Part shown: positions 1 to 64,000 of the stretch, in pieces | Layout of the letters: each line of letters opens with the position of its first letter | How positions within the stretch are numbered: the first letter of the stretch is position 1 | Source: Hericium rajendrae | Lineage: Eukaryota; Basidiomycota; Agaricomycetes; Russulales; Hericiaceae | Reading direction: 5' to 3' | NCBI GenBank assembly: GCA_033439255.1 | Contig: CM065886.1 | Coordinates: 2,046,001 to 2,110,000 of the forward strand | Length of the DNA stretch: 64,000 bases | Notes under the pieces: generated by a model | Told to the model about the DNA's origin: nothing | The model's database searches: none | Seen by the model: only the letters and a program-made list of their open reading frames with translations | Made by a program: the position numbers and the translations under genes

Positions 1-960
1 TGCAGATAATTTCCAGATATTTGACCTCCAGATTTGAAAAAATTCTCAGATCAGACACTCTCAGATTTAGAAAATTTTAGATATCAGAGATTTTGTTATA
101 TCTATTAGTTAGAGATTACAAACTTATATATCTGACAATAAATGTCTTTACTTAAATGTAAAAGTTTGATCAGATATTTGCCTGTTAAGATTGCTTTCAG
201 GTGGATCAGGTCAATCAGGAGCTGTCAGTAGGGTTAGAAATTGTCAAGTCAATCAGAAAGTTGTCAACCTTCCTGATGTTTGAGGTAAGTCTGACAGTTC
301 TCTACTGATCATACTTTAATTAAGTACTACCAATTTGTATCTAATGTTATTATAGACTATTTGCTATAAATTTTATAGAGATTTATAATCAATTTGACTA
401 GTAAGACTTTACTCATTTATACACTGTTATTAAATATAACTAATAGTAAAAAAGAAAATCATCTTGCTATGCAAAGCATTGTCTCTCTTCTCTCAAGTAC
501 ATCAAGTACATATTGTATAACTGAAGATGTTTACAATCTTGTATTACATATTGCTAGCTTATTTGCAGAGTCAAATATAGTTAGTAAGCTTGAAAAAATA
601 TGAATAAGATCAGCATAAATGTCCTTAGTATAATAGTCCTATTCATATCACTACTGTCTTTAACAACAATACTCCACCATTAATAGTAGTAAAACTTGAC
701 TATCACAACATTAAAATAAATTACTCATTTACCATAAAACATCATACAGACAATAAAAAAACAACATTTAAACTTGTTGCTATAGTGTATTTTAGAGCAG
801 TTCATTTTACTGCAAGAATTATTGATAAAGGAAAAAGAATCTGGTACCATGATAGAGTAGAGTTTAACATGAGTGCACTCATGGGTGACCTGGATCTGAA
901 CCTATGGATATTCAACATGCTGCAAGGGCTGACCATCAGATAAATGTGTAAGTGGTACAT
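1..960. repeat. AT-rich degenerate dispersed repeats, no gene
   Basis: No convincing coding region is visible. The stretch is AT-rich, and part of it (about 370-510) resembles 34234-34370 in the same orientation: both contain a TTATAGAGATTTATAATCAA block followed by a TATAACTAA block and a GCAAAGCATYG block. The segment near 885-910 (GACCTGGATCTGAAC) resembles the GACCTG-rich stretches at about 8780-8850 and 33840-34020. I read it as a decayed copy of a dispersed element; its class is unknown. Confidence 0.5.
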
Positions 961-1180
961 AGCTCTATAAAGTCTATATAGATTTCATAGTTCCATAGCA
1001 CTACCCTTTTCTCTATAGCCAGCATAGCTAAAGGGGAATGCTATGTAGTGCTATGAAGCTAAAGGGTGATGCTATGAAGTGCTATGATAGCTATGATAGC
1101 TAACTATGTAGCTATGATAGTCTAACTAGCTATGAAAGCTATAAGTGTCTATTAAAGCTATAAGGCTTATGTGTCTTATA
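960..1180. repeat. AGCTATGATAGC / CTATAG simple repeat cluster, copy 1
   Basis: Iterated AGCTATRR and CTATGATAGC words, largely self-complementary. The same words are clustered at 8540-9130 and 33480-33740, so this is a shared component of the flanking dispersed repeat family and not an isolated microsatellite. Confidence 0.7.
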
Positions 1181-1394
1181 TATTCTATATTCAGTATGTG
1201 TCTCATATATCCTACATTTAATATGTGTCTCACATATTCTATATTTAATATCATATTAAAGCAATAAAATCTGTTGAAACTATAGATATTTTCTACAGTC
1301 ATATCAAAATTAGTAACATATGATCACACAAGTAAAAACTATTTCAATGCATTAAGATTATATTGATATTAAAAACACTACTACTAATTAAAAA

Positions 1395-1530
1395 GCAAAA
1401 ACATAAGTAAGAAAGTAAGAAATAAGATAAGATAAGATAAGTAGTACAAGATAAGATAAGATAAGATAAAGATAAGATAAGTAATCAAAGATAAGATAAG
1501 TAATCAAAGATAAACAAACATTAGTCTTAA
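1395..1530 (+). repeat. (GATAAG)n microsatellite
   Basis: A run of AAGATAAG units with small interruptions. GATAAG is also the core of GATA-factor binding sites, but the array looks like a simple repeat within AT-rich repeat DNA and no gene is next to it. Confidence 0.75.
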
Positions 1531-1549
1531 AAGATAAAGATAACATATA

Positions 1550-2165
1550 AAAACTTACCAAAGTAACAAAAAGCGAAATCTCAAAGACAGCTTAAAAGAT
1601 ATTAGTATTAGTATGAGCAATAAGAAAAAACAATGAAAGGGTACCTTAGAGACAACGAGCAAGTAAAGAATGATGACGAGCAAGCAAAGGATGTCGACGA
1701 AGGTGTCGACGTGGCAAGAGACAGTGGGAGTTAAAGAGCAAGAGGCAACGTGCATCGCGCGAGCCTTATATATGAATCCCGGGCGGAGCCAGGATTTGTG
1801 GTTGCCGGGTGCTTGCCGAGCGTCGCATCAGAGACTGGGCGTTAGACTTTATTATGTTGATGCTGCTGCTCAGCAATTCACGGTGCAGTAGATACATAGA
1901 ATCCTCATTAATTCTGGTTTACTGTATGGTCTATCATAGTATTCTTTTTCTCTGAATTTTTATGATTTTACTTGGTTTGTTAAAGCTCGAACAACGTAGC
2001 TTCGCTCGTTCGGTGGTTGAAGCACCGAACGCACATCGAAGTCCGTCTTGTCCCTACCACCCTCACTTCCCTGTCTCCCCCGTTCACCATCCCTCTTCTT
2101 GCTCCCATCGGATCGAACACCGGAGGAGGATAGTCAGATGCTGAGGGCCTCAAAGGTAAGTTAAA
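1550..2165 (+). repeat. dispersed repeat, copy 1 (promoter-like segment)
   Basis: The same ordered blocks recur in the split copy at 9440-9535 plus 31946-32690: ACTTACCA..AAAAGCGAAA, GACGAGCAA repeats, GTCGACGTGGCAAGA, GCGAGCCTTATATA, CGGTGGYTGAAGCACCGA, a CT-rich tract and finally CAGGTAAG or AAGGTAAG. The order TATA-like box, CT-rich tract, splice-donor-like GGTAAG resembles the 5' end of a transcription unit. No protein could be assigned. Confidence 0.6.
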
Positions 2166-2399
2166 AAAAGTCTCAATTCATCTATTCGTACTAATCTAGA
2201 GAGTATTGCTCGTTTGACGAGCGATACTCTTGACTTCTTTCGTCCTCCCATGCCCTCATCCCCTCTCGCCTCCGACTGCTGCCTATCCTGCAACACCCTG
2301 CCCTCCGCCGACCTCGCCGCCACGCTGCCTCGCCACCATGTCGCTAGCGCCCAGCACGTCGCCTCCAACGACCATGATCAGCGGAGTGTGCACGGTCGT

Positions 2400-2694
2400 C
2401 CGTGACCCGGGACGGGCATGCCAGCACATGCACATCGCACAGGGCCCTGTCCGTCCTCGCAATGTCTACGCCATCGTGCCTCGCGTGCACGCCTGCTGCA
2501 TTGTGCATGGGCTCGCAGTAGCCCGACGTTTCGTGCCCGGCCCTGCGCCTCGTGCACGGTGCTGCCGCCCTCGACCCTCGCCCATGCCCCTCCATGCGCC
2601 TCGCGCTTTCTGCATGCAGGTTACTGCATCACGCACGAACCCGTGGCAGCCTAGTGCCTCGCACACGGGCCCGTGGCCGCCCGACGCTTCGCGC
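2400..2694. repeat. GC-rich minisatellite, left part
   Basis: Degenerate units of roughly 25-35 bp rich in CTCGCGCACGGGCCCG and GCCTCGTGCAC words. The same repeat continues at 7904-8410, so the LTR retrotransposon inserted into one array. All three frames on both strands stay open for long stretches because of GC richness; these are not genes. Confidence 0.75.
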
Positions 2695-3515
2695 TGATGT
2701 GTGGACCCTGGGAATGGAGGCGGCAGCCAAAACCAAAACCAACAGAGTACCGGGGGGTGCGAGGGGACCAAGTATCTCAAGTGAGGAGTGAGGTGAGGGC
2801 AGCTGAGGGTCACTGCAGCAGGAACAATGGAGCAACCGGTTCGCTAAGGGCGAGTCTGAGGCGATCTGGTGATAAGCGGCTGGGAAGGATGAGGAACGGC
2901 TGTAGAATGACAAGGAGAATGACGAGACACACGGGTCTCCGATACGATGGACTAATCCTAGAGAAAAGGACTGAAAAGCGGCTGATATGACTGAATCTGA
3001 CGAACGACACTGCAGGCGGACTGGCCTAAAGAGGGCGGACTTGTCTAAAGTCCGGAGAACGATGAGGACAACAGTGAGAGAGACTTCTGAGGTCTGAGCT
3101 CTGAGGAGGAAAGGTGCACTGAGGGGTTCTCTTCGAAGCTGGGACTCTGTCTACCATACAAGTAAGAAACTCGCCCTTGGCGGTCTCGGGCGATCTCGGA
3201 CTCGGCTGCTCTATGGTACATCTATGGTCCGAAACCATCAAAAGGCGGCATCCAGGCATCCTGTACAACACAGACCCGGTACCATAATGCCAGCAACCTG
3301 ATTGGCTCACCAAAACCGCTGAGGACAACCTGGAGCGAACTTGAGGAAACCTCGGTGAGGCCTGCAGTAGCTGACAACTCCTGAGATGAGGGACATCACC
3401 ACTCTGAGCGAGGTTGGTGGGTGAGGAGCTGGAAGCTGGATGGAAGTGAAGGGGAACTGCATGGAAGATGGTGAGATGAGATCTGACGTTGCTGAACACA
3501 GCTTGAGGCGTATCA
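2695..3515 (-). repeat. 3' LTR of gag-only retrotransposon
   Basis: 821-bp direct repeat matching 7079-7899 with only scattered single-base differences. Starts TG and ends CA. In element orientation (minus strand) this is the downstream LTR. Confidence 0.88.
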
Positions 3516-3527
3516 TTCTCCCCCCAA
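3516..3527 (-). other. polypurine tract of gag-only retrotransposon
   Basis: On the minus strand a G-rich purine run (TTGGGGGGAGAA) abuts the 3' LTR, the expected place for plus-strand priming. Confidence 0.65.
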
Positions 3528-3653
3528 CTGAAAAATAGACTGTCCTCAGTCTAACCAATGAGCCCCATGAGGGATTCGGACGCTAGACACCAAATACGCT
3601 TCGAGCGGTGTTCTCACTATAGCTGAGAAGGAGAGTGGAGGTGGTGACAACGA

Positions 3654-5516
3654 TCAAGCGGGAATGCATCGTGATAGAGGAGGACGATCTGGGATCACTG
3701 CTGGTGGGTTCTGATGGAAAGCGAGATGGTCAAGGAAAATGATATCACTGTCGTCGACTAAGGGTGCCCTGAGCGAACTTGATGCAGATCTGAAAAGCGA
3801 CTGGAGAAACGACACTGAAAGTGGTGGAGTGATGGAAAACGGAGGTCGACAGTCGGCAGGTATAGGCTTGGACATTACAGGCGAGCTTGGAGTGGGTTCA
3901 GAGCCACCAACAAGGACTCCTGGGTGGAGATCAGGTTCTGAGACACCCCGGTGATCCACCTGCAGGTCTGCACATTGAGAAAGAAACTCTGCATCAGTAG
4001 AAATGGTAGAAGGAAGGGTAGATGAGCTGCTCGAGACTTGGTGCTTCTCTAAGTCCAATAGAAACAAGTTCGCTGGTGGTTCGCTTTGGGCGACGTTGAG
4101 TGCAGAGCGAACTTGAGTCTCTAACTGCTCGCATTGGTCTCTGGATGACAGGAGAGGCCTCCTAGATGATGACACATAACGATCGACGAAGGATGGCCTC
4201 GACATATGGGCTGGCATCACTGCTGGCTCACGGAGCTGAGCAAGTTCGCCTCGAGCGTGGTAGGTGGTGAAGTCGAGTTGCATCTGATAGAGCTGAGCAA
4301 GCTGATGTCTACAAGACTGGATTGTCGTCGAGATGGAGAGGCCACGCCTTAGGAGATAGACTCGATCATCAAATGACACTTGATCTGCGATCGAAGGAAG
4401 GTTGCTGTGGGCGGGCTTGTGCGGAGCAGGCATTTGGTGGACAAAGGGAGCAGTTTGAGTGATAGTGCTTGGTGAAGACTGGTCTGGGGCATGCCAGGAT
4501 GGGGTGCGCTGATAGAACTGGTCAAGACGAACTGCAATGGGATCACCTGGGATGCCTTGAGGTAGCCAGGCCCCAGAAGGTAAAGTGATCTCGCCTCTGG
4601 TGTTGAACTTGCACTTGCCAGCCTTCAGGTACGTCTGAACTGCTGCGCACTGACGAAGAAAGTGACCATGAGCCCCACAGAAGCTGCAATGCCCAGGGGC
4701 AGTCCGAATACGCCGAGGCTGTCTGAAGGTCGTCGAAGGCGTACAGGAGGTCGCTGGCTGGACAGGAGGTGAAAATGTCGGCAGCTGGACCGTCCTAAGC
4801 AGGAGATTCGCTAATGAGGGTACATGCTCGCTTTTGATAGTGATTGTGGTGGCAGAACCCAAGACCGCTGGTGGCAAACTCACCAAAACATTGGCAACCG
4901 GGTCATTACAGCTTGTATGAGGGCCAAATGTGATGCTGGTACCATGCAGAATGCGCTTAGCAGCGTGATAGATGTCGATAATGGGGTAGGGCTCGTCTGG
5001 ATGGTGGTCTGGGTGCCTCTGGGTGAGATAGGCCTCAATCTGGTGGCAGAGTCGATCAGGCAGCGCTGAGAGGAAGAAATGCTGCTCCTCGAAAGCAGAG
5101 AGACGTCCCTGGTGCTTCAGGCAACGTGAGATGACCAAAAATCGGTGAAGAAATGCACCAAGTTCACCTAAGGAGGACAAGTTCACCTGAAGCGTCCTTC
5201 GAGCGAGAGCCACCAAATCCTGCCTGGACCAAAGGCCTCCTGCTTCGGAACCTGGATACAACTTCTGGATCGCAGCCTTGAACTTGTTCCAAGTGCCTGT
5301 GCCAAAACTTGGTTCAGACTGCCAGAGCTCCTGGGCATCTAACTCAGACAAAAGCCGGACTGCATGAGCCTTCTTCTCCAGATCGTCCTGGACCTGAAAG
5401 CGCTGAAAACAAAACTCCAGATCTGCAAAATATGGTCTGAGTTCACAGGGATCGTCTCCGGCAAAGCTGGGAGCACCGCTCTCTCCACGCATTGGCATGA
5501 ACGCTGATGGTGTCAT
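3654..5516 (-). CDS. Gag-like protein with CCHC zinc knuckle (LTR retrotransposon)
   Basis: A 620-aa intronless ORF. The first ~210 residues (MTPSAFMPMRGESGAPSFAG onward) have the helical, leucine- and tryptophan-spaced character of basidiomycete Ty3/Gypsy-type capsid proteins. A CCHC knuckle, CSFCGAHGHFLRQC (C-x2-C-x4-H-x4-C), lies near residue 280 and is the nucleic-acid-binding signature of nucleocapsid. The C-terminal half is S/P/Q-rich with no recognised domain. It is the only long ORF between the LTRs, and no pol ORF or frameshifted extension follows the stop. It probably packages the element's own RNA, with polymerase and integrase coming from another element. Confidence 0.85.
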   Translation of the reverse strand: MTPSAFMPMRGESGAPSFAGDDPCELRPYFADLEFCFQRFQVQDDLEKKAHAVRLLSELDAQELWQSEPSFGTGTWNKFKAAIQKLYPGSEAGGLWSRQDLVALARRTLQVNLSSLGELGAFLHRFLVISRCLKHQGRLSAFEEQHFFLSALPDRLCHQIEAYLTQRHPDHHPDEPYPIIDIYHAAKRILHGTSITFGPHTSCNDPVANVLVSLPPAVLGSATTITIKSEHVPSLANLLLRTVQLPTFSPPVQPATSCTPSTTFRQPRRIRTAPGHCSFCGAHGHFLRQCAAVQTYLKAGKCKFNTRGEITLPSGAWLPQGIPGDPIAVRLDQFYQRTPSWHAPDQSSPSTITQTAPFVHQMPAPHKPAHSNLPSIADQVSFDDRVYLLRRGLSISTTIQSCRHQLAQLYQMQLDFTTYHARGELAQLREPAVMPAHMSRPSFVDRYVSSSRRPLLSSRDQCEQLETQVRSALNVAQSEPPANLFLLDLEKHQVSSSSSTLPSTISTDAEFLSQCADLQVDHRGVSEPDLHPGVLVGGSEPTPSSPVMSKPIPADCRPPFSITPPLSVSFLQSLFRSASSSLRAPLVDDSDIIFLDHLAFHQNPPAVIPDRPPLSRCIPA

Positions 5517-7058
5517 TGTAACAGAAGCGGCGGGACAGGGGTAATGTCAAGGATGAAAGTGAGCAGTAGTGATCGGGGGCACGCTAGAGCAATCAGGAAC
5601 GATGGAGGTGACTCTGATGCGAAGAAAGTGAGCCTGAGATGGACTAGGGGCGATCAGGGAAGATGAGGAGCGACTTTGAGGCGATCTTGCTATGACTAGG
5701 GCAATGCGAGACAATTGGAAGGGATGAGTGAAGAGCCAAGGTGGTGGACGATGACCTGCGATGATAACCGATGATCTGGAATGCTTGAAAGCGATGAAAG
5801 GTGCTCAAAAGTGATGACAAATGCTCAAAAGCAATAGAAGGCGATTCTGGGGCAACCAGAATGACGAGCGATAGGGAGAGATGATCCAAAGGGGCCAGGG
5901 GTGCTCGTGGGGTGATACGACCTGGAAAAGCGATGAGAAACTGCTAAAAGCAACCAATGTTGCCAACGGCGAGTCAAGATCGCCAGCGGAAATCTGAAAC
6001 AAAAGAAAGCAAGAAGGGGCCAAGAAAATGACCTGAGAGTGACTCGAGAGGCTCCTGAACGTCAATGGTGACTTTGGGATGGACTGTAAGCGGTCTGGAC
6101 ACAACTGGCTCAACCTGAAAGAAACAAGACTCCTCTGCAACCAATGGAGAGTGCTAGGGATGCTGGGGTGACCTTGCCTAAGACAAAATGCGATAAGTCG
6201 ATGGGAGATGGCTCCTGAACGAAAGACAGTGATAGGAGTGATCAATAGGCACCCTGGGGCAAAGAAAAGTGACTCAAAGCACTGGAAGGTGATAGGAGGA
6301 GGAGCTGATGCAAGCTATGGGGTACAGAGGCACCTCCAAGGCGAGTCTGAGCAACAGAAGGGAGCTGGGATGACTCAATGGTGTGAAGAGGTCGCCGAAG
6401 GGGATATAAGGGCAATCCTGGACGACCTAAGATGCTAAAAGCTGGCTGCGACCTAGTACGCTATCGGCGACTCTGTGGCAACAGCGCTAGGCGATGATCC
6501 TGGGTGCTAAAAAGGCAAACAAGAGCGATTGAAGACCAACTAATGCCGTCAAAATGCAATCTGGGGCGACCAAACGAAGTGAGAAGTGATGCTAGGCAGT
6601 AAGAGATGCTGGGGACCGAGTCCGCCTAAGGCAACCTTGAGGCGAGCTGAGACGATCTGAGGTGATCAAGGGATGATTAAAGACAATTGGAGTGACTTAA
6701 AGACGACGAAGAAAGGCCGGAGGTGACGAGAGGTGATAGGAGATGACTCGGAACGATCTGAGCCAGTACAGGGCACTGAGGAGAGATGGAGGATGGTCCT
6801 GGGCGACAAAAAGCGACTCTGGGAGGGGCAGGATGGTGGAAAGCGACAGGAGGCAATCAGGTGCGATGAATGGTGCTGAGAACCGGTTGGAAAGCTCTGC
6901 AACCAATGGCGATCTCGAAGAATGCACCAAGGCTGCCTAAGGCGATAGCAAGCGAGAATGTGATAGAGAGCAAAAATGCGATGTCCTGACCTCGATGGCA
7001 GTCTTGACCTGATAGAGGCTACGCCTGGGTACACCCCTCACTGTTTTGAGTATGGAAC
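5517..7058 (-). other. untranslated leader of the gag-only retrotransposon
   Basis: About 1.5 kb between the primer-binding site and gag. It is full of degenerate GCGATNNNAAGTGAT-like words with no consistent coding signal on either strand. Several short ORFs cross it, but none resembles a known protein. It is long for a fungal gag leader and could carry packaging signals or be the remnant of lost sequence. Confidence 0.5.
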
Positions 7059-7075
7059 CCTCGCGGTGGGCTCCA
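7059..7075 (-). other. candidate primer-binding site
   Basis: Read on the minus strand, the 5' LTR ends at 7079, three bases follow, and then comes TGGAGCCCACCGCGAGG. It begins with the TGG that pairs with a tRNA CCA end. I could not assign the tRNA. Confidence 0.6.
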
Positions 7076-7078
7076 AAA

Positions 7079-7899
7079 TGATGTGTGGACCCTGAGAATG
7101 GAGGCGGCAGCCAAAACCAAAACCAACAGAGTACCGGGGGGTGCGAGGGGACCAAGTATCTCAAGTGAGGAGTGAGGTGAGGGCAGCTGAGGGTCACTGC
7201 AGCAGGAACAATGGAGCAACCGGTTCGCTAAGGGCGAGTCTGAGGCGATCTGGTGATAAGCGGCTGGGAAGGATGAGGAACGGCTGTAGAATGACAAGGA
7301 GAATGACGAGACACACGGGTCTCCGATACGATGGACTAATCCTAGAGAAAAGGACTGAAAAGCGGCTGATATGACTGAATCTGACGAACGACGCTGCAGG
7401 CGGACTGGCCTAAAGAGGGCGGACTTGTCTAAAGTCCGGAGAACGATGAGGACAACAGTGAGAGAGACTTCTGAGGTCTGAGCTCTGAGGGGGAAAGGTG
7501 CACTGAGGGGTTCTCTTCGAAGCTGGGACTCTGTCTACCATACAAGTAAGAAACTCGCCCTTGGCGGTCTCGGGCGATCTCGGACTCGGCTGCTCTATGG
7601 TACATCTATGGTCCGAAACCATCAAAAGGTGGCATCCAGGCATCCTGTACAACACAGACCCAGTACCATAATGCCAGCAACCTGATTGGCTCACCAAAAC
7701 CGCTGAGGACGACCTGGAGCGAACTTGAGGAAACCTCGGTGAGGCCTGCAGTAGCTGACAACTCCTGAGATGAGGGACATCACCGCTCTGAGTGAGGTTG
7801 GTGGGTGAGGAGCTGGAAGCTGGATGGAAGTGAAGGGGAACTGCATGGAAGATGGTGAGATGAGATCTGACGTTGCTGAACACAGCTTGAGGCGTATCA
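7079..7899 (-). repeat. 5' LTR of gag-only retrotransposon
   Basis: 821-bp partner of 2695-3515. In element orientation this is the upstream LTR. GCGC at 7900-7903 repeats GCGC at 2691-2694. Confidence 0.88.
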
Positions 7900-7903
7900 G
7901 CGC

Positions 7904-8410
7904 ATGGACCTGCCACCCTCGACGCCTCACGCACACCCTTGGCGTCTCGCGCACAGACCCTGCACCTCGCGTGCAGGCTGCCGCCTCACGCACGAGCTCG
8001 TGGCAACTCAGTGCTTCGCGCACGGGCCCGCCGCCCTCGACGCTTCATCCACGCGCCCTGCGTGCCTTGCGTCTCCCGCGCGCAGGCATGACGCATTGCA
8101 CACGAGCCCGCGGTGGCCCAAGATCTCACGCACGGGCCCCGCGCCTCGTGTACAGGCCCGCCGCCTCGCGTATGGGCCCCGCACCTCCTGCACGCACGTC
8201 TGCTGCATTGCGCATGGGCCCGCTGCCACCCAGCGCCTCGTGCATGCCCCGTTGTGCCTCGCACATGGCCCTCCTGTCTTGCGTGCGCAGGCCTGCCGCA
8301 CCTCGTGTGTGTGCGCCTCGTGTCGCACGTGGTCGGCCAGTGCGCGCACTCTCGTGTACGGGCCCCGGGCCCATGACGGCCTCCCGCACCGTGGATGCAT
8401 GCCCGTATTG
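7904..8410. repeat. GC-rich minisatellite, right part
   Basis: Continuation of the array at 2400-2694, with units of CTCGCGCACGGGCCCGC type. Overlapping open frames on both strands are compositional and not genes. The array ends abruptly at an AT-rich boundary near 8410. Confidence 0.75.
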
Positions 8411-8539
8411 GCCCTAATTACTTATTTACTTTTAGTATAGTAGAATTAGCTGTTGTTTATTACTCCTGAGCCCATAATTTAAATATATTTTCAACCTAGA
8501 CAATTGGCTTAAGATGCTCTTGCCTTAGTATATTTTGGG

Positions 8540-9130
8540 GTTCTAGGTATGGTATGATAGGAATCATAGCATTGATAGCAACCCTATGATGTTATATAGC
8601 TAGCATAGCTGTTACTCAAAACTACATAGCTCTATATATCCACTACCAACAGCTATAGAACCTATGATAGGTCTTATAGAGCTATAAAGCTGTGCTGCCA
8701 AAATACATAGAGTGCATAGAACTATCATAGGAGCCATATCATTGGCTGGAAGCTATGTAGAAGACTAATTTTTCTGATGACCTGAATCCATGTGAGTTTC
8801 AGCCACTGGGTGATCTGGAGCTGTAGATCAGGTATCTGTGACATCATGGATCATTTGCAGGTCAGTTCATCTTGTCTTCACTTACTACTACCACATCTGA
8901 GAAAATCCACATGGCTATAGAGCTCTATATAGATTATATAAATGTCATAGGGCCATAGCTATGCCACCTATTCTATAGATGGTCATAGAAGGGGGTCATC
9001 TATAGAGTGCTATAGAGCTACTTAGGATAGCTATAGAGTGCTATGATAGCTATAAAGCTATAAGGAATAGCTATGACAGCTATAGAGCTACAAGACATAG
9101 CTATGAAGCTATAAGGGTAGCTATGTAGAT
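8540..9130. repeat. CTATAG / AGCTATGA simple repeat cluster, copy 2
   Basis: Same self-complementary words as at 960-1180 and 33480-33740, interrupted at about 8770-8880 by a GACCTG-rich stretch. No gene. Part of the dispersed repeat that was later split by the 22.4-kb insertion. Confidence 0.7.
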
Positions 9131-9530
9131 GATATTCACTAAAATACTATAGATACTCTGATGGTGACAATCAGCTAAATATTCTACATATTTTCAATAG
9201 ATTATAATGTTAGGATATGTATTTATAGTCATACCAGACTTAGTAAAAGTATACAAATATCTATATACTGATATAGTAAACCATCTACAAAGATCACACA
9301 AAAGATAAAGGATAACAAATATTCATTGACTAACTACAACATCACAATATACTACAACATTATACTATATAATATACTAAATATTAAGAACAATCTAAGA
9401 CAATATAAGCATTAATCAAGATACATATAGAATATTGTAAGACTTACCATCACTATAAAAAGCGAAAATTTCTAAAACAAATATATATTAGTATTGAAAG
9501 ATCAAAGAAAACATAATAAAGGTTAACAAA

Positions 9531-9535
9531 CTAAT
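9531..9535. other. target-site duplication CTAAT, left
   Basis: CTAAT immediately precedes the left 131-bp terminal repeat and recurs at 31946-31950 immediately after the right one. Five-base duplications are typical of LTR-element integrases. Confidence 0.75.
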
Positions 9536-9666
9536 TGTAAGGACTGACTCAGATTGGTGTGCCACAATGTAACGCCTACGCCAAAAGGGCGCAATGTCAA
9601 GCTTGGCTTGACATCTGGCACACGGTATATATACACTTCTAAGTCATGAAGGACCAATTCATGACA
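9536..9666. repeat. 131-bp LTR-like terminal direct repeat, left
   Basis: Begins TGTAAGGACTGAC and ends ATTCATGACA (TG..CA). It contains GGTATATATACAC, a TATA-like box. It matches 31815-31945 over its full length with one difference that I see (GGGCGCAA against GGGTGCAA). Just inside it, the minus strand reads AAAAGAGGGGATGA, a candidate polypurine tract, which would make this the 3' LTR of a minus-strand element. Confidence 0.82.
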
Positions 9667-9889
9667 TCATCCCCTCTTTTAGGACACTCGCCCCAGAGTG
9701 GAAGGTATAGTATACCCTGGCCCCAGAGCCCATTCAGTACTAATTCCTGTATGGGAATGGTGAGCCAAACTGACACCGTCGCATTCTAGATTGGTAGTAT
9801 GGCCAGAATGACAATCTTGATTATCATACTGCATTGCCCGGGAATGTTTGCTTATGCCCCTATACCTGACAGTTAGTTACCATGCAGTA

Positions 9890-11255
9890 TTGTCTGGCCA
9901 AGTATACCATTTCTGCAATCGAATATGCCTGGCCAAGCACAAAATATGCCTCAGCCTACCGTGGCATATTGCGGCATATCAGTATGCTTGGCCAATATCC
10001 AATATGCCGCAAGGCTGCATGACCTTATGATTGGCCAATGTGCATATCCTTTCTGCACCAACATGCCGCTATGGTTGACCAACATCCCATATAATTATAC
10101 GCTACCATTCTGGCTTGATTGGCCAACCTCACATATCTTTAACTGCGGCATGCCTCTGCGGTTGGCCAACGTCCCGTATATTCATACGGTGGCATTCCGG
10201 CTTGGTTGGCCAACGTCGCGCTGAAATAACTCAACCATGCCGCCATGGTTGGCCAATGTCCTACTGTATTTGACTCAACCATTCTGGCTTGGCTGGCCAG
10301 CGTCTGATATTATATACCCCACCATTGCGCCTTGGTTGGCCAGCCTCTGACGTATTTTACCGCGGCATGCCGCCATGGTTGGCCAAACACGTACATCCTG
10401 CCTGCATCATCATCCCGCTATGGTTGGCCAACATCCGAAGTACTATACCATACCATGTGACGTTGGTTGGCCAACACAAATATTGGTTCTTCTGTGTCAT
10501 GCCCGCATGATTGGCCAATGTCAGACATGGTTTACCGCACCATGCCCCTACGGTTGGCCAACATATGAAATAGTGTACCGTACCATGCTGGTATGGTTGG
10601 CCAATGCGGACATCCTGTCTGTGTTGTCATGCTGCTATGGTTGGCCAACTCGCATATTCTCTCTTCAGGACCATGCCCGCATGGTTGGCCAACAGCCGAA
10701 GATACTATTATACCGTGTGACATTGGTTGGCCAACGCACGTATTATCTCTTCTGTACCGTGGCCGCATGGTTGGCCAATGTCTGACTCACTTTACCGCGG
10801 CATGCCCCTATGGTTGGCCAACATCTGACGGACCGTGCTATACCGTGCGACATTGGTTGGCCAACCCACATGTTCGTTCTCCTGTACCATGCCAGCATGG
10901 TTGGCCAATGTCTGACTCACGTTACCGCGGCGTGCCCCTATGGTTGGCCAACATCTGACGGACCGTACTATACCGTGCGACATTGGTTGGCCAACCCACA
11001 TGTTCGTTCTCCTGTACCATGCCAGCATGGTTGGCCAATGTCTGACTCACTTTACCGCGGCATGCCCCTATGGTTGGCCAACATCTGACGGACCGTACTA
11101 TACCGTCCGACATTGGTTGGCCAACCCACATGTTCGTTCTCCTGTACCATGCCGGCATGGTTGGCCAATGTCTGACTCACGTTACCGCGGCATGCCCCTA
11201 TGGTTGGCCAACATCTGAAATAGTATACCGTACTATGCTGGTATGGTTGGCCAAC
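9890..11255. repeat. left arm: 43-44 bp tandem array with TTGGCCAA core
   Basis: About thirty copies of TTGGCCAA (a perfect 8-bp palindrome, usually TTGGCCAAC or TTGGCCAAT) are spaced every 43-44 bp from about 9990 to 11250. From about 10800 three of these make a 130-bp higher-order unit (starts near 10801, 10930 and 11060). Each third unit also carries TACCGCGGCATG. The array translates in several frames into repeated MVGQ../GWPT.. peptides, but these are artefacts of periodicity. Confidence 0.9.
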
Positions 11256-11439
11256 ACACATTATAGATTGCACATGCTCATTTCTTAGCATACTACATAC
11301 AATGTCTATTTACCGCTATTTCACGCCACACTGCCATACCTACATTGGTTGGTCAGCCATGAACTCACCACTGCTCGTATGGATGCTCTACATCAACAGG
11401 GAGGTGATGCTGGTGGTGACCGGCTCCTCGTGTTGTACC

Positions 11440-12060
11440 GCAATACGAGCGATGCTACAACCTTATCCAGAAGACCGTACCCCATGCCCGTAACATCCCC
11501 AAGCAGCCACGTCCCGTGATTCTCTGCGTACCTCTGGTCGTCATTCGTTCCATTGTATGCTCATATGGACTTGTATCGCAGACCGAGTGCATGCGTGCTA
11601 ATGTACTATGCTTCCCAGGTATGCCGCGGCATACTTACAGCGTATGCCGCGGTTGATCTCTGGAATGTACAGGAATACGAGCGATGCTACAACCTTATCC
11701 AGAAGACCGTACCCCACGCCCGTAACATCCCCAAACAGCCATGTCCGGAGATTCTCTGCATATCTCTGGTCGTCTGTGGACTTGTATCGCAGACCACGTG
11801 CGTGCGTACTAATGTACTATGCCGCCCATGTATGCCGCGACATAATCTCAGAATATGCCGCGGCCTAGCTCCAGAATGTACAAGGATACAAGTGATGCTA
11901 GAACCTTATCCAGAAGACCGTACCCCATTCCTGTAACATCCCCAAGCAGCCACGTCCAGAGATTCTCTGCGTATCTCTGGTCGTCTATGGACTTGTATCG
12001 CAGACCACGTGTGTGCGTACGAATGTACTGCATGGCTAATATATGCCGCGGCATAATGTG
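11440..12060 (+). repeat. left arm: three tandem 210-230 bp repeats
   Basis: Units starting at about 11441, 11673 and 11886. Each contains CGAGCGATGCTACAACCTTA (or a close variant), then CCAGAAGACCGTACCCCA, a CACGTCC/CATGTCC block, GGACTTGTATCGCAGACC, and ATGCCGCGGCAT or a degenerate form at its end. The right arm carries only two units (29100-29470, inverted). Confidence 0.85.
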
Positions 12061-12551
12061 GACCAATCTCATACAGATGCAATGAGTGGCAGTTCGGAGT
12101 TTGACGAACATTCAGGAGCCCGGCCTCATTTACTACCTTTTGATATATGTGTTGCATTTGTTTTCGATTTCAGAAATTGCAGCGTCTGCACTTTCAATAT
12201 CGTCTGATCTGTCTTGATTCTATGCTCTCAACGACTTGAAGTGCCCATAATATGTTTCGACAATCCCCACAGATGCCGCCTCAGCTGCCGCGGCATTCGT
12301 ACGGTCTCTGTCTGGCTTGCATGTAATTTGGAACACATTGTAGGAGGCTGTCCATGTACTAATTGAAGGAATACAGTTTCCGTCTATGCCGCGGAGACTT
12401 CTGTATAGCGTATCCATCCCCATGTCGTACAATCATTATAGAATGCCGCCAATGTTGTTATCATTCACGCGGCATTTTGCTGGTATATGAACCTCAATCT
12501 CTGATATAAAGTATATCTACCCTACAAGAATACTAAGATACGGATAGCCAC

Positions 12552-13698
12552 CTAGTACTTTTCAACTGCCATTCGGTAGCTATCCCGTGCATCCTCTAGG
12601 TAACTCTTCATTCTCTCATGGCCTTTCGCTAACGTTCGGAAGAGGTTTAATTCCGTCTCGAACCGCGCTGCTTCCGCTGCCATGACCTGCTGAGATACCA
12701 TCATACCGACAGATCCCGGATGGAGGCGACGGGACGTGCTGAGATATCGGTGAAACGGGAAGTCCTGTGATATTTTGACCATCAGCTATAGGGACAGTCA
12801 CTCATCTCAAGTTAAAACGCACCTCGACCAATGGTGGCGGACTGCTACTATCCTGTTGGCCAGAAGAGAGGCATCATTAACATCTCATCACACATCAGCA
12901 CAAAATGTCCGCACCTCAGCCTGTTCAGTAGCCATGATTACCGGTCCATCACCTCCCTCCACCATTCTCTCCTTTCCCTTTCCCTTACCGGATACCTGGA
13001 TTAATTTAGGACTTAGTATGTTGGCCGCGGTCATAGCCATAGTACATACCGATCCCGCGGGACCGCCTACTCCAGCCTTCGCAGGTGTCGCGATGGCATT
13101 ACGACCCGCCTCGCACTGCACATCCGGGCTTATGCCATCATCACGAATGACACCGCTGATCGTCGTTTTGGTAAGCGCAACCGCAGCCGATATGTCCCCT
13201 GGACCTCGCGAGGCATATCCCACCCCATCCGCAGATGCAGACTTCGGTAAATCAGTTTAAATTCAGGTAGAATGGGTTGACAACATACCTCCTCACCCAG
13301 AGTAGGACTACCGCATATGTCCATAAACATGCCCTCCATCTCCCGTAGCTCGTCCATTGCTCCCTGAGAAATATCAGCAACCAATTTCCCAGGGCTCGCA
13401 CCCTACTCACCTTTTCAACTTCCTGGACATCGGACCCTGTGCGCTCGTGAGCCACATTCATAGTCGGCGGATCAAGGACACCGCAGAACATGTCCTCCAT
13501 CGCCTGAATGTCATCAGGATCTCCCTGCCCGCTATAAGCGTTGAAATCCAATGCTCTAACAATAGCACTCACCTGGTCCCCGCGTGCTGCCTGGCCTGCG
13601 GGCATATGGTTCTGCGGGTTGTCAGAATACATATCCGCATCATGTTCAGACTCCTCAGCGAGTCCTACCATGAACGAATCCAGGTCGTCAGCGTTCAT
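12552..13698 (-). CDS. element cargo gene C, unknown function
   Basis: Five exons by my reading: 13411-13698, 13289-13363, 12915-13241, 12823-12852 and 12552-12785. All junctions are GT..AG and in phase, giving 317 aa. The protein starts MNADDLDSFMVGLAEESEHD and is acidic at the N-terminus. A middle basic patch, GKGKGKERM, could be a nuclear localisation signal. The C-terminus is a predicted helix rich in E, K and A ending ..YRMAVEKY. No known domain recognised. It is divergent from the Zn-cluster gene, with 143 bp between the two starts, so the pair may be co-regulated. Confidence 0.62.
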
Positions 13699-13841
13699 TG
13701 TAGTAGAGAGTCAACAGTGACACCAGCGCCAATCTACGCGAGTTCACCGCGCGGCGCGACGGTCACGTGATCTGGCTCTCACTTCCCCGCGGACGCGGCT
13801 AAGTCGACATCCTGTCCCACTCTCACTTTGCACTCACCACC
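13699..13841. promoter_or_regulatory. shared divergent promoter of gene C and the Zn-cluster gene
   Basis: A 143-bp CpG-rich interval between two divergent start codons. It holds CACGTG at 13764-13769 (the E-box recognised by bHLH factors in fungi) and CGCGCGGCGCG just upstream. Being so short, it most likely drives both genes. Confidence 0.5.
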
Positions 13842-16317
13842 ATGTCATCCCCCTACACCCCACTTGAAAAGGATGTCATGCGCTGTGCTCTTCGTGTCCT
13901 CCTTGCCCTTGGTTCTCTAAAGCACCGGGACATTATCAGCAGGGATGAGTGGGAGCGACGTTTCACTGCGGAACAAGTACGTTTTCAGTTCTTAACTTCA
14001 TATGCTGCTGACCACGTTACGTCTCTGCAGAAATCTCTAGCACAGGCATTTCTGGCCGTGCAACAAGCCGGCGAACGCAAGATAATCCCGCCGCTCGTCA
14101 TCAGCTGGATGCTTGAGATGGTAGATGCCCGCCGCATGTCCCGGCCAGTGGACTTCGCTTCCATCTCCTCTGCGGATTCCCGTCTCAAGGAGGAAATGAT
14201 GGGGCACTACCACTCTGAGTTGTGGCCAACAAACTACCATGATCTCGACGATTCCCAGGGCGGCAGTGTGCTCGAAGGTGGGTGGTGGTTAGAGCTAGGT
14301 GCGTCGGTATTCGGTCCTGCATCATATTCAATCCATTGATGTATTGTTAGATTGTAATGAATCCCCAGTTTCCATTGCATCGTCATCCGACCATCCTGCT
14401 GGTCGTTCCTCCACTCAGACCACCCGCCCCGCCGCCGTACCTACTGCGAAACCTCCCCAGCCTGATCCTGAACGTCGCCAACCCCCACGACCTCGGCCTA
14501 AGGTTGTGCTCCAGCCCACGAAGAATGGCGTTCGCATCCAAATCCCTGCAGATGATGCCGCCGAGGTCCAAGAGCAAATTGATCGCAACCGCGCGTGGGT
14601 AGAGGCTTCTAAGACGCCCTCAAGGCCTGCAGAGCATGTCCCTGCCGCGCCGACCCCACCAGAGCCCCGCCGAAGCAAGCGCCGTGCGGAAGCCATGGCC
14701 TCTGATGACAATGCCTTACCCGATGCCGCCCAACCAAAGACAAAGGCGCAGAAGACGAAGAACGCGCCCGCATCCAAGAAGGCTGCACCAACGAAGGCTG
14801 GGGCCAGCAAGACCACTTCCGCCTCGAAGAAGCCAGCAGCAGGCAAGACCGCTGCGAAGCCCCAAAAGGGCGGACGTGGCCGCAAGAATGCAGCGGCGAC
14901 TAGCCAAGAAGTCCAGCAGTCGCAGGCCATTGAGGACGCCAGAGAGCAGGAGGAGAACCAGCAGGGAGATCAGGGTGTGGAGAGCGAGCAGCAGCAAAAT
15001 GAGGACCAGCTTCCTCCACAGGTAAGTCTGTAATTTGTTACCATATTCTTCCAATGCTCACATATACCTTTGCTCCAGCGGGTATTCACAGCTGACGAGC
15101 TTCGATACATCAAGCAGGCCAAACTGGTAGCGGTACGCTTGCAAATTTCATTGTTACTTTATCATAAGCAATACTGATGAAGGTTTCAAATATCTTAGCT
15201 GGATTCCTGCGAGCGCTGCGTAACGGACCAGAAGCCTTGCTTCCCCAGGGGCCCATGCAACGCCTGCCTCGCCTGCAAGGGCCTCAAGCACAAATGCTCC
15301 CACCGGGCCCAAGGCGCGGGCAGCGGGAATAGGCGTAACTGGGACCCAGAGGACTACTATGATGTGCTCTGGCGGCATGCAGCTGGGCCGATGCCCAAAT
15401 GGCCCCTGGACCGCTCTGTCGACTGGGAACCTGAGGTGCAGGGTAATGTCTCATCATGGGGCTACTGGTCTGACGCAGCCTCGGCGACAGCTGCCGCAGC
15501 TCAGGCAGCCTCGGCTTCGAAGGCGGAAGCACAGCAGGCCGCGGTTACTCAGGCACCCGCTGACTTTGACGTCGACATGGAGGATGAGCCGCGTATGCCA
15601 ACGCCGCCAATGCAGGTCAACTTGGATGACCGTGCTCCTGGACCATCTCGGCGTAAGGACAAGGGCAAGGCTCCAGTGCGCGCCCAGGACCAACACTTCG
15701 ACGGTCCTGCACACGCTGATCCAGATCACCAGTCTGAAATTCCCCTGGATGTCACCCCTCCTCGCCGACCGAATCTGTCTCCCCATCCCCCTATTGCTTG
15801 CATTGACGATCCAATGCCGCAAGACCGGCGGGAATACGACCCACACTCCCAACAGCTGGTCGAGGATCTTGCCGCGGATATCAAGCGTATCCGCCTGCAA
15901 TTGGGCACGCACGAAGGTGTCATTCAAGGCATGGCCCATCTCTCCGCGGACGTGCAACGCCTCTCCGAGCGAGTGTCCAGCATTGACACCACACAAGGCC
16001 GCCATCAGGAGTCAGTGGAACAGCGACTCAAGGAGCATGAGGACCGTCTTCAAAACATTGATAGGGGCCTCACCACACTATCCAGCAACCTGCACACCGA
16101 CATCTCCGACATGTCCTCCAGGATGGCCTCCCGGTTCGAAGAGCTGCGTGGCATGGTCAACGTGGCCCCGCAACAAGTTCCGGTTCCCGCGGGACTATTT
16201 GGTGGGCGGTTTAGCACGGCTGCGGCGGTTCAGTGGGGTGGAGCTACTGATGCAGACCGCGGCAATGCTGGGGCCTCATCCAGCCAGCCTAGCACAGGTT
16301 CAAAACCTGCCGAGTAG
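13842..16317 (+). CDS. Zn-cluster, basic-tail and coiled-coil protein (element cargo)
   Basis: Five exons: 13842-13976, 14031-14298, 14369-15021, 15079-15132 and 15199-16317, all GT..AG and in phase, giving 742 aa. Residues 1-135 form a helical N-terminal region. Residues ~140-340 are low-complexity P/K/A/E with GGRGRKN (AT-hook-like). Residues 374-403 hold seven cysteines spaced C-x2-C-x6-C-x5-C-x2-C-x2-C-x6-C. That is close to the fungal Zn(II)2Cys6 pattern with one extra cysteine. Residues ~560-690 are a long heptad-like coiled coil. Likely a nuclear DNA-binding protein that dimerises; whether it is the element's regulator or a transposition accessory factor is inference. Confidence 0.72.
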
Positions 16318-17048
16318 GTATATCCATGCCCGCGGCATCCGGCGGCATTTTCACTATTATTTCATGAGTCCTGCATGCTCTTCGCCCTTGTACTTAAATA
16401 GATAATGAATGATCAATCTCTCCTATCTAAGATAAAATGTGTGACCTGAGATGAATGATTCTTGGGCTTAAGACAGTTATATAACCCGTTTCAAGTCTCG
16501 CATGGCAATATCTGTGTATACAACATCCTGAACTGCGACCAGATATGAGTATCTATGATATGATGCACCAGAGTCTACATCAAATGGAGTATTGACCCCG
16601 CCTTTCTCCATGTTCCACACACTGCTTTGAATCTCCGCGGCATGCTACTGACAACCTAAGGACATCGCCCGACAGCACACCACTGATTTATCATGCCGCG
16701 GCATATCTATTGACGTAGCCTATGCTCCTGCACCCCGCTTCGGGACTTCCAGAGCCATCACCCTCCTCTCTATATCCTACAGCCCACTGTAAATGTTGTT
16801 CGCGTCGGCCCACGGCCGCGTGAGGCATGTTGAAGCCCCTAGCGTTCGGTATACAATGCCGCGGCATATCTGTTGAAGGATGCCGCATGCCGGCGAGAGT
16901 CCAATGGGCTCTCTCAAGCTTTCCTGCCACCGGATGGACGTGCTGCAGGGATCGCAACCTCCACTGTCAGCTTCGGATTGCGGCCAGAACGTGGGGGTTG
17001 TCTACATTGTGAATCAGCAAGACGCCTGGGTGCTGACAGCAGCATAAC
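16318..17048. other. intergenic region between convergent cargo genes
   Basis: 730 bp between two convergent stops. It holds two perfect ATGCCGCGGCAT palindromes (16693 and 16856) and one half-site (16636). No coding signal is convincing. Confidence 0.5.
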
Positions 17049-20000
17049 TTACTCAAGGGCCTTAGCCGTCGGCCGCTTTCTCCTAGACCCTTCAACAATG
17101 TTCTCATCCTGCACTTCAGGCTTTCTTTGCCGCCTTGCAGGCGGCTTGATTGGGGGATGCATCGAGCTCGGCCCAGCCTTTGGGGGACTATCAGGAGATC
17201 GAAGACGTTTCCCTAGCAGATGGGGGCCTCCACGATCATTGGCGGCATTGCTGGCCCTCGGGACATTGGCGTTCTGTCCAGAGGATGGAGCCTGCTGCCC
17301 GGATAGTTTAGCATCATTGCCGCATAAATAAAGAGATAATTAATGTTGCCTACAGTTTCGGTAGTGCCTTCCGGATCATCTAACGCCTTGCAGGCTTTCG
17401 TAATTGCAGGGATTATCAGACTCGCAATGTAAGCGAAAGCAAGAGGTGATCCGTTCAAATAGCCAGGTCCTGAGCTCTCCTCGTCCGCGTCCTCTGCGAA
17501 TTGGCCTTCATGCATATCATGTATAGCACTACCCATGGCCAAAGCAAAGGTTTCCATGCTTGTCCTAGATCGGACACTCCTCGACCCGTTCTGCGTTGGT
17601 GCAGAAAGCCAGGGCTTCGTACCAATCCATGTGGTGAGGTCCTCTAGCCCCTCCTGCCTATGAACTTCAGCAGGAAGCCACATTTCCTGGCTCTCCCAGT
17701 CTTTCCAGTGCGTTCTCCAGCTTGCTGGAAGTGGAATTAGTGGCGCAGCACCCGTTCCCTAAGTCCAGTTAGTGTTTGAAACTTTGAGATGTCATAATAG
17801 CATCACTCACTCCTTGCATCTGCGCAATCAGCTCCAGAAGCTTGCAATACTCCTTTTCATTGGATAACGAGGCCAGGTATTGCATGCGGAGTCGGGTGTG
17901 GCGTCGTGTGTCTGCAGGGCATTCCAAAGTGGCTGGACGATTACCGCGGCGTTGCGGAGCACCACCTGCAGCAGCGAGAGACCCTCCGGCAGGGCCGCCT
18001 GAGCTCCCAGTCCACCCAGGAGGTCTCTCCAGCTCCTGTAGGCTCTGGTCTGCCACTTCGTCCACCATGATCAACACCTCATCCTCCTCATCAGTCGATG
18101 GAATTCCAGACTCCTTCTGCTGTCCTTTGGTTTCCTTTGCCTTCTTCCCCTTCCCAAGCTTCACCAGATTAGCCTTCGTTATGGTCAGTCGTTCCTGATA
18201 GGCTTTATTCTTCACCTCCTTCGCTTTCGTCTTCTTTGCCTCCCTCGCCTTTGCCTCCCTCGCCTTTGCCTCCCTCGCCTTTGCCTCCCTCGCCGCCTCC
18301 CGCCTCGCCTCCCTCGCCCGCCTCCCTCGCCTCCGCCTCCCTCGCCTCCGCCCCCGCCTCCCCTCGCCTCCCTCGCCTTCGCCTCCCTCGCCTCGCCTCC
18401 CTCCCTCCCTCGCCTCGCCTCCGCCTGAGCCTCCGCCTTCGCCGCGGCCTTCGCCTGAGCCTTCGCCTGAGCCTTCTCCCGGATGGTCTTTGCCGCCGCG
18501 GCTTTGGCCTTCATGGCGTTCGCCTTGGCTGCAATTGCCTTGGCCTCCATCGCCTTGGCCGCCTTAGTGGTTTTCGCTTTTGCCTGCGTGGCATTCTCCT
18601 GAGCCACCTGCGCCTCATGCTGTTTGGCCAGGGTCTGCGTTGCCGCCTTTGGATGCTGTGCGTCACTCTCCAAGTCTATATCAGACGGGTTTGCCTCCTC
18701 TACTTCTGCTTCGGAGTCCTCCTCTGCTGCCGCAGTAATGCCGCTGTAGTCCGCATCAGATAGAACATCCCCTGCCTTGGACGCATCAGTGTCCGAAAGG
18801 TGGACGATGTCTTCACCACCTAGTGACGACGAGGTAAGGTCCTCATCGGTGTCGTAATCCCTTGGGGGCCTGTCCTTGCCTTTCCGCCTGATTGCAGGTG
18901 GCGGGGTGTCTTGTACATCTGGTGACGATGGGGTCTGGTCATCCTGGCTGTCGTAATCAACGTGCGCCCGTTCCTTGCCTTTTCCCAAGGTCGCCGTCGG
19001 TGTACGGCTTTGCGCGGAGGTATTGGAGAACCCAGCGGCATTCCGGGACGCTGTTGGGGGCCTGTCCTTGCCTTTCCGCCTGATTACAGGTGGCGGGGTG
19101 TCTTGTACATCTGGTGACGATGGGGTCTGGTCATCCTGGCTGTCGTAATCAACGTGCGCCCGTTCCTTGCCTTTTCCCAAGGTCGCCGTCGGTGTACGGC
19201 TTTGCGCGGAGGTATTGGAGAGCTCCGCGGCATTCCCGGACCCTGTGGAGGGGGACATGGCATGGCGGGCCTTCAACGCGGCTTTCCTGCCTTTAGCAGG
19301 AGGTCCCTGCATTGGAGTAGGAGCTTTGGCAAAGCATTGAACAGTGTCATCACCGTCGACCTCCGGAAAATAATCCCACTTGAAGGGAATCAAGCCTTCG
19401 TCTATGCGGTCGTGCCAGTGCCTGTATACATCTTCAATGCAATATTGGTTCCACTTTGACGGGTGAATCCAGAATTGGTATCCTGGCGGGAAGCAATCCA
19501 GGGAGAAGTAGTCGCTGTCCTCGGTAAAAACCAATCCCCATGGCACCGCGCCCTTCACTTCACCTATTGCAATATCTGATCTACATGTCAGCTTCTGCTC
19601 CACGAGATGATACTCTGGCTTACGGAAGTGTGCAGTCATCCACTGAGTGATCAAGGCCTTCCGCTCTTGCCTCTCCAGCTTATCGAATACCTCTAGCGAT
19701 GGCAAGATCGGCCAGCCTTCATCGTCATAATCCAGTTCCGGGAGGTCTAGGCTTTCGCTTGGAGCATCTGGAGCTTCGCAAAGCAGGGGATCTGAAGCAT
19801 GGCATCAGCGCTTGCCAGCCAGATATATTGAAGTACTCACCTGATGCCTTTGTTGACCACTCCGTCCATTGTGTAAATATGCCGGTGTCTGCCCAGTTCG
19901 GATTTGCCTCGCTGAACCCCTTTGTCCCAGACAGGTCTTCTGTATAGTCTTGCCTACTCGGGGTTAACTCAAGTCAAATGTTAAAGCAGCAAATGACTTA

Positions 20001-20785
20001 CATGGCATGGGCCAGACGGCCATCAGGGCATTTAAAAGATGTGAAAATGATCATTTGCATGCCGCACTGCTGATACATTTCTTTGGCAAAGCCGCGCATG
20101 TGGGCGACTGCATATTTGGATGCATTTCTATTCAGGATTAGCCCCCGCGGTTGTTAGAAGAGAGGTTTGACACGTACTTGCGTTGCACATCAGGCGGGGG
20201 GCCCATCTGATTCCACTCATTCGCCATCTCCTCATACTTCGCCTTATCCGCGTCACTGAACTTCGCACACCACGCCGTTAGGGTGTTCTGTCGCAATCCA
20301 ACCCACTTCGGGGACCCGACTTTGACCCCGTTCACCCGCTCGAAGTATGCATGGAACGAATCCTTCTGCTCATGTGCGGCCACGTTCCTCCAGTCTGCCT
20401 TCTTCACGTACTTCTTGACCTGGGTACTTGCGGTCTTACGGCCATTATTTCGGAACCAGATCACGACGCGCTGTGCTGAAAGTCAGAAAGGGAGATTTCA
20501 AGTAAAACAGATACGGACCTCCTTGACCCGACGCCTCCACTTCTTCCAGGGAGCAAACTCGCGGGCAAATTTGACCTCCAGGTGGTCCACACATTCGTTT
20601 GCAATGGCCGTCTTTCGGGCAGAGTCCGCCAAACGATACTCGGCCACTCGTGTGAAGAGATATGCAACGTGGCGGGGCTGGAGGGTGAGCTGGACTTCCA
20701 ATGCTGCTGAGGTGCTTGCGGTTGCCTCATCCGCGGCTTTGGACGTGCGCTTGTTGGCTTTGGTTATCTTTTTCGCCCTAGCCAT
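17049..20785 (-). CDS. large charged protein with homeodomain-like WFRN motif (element cargo)
   Basis: Starts MARAKKITKANKRTSKAADE at 20785; exon 1 is 20519-20785. Exon 2 starts at 20470 with RVVIWFRNNGRK, resembling homeodomain helix 3 (WFxNxR). Further exons lie near 20010-20115 (NASKYAVAHMRGFAKEMYQQ), 19830-19950 and 18240-19790, with more exons down to the stop at 17049. A 192-bp (64-aa) segment is tandemly duplicated (copies start near 18871 and 19063), and an A/K/E/R-rich repeat at about 18240-18450 changes frame. The C-terminal exon ends with basic GSRRKRPTAKALE. It is divergent from the TET/JBP gene. Likely nuclear and DNA-binding; the family was not recognised with certainty. Confidence 0.6.
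18240..18450 (-). repeat. coding A-K-A-R-E repeat with apparent frame change
   Basis: Purine-rich GCGAGGGAGGCAAAG units on the minus strand. The frame entering from upstream (..EKAQAKAQAKAAAKAE..) turns into G/R-rich junk, whereas the frame leaving downstream reads ..AREAKKTKAKEVKNKAYQER. An odd number of inserted or lost bases inside the repeat would explain this; a sequencing or assembly error is equally possible. Confidence 0.65.
18871..19254 (-). repeat. in-frame tandem duplication of 192 bp
   Basis: Two adjacent near-identical 64-codon segments, each containing SRTPTATLGKGKERAHVDYD and a following SQDDQTPSSPDVQDTPPP. The period is divisible by three, so the reading frame is preserved. 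The few differences indicate a recent duplication. Confidence 0.85.
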
Positions 20786-21640
20786 TAGGAAGGGGAAATG
20801 TAGGGGATGGCCAGAAAGGACATGCGACCTTGAACGAATTTTTGCAATATAATTCGTCCGTCTTCCATCACGCACCGGCCAGGATCGAATTGGGAACCCA
20901 TCCGATCACGCCATGGCAGGTATCGAAATACCGGTAAGGCAACCAACAGGGCCAGCCGAAATAATCCTTGCCGAACGGAGAGCAACGGGCATGTTGCTCC
21001 ATTCGAAAGAAGACAGGTTTCCCGTTGTCACTCGCTACAACAATCACATGCCCATCGCTTCATTTGCCAACTAGTACTGAGATTGAGCATAATGCTAGCT
21101 TGATACACATATTCCATGCGTATATCATGTATTTCTGGGAAGAGAAGTCAGTAGGATCTTTGAATGTGTCTGTGGATCGATAGACGCAAATAAGAAGTCC
21201 GGCGCGCCAAACATCTGGGCACGGCCCCCACCGGATAATCTATCCACAATCAATCGGTTACTCGTCATAATACATAATACAGCTATCAAGTCCGGTCCGA
21301 AGTCCACAATCGTGATGCGAGAAAGCATTAATGAGCCATATACACAATTGTGTAGTATCAAAGACTGTGGAGAATGTTGGGTTATTGTGAAGTCTATAGT
21401 GTACAATTCCCGAAACATAGATTCATGCTGATTGAGTCAACCGCTGGACAATAGAAAGGTACAAAAACAGCGGTAGCTTCATAGGACAATAGAATGACAT
21501 TGGCAATTCCAAATTGATGGGACAATAGAACAATGTAATATGTGGACAATGGAAGCTCGAGTACGATCATGGCTGCCTCATTGTCCCTGCAAGTATTTCA
21601 GTCTGCGGTATTCCAGAGACAACTATACCACAGAGTCATC
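20786..21640. promoter_or_regulatory. divergent intergenic region upstream of TET/JBP gene, with ACAATAG iterons
   Basis: 855 bp between the divergent starts of the charged-protein gene and the TET/JBP gene. Close to the TET/JBP start the motif GGACAATRGAA occurs four times on the plus strand, starting near 21446, 21484, 21520 and 21544. ACAAT is the core bound by HMG-box proteins, so this could be a control region, but no binding factor is shown. Confidence 0.5.
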
Positions 21641-23032
21641 ATGTCTTCCGCACCTACATCCCGTGCGGCATCTTCATCTGCTTGTCCTTATGCCTCAGCC
21701 ATGGCAGAGTATCTCTCCCACCGATTTCGCAATGTGCTCAGACAACGTCAATGCGCGGCATTGAACCGGGCTGTGCCTGGTGATATTGACCGTCCTGCTA
21801 TGACAATACCGATTACTGTTTTATCTGAGCTCGACTTCGCCGCGGATATGCTTGTCACCGCCTTTTTGGATCGTGGTATGTAATTATGTGTATGCGGCAT
21901 TCTCCCCCATTGCTTAATTCCCATTAGTTGTGATCAACTGGGACATGGAGCGCTATGCAGAACGTAAACGAGAGCAGGACTCTCCAGTATTTCTGCAACG
22001 ATATCCGCGGGTATCAGGACATCCCGAGTATACCAAGCCCTGCATAGGCATTGATCGGCATGGACGGATTTTCTTCTGGTACTTGCCTGGTCTTATATCC
22101 AAGGAGCGCGAGGTATTGTCTTTTGCAGGTACATACAATCAAAACCACTAATTTCGTTCACAGATCAAGATGGCGAGGCAACAGAACATTTGAACGCACA
22201 TGTTCGAAGGTCCAATCCATCTCGGAAAAAGTCTGGAAGCACCAAGGATGGCACATGGAGGGAATCGCCCCAGCTCTTTCATCCTGCAGAGGCATGTAGC
22301 CGATTCACCCCAGGGACGGTGTCTGTGTCTCCTGCATGGTTTCAGCAGGCGCACACTGTGTGTATCATATTTCCCAATTCATATCTATGTCTCCAGCTCA
22401 TGCACTGGTTCATATAGGGGCCCAACGATGACTTGTTTACTTCGCCACTGATAAACCCGGCAAAACGCAACATTGATGGCGCGAACTGGGTGGCTGACAT
22501 TGCAGAGTCCGCTGCGCTATTCAGCGCTATTCTAAGCGTTGTTCATCCAGAGCTCTACGATGCCGCGGCATCCGTCATGAAGGAGCTCAAGGGCATTGAA
22601 CGACTTGCTCCAGCCCTTCAGCAATGGCCATCTGTGTTCAACGGAGTTGCGGTCATATCTAACCGGCAAACACCGGCTCATCGCGATGGGCAGAGTCGTG
22701 CCTCATGGTATGACATTCTCTGCACCATCGGTCCCTATCAGAGCGCAACGTTTGCGCTTCCAGGAACTGGCCTAGAACTGAATTACAAACCCCGCACTGT
22801 CATAGCAGTGTCTGGCAAAGCCCTGGAACATTCAGTCTCAGACTTTGTTGGGGAGCGCATTTGTTACGCATGGTTCATGAGAGATGCCGTGCATGATCGC
22901 ATTGGGCAGGAGGCAGCCGGATGGATGCGGGTCAGCAGGTATGAGACCATGCACGCTGAGGCGGCTGTTGGCGATTCCGAAGATGATCTGGAGCAATCGG
23001 TGCTGGATCTCCGGAGATTGGCGTTATCTTGA
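21641..23032 (+). CDS. TET/JBP-family 2-oxoglutarate/Fe(II) dioxygenase
   Basis: Four exons: 21641-21875, 21928-22128, 22164-22357 and 22418-23032, all in phase, giving 414 aa. An in-frame ATG also exists at 21542. The C-terminal half holds the family signature: PAHRDGQSRASWYDIL with iron ligands H298 and D300, then LPGTGLELNYKPRTV, GKALEHSV with the third ligand H348, and GERICYAWFMR with R357 as candidate 2-oxoglutarate anchor. TET/JBP enzymes oxidise 5-methylpyrimidines in DNA, and in mushrooms they are expanded together with KDZ transposons. It lies 165 bp upstream of, and in line with, the transposase gene. No inactivating change seen. Substrate (5mC or other) is not deducible. Confidence 0.88.
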
Positions 23033-23196
23033 GATCATATGGACATCTAGAATATACCACGGCTTCTCGGAAGCATGTCATTTGCCACCATTTGTTCCTT
23101 AGTAATGAGTGTAAAACTGAGGGTCCTAATCGTTCAAACATTGTGGCGTTATTATATGCGCCTTAACACCAAGGCCCATGCACCATCAGTCCCAGC

Positions 23197-26100
23197 ATGG
23201 CCCGCACCAAGCCGGGCAGGAATAAAGTACGATATACTGCACCCCTCCATGGCAATGTCCATGTCACCCTGGTTGTGCAGAAGACGTCCCGCGGGTGGAA
23301 CCAAGTCGGAATTGAAAAGGCTGGATCACGTAGACTGCTGAGCGAAACCCCTTCTAACCTCACTCCTACGCCTGACAGGGAGGGAAGTGGACCATCCAGG
23401 GATGCTGTCTTCAATGCTCTCCCAGGGCCACGTACTGCCGACTATGAAGTCATGAACAACGACTTTGTAGAGGAGGAGGACGGGATTCGTGACCCATTAG
23501 CAGATGTACATCACAAGGTGGGTAGGATAACCTCGGCATGCCGCAGGACACGGTGCTGATGCCGCGAGCAAGGGACAGCATGATTACTTGCGCGAATGGC
23601 TACCCAAACGTTCAGACTACATCCATGCCATGTTGGATACCGAGTGCCCGCCAGTTGATACCCAGTGCGTTACCTGCAAGAGTCAAGAAGGTGTCTGGCG
23701 ATGTATGGACTGTCTAGGGCAGATGTTCGAATGCACTCCCTGTTTCTCTAAACGTCATACGGCCTTGCCATTCCACCGCGTCGAACGCTGGACTGGCGAA
23801 TTCTTTTCTCCATCATGGCTTCGCTTCGCCGGTGTCAAGATTCATGTAGGCCATTCAGGACATCCTTGCCCTTATGCCAGTCGAGAGGACGTTGAATCAA
23901 GTGTGGATCCGGAGGAGGACGCTGAGGAGGATCCACCAATTGACGATGAGGATCCTACTGCACCATGGCCTGCTGATGATGAGGACCTGCTGTCCTTTCA
24001 GACTGACGTCTTGCCGAAGAAGGCCCGTGATGCCGACGGGAATCCAATTCTATGTATTGTGGACTCGAGTGGTGTGCACCGCATGCCGGTTGTCTGGTGT
24101 CAATGTCCTAATGCAGATCCCCTCCCCCTGCAACTCTTCCGTATGCAGATGTTCCCATCTACATTCCACTCACCTGAGACGGCATTTACCTTCCGCGTTC
24201 TGGATGACTTTCGGCTGGACAACCTGGAATGCAAGACGACGGCTTACCATTTCTATCATAAGTTGCGAAGGCTCACGAATAGTGCATTTCCGTCCAGTGT
24301 ACCAGTATGTGTCTGTCTCGACGTGGGCCATCACCATGCTGACTGTAATCCAGGATAGATACCGGGAGTTGTTGCGGGTTGAGCGGCAATGGCGGGATAT
24401 GAAACTCAGGAAGTGGTTTGGTATGGGTCACGACCCAGAGGATTCAGAAACACCAGGATGCCGCGCGATGTTCTGCCCTACCTGCGCACAGCCAGAATTC
24501 AATCTACCAGATGACTGGAAGACAGCTGACCCCAGACGGTAACTCGCTCCTCACATGGTGCATGACCTATGGCTTACCGTCCTGCATGTAGTTGGATTTT
24601 TCTCAGGACGTTTGTGATGGACGGCAACTTTGAGTCCACAGGAAGCAAGATGCGCAGACCGGCCAACGACGTCCAGCTTAGCGAAGGGGCCGGATTCATG
24701 GTTGGACAAGCAGAGTACAAGAAGCACTTGAAGGCGGCTAATGACCAACGCGAGGTGCGCATCATTTGACCATATCACCAGAACACCGTTGAGGTATCCC
24801 GCGGCATATAGCGATCCACCTGCAACGAGCACCGGGCGGTCAATCGTGTCAATGCTGATCGCCATCACGTTGAACATACCGGAATTGGAGCAACGGCTTG
24901 CTGCCATGGGTGCTTCTACCCGCACTCTACAGTTGATTTTCAGAAGGGCGAGCGGTTGGTCTATGATTTCAGCCATGTGGAATGAACATGCTGACCAGTG
25001 TAACAGACAAATGAACATGGACTACTCCGCGTGTCAGGCCATTAACTTTAGAAGCAAAGGTATAGAAATCGTCATGAAAATATACGACATCATATGCCAG
25101 TGGCGCAAGAAATTCCGAGAACGCGTGGCTAACAGTGAATTCCTATCTCTTCCTGATAGCATCGTCGAGATGAAGGCTGCGATGCGATTGGACTGTTTCA
25201 TGTGCATGGGCACAAGGATGAATGCATCCCAGCATTTTCACCGAATTATATCATCGGTGCACGGCAATTCGATGGTGAAGTTGTCGAGACGCTCTGGGCT
25301 CCACTGAATGAGATTTCTAGAAGCACCAGTGGCATGTCGACATCCCACCGTCGGGAAGTTCTAGACGACCATATGAATGATTCAAACTGGAAGAAGCTCA
25401 TTGGAATGGGTACTGATCTGAATCGCCATATCCCGTTTATGCCGCTGACCCACTATACAGTGAACTACCTATCGCGGCGGTATCGGGCTGGAAAGGTAGA
25501 ATTAGAAAAGGCAATCACGGCATTCAAGAGTATCAATTCCACGGTCTCACGGGATAAACGGGATGACTGGGCGAACGAGGAGGAAGAGGCACAAAGCAAA
25601 CGGGAAGATGATCCCATGGTGATGGTCAAAATCTATGACACTACGGTAAAGAAAGGTACTGTGGTATCCTGTCCATAACCTGGAGCCAGTACTAATATAT
25701 TATATGTTGTGGAAGGGCCGACAAGAGCCGATATCCTCGTCAGGCTAAACAAACTAGAATTGGACCGTGGACAGGGCCTTGGCGCTGCGGCATGGATAAC
25801 ACTGGGCCTCCGGATTCAAGAGACACAGTTCGTTGTTTCACCTGACGTATTTGATTTGATCTCAACCTAAATCTCAAACCGCAGGCTGTCTATTGTATCG
25901 CTTGTCCGCAAAGTGGGGTCGAGCCCTACCTCGGCACAAAAGAATGATCTCGAGGACAAACGAAGACGTCTGCAATCCCGTGTGACGACCTTTGAGCGTG
26001 CTGCATGCCAGTTTTTACCCTACGACATCGATACGGCTAATCACGGCATCCCTCTCTCCGCTGGAGATGGAGATCAGTTTGATCACGTTGGAGAAGAAGA

Positions 26101-26979
26101 CGAGGACAATGATACCCACGCTACTGCAGTACCCCGTAGATCTGGCGGTTACATCCCCATTGAACGCGTGGCTATCAGCCTACCATCTCGTCTTGATAAG
26201 GAGGTTCTCCGTGTGCCTCAGATGAAGACATTGGTGGAAGCTGAACTGGAATTGCGGGAAGGCCAGGCCAATGATGCATTGCAAAGCTTACGACTAGCCT
26301 TGGGATACAAGGCCTATGTTTTCAGGACTGATGTGCGGCAGGCCAATAGTCAACGCAAGAAGACACGGGCATGGGAGGGTGTGACCTCTATCGAAAGCAC
26401 CGTTCAACACCAGGCACGTGTGTATTCAAGATGTAGAGAGGCTATGGAAGATCTGGGTGCTAAGGAGGACATGCTCGAGAGGTTCCAATCTCTCCTTCCA
26501 GAGCATCTGAAGGTCCGCACTGCTGTCCTGGATCCATCGGTCAGGGGTCTACGCAATTCAACTCTGCCTTGGTTCTGGACGATGGATGTCTCTGGTGATT
26601 CACTTGAAGGCGAATGGCTTGCAGACTGTAAGTCGGACATTCAGTCTTTATCAGAGACGTATGCTGCAACATGATTAATTAATTCACACTATTCTCAGTC
26701 CACCGAGTTCAGTGGCTTCGTGCACGGGCAAGGATGCATCGTTGGCATGAGGAGATGGTTGTTCTTCCATTTGAAATGGATTGGACTGTGAGAGGATTTC
26801 AGAAGCGTGCAGATGATTGGGGGAGCAGGGTGGAGAAGGCCGGCGAAGAGGGGTTGCGCGGCCATGCGGCATATGGTGCACGGCAGAAGGCGATGTGGAA
26901 GGAGTTTTCTGGAAGCGCAGACACAATGTTCAAGTCTGTGTTAGGGGATGATGAACGTTCTAAATATGGTCTAGACTAA
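23197..26979 (+). pseudogene. KDZ-superfamily transposase with CxC2-like domain, frameshifted
   Basis: Exons: 23197-23521, 23547-24304, 24354-24538, 24607-24754, 24812-24954, 25007-25655, 25716-25827, 25885-26627 and 26699-26979. Family signatures in order: a cysteine cluster from QCVTCKSQEGVWRCMDCLGQ to CTPCF (CxC2-like), MDGNF (first catalytic Asp), RSTCNEHRAVN, GIGATAC then STVDFQKGER, RQMNMDYS, YDIICQW (second Asp), FHVHGHKDEC, and FDGEVVETLWAPLNE (acidic third position). At 25178-25187 TGCGA is duplicated in tandem. One copy breaks the frame between KAA and IGLFHVHGH and leads to a stop at 25307. With one copy removed the exon total is divisible by three (1112 aa). Intron 1 as drawn is only 25 bp, so that junction is doubtful. 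Confidence 0.85.
25178..25187 (+). other. 5-bp tandem duplication (TGCGA x2) breaking the transposase frame
   Basis: TGCGATGCGA lies where KDZ proteins read ..AAIGLFHVHGH... Reading through it changes the frame, whereas one TGCGA copy keeps the conserved motif in frame. It could be a footprint-like replication slip or an assembly error. Confidence 0.8.
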
Positions 26980-27081
26980 TGTACATGTACTTGGCTGGAC
27001 ATACTATGCTTCACACAAATGTGGATGGATTCTCACTGTGATCACATACCGCGGCATATCAGAGATCATTCGAACTGGCCT

Positions 27082-27988
27082 TTAGTCATGCAGAGACCTA
27101 TTCAAGGTTTGCCAGGCCCCGCCTTCATCCTGCATCCAATCCTCCATATGTTGCAAGTCGTCGAGGATGACGGAACGCTCCTTGCACCATGCATCGATGT
27201 AATTGGACAGATTCTCCGCCACAGATACAGCCTGATCCAATGCATAGTAGATGCGGTCTGCACGTCGCACCTACCGCGGCATCAGCAAGATAGCCAATGG
27301 CATAGGAGGTATGTACATACCGATTCCACATGGGCACGTACAGATAGGGCAAGAGTTCCTAAAATATCAGGGGGCGATGGTGTACGCTGGGCTGCCGTCT
27401 GCCCTTGGCCTCCATTACCCCTACAGTCTGTCAGCAGTGTTCTGTGACGCATACCAGACAGGTTCCGCTGACCTTCCGCTCTGCGCAGGTCTGTGCGATT
27501 GACCCGCCGTCCTAGTTGTGGTCCGGAGCTCCTCCCTTATATCGTCTGGCCACCACTGGGAGCGGGGAAGCCACCACCGTGGCATGTATCGCATAATCGG
27601 GTCACCCCGCGGGAATGCGGGAGCAGGTGGCAGCGCTGGATGATGACCTTCGGATAGAGCACGACCAAGGATATCCAGGTGGGTCCCAGTATCCCGTAGC
27701 AACGTAGGAATGATAATCGGCGTCTTGGCGAACTCCGCGAATCCAATGATGACAGCCGCGGCATTCTGAACACATGCTCAAATGCTGTTGCATTATGTGG
27801 TCTATGCAACGTACCAGTTCATTTTGTACTGCATTGAATGCGTACCAGTACTCATATGTGCCGGGGGGAGTGGAAATCGTCTGCATTGCATCGTGAATTC
27901 GCCATGCGATTTCGTTCAGTATGGCCTGTCCAAGCGATCCAAAAGGTGGTCTGGAAGTAAAGGCAGTCGTAGCATTAGGGGTGGTCAT
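27082..27988 (-). CDS. element cargo gene B, unknown function
   Basis: Start MTTPNATTAFTSRPPFGSLG at 27988. Exon 1 runs to a GTACGT donor after ..YEYWYAFNAVQNEL. Exon 2 (from about 27770) begins NAAAVIIGFAEFAKTPIIIP and continues to ..PVWYASQNTAD. A short exon, ELLPYLYVPMWNR, precedes the final exon RIYYALDQAVSVAENLSNYI, which ends at 27082. Helical and W/Y-rich; no recognised domain. It converges with the transposase gene, 102 bp apart. Introns carry CCGCGGCAT half-palindromes. Confidence 0.5.
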
Positions 27989-28233
27989 TGTTAGCTCACA
28001 ATACTTGGCACAGTATTGAGTGAAGGTGAGTAGTTGAGCGGCGAACGACTGGTATCGATTGCCGCCCAAGGGGATTGCAAGCACGTGCAGCGCACAGACT
28101 ACGTCATATTCCCGCGGCATGGAACAACGGCTTCAGGCAAAACATCAAAGGATAGCATAACATGCGAAATACGATGCGACAGGTTCTACTGAGTCGACCC
28201 ATGAAGGAGACAAAATCTTCCAGTCTTATGCAG

Positions 28234-28840
28234 CTATTCCTGGTTCTCCCTCTTCATCCTCGTGACGTCCTGCAGAGCATCATTGGCCAATGTCCGCTTC
28301 AGCTGCCATCGGTCCAATTGGTCCTTTATGGAACCAGCTACATATTTATGAAGATGTTCTGCCTGGGCGATGTCGTCGAAGACCTTCGCACGCGCAGCAA
28401 GAATGTCTGCGGGTGGCGTGGGCGGTCCTTCGGCATATGTGCCACTCTAAAAATGACTCAGGTTGAGTTTTTAAATGGACGGAAGACTGGTGCCTACCTG
28501 CGTGAGAAGTGCGGGAACATATCCCAATATCCCTCTTTCATTGGCTGTGTGAGCATCAACTGCCCGGCGAAATTTCTTCGACATGCGAGTACGGATACGG
28601 AATGGATCAGGTTGCCCATCAGCCTGATGGAGTTTGAGCAACCCAATATCCCGGGATAAATCCACCTTGGTCGTAGTGAGCAAACAGAATAAGTCAAGGA
28701 TATATTCGATATACCCATTGTGCTGCTGTCATCTGGGGATCCACATCGGTGGAGGCAATCTGCAAGAGTGCCTGCTCCACGCTTGCGGAGATGGCTGAGA
28801 TATTTGGGCGGGTACAAGCCCATGTATTGTCAAGAGACAT
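28234..28840 (-). CDS. element cargo gene A, unknown function
   Basis: Three exons with in-phase GT..AG junctions: an exon starting MSLDNTWACTRPNISAISAS (28840; an in-frame ATG at 28900 is also possible), an exon VDLSRDIGLLKLHQADGQPD.., and an exon SGTYAEGPPTPPADILAARA.. ending ..DVTRMKRENQE at 28234. Roughly 165 aa, helical, with a C-terminal basic/acidic helix of coiled-coil character. No family recognised. It points the same way as gene B, about 250 bp upstream of it. Confidence 0.48.
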
Positions 28841-29099
28841 GTTGGAGTCGATAACAGATCCGGTATCACGATTGCAATCACACTGGCGCCTGTGTCCCAC
28901 AACGTCACATGACTTTCATTTACGTGTTTGGAGTCACGGGGCATTGTTCTGGCAGACGGGCGTCAGAAGCATGGTGGCATGCCACGGCATATTGCCCACC
29001 TATGCCGCGGCATGATTCCGGACTAGCCTGCGGCATATGGTAGAATTACGGTCAGGCATACACTGGCGGCATAGTACCCTAGTACATACTGAGGTGCAT

Positions 29100-29470
29100 T
29101 AAGATACAAGTCCATATGAGCCTACAACGGAAAGAATGATGGCCAGAGGTACGCAGAGAATCATGGGACATGGCTGCTTGGGGATGTTACGGGCGTGGGG
29201 TACGGTCTTCTGGATAAGGTTGTAGCATCGCTCGTATTCCTGTACATTCCAGAGATCAACCGTGGCATATGCTGTAAGTATGCCGCGGCATACCTGGGAA
29301 GCATAGTACATTAGCACGCATGCACTCGGTCTGCGATACAAGTCCATATGAGCATACAATGGAACGAATGACGACCAGAGGTACGCAGAGAATCACGGGA
29401 CGTGGCTGCTTGGGGATGTTACGGGCATGGGGTACGGTCTTCTGGATAAGGTTGTAGCATCGCTCGTATT
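29100..29470 (-). repeat. right arm: two tandem ~231-bp repeats
   Basis: Inverted counterparts of the 210-230 bp repeats at 11440-12060, with unit boundaries near 29470 and 29239. The right arm has two units where the left has three. Confidence 0.82.
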
Positions 29471-29669
29471 GCGGTACAACACGAGGAGCCGGTCACCACC
29501 AGCATCACCTCCCTGTTGATGTAGAGCATCCATACGAGCAGTGGTGAGTTCATGGCTGACCAACCAATGTAGGTATGGCAGTGTGGCGTGAAATAGCGGT
29601 AAATAGACATTGTATGTAGTATGCTAAGAAATGAGCATGTGCAATCTATAATGTGTGTTGGCCAACCAT

Positions 29670-31390
29670 ACCAGCATAGTGGTATACTATTTCAGATGTT
29701 GGCCAACCATAGGGGCATGCCGCGGTAACGTGAGTCAGACATTGGCCAACCATGCTGGCATGGTACAGGAGAACGAACATGTGGGTTGGCCAACCAATGT
29801 CGCACGGTATAGCACGGTCCGTCAGATGTTGGCCAACCATAGGGGCATGCCGCGGTAACGTGAGTCAGACATTGGCCAACCATGCCGGCATGGTACAGGA
29901 GAACAAACATGTGGGTTGGCCAACCAATGTCGGACGGTATAGTATGGTCCGTCAGATGTTGGCCAACCATAGGGGCATGCCGCGGTAAAGTGAGTCAGAC
30001 ATTGGCCAACCATGCTGGCATGGTACAGGAGAACGAACATGTGGGTTGGCCAACCAATGTCGCACGGTATAGTACGGTCTGTCAGATGTTGGCCAACCAT
30101 AGGGGCATGCCGCGGTAAAGTGAGTCAGACATTGGCCAACCATGCCGGCATGGTACAGGAGAACGAACATGTGGGTTGGCCAACCAATGTCGGACGGTAT
30201 AGTACGGTCCGTCAGATGTTGGCCAACCATAGGGGCATGCCGCGGTAAAGTGAGTCAGACATTGGCCAACCATGCTGGCATGGTACAGGAGAACGAACAT
30301 GTGGGTTGGCCAACCAATGTCGCACGGTATAGTACGGTCCGTCAGATGTTGGCCAACCATAGGGGCATGCCGCGGTAACGTGAGTCAGACATTGGCCAAC
30401 CATGCTGGCATGGTACAGGAGAACGAACATGTGGGTTGGCCAACCAATGTCGCACGGTATAGCACGGTCCGTCAGATGTTGGCCAACCATAGGGGCATGC
30501 CGCGGTAAAGTGAGTCAGACATTGGCCAACCATGCGGCCACGGTACAGAAGAGATAATACGTGCGTTGGCCAACCAATGTCACACGGTATAATAGTATCT
30601 TCGGCTGTTGGCCAACCATGCGGGCATGGTCCTGAAGAGAGAATATGCGAGTTGGCCAACCATAGCAGCATGACAACACAGACAGGATGTCCGCGTTGGC
30701 CAACCATACCAGCATGGTACGGTACACTATTTCATATGTTGGCCAACCATAGGGGCATGGTGCGGTAAATCATGTCTGACATTGGCCAATCATGCGGGCA
30801 TGACACAGAAGAACCAATATTTGTGTTGGCCAACCAACGTCACATGGTATGGTATAGTACTTCGGATGTTGGCCAACCATAGCGGGATGATGATGCAGGC
30901 AGGATGTACGTGTTTGGCCAACCATGGCGGCATGCCGCGGTAAAATACGTCGGAGGCTGGCCAACCAAGGCGCAATGGTGGGGTATATAATATCAGACGC
31001 TGGCCAGCCAAGCCAGAATGGTTGAGTCAAATACAGTAGGACATTGGCCAACCATGGCGGCATGGTTGAGTTATTTCAGCGCGACGTTGGCCAACCAAGC
31101 CGGAATGCCACCGTATGAATATACGGGACGTTGGCCAACCGCAGAGGCATGCCGCAGTTAAAGATATGTGAGGTTGGCCAATCAAGCCAGAATGGTAGCG
31201 TATAATTATATGGGATGTTGGTCAACCATAGCGGCATGTTGGTGCAGAAAGGATATGCACATTGGCCAATCATAAGGTCATGCAGCCTTGCGGCATATTG
31301 GATATTGGCCAAGCATACTGATATGCCGCAATATGCCGTGGTAGGCTGAGGCATATTTTGTGCTTGGCCAGGCATATTCGATTGCAGAAA
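29670..31390. repeat. right arm: 43-44 bp tandem array with TTGGCCAA core
   Basis: Inverted counterpart of 9890-11255, with the same 43-44 bp spacing. The 130-bp higher-order unit recurs from about 29692 to 30490. Between matching landmarks (TTACCGCTATTTCACGCC at about 29603/11308 and CCCGGGAATG at about 31450/9838) the right arm is about 390 bp longer, that is three extra 130-bp units. Confidence 0.9.
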
Positions 31391-31606
31391 TGGTATACTT
31401 GGCCAGACAATACTGCATGGTAACTAACTGTCAGGTATAGGGGCATAAGCGAACATTCCCGGGCAATGCGGTATGATAATCAAGATTGTCATTCTGGCCA
31501 TACTACTATGACTACACTAGGACGTTGGCCAACGTGAGCTCACCAATCTAGAATGCGACGGTGTCAGTTTGGCTCAACATGGTCTTACGGAAAATCAGTA
31601 CTGAAT

Positions 31607-31814
31607 CATGTGGGCCCCAAGGGTTACCCGATGGGCTTAGACCTTGATGGCTTTGGAGGAATTCCAGAGGACCCGGTCTCAAGCAAGTTGTCGCCTCCTG
31701 AGAAGTCTTAGGTAAGCCAAGCAGCGACCTCATACCCAAGTGTGTTTCTCAGTCTATCAACAATTACTGTCTCAACCGGGATTCGAACCCTCAACCACTG
31801 GAAGCTTGACATTA
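31607..31814. other. right internal segment of the LTR-like shell
   Basis: No ORF of note. On the minus strand GGTTCGAATCC (31779-31789) matches the tRNA B-box/T-arm consensus, but the flanking bases do not form an acceptor stem, so I do not call a tRNA gene. It may be a tRNA-derived fragment near the priming end of a minus-strand LTR element. Confidence 0.4.
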
Positions 31815-31945
31815 TGTAAGGACTGACTCAGATTGGTGTGCCACAATGTAACGCCTACGCCAAAAGGGTGCAATGTCAAGCTTGGCTTGACATCTGGCAC
31901 ACGGTATATATACACTTCTAAGTCATGAAGGACCAATTCATGACA
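31815..31945. repeat. 131-bp LTR-like terminal direct repeat, right
   Basis: Full-length match to 9536-9666 in the same orientation, TG..CA ends, followed by CTAAT at 31946-31950. Confidence 0.82.
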
Positions 31946-32690
31946 CTAATAGAAAAGCGAAAATCTACTAGACAATTCATAACACATCAGTAAAAAACAT
32001 AACAAACCTTACCTAGTAAGTATACAAAGGTACTAATATAAGTATAAAAACATCAGCACAAGACATAAGAGATTAAAGAATAAAAACTTATCTTAATAGA
32101 GATAGCAACGACGAGCAACCAACGACGACGAGCGAGCAACCAGCAACGACGAGCGAGCAACCAATGATGACGAGCGAGCAACCAACGATGACGAAGCGTC
32201 GACGTGGCAAGACATGGTGGGGATAAAGAGCAAGAGGCAAGGCGCGTCGCACGAGCCTTATATACGAGTCTCGGGCGAAGCCGAGAACTGTGGCTGCTGG
32301 GTGCTGCCGAGTGCCGCGTCAAAGGCTAAGTATTAGATCTGGCTATCTTAACTGTGCTACCTAGTAGTATACCGTATGCATGTTACAGAAGTAGCTCATG
32401 TATCTTAGTCGGATTCATAATCTATAGTTAACGTCTTTTTTTCGTATTTCTAGCTATTTTATTCGATTTGTTGAGTCTCTTCGCGTATTCGGTGGCTGAA
32501 GCACCGAGTTAACGCGTCGAGACTTGTTGAAGTTGTTCCCTCTCACTACTCTCCCTCACTAATACTCTCCTTTCTCCTCCGTCTTTCCTCCCTCCCTTTC
32601 CCTTTTTTGTCATCTATTGAGCGTCAATACGGCAGGAGTGGGTTCGGAGTCAGCAGAGGGTGCAGGTAAGTAAAACATGCTTTTTTAATC
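31946..32690 (+). repeat. dispersed repeat, copy 2 (right half, split by the composite insertion)
   Basis: Carries the blocks of copy 1 in the same order: AAAAGCGAAA, GACGAGCAACCAACGA repeats, GTCGACGTGGCAAGAC, GAGCCTTATATACGAG, TTCGGTGGCTGAAGCACCGA, a CT-rich tract, GGTAAG. Its left half is 9440-9535. Confidence 0.6.
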
Positions 32691-32699
32691 AGTTCTTCG

Positions 32700-33480
32700 T
32701 GCTAATACAGAGTGTCCCAATGCAGCCACAGCACTTGAGTCACATGGCTGGCGGTTTCGAGTGCAACAAATCAAGTAAAATCAAATAAAATCCGAAAAAA
32801 AAAGAGAAGTTGTATATCATCTATCTCTACACGATATATGAGCTACATTTGTACTTACCATACTGTACATTGCTGCGCCAGCAAGCTAACTTAGTGAAAT
32901 CTAAATTACTAGCCTCCGGCGCGGCACCCAGCAACACCTGGCAGCCACATTTCGAGCTCCGCTCTGCGCTGGCGATATAAGGCGTGCGCGACACGTGACC
33001 TCTCTTTCCTCTCAACCACTACCATCTCTCTTCGACATTCTCTTGTCTTTCTCTTTCCTCTCTGCCATACTACTTCGACCTTTGTATGTTGTTAGTAAGT
33101 CTATGGTTTTCTTTATTGTTGATAGTACTAATGTCTTGATTTTGTAGACTTTATTTTTGCTTTTATGATCTTTAGGTAAGTTTCTAGTTCTTTCTTATGT
33201 TTATTATTACTTTACTTTATACTAATGATTAGTAGATTATTTTCGCTTTTTCTTAATGTTTGGTAATGTTGCATGGCTATTTCTTAATGTTTGTATATTA
33301 GTATAGGATCTCTGTAGTCCTGCTTTTGTAGTAATTGTATCAGTACCATGAAAATAAATATAATGCTTTTGAATTTTGATGGTTTATTATTAAGCCTATA
33401 AAAGGGCTCAGATATTTTAAATATAATCATAGTATTTCTAAGCAACATATCAGTCAGAGATGATATAAAATAGATAGCAA
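32700..33480. other. AT-rich, CT-rich intergenic DNA, no gene recognised
   Basis: A CT-rich tract (about 33000-33060) follows GCGATATAAGGCG, another promoter-like arrangement similar in style to the dispersed repeat. No coding region is supported. Confidence 0.4.
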
Positions 33481-34380
33481 TCCTATTAAGCTATATATGA
33501 TATGATAATGAATATACATAGCATAGCTAACATAGTTATTATAGCTATCATAGCTATGCTTTATGCTCTGCTAGCTATCATAGCTATCATAACAGGACAT
33601 AGCAATCCTATCTGACTATATAGCTTATCATAGACTGCTCTTCAGCTATGGAGCCCTATATATAAAAGGGGATTGCTATGGAGCTATGACTTCTATATAA
33701 GTTATATAGAGCAATATAGCATTGGTACATTTTTCAGATGCAGAGGGTGTAGTGCAGCAGTATTAGCTCTACAATTATATGTAGTTACTACTGTAAATTA
33801 GAGCTTGTATTCTAAATAATTGTAAAACTTTGACAATTGAAGTTCAAGTTACAGGTCGCCATGGGTTACCTGTGGGTCAATGAAGTTTAGCAAAGTCTTG
33901 ACCTGGATTTGGACAGGTTTTAGCCACCAAGTGATCTGGATCTGCAGGTCAGAAACCCATGGGTAAATTTCACAGGTTTACCCGTGTTGATCTATGGGTG
34001 ACTCTGAATCATGTTAAACCCTATGATGGAGCAACCACTGGTAGACAATGTGAGTTTGAAGGTATGCTATCAGGTTTTGGCAATTTGCATTATGCAAAAG
34101 AACAAGAAGCAAGTTTACTTATTTATGCACCTTCATAAAATATACTAGCTAACAATAAAAAAGGAATCATATTGCCGTGCAAAGCATCAGCCCTCTTTCA
34201 TCAAGTCAAGATCTTGACATTGAGACAGCTATAGATTTTATAGAGATTTATAATCAATCTGACCAGTGAGACTTTACATCATTTATGCATTGTTTCTAAA
34301 TATAACTAACAATGAAAAAGAAATTATATTGCCATGCAAAGCATCGGCCCTCTTCCACCAAGTAATTGTAGCAATGACTA
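33480..34380. repeat. repeat remnants: CTATAG cluster, GACCTG-rich stretch and degenerate copy of 370-510
   Basis: 33480-33740 holds AGCTATRR words; 33840-34020 is rich in GGTTACCTG/GACCTG; 34234-34370 resembles 370-510. The same three components occur at the left side of the window, so these are further pieces of the same dispersed repeat family. Confidence 0.6.
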
Positions 34381-35700
34381 AAAAAAAACACAAATGAACC
34401 ACAAAGATAATAAAGATAACAAACTTTATCTTAGCAATATAATAAACACTACTAAAGATTAATAGGTAACAACTTCAAAGGTAACAAACTTTATGTCATG
34501 GATTGCTCCATCTCTCTCCGCCTTCTTCTTTGCCATCAAGACATCACATCAGTTATGTGCTCCAGTAGCCCTATCACATGTTCACTTCCTCACATGACCT
34601 GGGGCTATCTTTCACTCATGCCCTTGTTTCCCTTTGGGACATCCTATTGTTCTCCCTTCCATTGTTCTCCTTTTGGCCACCATTGTTCTCACTCTATTGT
34701 TTGACCTATTATGGTGTCCATTGTTCTTTTCCCATTTTTGTCTCAGTACTTATAGGCTCCCTGTTGCTTGCCTATTTTCCTAGATTGTCCATTTCATCTG
34801 TACTGTACTATACCTCCAATACAGGTCACTGCACTGCTAGTCACTCTCTGCTCTCTCACTCCCATCATCACTGGTGACTTGAGTGGTTCTCTGCTGTCTA
34901 CAACTGAGTCTTGACAAATGAGTGCATATGAATAAGTACATATTCTTGTATCCTCTTTACCACCCATTGCGGGCTGAAGCTGATGTGAGCTAGTAATATT
35001 TACATAGCATTATGGAGTAGTGGGTTATACTGTTTGCTTGATACATAACTTAGTTCAATTCATGCAACAACTGAGCTTTTTTGATCTTTCTTTGTGCAAA
35101 TGATGTCTGTGGAACAGTGCAGACATTCTCAGGCCGTGCAAACTGATTTCATGCTGCCACCAATCCCCTCCAATCATGAAAACTGTGAATCAGATTCATG
35201 GCTTTATGCGATTGGAGGGACTCATGGCTATCACAAATCTGGATCTTGGAGAACCAGAGATTCCGAAATACTGGTGGCAGCACCCGATCAAATGGTTAGC
35301 AGTGTACTTTGCTTGCCCCTTGATGCATCTTGTAAATTATGAATAGCTTTAACCCTTCTCAACAAACTAGTTGACCAAAATTTGTGTTTGAATCTGTGCC
35401 CAATCGGCAGGATCTGAGGTTTTCGATCAGGGCAAAGCCATACACCTAGTCCCAATTCACATACTTTTATGATTTTAATGCAATTTCTTTGACTTTACAC
35501 CAAACAAACTACATAGGCTTATTGTAATGCATGAAAGGGTCCTCTACAAATATTTTCAAGGGAAACGAGCAAGATTTATTTGGCCAGAGGCCAATGCTTC
35601 CCTTCTAGGTAGTGGTTCTCTTCTGGGCCAAGCATAGTAGTTATCATTTGCATGTCATTTTCACTATGAAAATTCCTAGCATGCAATAGATAACTCAATA
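34381..35700. other. intergenic region, boundary between repeats and gene-rich DNA
   Basis: 1.3 kb with a CT-rich low-complexity patch (TTGTTCTC repeats around 34640-34730) and small ORFs without recognisable similarity. I see no gene. Confidence 0.4.
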
Positions 35701-35712
35701 CATATGAAATGA

Positions 35713-39935
<4,223 letters not shown>

Positions 39936-40148
39936 CGGGGATCGGGGGTGCGGGCCGGCGTTTGCCGGCCTCTTGCCGTCGCCACACTGCAGAAATTTAG
40001 CGCCCATAGCTTTTTCTCTGAGAATCACTACTGCTTACTGCTGGTCTCTCTCCTCTGCGCAAGTCCCCCGCTCCTTTGACGACGCTCGATACTTCCCTCA
40101 TATCTGGGACAAACCAAGCTTGCGCAGTTACTACCCTATCTCATAGTG
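39936..40148. promoter_or_regulatory. shared divergent promoter region PEX6/GAR1
   Basis: About 210 bp between the probable PEX6 start and the GAR1 start, with CT-rich tracts towards GAR1. Too short for two independent long promoters. Confidence 0.45.
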
Positions 40149-41021
40149 ATGTCTCGTGGTCGAGGTGGAGGAGGATTTCGCGGTGGTAAGTAACCAAACT
40201 CGCTGCAGTCTCCACTCATTCTGATGTTATACAAGGACGCGGCGGTGGGAGGGGCGGCGGGGGCGGTGGATTCTCCAGAGATTTCGGCCCTCCGGACACG
40301 GTCTTAGGCAAGCCTTCATCCTTTTCCACACCGAAATTGACTGACTGTGTCCACAGAAATGGGCACCTTCATGCACGCGGTTGAAGACGAGATGCTCTGC
40401 TCATCATTAATGCCCGAAAAAGTGCCTTACTTCAACGCACCTATATATCTGCAAAACAAGTCTGTCATCGGAAAAGTGGACGAAATCCTTGGCCCTATCA
40501 ACGAGGTCTTCTTTTCTGTCAAAATGGGCGACGGGATGGTTGCGAGCAGCTTCAAGGCGGGCGACAAAGTCTACATCGGTGGAGACAAGCTGCTGCCGAT
40601 TGATCGCTTCCTTCCGAAGCCAAAAATCGCGGGAGGTGAGTAATACTTCGATTCACTTGCAGGCAACATTATTTATAACATGTTTTCTAGGTGTTACAAG
40701 TACGTTCGTCGTGCTCTATACGTCTGGCGATACTCATGCAGGTCAATTTTGTCTACAGAAAGGGGCCGAGGTGGCCGTGGCGGTGCTGGTGGTCGTGGAA
40801 GGGGTGCGCCTGGTGGACGAGGGGGTCCCCGCGGCGGTGGAGGCTTCAGCAGGGGCGGAGGAAGAGGATTTGGCGGTGGGCGGGGAGGATCCTTTGGTGG
40901 TGGAGGCGGAGGATCCTTTGGCGGCGGACGGGGCGGATCGTTTGGTGGTGGGCGAGGTGGAGGTGGATTCGGCGGCAGTCGTGGGGGCGGCAGAGGTCGG
41001 GGAGGCTTCAGAGGCTCATGA
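40149..41021 (+). CDS. GAR1: H/ACA snoRNP subunit Gar1
   Basis: Begins [13 protein letters not shown], continues in a second exon with a GGRGGG stretch up to ..DFGPPDTVL, then [20 protein letters not shown] and the Gar1 core fold ([20 protein letters not shown].., [39 protein letters not shown]), and ends in a long glycine-arginine-rich tail. This is the standard RGG-core-RGG layout of Gar1, which joins Cbf5, Nop10 and Nhp2 to form pseudouridylating H/ACA particles in the nucleolus. A 9-bp micro-exon (GTGTTACAA near 40692) would join core and tail in frame as GGVTKRGRGG; skipping it also keeps the frame. Confidence 0.93.
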
Positions 41022-41499
41022 GACTGCGTTAGTCTGCTGTAGTGAGCGTGCTCCTTTTTCGTGCTGTATTTACTTTTCCTTTTTGTCGAAAAATCTATTC
41101 TGTTGTAATTTCTTGGATTAGTACCCGGTGGGTCGCCCAGGTGTCTTTCAGACGGTCCATATCGTTACACTGGCCTTGCGTATGCACTGCTCGCTCGGTG
41201 ACGTTATGCAAACCTTACTGCCCAGTGCAGGACTCAATCAACTCGGGATAAATATCACACCTGCTTGCCCAGAGAACACATCCATGACCGGCCGACTCTT
41301 TTGGTAGGAGGGTCCAGTGAGTATTTAAATAACAGTTCAGCCAGGTGTAAATTACTTTGGGTCACAGAGAATTGCCCAGTCCCCCCCCCTCATTGATGGC
41401 TGAATCAACCTCGGATTATCATATATAATCATATGTTCAGTGCGACATTATAATCCGATTGGTAGGCCGAGCACTTTACTCATGGAGGAATCTAAAATC

Positions 41500-43287
41500 C
41501 TACAGAAACTCGAGGCCCATGCCAAATTGCAGCCCCTTCCGAATGCCGTCGGATTTTGTAGCCACCAAAGGCACACCGAAGTTGAGCTCGACGCGGACGG
41601 GGTCGAAGGCATAGATGATGCCCACTCCAGCGGAGACGGATGGCTGCGTAACGCACGAAGTGACAGCTTGTCTAAACGATTGGGCTATTAAGTATAAAGC
41701 TCAGTTTGCAATCGAAGAAAAACAATTCAGGCCACAAACATGGCTCCCTAGGGTGCAGCTGTCCGGCATTGAGGAATAGGTGGCTCTTTAGCGGCCAATG
41801 GGATCGTCCCGGGATATCCGAAATGAGACTGAGTCCAGTAGCCCAGAAAAGATCACCACCAAGGGAGTCGGCTAAAGAAGGAACGAGCCAGTAAGCCTAC
41901 ATGATAAGTCAGGTGAAGCAAACCATACGTACCAGCATCTCGAGGCCCCATGCTGTTGGACCTGAACATACGAACAGTTAACGGACCGCCAAGTTGGAAC
42001 CTATCGGGGAAACGAGAGGATCCCGACAGGCTATGCAGAATCCCTGTGCGCGCAGACCAGGACAGGAACTAACATAACATGAGTCCGCGGTGTCATAGAA
42101 GCTAGAGCAACACACTCACAACGCCTGGAAATATATTGCGGCACGTCTTGCCTTCGACTTCAGCCTTGTAGAAAGACACGTCCCCGCCAAGACCAGCGAA
42201 CTCATGAGCCGCTCGAGTGAAGAATCCCTTGGAACCAGTTATAGGTGCGTCACGCGTATCGCGTACCCAAGACTGGAAAATCGAGGATTTGAATGTACAG
42301 CCTGCCGCTTCTCTCATGCTGCTTGGAGGTAAACATCCACCCGAGCACCTCCAAGAGAAACTGGACATACCTGATTGATGCAGAAGGAAGAAGGCCAGCA
42401 AGATGTCTGAAAACGCCTTCATAGCCGATCTCGTGCTGGCCCGCGGTACGAGTGCCTCTCTTGCACAAAATCTCAGAGAGCGTAGATACTGCAGAACGGT
42501 GATACGTACTCGGATGACAGCCTTGACACCGCGTAAGCCCTCTGTACAGCTAGCAAAAGCGGAGTTATCCCTGTCCATTGCAAATACTGACAGGTCTCCA
42601 TAGGTGTCCAGCGTCGCAGTGAGCGGCGCAGATAGGGAAGCCTGGAATGAACGACGCGTTTTAGTCCCGACTGACACGTTGGCCTCAAACGTTTCTGCGC
42701 CTCCAAAAGCATTGCGGACACGAGCAGTGGCACTCTGGGAACATACAAAGTCAGCTTAAAGATGCCCCTGGTGCGCAGTCGACAACACGCACCGCGTTTC
42801 CTTCGCTATTTCCGACTTCAGTAGAAGTCTTTAGGTAGAGTCTGCCCCTCTCTCGTGTGAACAATGTAAGGTCTACATCCCCCGGGAGTGCAAGAGGGTC
42901 ACGACTGGGTTCAAGCTTGGCGTTGACAGAGGAAAAAATGTCTGTCTTTTGCAGCAGGTGCCCGATATCCCTGGTTGCGCGCAGCACAGAGCCAAACGTG
43001 GAGGTGTCGGACGCGCCGAATGGCGTTATGTGGGGGTCAATGAGCGACGCGAGGAAGGATTTGCGGGTGTGAGTTGCACCATCGATGCGCACAGAAGCTA
43101 GGCGGGCAGGGGTCTCGAGATTGTTGTTCACCTGGAGGTGATGTCAAACGCGACAGAGAGCAATAGAAACAGTTCTGCGCACCAGGTCTGCTAAATGCAG
43201 GACGGCGGACTCGTATTCGCCTTTAAGTTTGCGCGCGATGCGAGCCTCGTGTCGGGCTCGGATATCTTGCAGCTCGGGGTCATCCAT
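41500..43287 (-). CDS. SAM50: mitochondrial outer-membrane beta-barrel assembly protein Sam50/Tob55
   Basis: Multi-exon gene starting MDDPELQDIRARHEARIARK at 43287 (no upstream in-frame ATG in that exon, so an extra 5' exon cannot be excluded). Next comes a POTRA-like segment (ARLASVRIDGATHTRKSFLA, then LRATRDIGHLLQKTDIFSSV), then alternating beta-strand exons (VSVGTKTRRSFQASLSAPLT and others), ending SDGIRKGLQFGMGLEFL at 41500. The closing strand with alternating aromatic residues is typical of the Omp85 family. It inserts beta-barrel proteins into the mitochondrial outer membrane. Convergent with GAR1, divergent from the lysine catabolism gene. Confidence 0.85.
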
Positions 43288-43889
43288 GAACTGCACTGGC
43301 AAGCTTTCGATATTTCGTGTGAGCGTGTCGGTTACCAAAGCCGACGCGCGCTTGTCACACCGACGCGTCGCGACTCCGCGCGCTCCCGGACGTAAAAACG
43401 TTATCTCAAGTGCCTCTGTTCACCCCTTCCTCCACCTTATCGTGCATGCAGCAGCGTATACTCTCTTCCGGTCATCAACACCCCAATCGATACCACGGTG
43501 CAGCTATCAAACGTGCAGATAGCTTTGCCCCATCCGTGCATCCGTTGTCGGTCTACTGAAGGTCCAGCTACTGCAGACGGCAGTTGCGGAATGGTAACTT
43601 TCAGGCGAAAAGTTGCGAGGACCACCGTTCAAACGTTCAATGTTTCAACGTTCAAGGCTATATGTAGTGCTGAGATTCGAGCAGGCGTAGTACGCATCTG
43701 ATCTGGTCGCGTCAAATACCGACGAAAGCGTGACGGTGTGCCAGACGCCAATCGTCTGCCCCGGTTCGGATCATCATCACTGCCGCGCCCCCACCTGTGT
43801 CTCCCACCTCCAAAGAACCTGCACGCGTCTCCTCACGCCGCTTTCGACCACGATATCCACGACGCATATATATCCCCGGCATCTATACC
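43288..43889. promoter_or_regulatory. divergent intergenic region SAM50 / LKR-SDH
   Basis: 600 bp between divergent starts. A TATA-like CATATATATCC lies at 43864-43874, only about 16-25 bp before the LKR-SDH start codon. Confidence 0.45.
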
Positions 43890-46800
43890 ATGCCCATCCT
43901 CCGCCGCGCCCCATACGCGCTCCGTCCATTCACCAGATTTGCTAGCTCCGGATCACCGAATGCCAAAGTGGCCATCGGAATTCGACGAGAGGATCCCGCT
44001 CGCATATGGGAGCGACGGGCACCCCTCACGCCCGATATCGTCGCAGAACTAGTTGAGCGTGACGGCGTCCGTGTGCTAGTCCAGGACTGTGAACGGCGGG
44101 TATTCCCCATTGACGACTATGTCCAGGTGAGCCGCATTCCGACCTGTGTTAGGTGTCCAGCCATGGGTCTCGCGTCTCATGCTAAGCGCGACTTGTGATA
44201 GGCAGGTGCAGAGGTCCACCCAACGCTCGAACCCGCGCATATAGTCCTCGGTATCAAGGAGACACCACTATCTTCTCTCATTACGACTCCAGTTCCTTCC
44301 CTAATACCTGCCAGAGGAAGCGACCTCGCTCCACGGACACACATGATGTTCTCCCATACGATCAAGGGCCAAGAATATAACATGCCTTTGTTATCCCGGT
44401 TCTTAAGCGGCGATGATGCTTTCGCAAATCCCGCGTCCTTGAGCGGAGCCGTTCGAGAGGGTTTGGAGGCTAGGTTAATCGACTATGAATTATTTACGGA
44501 CGACTCCGGAAAGAGAACGGTAGCGTTCGGATGGTTCGCAGGAGGTGCGTGATATTGTTAATCCGAACGGCCATGCATGTTTATATGGATGTATTCAAGT
44601 TGCTGGTGTTTTGGAGGCGTTAGTCGCCATGGCCCACAATCACTTGAGGCAAGGGGTCGCGTCCGCTTTCCTGGTATGTTGAGATATCAAAGACGAGTAG
44701 AATGAATTATCCATTTCTGTTACAGTATACCCCGCGGCCACACACATCTCCATCTTTGGATTCGCATCGTGCTGCTTTACGATGGATTGGTGCGCAGATT
44801 TCAGAACACGGCACGCCAAGAAGCCTCGGTCCGTGCATCATTGGAGTGACGGGGTAAGTCTCTTTGATTCAAGTCCGCAATATATCGTTAATTGCGTATC
44901 AAGGCATGGAAACGTTACGGAGGGCGCACTTTCAATATTATCGGAATTGCCTGTAGTTAATGTCAACGTTGAAGATTTACCCTCGCTCTTAAACAATCCT
45001 GGTCAGTGAGATCGCGTCTGGTATCATTCCGCTGATCTCATGTATTGCAGACACGGATTTACGAAAGGTATATCTTGTCCACCCCCATCCGAGCTCATAT
45101 TTCACGCGGATGGACGGGAAACCCTATGACCGTGACGACTACTATGCGTACCCCACGGCGTATCAATCTCATTTCCACACCAAGGTGGGGACCATTTTTC
45201 GCTCAGGATGGTCATGATCTGACCATTGCTGCATTCTCAGATTGCCCCCTATTTAACCCTCCTAATCCAAGGCGCCGGCTGGAGCCCCTCGTTCCCGCGC
45301 CTGCTCACCACAGACCAGCTTCCCCTCGCCACACGCCTCAGCGCAGTCGGCGACATCGCATGTGACATGCACGGCGCACTTGAATTCGTGACCCGGCCCA
45401 CGACGATCGATGATCCCGCATACGACGTGGGCGGCGTCTCAGTTGTCGCGGTTGACATCTTGCCGGCGAGCCTGCCGAAGGATGCTAGTGAGTCATTTGC
45501 GCAGAAGGTGTTGCCGTATGTCAGAGGCCTTGTTGGGGGGTATCGAGGTGAGGGGGAGGGAGATGTGGCGCAGGCGTTGGCGAGAGCGACCGTAGCAAGT
45601 GGCGGGAAGGTGAGGGAAGGGTTTGAATGGCTCGAGGAGAAGGTCAGAATTTGGAGAAGTACTCAGGGCGCTGTCGGCTCCGAGAAGAAATCGAAATCCA
45701 CAGAAGCTGTGAACGCCAATGAGGCTCGAGGGATGAGATTAAGGAAGGTCTTGGTTCTCGGCAGCGGCATGGTAGCTGGACCAGCCGTCGATGAATTAGC
45801 TGAGCGAGGCGACGTTGAAGTGATTGTTGGTCAGTGTCTCGTCCGATTTGGTGCCGCTAGATTCGATTCTGATCTCATTGGATTATATGTTGAAGCTAGC
45901 AACTCCCTGGCTGAAGCAAATCAGCTGGTTGCGCACCATAACAACGCGAAAGCTATCCTCATTGACATGACGGACCACGCTTCTGTGGCTCGACTGATTC
46001 AAGAGGCAGACGTAGTCATAAGGTACTTGATTTGTTTCATCTCGCATGCATAGTATGATCTAAATTCTACCGAAAGCTTACTTCCTGCCCCATTCCATCC
46101 TTCCGTGGCCGAGCTGTGTATTAAGCACCAGAAACATATGGTTACCGCATCTTATATCTCCGACGGCATGAAAGACCTGCATTCTCGGTGTGTTTCCCGC
46201 TATCAGATTAATTTCTCCCCTTTCTCACATCACACGTGTTTGTAGTGCCGTCTCCGCGGACGTCATTCTTCTGAATGAGATTGGCCTCGACCCAGGCATT
46301 GACCACTGTTCTGCTGAAGCCCTTCTCTCTCGTCTCCGTGCGGAAAACAAAGAAATCGTTTCTTTCGTTTCCTTCTGCGGTGGGCTGCCGGCCCCTGAAG
46401 TAGCAGAAGGCATCCCTCTCGGATATAAATTCAGCTGGAGTCCAAGGGGCGTGCTCCGGGCGGCCGAGAACGGTGCGAGGTTCCGGCTTGCAGGACAGGT
46501 GAAATTTATCTCCCCTCGGTACAATGTGGATTTCTGATCTGTTGTCATATTAACAGGACTGGGAGATTCCGCCGAGCAAGATTCTATCACACCACTTCCC
46601 AGATGTGCCGGTCTCTAATATACTCAAGTTTGAAGGTCTCGCAAATCGGGATAGCATGCCTTATGTTGATACCTACCGACTGAGTCCAGATTTACGTACC
46701 ATGCTGAGAGGGACGTTAAGGTAGTAGTTTCCGCTTCTATCTCTTTGAAGTGCGATGGACTTACTTTTGATCTACTGTAGGTATCCCGGCTTCGCTGCGC

Positions 46801-47483
46801 TCATGCAATCTTTCAGAACGATTGGACTGTTGGAGCCCGTCGAACCTCTCGCACCGCTCGATCACTGGGCATCCCTTGCCCGCCGCGCACTCCAGCGACA
46901 GATCAGGTCGCCAATCCCTTCTGACAGTGCCTCGTTCGACTCTGCCCTACGGCTCATTCTTCCGGAGGCAGATATCCCTCCGCTCATGGACGCCCTGTCG
47001 TGGCTTTCGCTTATCCCTCCGCGAGACGGCAATTCTCAGTCCACTATGACAGACCTCCCGCCTCTACCGAAGGAAAGCCTTGCTCCGGCGGACATTCTTT
47101 CGCTTCTCCTAGCTCGCAAACTTCGTTATGCCCCGCACGAGCGTGATCTCGTCCACCTAGCGCACGAGGTTGTCGCGCGTTCCTCTCAGCCCGGCGCCCC
47201 AGAGGAAGTGCATACCTCGACACTGACTGTATATGGCGATGTGAAGGCCTCCGCAATGGCACGCACGGTCGGGCTTCCGGTGGCAATTGCTGCCCTGCGC
47301 GTTTTGGATGGGAAGGTGATCACAAGGGGCGTTTGTGGGCCGACAGCGGAGGAGGCAGTATGGCGAGGCGTTCTGGAGGGAATGGCCGAGAGAGGGGTGA
47401 ACGTCATCGAAGGTTCGAAGAGAGTCGGTGCTGAGGGTGTGCTAGCTCGTGGATTGAGTGATACGATGAAAGCAGTGCCTTGA
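43890..47483 (+). CDS. AASS: bifunctional lysine-ketoglutarate reductase/saccharopine dehydrogenase
   Basis: Multi-exon gene. The start [20 protein letters not shown] is arginine-rich with hydroxyl residues, like a mitochondrial presequence. The N-terminal half is the reductase (AlaDH/PNT-N-like) module: [20 protein letters not shown], ..[10 protein letters not shown].., [17 protein letters not shown]. The C-terminal half is the saccharopine dehydrogenase module: a Rossmann turn [20 protein letters not shown], then [37 protein letters not shown] and a C-terminal region ending ..DTMKAVP. This layout is that of animal and plant AASS, which degrades lysine to 2-aminoadipate semialdehyde in mitochondria. 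Fungal lysine synthesis uses separate Lys9 and Lys1, so this is a catabolic gene. No inactivating change seen. Confidence 0.88.
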
Positions 47484-47789
47484 TGGTTTTCGGTTAATTG
47501 ACAGTTTGGCGGATTGACTATGGGTGCCGCTACTTTATGGCAAGGTGTAATTTGGCAGTCGAGGTTGTCATACTCCTTAGGTCAATCTTACTCAGTTGTA
47601 CAGTTGTACGACTATTCAAACTACCTGCATCAGTTCCAAATGTTTCACTTTTCTATTGAGATTCAAGTCTGCCAACACATTGGCTGTAGAAATTCTAGAG
47701 TCCCTCGTAGTCAACTCTCAAGATTTGCGTGACAGTCATTGGTTACTGATCACACCTGCCGTCAATCGAGATAGATAATGAAATTGTCC

Positions 47790-50700
47790 CTAAGATAGCG
47801 ATAAGTCCCCCTTCTTGAGCACCGCCTTCAACTGCAAGTTCTTTTTGTCCAAGCTCTCCACCGCCGTCTCCGCCGTACGCATCTTCTGCAAAAGGTATCT
47901 AATCCGCCTCGTCGTCGGGCGGTCCGCCCACGGCCGCAACCACGACGTCCGCATCTCGGACCCACGGGAAAGCTCATTGAGCGTCTTCAGCTCTTGTTCA
48001 CAAGCCGCTATGATATCCTGTGCAATTTGGATGCGCTTCGTGTTGAGAGCCAGATCTTGGCTGGCTTGGAACACGGCGTCTGGTGGTGGCTTAGCACGGT
48101 CGCGAAGAGCAGTGTGATCTTACTCACCGCTTGCAAGCCGTTCAAAGACATGGCGATAGATCGGTTTGCCCGGTTTGATTACAGATGGTCGACCTGGCAT
48201 GCGTGGATAAAGTGAGAAAAGGGGATATGTCGAACGATCAGGATACGCACCATTCACAGTACCGATGGCAATGAAATCTGTCTGCTCCATGCTCCTCAGC
48301 GCTGCCTCGTCGCCCTTGAAAGGGAAATCGACGAGCATATCGTGGTACGGCACCTGCGCACAAGCACCTGTTCAACGAACTTCGCAAATCTGAAATCGTA
48401 CTGAAAGCGTACCTCGTCCCGCTTCGCCAATGCATGCAGCACCACCCACGCCTGCTCTTTGGTCCACGGTAGACTCTTGACATCATCCGCATCATCCCCA
48501 AAAACGTTCTTCCGCAGCTCGCTCATGCCGTTCGTGATGCTTTCCTCGACAGCTTCCTCCACGCTTGTACCTCCGCGCAGCTTGCGTATGAGCTGTGAAT
48601 GCGACATCCGCAACAGTCAGCGCAGTAGGAAAACCCCAGAAGGGCACGCACGAAAGTCAGATCGCTCGCACGGCCGCCTAGGTATCCAATGAGCTTCTCT
48701 TGCTCTGGCGTGAACGTGATGTCTGTGTCCGTTTCGCGCAGTCGTTGCTGCACAATCCTTAATGCAGTCGCCGCATCGGCGTCGTACAGCGCGATGACAT
48801 TGAGGGGTTTTGTTGGAAGCACTAAGTAGATTGGAAAGGTCAGACACACGGAATCATAACTATTGATAAATGTCGTCGTACCCTTCGCAAGCTGTCTTGA
48901 ATGATTGCGGTTGTCGCTGACGACGATGACGTGCGCAACCTTGTAGAGACATCACTAAACAGCGTGCAAAGAAATAAGAGCAGGCTCACCTGCACCTCGA
49001 TCAGCCTAGCCACCCACTCCGCGAACACACCGGTGATCTCTTCCTTCACGCTCGTGAAGTTCCTTAGAACCACAATCGGCAGCACACGTATATCTTGTCC
49101 ATCTTTGACATCCCGAACAGCCGCGCCCCTGCCCGCACCTCCCTTCTCACTCAACCCCGTCTCCTTCGCCGCTCTGCTCAAGTCCAGGTGTGCATCGACA
49201 TCTTCATCCGCGACGGTGAACGGCTCGTCTCCGCACGCCAACTCAGCCATGACGCCCCCGCCCGCGACATAGCCCATCCGCGGATCCCACCACACGCCCT
49301 TTGCGATCCGCGCCCTAGTCCGTGCTTCCTCCTCTTTCCGCTGGCGCTCTCGGCGCTCGCTCTCGAGGACATCTTGGATGGCCTTTTCACGCGTAGCAGC
49401 GACGTCGCGCAGGGCAGCCGTAACGAGCGTCAAGATGTGCTCAAGTTGATCTGACAGCGTCGAGCTCAAGCCGGCTAAAACACGGCATTTGAGAATGAGT
49501 GGTTATCGGCAGAGGACTTATTCACCTTTCTGCCCGATCACACCAACACTTGCGAGGTCGACGAGGTTGCTCAGAGAATTGAGCGCTGTGAAAACGGGCC
49601 AGTATCCGGTCTGCCTGGCCAGTGCGTCTACTATTTGGGCTTCAGACTGAGCGCGAATAAGTACGTCAATGTCGATTTCGAGAACCGGGCTGATCGGTGT
49701 CAGCGATAGATCGATATGCTGGAGAGCTGACCTACCGGCCGCTATCCTTGAGGATGGTATGCAGCATGCGAGTTTTACCGCTGCCTTGTGGGCCATGGAC
49801 GAATGCGACGGTGTCTACAAATGCAGGAGTTAGCGCGGTTGTACACCTGATGCTGGTTCATGTGTACTCGGCGTGTCAGACAAGTATCGCTCTATGGCTT
49901 CCTTGGCATCATGTTGCTGTTCCCATGCTCTTTCGTCATCCGTAATACGCATGTCCTTAGTCGTGCCAGAGAGGAGTGATAGAGAGGAGTTCACGCTGCG
50001 CTGAAGCCATCGGTATAGACGGAAATCTGTCGTTCACGAAACGATCAGCTTCACGATATGAATTATATCAGGGATGGACTCACCGCGATAGTCGAGCCAA
50101 TCCATTGTCTTGGCTTTAACCATGAACTCCCGAATGGGGTCAAAAACCTACAGACGGGCACAAATGAGATTCGAAATGCTAGCTAACTTCATAGGCACCC
50201 ACAGTGTAAGTCAGAGCGCCGAGTAAGAAGACAATGACCGGGACAACAATCCTTGGGTGTCCTGTCAACCAGTCTTTGATCGCGTGAGCTTGCACCTGTG
50301 ATTGGAATTCAGTTCTAATGAGCGTGGGCTCCTCCGTAATGCCATTGTGGTGGATTGGGTCCTCCTCCTTGATGGTAGAACCGTGCGCGACATTGTGCGC
50401 GATAGCTGCGGCACGGACGTTAGCGAAAGTGAGAGTGGAGGTACGGTATGGCGTGTTTGGAATAGGGACTGGCGCGGTGATATTTAAGATGCGACCGTAC
50501 GGCTTCGGCAAAAGAATCAGAATAAAGAAATGGTATCGAACATGGGAAATATAAGGACGTACGCGGAATGTGCGATATATGGCCTCTTCTTGGACTATAG
50601 GTCCCTGTAACTTCACTCGCAGGAGAGGGGATGCAAAACGATACATGTCCTGGGCCATTCGATGAGGTGTGAAAGCATCTAAAGAAAAATAGAGATAAGA

Positions 50701-51230
50701 CCCACCTCAACCCATGGGAAACCTTTGACAATCCAGATACCGGCTCGGCCTCTGAGACCCGTGGAGGAAGGGAGTCCGCCTGCAGAGTCGACATGGTCCC
50801 TGAGATCGGCTTCTATTCGAGGTAGGATATTCGGTTCTCCTGAATAGCGAAAATGGACGAAGACACCTCCATCTTTAAGGTGGGGTTTATAACAGAGAGG
50901 TGAGAAGTTATGGGACTGTGTGGATTCGAGGAGGCGCTTGACTTGGTCCAGGACTGCCTCCTGGCGAAGCAGGCCGAAATAGAAGCGGAGGCTGTCGTGC
51001 GAACATGGTGATGAGGATAGTTAATGAATCAGCCAATGAATTGCGTACTCCCATGTGCCACGACGGATGGGGAAGAGAGAGTCGATGAAAAGCCAGGCAT
51101 CGCGTGTTTGAGGAAGATCAGAAAAGTTGGGGGTATTGGATGCAGAAAGCAGAGAGTTATGACGGCGGAGTATGACAGGTCTGGGTACGATAAGCTGTCG
51201 AGACAGGGCGTTCAGTACTCTCGACTGCAT
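47790..51230 (-). CDS. YME2: mitochondrial escape protein 2 (Yme2)
   Basis: Multi-exon gene. The start MQSRVLNALSRQLIVPRPVI (51230) looks like a mitochondrial presequence. It is followed by an RRM-like region (HDSLRFYFGLLRQEAVLDQV, FVHFRYSGEPNILPRIEADL, VQEEAIYRTFRPYGRI), a single membrane span (HPRIVVPVIVFLLGALTYT), and an AAA-like ATPase module with Walker A GPQGSGKT and a downstream VLPIVVLRNF strand. The C-terminal helical part ends ..LKAVLKKGDLSLS. In yeast Yme2 sits in the inner membrane and affects mitochondrial DNA maintenance and nucleoid structure. Convergent with LKR-SDH, divergent from the MATE gene. Confidence 0.85.
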
Positions 51231-51653
51231 CTTCCACTTCCCATCCATACTGATACTTGACACGCGGACGAGTCGAGTTGACTGGAAGCTGGTACACGCG
51301 ATGACGTCACTGGAAGTCAATCACAGCCAGAACGAGTTCCGGTCTTGTGGCGACCCCAGCCTGCCAATGCGGTCTTGTGCAGCGTAAGTTGAGGCTTTCT
51401 AGCGCGCTTTCAAGCCGTCTGCTGATGACAGGAAGATGCAAACTGGATGGAAGACAAAGTTGACTTTGTGAAACGGTTCAAGGGAAGCGCCCGCCGCCCG
51501 GCCCGCCCGATATACGCGCAGTTCTAGAATTGTGGCGCGTCTACTCAAAGATCAGGTTGACTATCAATATCTTGTTGGCACCGACATCCAACAGCAGCGT
51601 GAAAAGTGGGCATTAGTCCCTGCGTTTTCACTCAGGCCGGCCCACTGTTCATT
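51231..51653. promoter_or_regulatory. divergent intergenic region YME2 / MATE
   Basis: About 420 bp between divergent starts; no specific element recognised. Confidence 0.4.
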
Positions 51654-54261
51654 ATGTCGTCAACCTATGTCCATTACGGCGCCCCCTCCTCTTTACCATC
51701 CGACTATGCGCTACTTTCCGCATATGCCGCCGCTCGCGAAGAAGAGCACGAACCCGAAACGCCCAATCGCGTCCACGAAGAGCCTGAAATAGAGGAATAT
51801 GACGAAGAGGAAGAGGAAGTCGAAGCAGTTTATGAAAGACCCAAGCCCACCATTGGTCGCCGCAGTAGCTTCCCGACGTCCTGCTTCCAACCTTTATCCC
51901 CCATTGTCCCTTCTCTTCCCAAAACTAGTCCGGCCAGCCAAGCTTTACCCAGCGAATATACCCCGCTTCTCGTGCCTCGAATTGAGGAAGAACCTGAAAT
52001 TGCCCATCACGGTCAACCCCCACCCCCTTTGCATGAAACATGGGAGGAATCTATGATTTTGCTCAAATATACATGGCCTGTCTTTGGGTGCGTATCTAAT
52101 AGTATTCGCCTTCCAGAAGCTGAAGCGAATCTCATTAGGACCCATGTTCTTGAATACTCTCTCGTCATGGCTTCTGTGGTTTCCATCGGCCACTTATCCA
52201 CCACTGCTCTTGCTGCAATCACTCTTGGGTCGATGACAGCCAGCGTCTCAGGATTCAGCATCATACAGGGCTTCGCAAGCACACTAGATACCATGCTTCC
52301 TAGCGCCTGGACTTCCCCTCAACCTCAATTAGTCGGCTTATGGTCCCAGCGCATGGGTACGCTTTCAAATCTGAGTCGTAATGAAACAAAACACCACTGA
52401 CTAGTACGATTCAGCCGTGGTGATGGCAGCCATTCTGATTGTATGCATCTCTCTTCACTTTCCTGTCAATGGCTCATACTTGATTTGCAGCCAATCTATG
52501 TGATATGGTTTAATGCTGAACCTATTCTTGTTCTGTTGGGACAAGATCCCGAGGTCTCTCGTCTCGCCGGGGTATACCTCAAATACATTTCGATTGGTCT
52601 GCCTGCATATGCATTCAATGGCATCTCTCGGTAGGAGACGCATAGTTCTCAATGAAATACCTGCCTAATCATTCTTGTATAGTCGCTACTTCCAGTCGCA
52701 AGGTATGATCCGACAGTTCGGAATGGCGTTTCCAGATCTTGACGACATAGTTCACAGGGCTGTTTACTGTCCCCACCCGCCTCATCGTGGGAGTTGCACC
52801 CTTCAACGCTCTCCTCAATTATCTATTAGGTAATTCGCACCCCTCCGATGAGTTGACTTCAGTCTCACCGTCTCGCTTTCTTCAGTATGGGGCCCACCGC
52901 CATTCGGAATCGGGTTTATTGGTGCACCTATAGCAACCGCTATCTCGTTCAACTTATTGGCACTCTCATCCGTAATCTATGGTGTATTCTTCGTGCCTAA
53001 AACGGCCTGGCATCGTCTGTCACGCCGCACATTCACCAACCTTGGCGTCCTTGTCCAATTGGGACTTGCCGGAGTCGGTACGTTCTCAACACGGTGTTTA
53101 AGGTTCTTGATTTTCATCGGTATTTCACAGGCCAAACTGCGTCTGAGTGGTGGTCATGGGAATTGATCGGCCGTAAGTCCTGCAGCTTAAAATAATATAT
53201 ACCTTTTTCAACTGACTGCCGCTCTTCAGTCGCTGCCAGTTTGTAAGATACTCTGCTTGCTATCTAAAAGCCCGCTGAGTTTCTTTCCCCAGTCTCGGTC
53301 CCGTTTCACTGGCCACCCAATCTATCCTTCTTGTCTCTGCATCGACCACGTTCCAAGCGCCATTTGCGCTAGGCATAGCAGCTTCCGTGCGGTTCGTCAC
53401 ACCGTCGATGTCTTCTTCTCGCCGGACCTAATAATCCGAATCTCAGCATCGGCAACCTGCTTGGAGAACAGAACGCGGAGCGCGCACGGATCGCGACGAA
53501 GATGTCATTGGTCCTCGCTCTCGTCTTCGCTGTAATTTTCAGGTTAGATCCACTCTTGCGGAGTTCGGTATAGAGTCGGTCTCTGACCATTGCCCACAGT
53601 ACTATTTTCCTCGTTTTCCGGAAGAACTGGGGTCATCTCTTCAATGACGATCCTGGTGCGCCTTACCTCCATTGATCCGAGGATGCGTTTTAAGTCCGCT
53701 TCTTCTTCCCAGACGTGGTATCCCTGGTGGCGGAAATTCTGCCTCTTGTAGCTCTCTTCCAGGTCGTCGATGGCCTCAGCGCTGTGACGGGCGGTATCTT
53801 CAGGGCTAGGGGAAAACAGGTACGTCCGCTCTTCATCCTCGTTCTATTGTGCGCTCACATTGCGTGGTGTCCAGTTCACAGGTGCCCTGCTCAACCTCAG
53901 GTACGTTCGTGAGATCCTCGCTCGGACTGAATATAACTGACAACTCGCGCAGTGCCTACTATGTGATAGGTGGAATCGAATCCCTATCCAAAATCGCCTT
54001 TATTCCTGACTTGTTTGCCTTTTCCCAGGCATCCCATTCGGATTGTGGCTGACATTCAAGAAAGATATGGGGCTTCACGGGCTGTGGATCGGACTAACTG
54101 TCTCGCTCGTGTACTGCGCCGTATTTGCCTCTTACCTCTGCCTCAAAACAGACTGGGAGCGTGAAGTGCGGAAAGTGCTTGCCCGGCTCGAGAAGGACAA
54201 GCAACATGGGCATCACGACATTGAACACCATCCTGCGCCACCGCACGTTGCAATGCACTGA
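51654..54261 (+). CDS. MATE-family multidrug/toxin extrusion transporter
   Basis: Starts MSSTYVHYGAPSSLPSDYAL with an acidic cytosolic N-terminus of about 130 residues (..EEYDEEEEEVEAVYE..). Membrane segments follow: LLKYTWPVFG, LEYSLVMASVVSIGHLSTTA, PIYVIWFNAEPILVLLGQDP, then a MATE second half with VGNLLGEQNAERARIATKMS, PLVALFQVVDGLSAVTGGIF and RARGKQFTGALLNLSAYYVI. The two bundles and the AxxxGxxLGxxxxxxA-like segment match eukaryotic MATE exchangers. Nine or more short introns. Probably exports organic cations or metabolites by proton exchange; the substrate is unknown. The C-terminus is histidine-rich (HGHHDIEHHPAPPHVAMH). Confidence 0.9.
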
Positions 54262-54975
54262 ACCGTACGTCGCAGCTTTGGCATCTTGATTACAGGTACA
54301 TACCGTACCTTATTCCAGTATCTCGACCTACACGATCGTTTATATAGACTCCTTCGCCGTCCATGCGAGGTGCGCGAACCATCATCTCTGCGAACGACTG
54401 CGCGCATGTATGTGCTTCCTTGACTTCTGGTGTGAATGCGCTTCCCGTGGTGGCAGGATCCGACTTCGAAACGTGGCTTTTCTCCGATCCTGGGAAATTA
54501 GTTATAGGTTGGACGACCCGCGAGACCGATGGATTCACAGCCTTGCTTTTGAAGACTTGCAGTCACATACCATGTCCTCGGAGCCGTGGGGTCTGGGGTA
54601 CTGATTGAAGGCCTCGGGATATTTGACTATCTCGTCTGCTGCTTGCGATGTCATATGTGCAGGATCAACACGAGGCCAGGGCCAAAGCTTCGCTGGAGCG
54701 CTGACTTTCTGCGATTGGGTCGATGCTGATCAAACCTGCAGCACCGGCAAGGTCCAAATTCCGATCTGGTCACGACGCAGATTTACATACGAAACCAGAC
54801 GCCAGGCGCCAGGCGTGGGGATCGGCCTGGTCACAAGACGAACGCGCGAGCACAGCAGCGTCAGAGAAGCAGACCGGGAGGTCATTTATGGGTACAAGGC
54901 AACAACGATGGGTAAGTACATAAAGATCGCGTGCGGCGGCTGCCTCCTGCGGAGCCCCGCTCTGCTCATTTCACC
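54262..54975. other. intergenic region between two transporter genes
   Basis: About 710 bp with scattered short ORFs and no recognisable gene. It probably holds the MATE 3' UTR and the MFS promoter. Confidence 0.4.
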
Positions 54976-57719
54976 ATGTCCCAGGATCAGCCCGCCGCAG
55001 CCGCCTACGACGCGTCCAGTGCACGGGAGAAGGAGAAGGAGCGGTCGGACGGCGGGATCGAGGAGCTGTCTGTGAATGGCTCCGACATCGACCTGCTGTC
55101 CTGGCATGAACACAAGGCGGGTCGATTGGTCGTGGATCCTGAGTGCGTCTCTGTTTCCATATCTCATGGGTGTGTTTCTTATGACCATGCGCGAGCAGGG
55201 AGGCGAAGATCGAGTTTGGCGAGAAGGTGGCATCGCGACTTAAGTTGACGCGTGACGGCACGAAGGTTTTGTGGCCTCAGCCCGCCGACGATCCTAACGA
55301 CCCTCAGAATGTACGCTTCGTACTTCCACATGTGATACTATGTGGTACTTTGGTTTGCTCACCATCTGGTTTCAGTGGAGCTCGCGTCGCAAAACGATTC
55401 AATTGATCATAATCACTTTGGCCGCCATAGTGCCGGATTTTGATTCCGGCATAGGTCAGTAGCTGTGACGCTGCGCCAATGGAGATCGAACACTAATGCG
55501 GTCCCCAGGTATTGCGACGATCTTCGCTCTTGCAGAGCAATTCGACACAACCACAGGTGTCATCAACAATCTGACGTCAAAGTGTGTGCATTTTTATTCA
55601 TGACGCGAGCCATCACAAACCCAGCCTTTTGCTTCAGCTGGAGCATCTTTCTTCTAGGTAAACTTGTGGGATCTGAAGCATACGTATGCTTACCTTGATC
55701 CTGGCGACCTGCAGGATGGGGCAGTATCTTTGCAGTCATGCTTATGCGTCGCTTTGGACGTCTCCCCGTGCTATTTTGGTCCCAGGTAAGTTTATTGAGA
55801 ACTGTCAAACTCGGGGTTTTCTCATCGTACCTAGGTCCTTGCTCTGGGATTCTTGGTGGGATGCACCTTCGCCCCCAATTTGAACACATTTACAGGTACG
55901 CCTGTGCCTTGCTCCATCACCGTCAGATGCTAATCGTACTTTACAAAGCAATGCGCTGCTTGAACGGATTCTTCGCGTGGGTCGTCCTCGCTGTCCGCGT
56001 GTAACATTGCTTACCGTCTCCAATTGCTCATAGAACTTGCCCTCAAGTGACCGTAAGTATATCCTTCGTTCACTCGACTACTGTCGATCAATTGGCTTCT
56101 TTGTTCCATAGGGCTTGTATGTTATCACAGACATGTACCCGTTCCACTTGCAGGCACGAAAGGTCTGTGACGTTCAACGCTCATTGATCAGCTAGGATCT
56201 GAGATGATTGTTTGCGGCAGCTCAATATTTGGACTATGGGTTTCATTATTTCTCCATTCCTCTCACCGTTCGCCTTCGGATTCCTGGTTGCGCGTGCAGA
56301 GTAATTACCCATACTCAATCCTTAAGTAAGCTACGCTCATGCAGGGCCTGCTTGCAGCTGGAGATGGTCATATGGCGTCGGCAGTATCTACGGAGCAGTC
56401 ATCCTCGGACTCATCGTCCTCTTCGGAGAAGAAACGTAAGCTCTGCGGATCAGCAGTCCCGTAAAATGTAATGATAATTGATGTCTGCTTTCCCAGGATG
56501 TATGATCGGACTGTCAAGCCCATCCCCCAGCGGCCAACGACCGGTCTTCGATATCGCATTGAGACACTGATCGGCTTGACCGGAGTGAAGATGGCCAAGT
56601 ACCGGGTCTCATGGACTACGGCTGTCTTCGCATGCCTTAACATTGTGTGGCGACCCCATCTCCTGGCCATCCTATGGTTCGAGGTACGCTACTTTCGTCT
56701 GTGCTATCAGGATGAGCGACCAACAATATTAATCAAATCAGGCGATGTTATTCGGTTTCAGTATCGGTATCAATGTGCGTCGTCTATACATGCAGGAAGG
56801 GACATATTTGACGATCGACACAGGTGACAAACGCCGTATTCTTGGGGGTGCCGCCACCCGTCGGATTCGGCTTCAGCCAGTTCGCCATTGCTGGAGCATA
56901 CGGCACACCCATTGTCAGTCAAATGGTCGGCCTTGCAATCCCAATCTGCTCACTTGGCATACATCTAGGTCGCGGTCATCATTGGAGAGATAGTTGGGCG
57001 GTATCTCAATGACTGGATCATGAACGTCAGCATTAGAAGGAACAAGGGTGTATTCGAAGCTGAGAGTCGGCTTTGGTGCGCGCCGTTCGTGCTTCGTGGC
57101 TGAACGTCACTGACCCCATCGATGCATCAGGACGTGCTACATCGCTGTGCCTCTTTACATCTGCGGTTTCGTTGTGTTGGGCGCATCATTGCAGATGCAT
57201 CTCTCTCCCGGTGCGCTTGTGACGGGATGGGGGATCGCTGAAGTCGCCACCATGGTTAACACTGTCGCCGTCTGTGAGTATGAGTACCCTGTTGTTCTGC
57301 TATCAAAAGTTCACGGCTTCATACACAGACGCATACTGCAATGACTGCTTCCCGAAGAACCAGGTAAGTCCTTCGCGCTGTCCGTATCACACGCAATGGC
57401 TAATATATGAGCAGGGAGAGATCAGCGCCCTGATCAACCTTGCCAGAACGTTAGGCGGGTTCAGCGTCGCTTACTTCCAGGTGCCATGGGCGACCAAGAA
57501 CGGTGCTCTTCAAACCTTTGGAGTCGAATCAGCGTGCGTTAAAAACACCCTTTCCGACACTCATGGTGTAGACTAACTGGCTCCTAGTATCGTGACCGGC
57601 TTATTCCTTCTCATCGTGCCTGCCGTACAATGGAAAGGCAGGGTGCTCAGAGTAAGTGATATCTGCTCTATTGGACACTTCGAAAAATAACAAAAGTATA
57701 GGAACGATTTTCAGCATGA
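54976..57719 (+). CDS. major facilitator superfamily transporter
   Basis: Starts MSQDQPAAAAYDASSAREKE with a cytosolic N-terminus containing PADDPNDPQNWS, the motif just before TM1 in fungal drug/metabolite MFS proteins. Then come TM segments TIQLIIITLAAIVPDFDSGI, a loop with MRRFGRLPV (motif A region), RCLNGFFATCPQVTGLYVIT, and a second half ending VTGLFLLIVPAVQWKGRVLR. At least ten introns. Fungal homologues with this header are plasma-membrane exporters or metabolite carriers; the substrate is not deducible. It follows the MATE gene on the same strand, but nothing else nearby suggests a secondary-metabolite cluster. Confidence 0.88.
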
Positions 57720-58080
57720 TCGGGGCCGACTTCCACCGATACTTACGACCTGCAAGGAAACATCATGTACGATTAGATCCTGCGAGTGCACTGGCCTACG
57801 AATTTCTTATATGCGGTGCAGCATCTCAGTTTTGAATGAACAGTATAAATACATCAGATGCAAGTCAGATTCGCAAATACATGTTGAGGCGTGGAAGTGG
57901 TATACTATCCAAAAATTATGAGATTGTCGCCTTTGGCGGGGAGCTCAAGGCGCTCAGATTGCGGCTTCATATGCATGGCCATTCTACAACCACATTCCTT
58001 CATTACTCTCGATTCAAACGCCGAAGAACAAGTCTGGGGTACAACGTTAGAATAGGAGTAGGAAGCTGGTTGGTGCAGGC

Positions 58081-59613
58081 TTACCGCTCGAAGGTGTCCA
58101 GCGGGCTCTTTCGGTGCTCCTCCATCGCGTCTGCATCTTCAGGCGCCGTAAGAGGAACCCAGGTACTCAACGGACTGGTTCCAGGTTCATAGATGGCCTG
58201 GGCAACGTATAGCAGTAGTCCATCGGACTTTATCTCCGTGGTGATGGCCATGACGGGAACATCATCAGGGGGTGCTTCAACCTCCATCCCCATTTCGCCC
58301 TCGGGCCGGAGGGCAGGGCTTGGATTTTTAGGGACAGAAACCGTCATATTATGGGATGACCGGGCCAAAGGTATGACGTGGGAAACAAGATTTTCGCAAG
58401 TGGTGTTTGTGTGATAAGGGATGGGGGCAAACGTTGTCGGGTACGGAAACCGGTAGTGACTGTAGTGTGAGGAGTCCAAGGGTTGCAGGCCCTCAGCGCG
58501 CCAGGGTTCTGACGGAGGCGCTTCCTTCGGGGAGCTGGGCACTGTCGGCGGCTGTGGCGGGGGTAGCTCAGAAAGGCGTGTATCTCTCCACCAGAACCTG
58601 TACCGTATGCGATCAGATACCTGCATGCCGAGACACACAAATTGACCTGCCTGAAAGAAGATTCGCAATCAGCGACATCTTGGCCCTTCCACTTCAGGAC
58701 ATCGAGGACATGCAAAACCCCATTCTGCATCCAGTTTTGGTCCAAGATACAGTCCAGGATAGTATCTGAGGGCAAAGGGGATGGGAACCGCGGCATGAGA
58801 GGCTTGCCAAGCACCCGGGATCGTAATGTGGTATTTGGCACTGTGTGTCGGTATGAATGGCTGCAGGGGAGCGTGAATGGGAAAGTACGCACCAACACCT
58901 ACTGTCCCGCTGCCCTGGTGTGACACGGCCAAGCACCTCTTGCCCACAGGTACAGGAGCAATAGCTACCCACCCTGCCTCCAAATCTTCAGGCAATCCAT
59001 CCCCAGGCCCCTCAGCCATGCTCTGGTCTGACCATTGTACGCTGTCGACATCTGTCATCTCCAGCAGCTCGGCGTACATGCACTTATCTGCCCACGGACT
59101 GGGCTGCTTCTTGGGTGCCTTTTGACGACGATTGCGTTTGTTTTTCGGCTTGGCTGGCGGTTGTGTCGCAATGTCCACGTCAACATCTTCTACAACAGGG
59201 GCCGCTTCAGGAATGACACCGGACGGTGGTTCAGGCTGCAGCAGGGACACGAGGTCGCCAACGGGCTGTATATCTCTTCTCGGTTTCTGCTTCTCCTCTG
59301 CCTCCTCGTCGGAAGCCCCAAGCGATAGACCTGCAAAAAGGTCTATATGGCGTTCCGCCTCGATGCGTTGAGCCCGTCTCTAAATGAGATAAAGGAGTCA
59401 GCCACTCAATCACCTTGGATCTTGACTAGAAATCATACGCGTTTCTGTTCTTCCAAGGCCTGTGTTGCACGTTCAAAAATCTGAAAGGCTAGATGCGATA
59501 AGACTGACCTTGCTTCTTCGTGCTGCCTGCGATAGTTTCTTGTCAATTACATGCCCAGGCGGAAGCTTGAATGATGCTTTTCGCTCCGAACCAGGAGTGC
59601 CTTTGTGTTCCAT
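58081..59613 (-). CDS. SNUPN: snurportin-1-like m3G-cap import adaptor
   Basis: Exon 1 starts MEHKGTPGSERKASFKLPPG; the N-terminal segment SQAARRSKIFERATQALEEQ then KRRRAQR resembles the importin-beta-binding region of snurportin. After a low-complexity linker comes the cap-binding core: WVAIAPVPVGKRCLAVSHQG, FPSPLPSDTILDCILDQNWM, HVLDVLKWKGQDVADCESSF, RFWWRDTRL, matching the snurportin order (GNRFPS.., TILDCI, YVLDVMCWRG, DCxxDFRFYW). It carries trimethylguanosine-capped U snRNPs into the nucleus. The stop at 58081 overlaps a possible GTAAGC donor, so a further short exon cannot be excluded. Convergent with the MFS gene. Confidence 0.82.
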
Positions 59614-60129
59614 GACCGTCCGTGAAATCGTAGTACTCGTCAGGTGAAGAGAGGCGAGATGGTTATTTCAGCACGAGGCAGAAAGCAAGATGTGAGATCC
59701 GTAGATGGTGCAGACATCGTGATCACAGAATCAGATCTGTCAGACGTCATTCATCCAGGCCTTGATAAGTAAGTCTGCAGACTTCCAGGACTACGACACC
59801 GTGAATCTGCCAGTGAGCCAATATCATCATACTGTTTTCGATAGCTGTAACGAAGATAATAACATGTACAAGGAATCCGGAACACATAGAGGTGCTGGCA
59901 TTCTAAGTCATAAAATACCAAGATTCAAGCGCAGTTGTCTGCAAATGTTCCGGTAAGTAGGTCTCGAGGATCGAATCTGTTCTTAAAATCTGTCGTGCCA
60001 TGAAGACATGAAGGAAGGATGTCATTATGATGTGGGTAATGTTTTCCTAACATGTGCTCGACCCAAGCTAGGCGAAATAGAAGCTGGCAGGAACACGCTC
60101 ATATCCACGCCTACCGAAACCCATGATGA
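59614..60129. other. intergenic region, no gene recognised
   Basis: About 500 bp between the snurportin start and the L16 stop; AT-balanced, short ORFs only. Confidence 0.4.
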
Positions 60130-60915
60130 TTATGATGCAGTCACCGTTCGCGAGACAGCTGAAGACTCCTCTACTGTCGGAATCTCAGGTGTAACAAGAA
60201 GCCTTCCTAGTCGAGGAGGCGAGCTTCGACTAATAAACTCCATGGTTGTTGGGAGCTTGTCTGCCGCTTGGCGCAGCGCTATAAGAAATAAATGTCAGAG
60301 ACATTCACCTGGACGATCAGGTTTACATACCATCCCGCGCCAGCTCTTCACGGATAGGCGCCCCTCCAATCTCGAAGATGACGCGACCAGTGGACACACT
60401 ACCAAAGGTCGATGATCAATGGCCAACACAGGCATGCGGAAAAGGACTTTGCTTACCGTGTCGCCCAGAATTCAAAAGTACCCTTCCCCTTACCCATACG
60501 AGTTTCGTTCCCCTAAGACAAAGGACTCAGACATCCCAAAATATCACAGTCTATAGGATCGCACCTTAAGGCAAACCGGGATATCTGGGAACACCCGCAG
60601 ATAGACCTTCGAGCCTTTCACAGCCTTGATTTTCCGCTTGATGACCTCCTCTGCTGTCGTCAACTGCTTCGCGGTCAGCCTTGCTCCCGCACCCTTTATT
60701 CTGATTCCCCATTCTCCATACGCCAGCGTCGTTCCCTTGACGGATCCTCCGATGGGTATTGGGATAACACCCTTGTGGCGTTTGATGTACGTGACTTGAC
60801 GCGGGGCCAGCTGGTGGCGAAATCTAGCAAACACCTGCGGGCCATATTGGGGTGAAGGCGCGACAGACGGTCTGAAAGCCGTCAGGAGCGACCTCGCAGA
60901 AGGAAGGCAGAACAT
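60130..60915 (-). CDS. MRPL16: mitochondrial large-subunit ribosomal protein uL16m
   Basis: Exon 1 (from 60915) starts MFCLPSARSLLTAFRPSVAP, a presequence, then RHKGVIPIPIGGSVKGTTLA, AYGEWGIRIKGAGARLTAKQ and VYLRVFPDIPVCLK. Later exons give GNETRMGKGKGTFEFWATR, VSTGRVIFEIGGAPIREELA, and ALRQAADKLPTTMEFISRSS, ending at 60130. These are the conserved L16/L10e signatures (GKGKG, RVIFEI, LRQAADKLP). Part of the mitoribosome near the peptidyl-transferase centre. Confidence 0.93.
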
Positions 60916-61246
60916 AGTAGTGCGGGGGGGACGAGCGTAGCGTCGCACGGGCAGCGGCTGAATGTAACTTACTGCCAGTGGGCAGGCGCCCCAGGCGCCA
61001 AGGGTAAACCCAATATGGTATGTTTTACTCGCGCCCCAACGACGCTTGTCGCGCATCGTGCGCATCGTGACATTTTGTATTCTGTATCTCGTATAGCAAG
61101 GGTCCATTACTATGTATGCATTTGTAAACATTACACTGTACATCTCAACTTTGCAAAGCCTACAAGTCAAAATACCAATATTTGAACAGTAGGTAATTTT
61201 TTCATGAGCTGAACTTGCCCTGCAGATGGTCCAGCCAACTATCACT

Positions 61247-61720
61247 CCATCGTAATAATAATCTTCATACCAGTTCCCAGCCGTGCATCCATCGTGTCCA
61301 GGATGCGCTGTGCCAAGTTTTCAGGCCGTGCTAGCGTCGTTGGGATCCCAAAAGATATCCGGTGTTTTCATGTTGAACGTTAGCATGCAAAGTGTTCATC
61401 ATCGGAAAGGAATCGGGTTTCCTGGCGTCTGCAGTCAGTTAGTCGCTTACGCTCAACGCGCGAAGAAACACCCCAACATCACGACCGCAGCCCCCACGTG
61501 GACGCGTTGAACGTTGATACAATGTGTGAAGATGCGGATTCAAGCCGAAAAGTGTAGTGACTGAAATGGGCTTTGCAGAAGACCCTGAGGAGGCTTGCTA
61601 GTGGACACAGCGTGGATGTGTTCGGCGCCAAATGCATTGAGGAATGCAGGGAGTGCACCATAGCCGAAGCCTTGCATGGACAAGTGCATATGGGGTCGAT
61701 TGGCCTGTTAAAAACCACTC
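61247..61720 (-). CDS. probable minus-strand exons of an unrecognised gene
   Basis: Minus-strand segments read ANRPHMHLSMQGFGYGALPA.. to ..AEHIHAVSTSKPPQ (about 61720-61590) and, after likely introns, ..RPENLAQRILDTMDARLGTG then MKIIITME with a stop at about 61247. They look like conserved protein sequence, but splice phases could not be joined with confidence and no family was recognised. Coordinates are approximate. Confidence 0.3.
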
Positions 61721-62342
61721 GTCTCATCACCTGTACAGCACTCGACCTTGACTTTGAAGTCTTCACGGGCGACACAAGATCCTGACGCGTAGGTGGCAAG
61801 AGGTGGCAAGCCACTGGTTTGGCAATTGATCCTCGATTCGCATTGCCCCTGCGCAAGGGCTAGCGTAGTAATTAAGAGGCGGAGTAGACAGGACTCAATC
61901 TTCATATGCACCTCGGGATAGACTGAGTCCATGATTTATGTAGCACTAGATAACAAGTAATATCAGTTTCTTTACGGGTTCGTATTATTTGAGTTTCACA
62001 CCTACCTTCGTCGTTGGCGCCGTGGCCAGTGCTAGTTGCGGAGTTGAGGCAGGCCAACGACAGTGGAAGTTAGACCCTTCAGGGTAATGCGAAAAGGCCA
62101 GCCTCGCACTCGAAGATTTGACATGGTGCAGATGTTACCTGCTGCGACTCACATCGAATTACAGAACCTTGAAAAGAGACGGCAAACTCGACTTCTAAAG
62201 GTATATCTTCTACATCTTCTGCGAATGAAACCACATACTTATGGATAAACACTCCTCCCATACTCTTCCCCATCGTCCATATTTTGTCATAAATTTCCAA
62301 GTGTCCTCTTCTCTACTGCCAGTAGCGTCCAAAAAGTGACAT

Positions 62343-63669
62343 CTAATAATGGACGTCGGAACACGCCCTGAGTCGCTGCGCGGCCTGCTCCGGTGTCAGA
62401 TCGCGCTGCGCCTCTGCCATCAATTCGAATCTGTACATGCATGTCAGCAGAAAACAAAAGAACGAGATAAAAGACACGAACCCGACTATAAATTTCTTCA
62501 CGCTCGCACTTCTCAGAAGAGGCGGGAAGAAGTGTAAGTGCAAATGAGCGACATCATCGTCGTCGTCTGCGTTGTCCTTTGCAGGGACAGGTCGCTGATG
62601 CATGCCCATAGAGTATGCGAACGAACAGGAAAACAAGTTGTCGTAACGGATAGTCATGGCCGAAAGGATCTTCGCAAACGAGATCTTTTCCTCGGGCGTC
62701 AGATGTACAAGGGAGGGAATGTGACGGTGGTGCGGAAGCACTGTACCAGCCATATTAGAAAAGAGAATACATGCTTGAAACGCGGATACACACATAGTAT
62801 CTCGAAAGGCCAGGTTGCCCACCAGGGCACCAAGGCTACCCAGTGTTCGTTCTGGACGACTACGCGGCCCTCATCGTGCGGGACGCTACGCTCATAGTGG
62901 ACATACTCGCACAGAAGGCAGGGTCTGCCGCGCGGCCCTCGAGGAGCCTCAGACGACGAGACATCGGGATTGTTCGCATAACGCTTCAGCGAAGCCAACT
63001 CGGTCGACGGAATCGTCGGCACTTCGGACAGAGACCACACTTGGCCATGAGGGTGCGGGTTCGAACAGCCCATCATCGCGCCCTTATTCTAAAGCGAGAG
63101 CAAAATCGAGATCGGCGTCGCATTCACATAACATCTGTCGTGGATGTACCTCAAATATCTGGACATACTTGATGCCGTCCTGAGTCCCGCGTTTGCGGTA
63201 GATGCTGACCCACTCCTCAATGATCTTCTCGATATCCTCGGCAGGGAGATGTGCAAGCGTCAGGTCATGTCGGGGATGGAAGATGATCACATCGCAATCG
63301 CCCTGGACAGGCTGGGTCGCCAACAAGGGGTGCGGGGCAACTGGCGCAAGGGGCCCAGGCGGGGGCAGGACGGCCGCAAAGTCGTTCCTGAACACCATCG
63401 TATGATCGTAGATGTCGTTCTTGTCGCCGCTTGCCCGAGAGTTTCCCGGGCAGAGATAGCAAGCCGGGTCATACTGCGGCAGGTTGGCAGGCTGAGGTGC
63501 CTCCGTCTGGCCTAGCCAGGGTCTCTTTGTGCGGTGAGGAGATACCAGAATATGCTCGTTCGTGAGGGGATTGACTGTAGATCGGGTTAGGAACAGATCG
63601 CAAGATTGGAAGCTGGCGTAACGCACAACGGCGATGCGAGTGTGTGGTGGGATCGAACTCTTCGGCCAT
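62343..63669 (-). CDS. GAL7: galactose-1-phosphate uridylyltransferase
   Basis: Start MAEEFDPTTHSHRR at 63669, then an exon with SFQSCDLFLTRSTVNPLTNE, HILVSPHRTKRPWLGQTEAP, YDPACYLCPGNSRASGDKN (zinc-site cysteines), DVIIFHPRHDLTLAHL, and IKYVQIFE. The active-site exon reads GAMMGCSNPHPHGQVWS, with the His-Pro-His nucleophile motif. Later exons carry RPCLLCEYVHYE, HLHLHFFPPLLRSASVKKFI, and a final exon ending ..RLRACSDVHY at 62343. Leloir pathway enzyme exchanging UMP between UDP-glucose and galactose-1-phosphate. No GAL1 or GAL10 neighbour is visible in the window. Several short introns, all minus strand. Confidence 0.94.
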
Positions 63670-64000
63670 TATGGGCTCTTAACGACAATAAGTCAACACG
63701 GTTACGGAGGATCGAAGCTGGATGCTTGAAACAAGACAAGCTGCAAGAGAGTTTTGGCCATCTTTGCTTTCCATATCATGCTCAAATCGAGTTTTCGGAG
63801 CAGGTGAGCCAAGATGCGACTCGGAAAATCTGTCGACGGCATTTCCGGCCCGCCCATTTCCGGTATGCAGACCGCTTCGGCGTCCTCGGCCACCGCGCGC
63901 TCTTTCCTAGTTTACGAGCATCGTCACGTCCGACGCGACCAGCGTTGCTCACTGCCTGCTCGGTCGTCTTTCATCCTTCTTTTCACTTTCTATCCGCTTG
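63670..64000. other. GAL7 upstream region at window edge
   Basis: 330 bp upstream of the GAL7 start, CT-rich towards the window end. No gene supported; a neighbour may begin beyond the window. Confidence 0.4.

What the first reader, a model, noticed from the sequence alone, without database searches (positions are those of the whole stretch)
9731..31606. A 21.9-kb KDZ-TET mobile element with seven genes between giant inverted arms
Seen directly: inverted arms of about 2.0 and 2.5 kb, and between them a KDZ transposase, a TET/JBP dioxygenase, a Zn-cluster protein, a WFRN-motif protein and three unknown genes. KDZ transposons and TET/JBP genes are known to co-expand in mushrooms. A complete element with defined ends and this cargo set is a concrete unit that may not have been described. 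The inference is that the cargo forms one module: transposase, DNA-modification eraser or editor, and DNA-binding regulators.
Basis: partly seen in the sequence, partly recalled or inferred. Interest (0 to 1): 0.95.

Follow-up and report, generated by a model that had tools for sequence, protein, structure and literature searches.

The report
Seven-gene KDZ-TET transposon, giant arms
This is a 21.9-kb jumping element of a fungus (probably a mushroom former) that carries a transposase gene, a gene for a TET-type enzyme of the kind that removes methyl marks from DNA, and five companion genes between huge repeat-filled inverted arms; because related elements in the same genome keep the same gene set, the seven genes look like one inherited machine rather than accidental cargo.

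Summary
The element runs 9726-31612 (21,887 bp), flanked by a perfect 7-bp target duplication, with inverted arms of about 2.3 and 2.6 kb. Seven loci of this genome have hits to all seven genes; four others differ from the window copy by 0.14-0.31% in the core. Empty sites were found for two of three copies queried. The order A(-)B(+)C(-)TET(+)KDZ(+)F(-)G(-) recurs in two diverged families here (TET about 71% and 52% identical), about 24 kb long, with similar ends and 7-bp duplications; five genes tested between two families give dN/dS 0.16-0.45. So the genes form a module. B has a Zn2Cys6 pattern; C is weakly HMG-like. The arms are arrays of TTGGCCAA every 43-44 bp; another family has other motifs. 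In two families the core lies in both orientations relative to the termini. Of 68 derived C>T changes, 58 are at CpG, so copies are probably methylated, giving TET a substrate. TET-bearing Kyakuja transposons are published; the seven-gene module, giant motif arms and core flipping were not seen in the papers searched. Targeted self-demethylation is my boldest reading (about 0.3) and is inferred; other species could not be searched.

The parts
9726..31612 (+). complete KDZ/TET transposon, family 1, window copy (21,887 bp)
   Evidence: copies and termini compared
9719..9725 (+). left 7-bp target-site duplication GGCCCCA
31613..31619 (+). right 7-bp target-site duplication GGCCCCA
9726..12057 (+). 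left (A-side) inverted arm, terminus GAGCCC, 27 TTGGCCAA motifs mostly 43-44 bp apart, inner 211-bp repeats
29015..31612 (-). right (G-side) inverted arm, terminus CATGTG (reads CACATG inward), 37 TTGGCCAA motifs mostly 43-44 bp apart
12552..13698 (-). gene A, about 285 aa, unknown
   Evidence: gene model; family 2 homologue; family 1 against family 3 z 6.2, 0 of 500 shuffles
13842..16317 (+). gene B, about 759 aa, Zn2Cys6 pattern; coiled coil suggested by weak Pfam matches only
15208..15297 (+). Zn2Cys6 cysteine pattern within gene B
16914..20785 (-). gene C, 'WFRN' protein, about 1133 aa, weakly HMG-like N-terminal region, conserved C-terminal domain
21641..23032 (+). gene D, TET/JBP dioxygenase, 407 aa, HxD, Ser at CcTET position 331, Asp at 337
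23196..26979 (+). gene E, KDZ transposase with CxC2 cluster; frame broken in this copy by a 5-bp duplication in the catalytic exon
27082..27988 (-). gene F, about 225 aa, unknown, conserved in families 2 and 3 (N-terminus taken from the open frame, rest from the model)
28234..28990 (-). gene G, about 188 aa, unknown, conserved in family 2, weakly in family 3
9536..9666 (+). left LTR of a TRIM-like element into which the transposon inserted (5-bp duplication CTAAT at 9531-9535)
31815..31945 (+). right LTR of the same TRIM-like element (CTAAT at 31946-31950)

Best explanation
This is one copy of a recently active, multi-gene cut-and-paste KDZ (Kyakuja-like) DNA transposon. Its seven genes form an inherited module. 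The KDZ protein with its CxC2 cluster recognises the ends and inserts the element with 7-bp duplications (by homology). The host methylates CpGs in the copies (inferred from CpG decay). The TET protein oxidises 5mC to keep the element expressed (inferred by homology to CcTET). The Zn2Cys6 protein B and/or the HMG-like protein C bind the palindromic arrays in the arms and either concentrate TET on the element or build the transposition complex (inferred). The long arms also recombine with each other, which flips the gene core relative to the termini, and with other copies, which rearranges chromosomes (orientations and shared flanks shown; mechanism inferred).
For: Copies and ends: seven loci have hits to all seven genes. 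Core differences from the window copy are 23-53 in about 16.9 kb for four copies and 254 for C18b. Perfect 7-bp duplications in W, C10, C11 and C1, family 2 (read from the printed flanks) and two family 3 copies. Empty sites for C1 (16 loci) and C11 (24 loci). Module: hits to all seven genes in family 2 and models for all seven in the C8 copy of family 3; C, TET and KDZ in family 4. dN/dS 0.16-0.45 for the five genes tested, two of them as pieces. Motif arrays: TTGGCCAA 64 times in the arms, 2 in the other 59 kb of the window; a spaced motif pair gives 95 forward and 102 reverse hits in the genome against 0 and 0 for the reversed control (the motif is palindromic, so the strands overlap). CpG decay: 58 of 68 derived C>T at CpG against 21.6% of C in CpG, p=8e-29. 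Core flips: W is opposite to C11, C10 and C1, and C8 is opposite to C14 in family 3 (gene positions).
Confidence: 0.9

Rival explanations
1. The arm arrays serve transposition only: the KDZ transposase or its helpers bind them to synapse the ends, as the Galileo transposase binds many sites in its long inverted repeats. TET acts non-specifically across the genome, and B and C are transposition helpers, so there is no targeted self-demethylation. (This is one of the two branches left open in the best explanation.)
For: Subterminal, periodic, family-specific motifs are typical transposase sites (general knowledge); Galileo precedent (PMC3688188, title and start of abstract in the listing). [quoted passage not shown] The share of CpG decay is no lower in the arms.
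Against: B (Zn2Cys6) and C (HMG-like) are DNA-binding-type proteins beyond the CxC2 transposase; C is present in all four families read and B or a B-like gene (in family 4 assigned by eye) too, more than cut-and-paste transposition usually needs (general knowledge).
Confidence: 0.45
2. B, A, F, G and possibly C are passengers (captured host genes) without a role in the element's life cycle.
For: No Pfam family hit for B, C or F, or for the single-exon pieces of C and F scanned (A and G were not scanned).
Against: All seven keep order and orientation between families whose proteins are down to about 30-55% identical, with dN/dS 0.16-0.45 in the five tested between families 1 and 2. Passengers would be lost or shuffled.
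Confidence: 0.06
3. The apparent core flips are assembly errors at the 2-kb repeats rather than real inversions.
For: Arms are near-identical beyond their outermost 36 bp, so an assembler could mis-orient the core.
Against: Arms of 2.0-2.6 kb are short for the long reads that a 19-contig, 46.8-Mb assembly implies (inference; the read type is not known to me); opposite orientations occur in two separate families among copies with clean 7-bp duplications.
Confidence: 0.12

Closest known systems
TET+ Kyakuja DNA transposons (Kojima 2025, PMC12730594; parts 1-5 of 7 and the figure legends read)
   Same: KDZ transposase plus AG-type TET/JBP gene, 7-bp target duplications, one terminus reading CA inward
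   Different: described as having CA..TG termini and no terminal inverted repeats (two Laccaria families), and no other Kyakuja-encoded genes are mentioned in the parts read; here the termini are GAGCCC/CATGTG, the inverted arms are over 2 kb with motif arrays, and seven genes are conserved. Its Table S1 and sequences could not be read
TET/JBP-KDZ elements of Iyer et al. 2014 (PNAS, recalled; not held)
   Same: association of TET/JBP, KDZ and, as recalled from its abstract, a divergent HMG-domain protein, which gene C may be
   Different: from recall only: no complete seven-gene element, arm arrays or core flips are remembered
VANDAL/VANC anti-silencing transposons of Arabidopsis (PMC5735166 abstract and section list; PMC10398659 passages)
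   Same: element-encoded anti-silencing, family-specific short motifs in tandem repeats of non-coding DNA
   Different: plant element; no TET enzyme is mentioned in what was read; here targeting is not shown
Galileo and Foldback elements of Drosophila (titles and starts of abstracts in the listing)
   Same: long internally repetitive inverted repeats, multiple transposase sites, chromosomal inversions by ectopic recombination
   Different: P-superfamily transposase; no TET gene or seven-gene module is mentioned in what was seen
KDZ1-3 of Cryptococcus (PMC12810828, passages)
   Same: active KDZ elements with inverted repeats
   Different: 9-11 kb, 139-241-bp inverted repeats, CxC1 not CxC2, 4-8-bp duplications; TET is not mentioned in the passages read

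Membership tests
KDZ transposon superfamily | KDZ transposase domain over Pfam cut-off | tested here: met
   PF18758 83.3 bits against 26.6; CxC2 89 bits against 27
KDZ transposon superfamily | terminal inverted repeats and target-site duplication | tested here: met
TET+ Kyakuja (Kojima 2025) | 7-bp target-site duplication (Zisupton and Dileera give 8) | tested here: met
   W, C10, C11, C1; F2 (printed flanks); F3 C8 and C14; not matched at C4 and C18b, untestable at C9b, whose one end is truncated, and at C18a, of which one end was read
TET+ Kyakuja (Kojima 2025) | AG-type TET: HxD motif, Gly/Ser at CcTET 331 and Asp at 337 | tested here: met
   alignment to CcTET; residue numbers from PMC12730594
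TET+ Kyakuja (Kojima 2025) | 5'-CA..TG-3' termini | tested here: inconclusive
   one end reads CACATG inward, the other GAGCCC (F1, F2) or GAGTAT (F3)
TET+ Kyakuja (Kojima 2025) | no terminal inverted repeats (stated for the two Laccaria families) | tested here: not met
   arms over 2 kb in F1 and F3, 234 bp in F2; hence 'Kyakuja-like', not filed as a member
TET+ Kyakuja (Kojima 2025) | transposase groups with Kyakuja in a tree | not tested
   no reference sequences could be fetched
active TET dioxygenase | oxidises 5mC | not testable with these tools
   catalytic residues present by alignment only
Zn2Cys6 DNA-binding proteins | C-x2-C-x6-C-x5-12-C-x2-C-x6-8-C spacing (recalled) | tested here: met
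   one match each in W, F2 and F4 at the B or B-like gene; none in the window outside the element; one further match in F3 is antisense low-complexity sequence and not counted. F3's B region has a looser form (x8) in one frame. No Pfam Zn-cluster hit
HMG-box proteins | HMG-box fold | tested here: inconclusive

The most novel reading that the evidence does not exclude
A self-contained epigenetic escape machine: an element that encodes its own 5mC eraser together with sequence-specific DNA-binding proteins that deliver it to arrays of the element's own palindromic motif, diverged families having their own motif-protein pairs, so that the transposon unmethylates itself but not its host or rival elements, and whose arms double as an inversion switch that flips the gene core.
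Probability: 0.3. Interest if true: 0.88.

Novelty: new variant of a known kind. Interest (0 to 1): 0.7.

Why it matters
TET/JBP genes have multiplied in mushrooms alongside KDZ transposons, and what they do there is open. This element turns the question into a defined unit: seven genes, exact ends, family-specific arm motifs, methylation-type decay, and near-identical copies. One can now ask whether B or C binds the arm motif and whether TET works on its own element or on the whole genome. The conserved companions A, F and G are candidate new epigenetic or transposition proteins. If targeting is real, it would be an independent counterpart of plant VANC anti-silencing and a possible source of sequence-directed DNA demethylases.

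Tried and rejected
Protein database searches for genes C and B were not sent because the shared database is off, so occurrence in other species could not be tested; all comparisons rest on one genome, whose species I did not identify ('mushroom' is inferred from the AG-type TET). Rejected: passenger cargo (conserved order and dN/dS); arms as a chance or assembly duplicate (same arms at other loci). A first gene-finder run with too low an intron penalty patched introns over everything and was discarded. The idea that the arms are protected from CpG decay found no support (614 columns of ten arms). A tree of six cores is star-like and does not say how often the core flipped in family 1. Empty-site search for the window's own TRIM site showed no hit among the 40 scored candidates of 150, which does not exclude one; the C10 join was not submitted (3 of 4 joins submitted).
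Full report
Observation. The window is C9:2046001-2110000 of a 46.8-Mb, 19-contig genome. Self-comparison confirms giant inverted arms, 1,468 nt at 98% plus 543 nt at 98%. Comparison with other copies moves the ends outward by a few bases: read inward, one end begins GAGCCC-ATTCAGTACT and the other CACATG-ATTCAGTACT. With these ends the window copy, C10, C11 and C1 are each flanked by a perfect 7-bp duplication (GGCCCCA, ATTCATT, GTTAGCT, TCACACC). C9b has one truncated end, C4 shows no matching flanks, and the left flank of C18b matches instead the flank of a partial copy (C18a) 243 kb away in the other orientation, as an inversion by recombination between copies would leave.

Copies and empty sites. 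I fetched eight loci with long stretches of the element; a diverged C17 fragment was not fetched. Seven of the eight have hits to all seven genes (C4 in pieces, broken by insertions); the eighth (C18a) keeps one end with F and G. Over about 16.9 kb of core, C1, C11, C9b and C10 differ from the window by 23, 31, 35 and 53 bases, C18b by 254. Joined flanks of C1 match 16 loci, and those of C11 match 24 loci, at 98-100% straight across the junction: unoccupied sites (40 of 150 candidates scored, three of four joins submitted, none scored for the window's own join). Ten of the 16 C1-type sites lie 10.4-10.5 kb from another TET gene, five lie 12.8-22.6 kb away and one has no TET hit near, so this copy landed in a repeated unit that mostly goes with another TET gene.

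Conserved module. Own-genome protein searches found two further families with the same arrangement. Family 2 (C2:128464-152702, 24.2 kb; same termini; duplication CTAGATA; 234-bp inverted repeat at 97%) has hits to all seven genes in the same order and orientation; its second copy has hits to six, none for C. The copy read is decayed: B is split by about 4 kb and C has an in-frame stop. Family 3 has eight loci with C-protein hits, seven of which also have a weak F hit (E about 2e-4) within 24 kb. The C8 copy, read in full (1192052-1215623, 23.6 kb, duplication CACGCTC), has inverted arms of about 2.2 kb and models for all seven genes in the same order. Family 1-family 3 similarity is clear for C, TET, KDZ and F (z 17 on the models) and weak for A (z 6.2, 0 of 500 shuffles), G (z 4.7, 1 of 500) and the B N-terminus (z 4.6, 2 of 500); shared position makes these weak matches credible. 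Family 4 (C14, 20 kb fetched, ends unknown) has C, TET and KDZ in the same arrangement and a gene that I judge B-like by eye elsewhere in a different orientation. Between families 1 and 2, dN/dS is 0.27 (A), 0.45 (piece of B), 0.23 (piece of C), 0.16 (TET) and 0.32 (F), with dS high (1.2-2.3), so these values are rough; E and G were not tested. The genes therefore appear to be kept by selection as a set.

Arms. The arms are arrays of TTGGCCAA, 40 of 64 within GTTGGCCAAC: 27 in one arm, 37 in the other, mostly 43 or 44 bp apart, with 2 in the remaining 59 kb of the window. A spaced pair of motifs gives 95 forward and 102 reverse hits in the genome (overlapping, as the motif is palindromic) against 0 for the reversed control; the listed places, a part of all hits, lie in family 1 copies or in a 6-kb relative with the same ends. 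The family 2 copy has the same octamer (17 and 9) at the same period; family 3 C8 has one, outside its arms, and instead other repeated words at 67- and 76-bp steps. Family-specific arrays next to conserved DNA-binding-type proteins fit either transposase sites, as in Galileo, or targets of an anti-silencing protein, as for VANC (abstracts, listing and passages).

Core flipping. The two termini differ in their outermost 36 bp; beyond that the arms are homogenised, with one further terminus-linked column, and nothing in the first 720 bp follows the core side. On the A side the window copy and C18b have GAGCCC, while C11, C10, C1 and C9b have CACATG; C4 is like the window. In family 3, C8 has CACATG and C14 GAGTAT on the A side, both with clean duplications (gene positions). 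So the core occurs in both orientations in two families. Crossover between arms is the simplest cause; exchange of only the terminal 36 bp, or misassembly, is not excluded.

Methylation signature. Among the five youngest copies, 58 of 68 derived C>T singletons are at CpG, against 21.6% of cytosines in CpG (p=8e-29; 93 singletons in all). Copy C10 alone has 37. Two stretches of two family 3 copies (13 of 22 and 3 of 4 differences) and the LTR pair of a retrotransposon in the window (6 of 8) lean the same way. This is the usual mark of CpG methylation of repeats, so TET has a likely substrate, but it is not specific to the element, and the arms show no lesser share (8 of 11 singletons in 614 columns).

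Mechanism and standing. Shown: a recent, multi-copy, 7-bp-duplicating KDZ transposon with a conserved seven-gene module, family-specific arm arrays and a core found in both orientations. Inferred: catalysis by KDZ, erasure of 5mC by TET, recruitment or complex assembly by B and C on the arms. I rate the identity at about 0.9 and targeted self-demethylation at about 0.3. Literature: TET+ Kyakuja elements are published (PMC12730594; parts 1-5 of 7 and the figure legends read). A search for the three KDZ names found 68 papers, 30 listed, and the other KDZ/TET/long-repeat searches showed no seven-gene or giant-armed KDZ element in the listings; passages were seen in PMC12810828, PMC9674265 and PMC7641404. 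Repbase, Table S1 of PMC12730594 and Iyer 2014 could not be consulted, so the novelty claim is limited to what was searched.

Noticed in passing
window 9531-9666 and 31815-31950: The transposon sits inside a TRIM-like element with 131-bp LTRs (99% identical), 5-bp duplication CTAAT and, by eye, a tRNA T-arm-like sequence between.
   Followed up: partly
window 2695-7899: LTR retrotransposon with 821-bp LTRs at 99% and an ORF at 3654-5546 (minus) that looks gag-like by eye; 6 of 8 LTR differences are CpG transitions.
   Followed up: partly
G000 C18:64674 and C18:307799: The right end of one partial copy and the left end of another share the 7-bp flank GGAAGGC in opposite orientation, as left by a chromosomal inversion through recombination between copies.
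   Followed up: partly
G000 C14:446617-452886, C2:780789-786933, C5:17967-23189, C3:3426622-3432132, C17:257498-263399: Five 5-6-kb relatives share at least about the terminal 60 bp (motif arrays seen at C2:781-786 kb); no KDZ hit among those listed, a cut list; probably non-autonomous, contents unread.
   Followed up: no
L038-L039 (G000 C14:1985001-2005000): A fourth, abundant TET-KDZ family: 19 loci with TET hits at 35-39% identity, 18 of them with a KDZ hit within 6 kb, a C-like gene and a Zn2Cys6 B-like gene; ends and full gene set not determined.
   Followed up: partly
window 25178-25188 and 26674-26684: Two short duplications (5 bp in a KDZ exon, 4 bp in a predicted intron) in the window copy, absent from the five other copies compared.
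   Followed up: partly
G000 C4:365999-427233: A family 1 copy spread over 61 kb, its B, TET and KDZ matches broken by long gaps, as insertions would leave, and without matching target duplications.
   Followed up: partly
G000 C17:348296-352592 and C17:395224-396805: Diverged fragments on C17 with arm-like (84%) and F/G-like (52-82%) matches, perhaps remains of an older copy.
   Followed up: no
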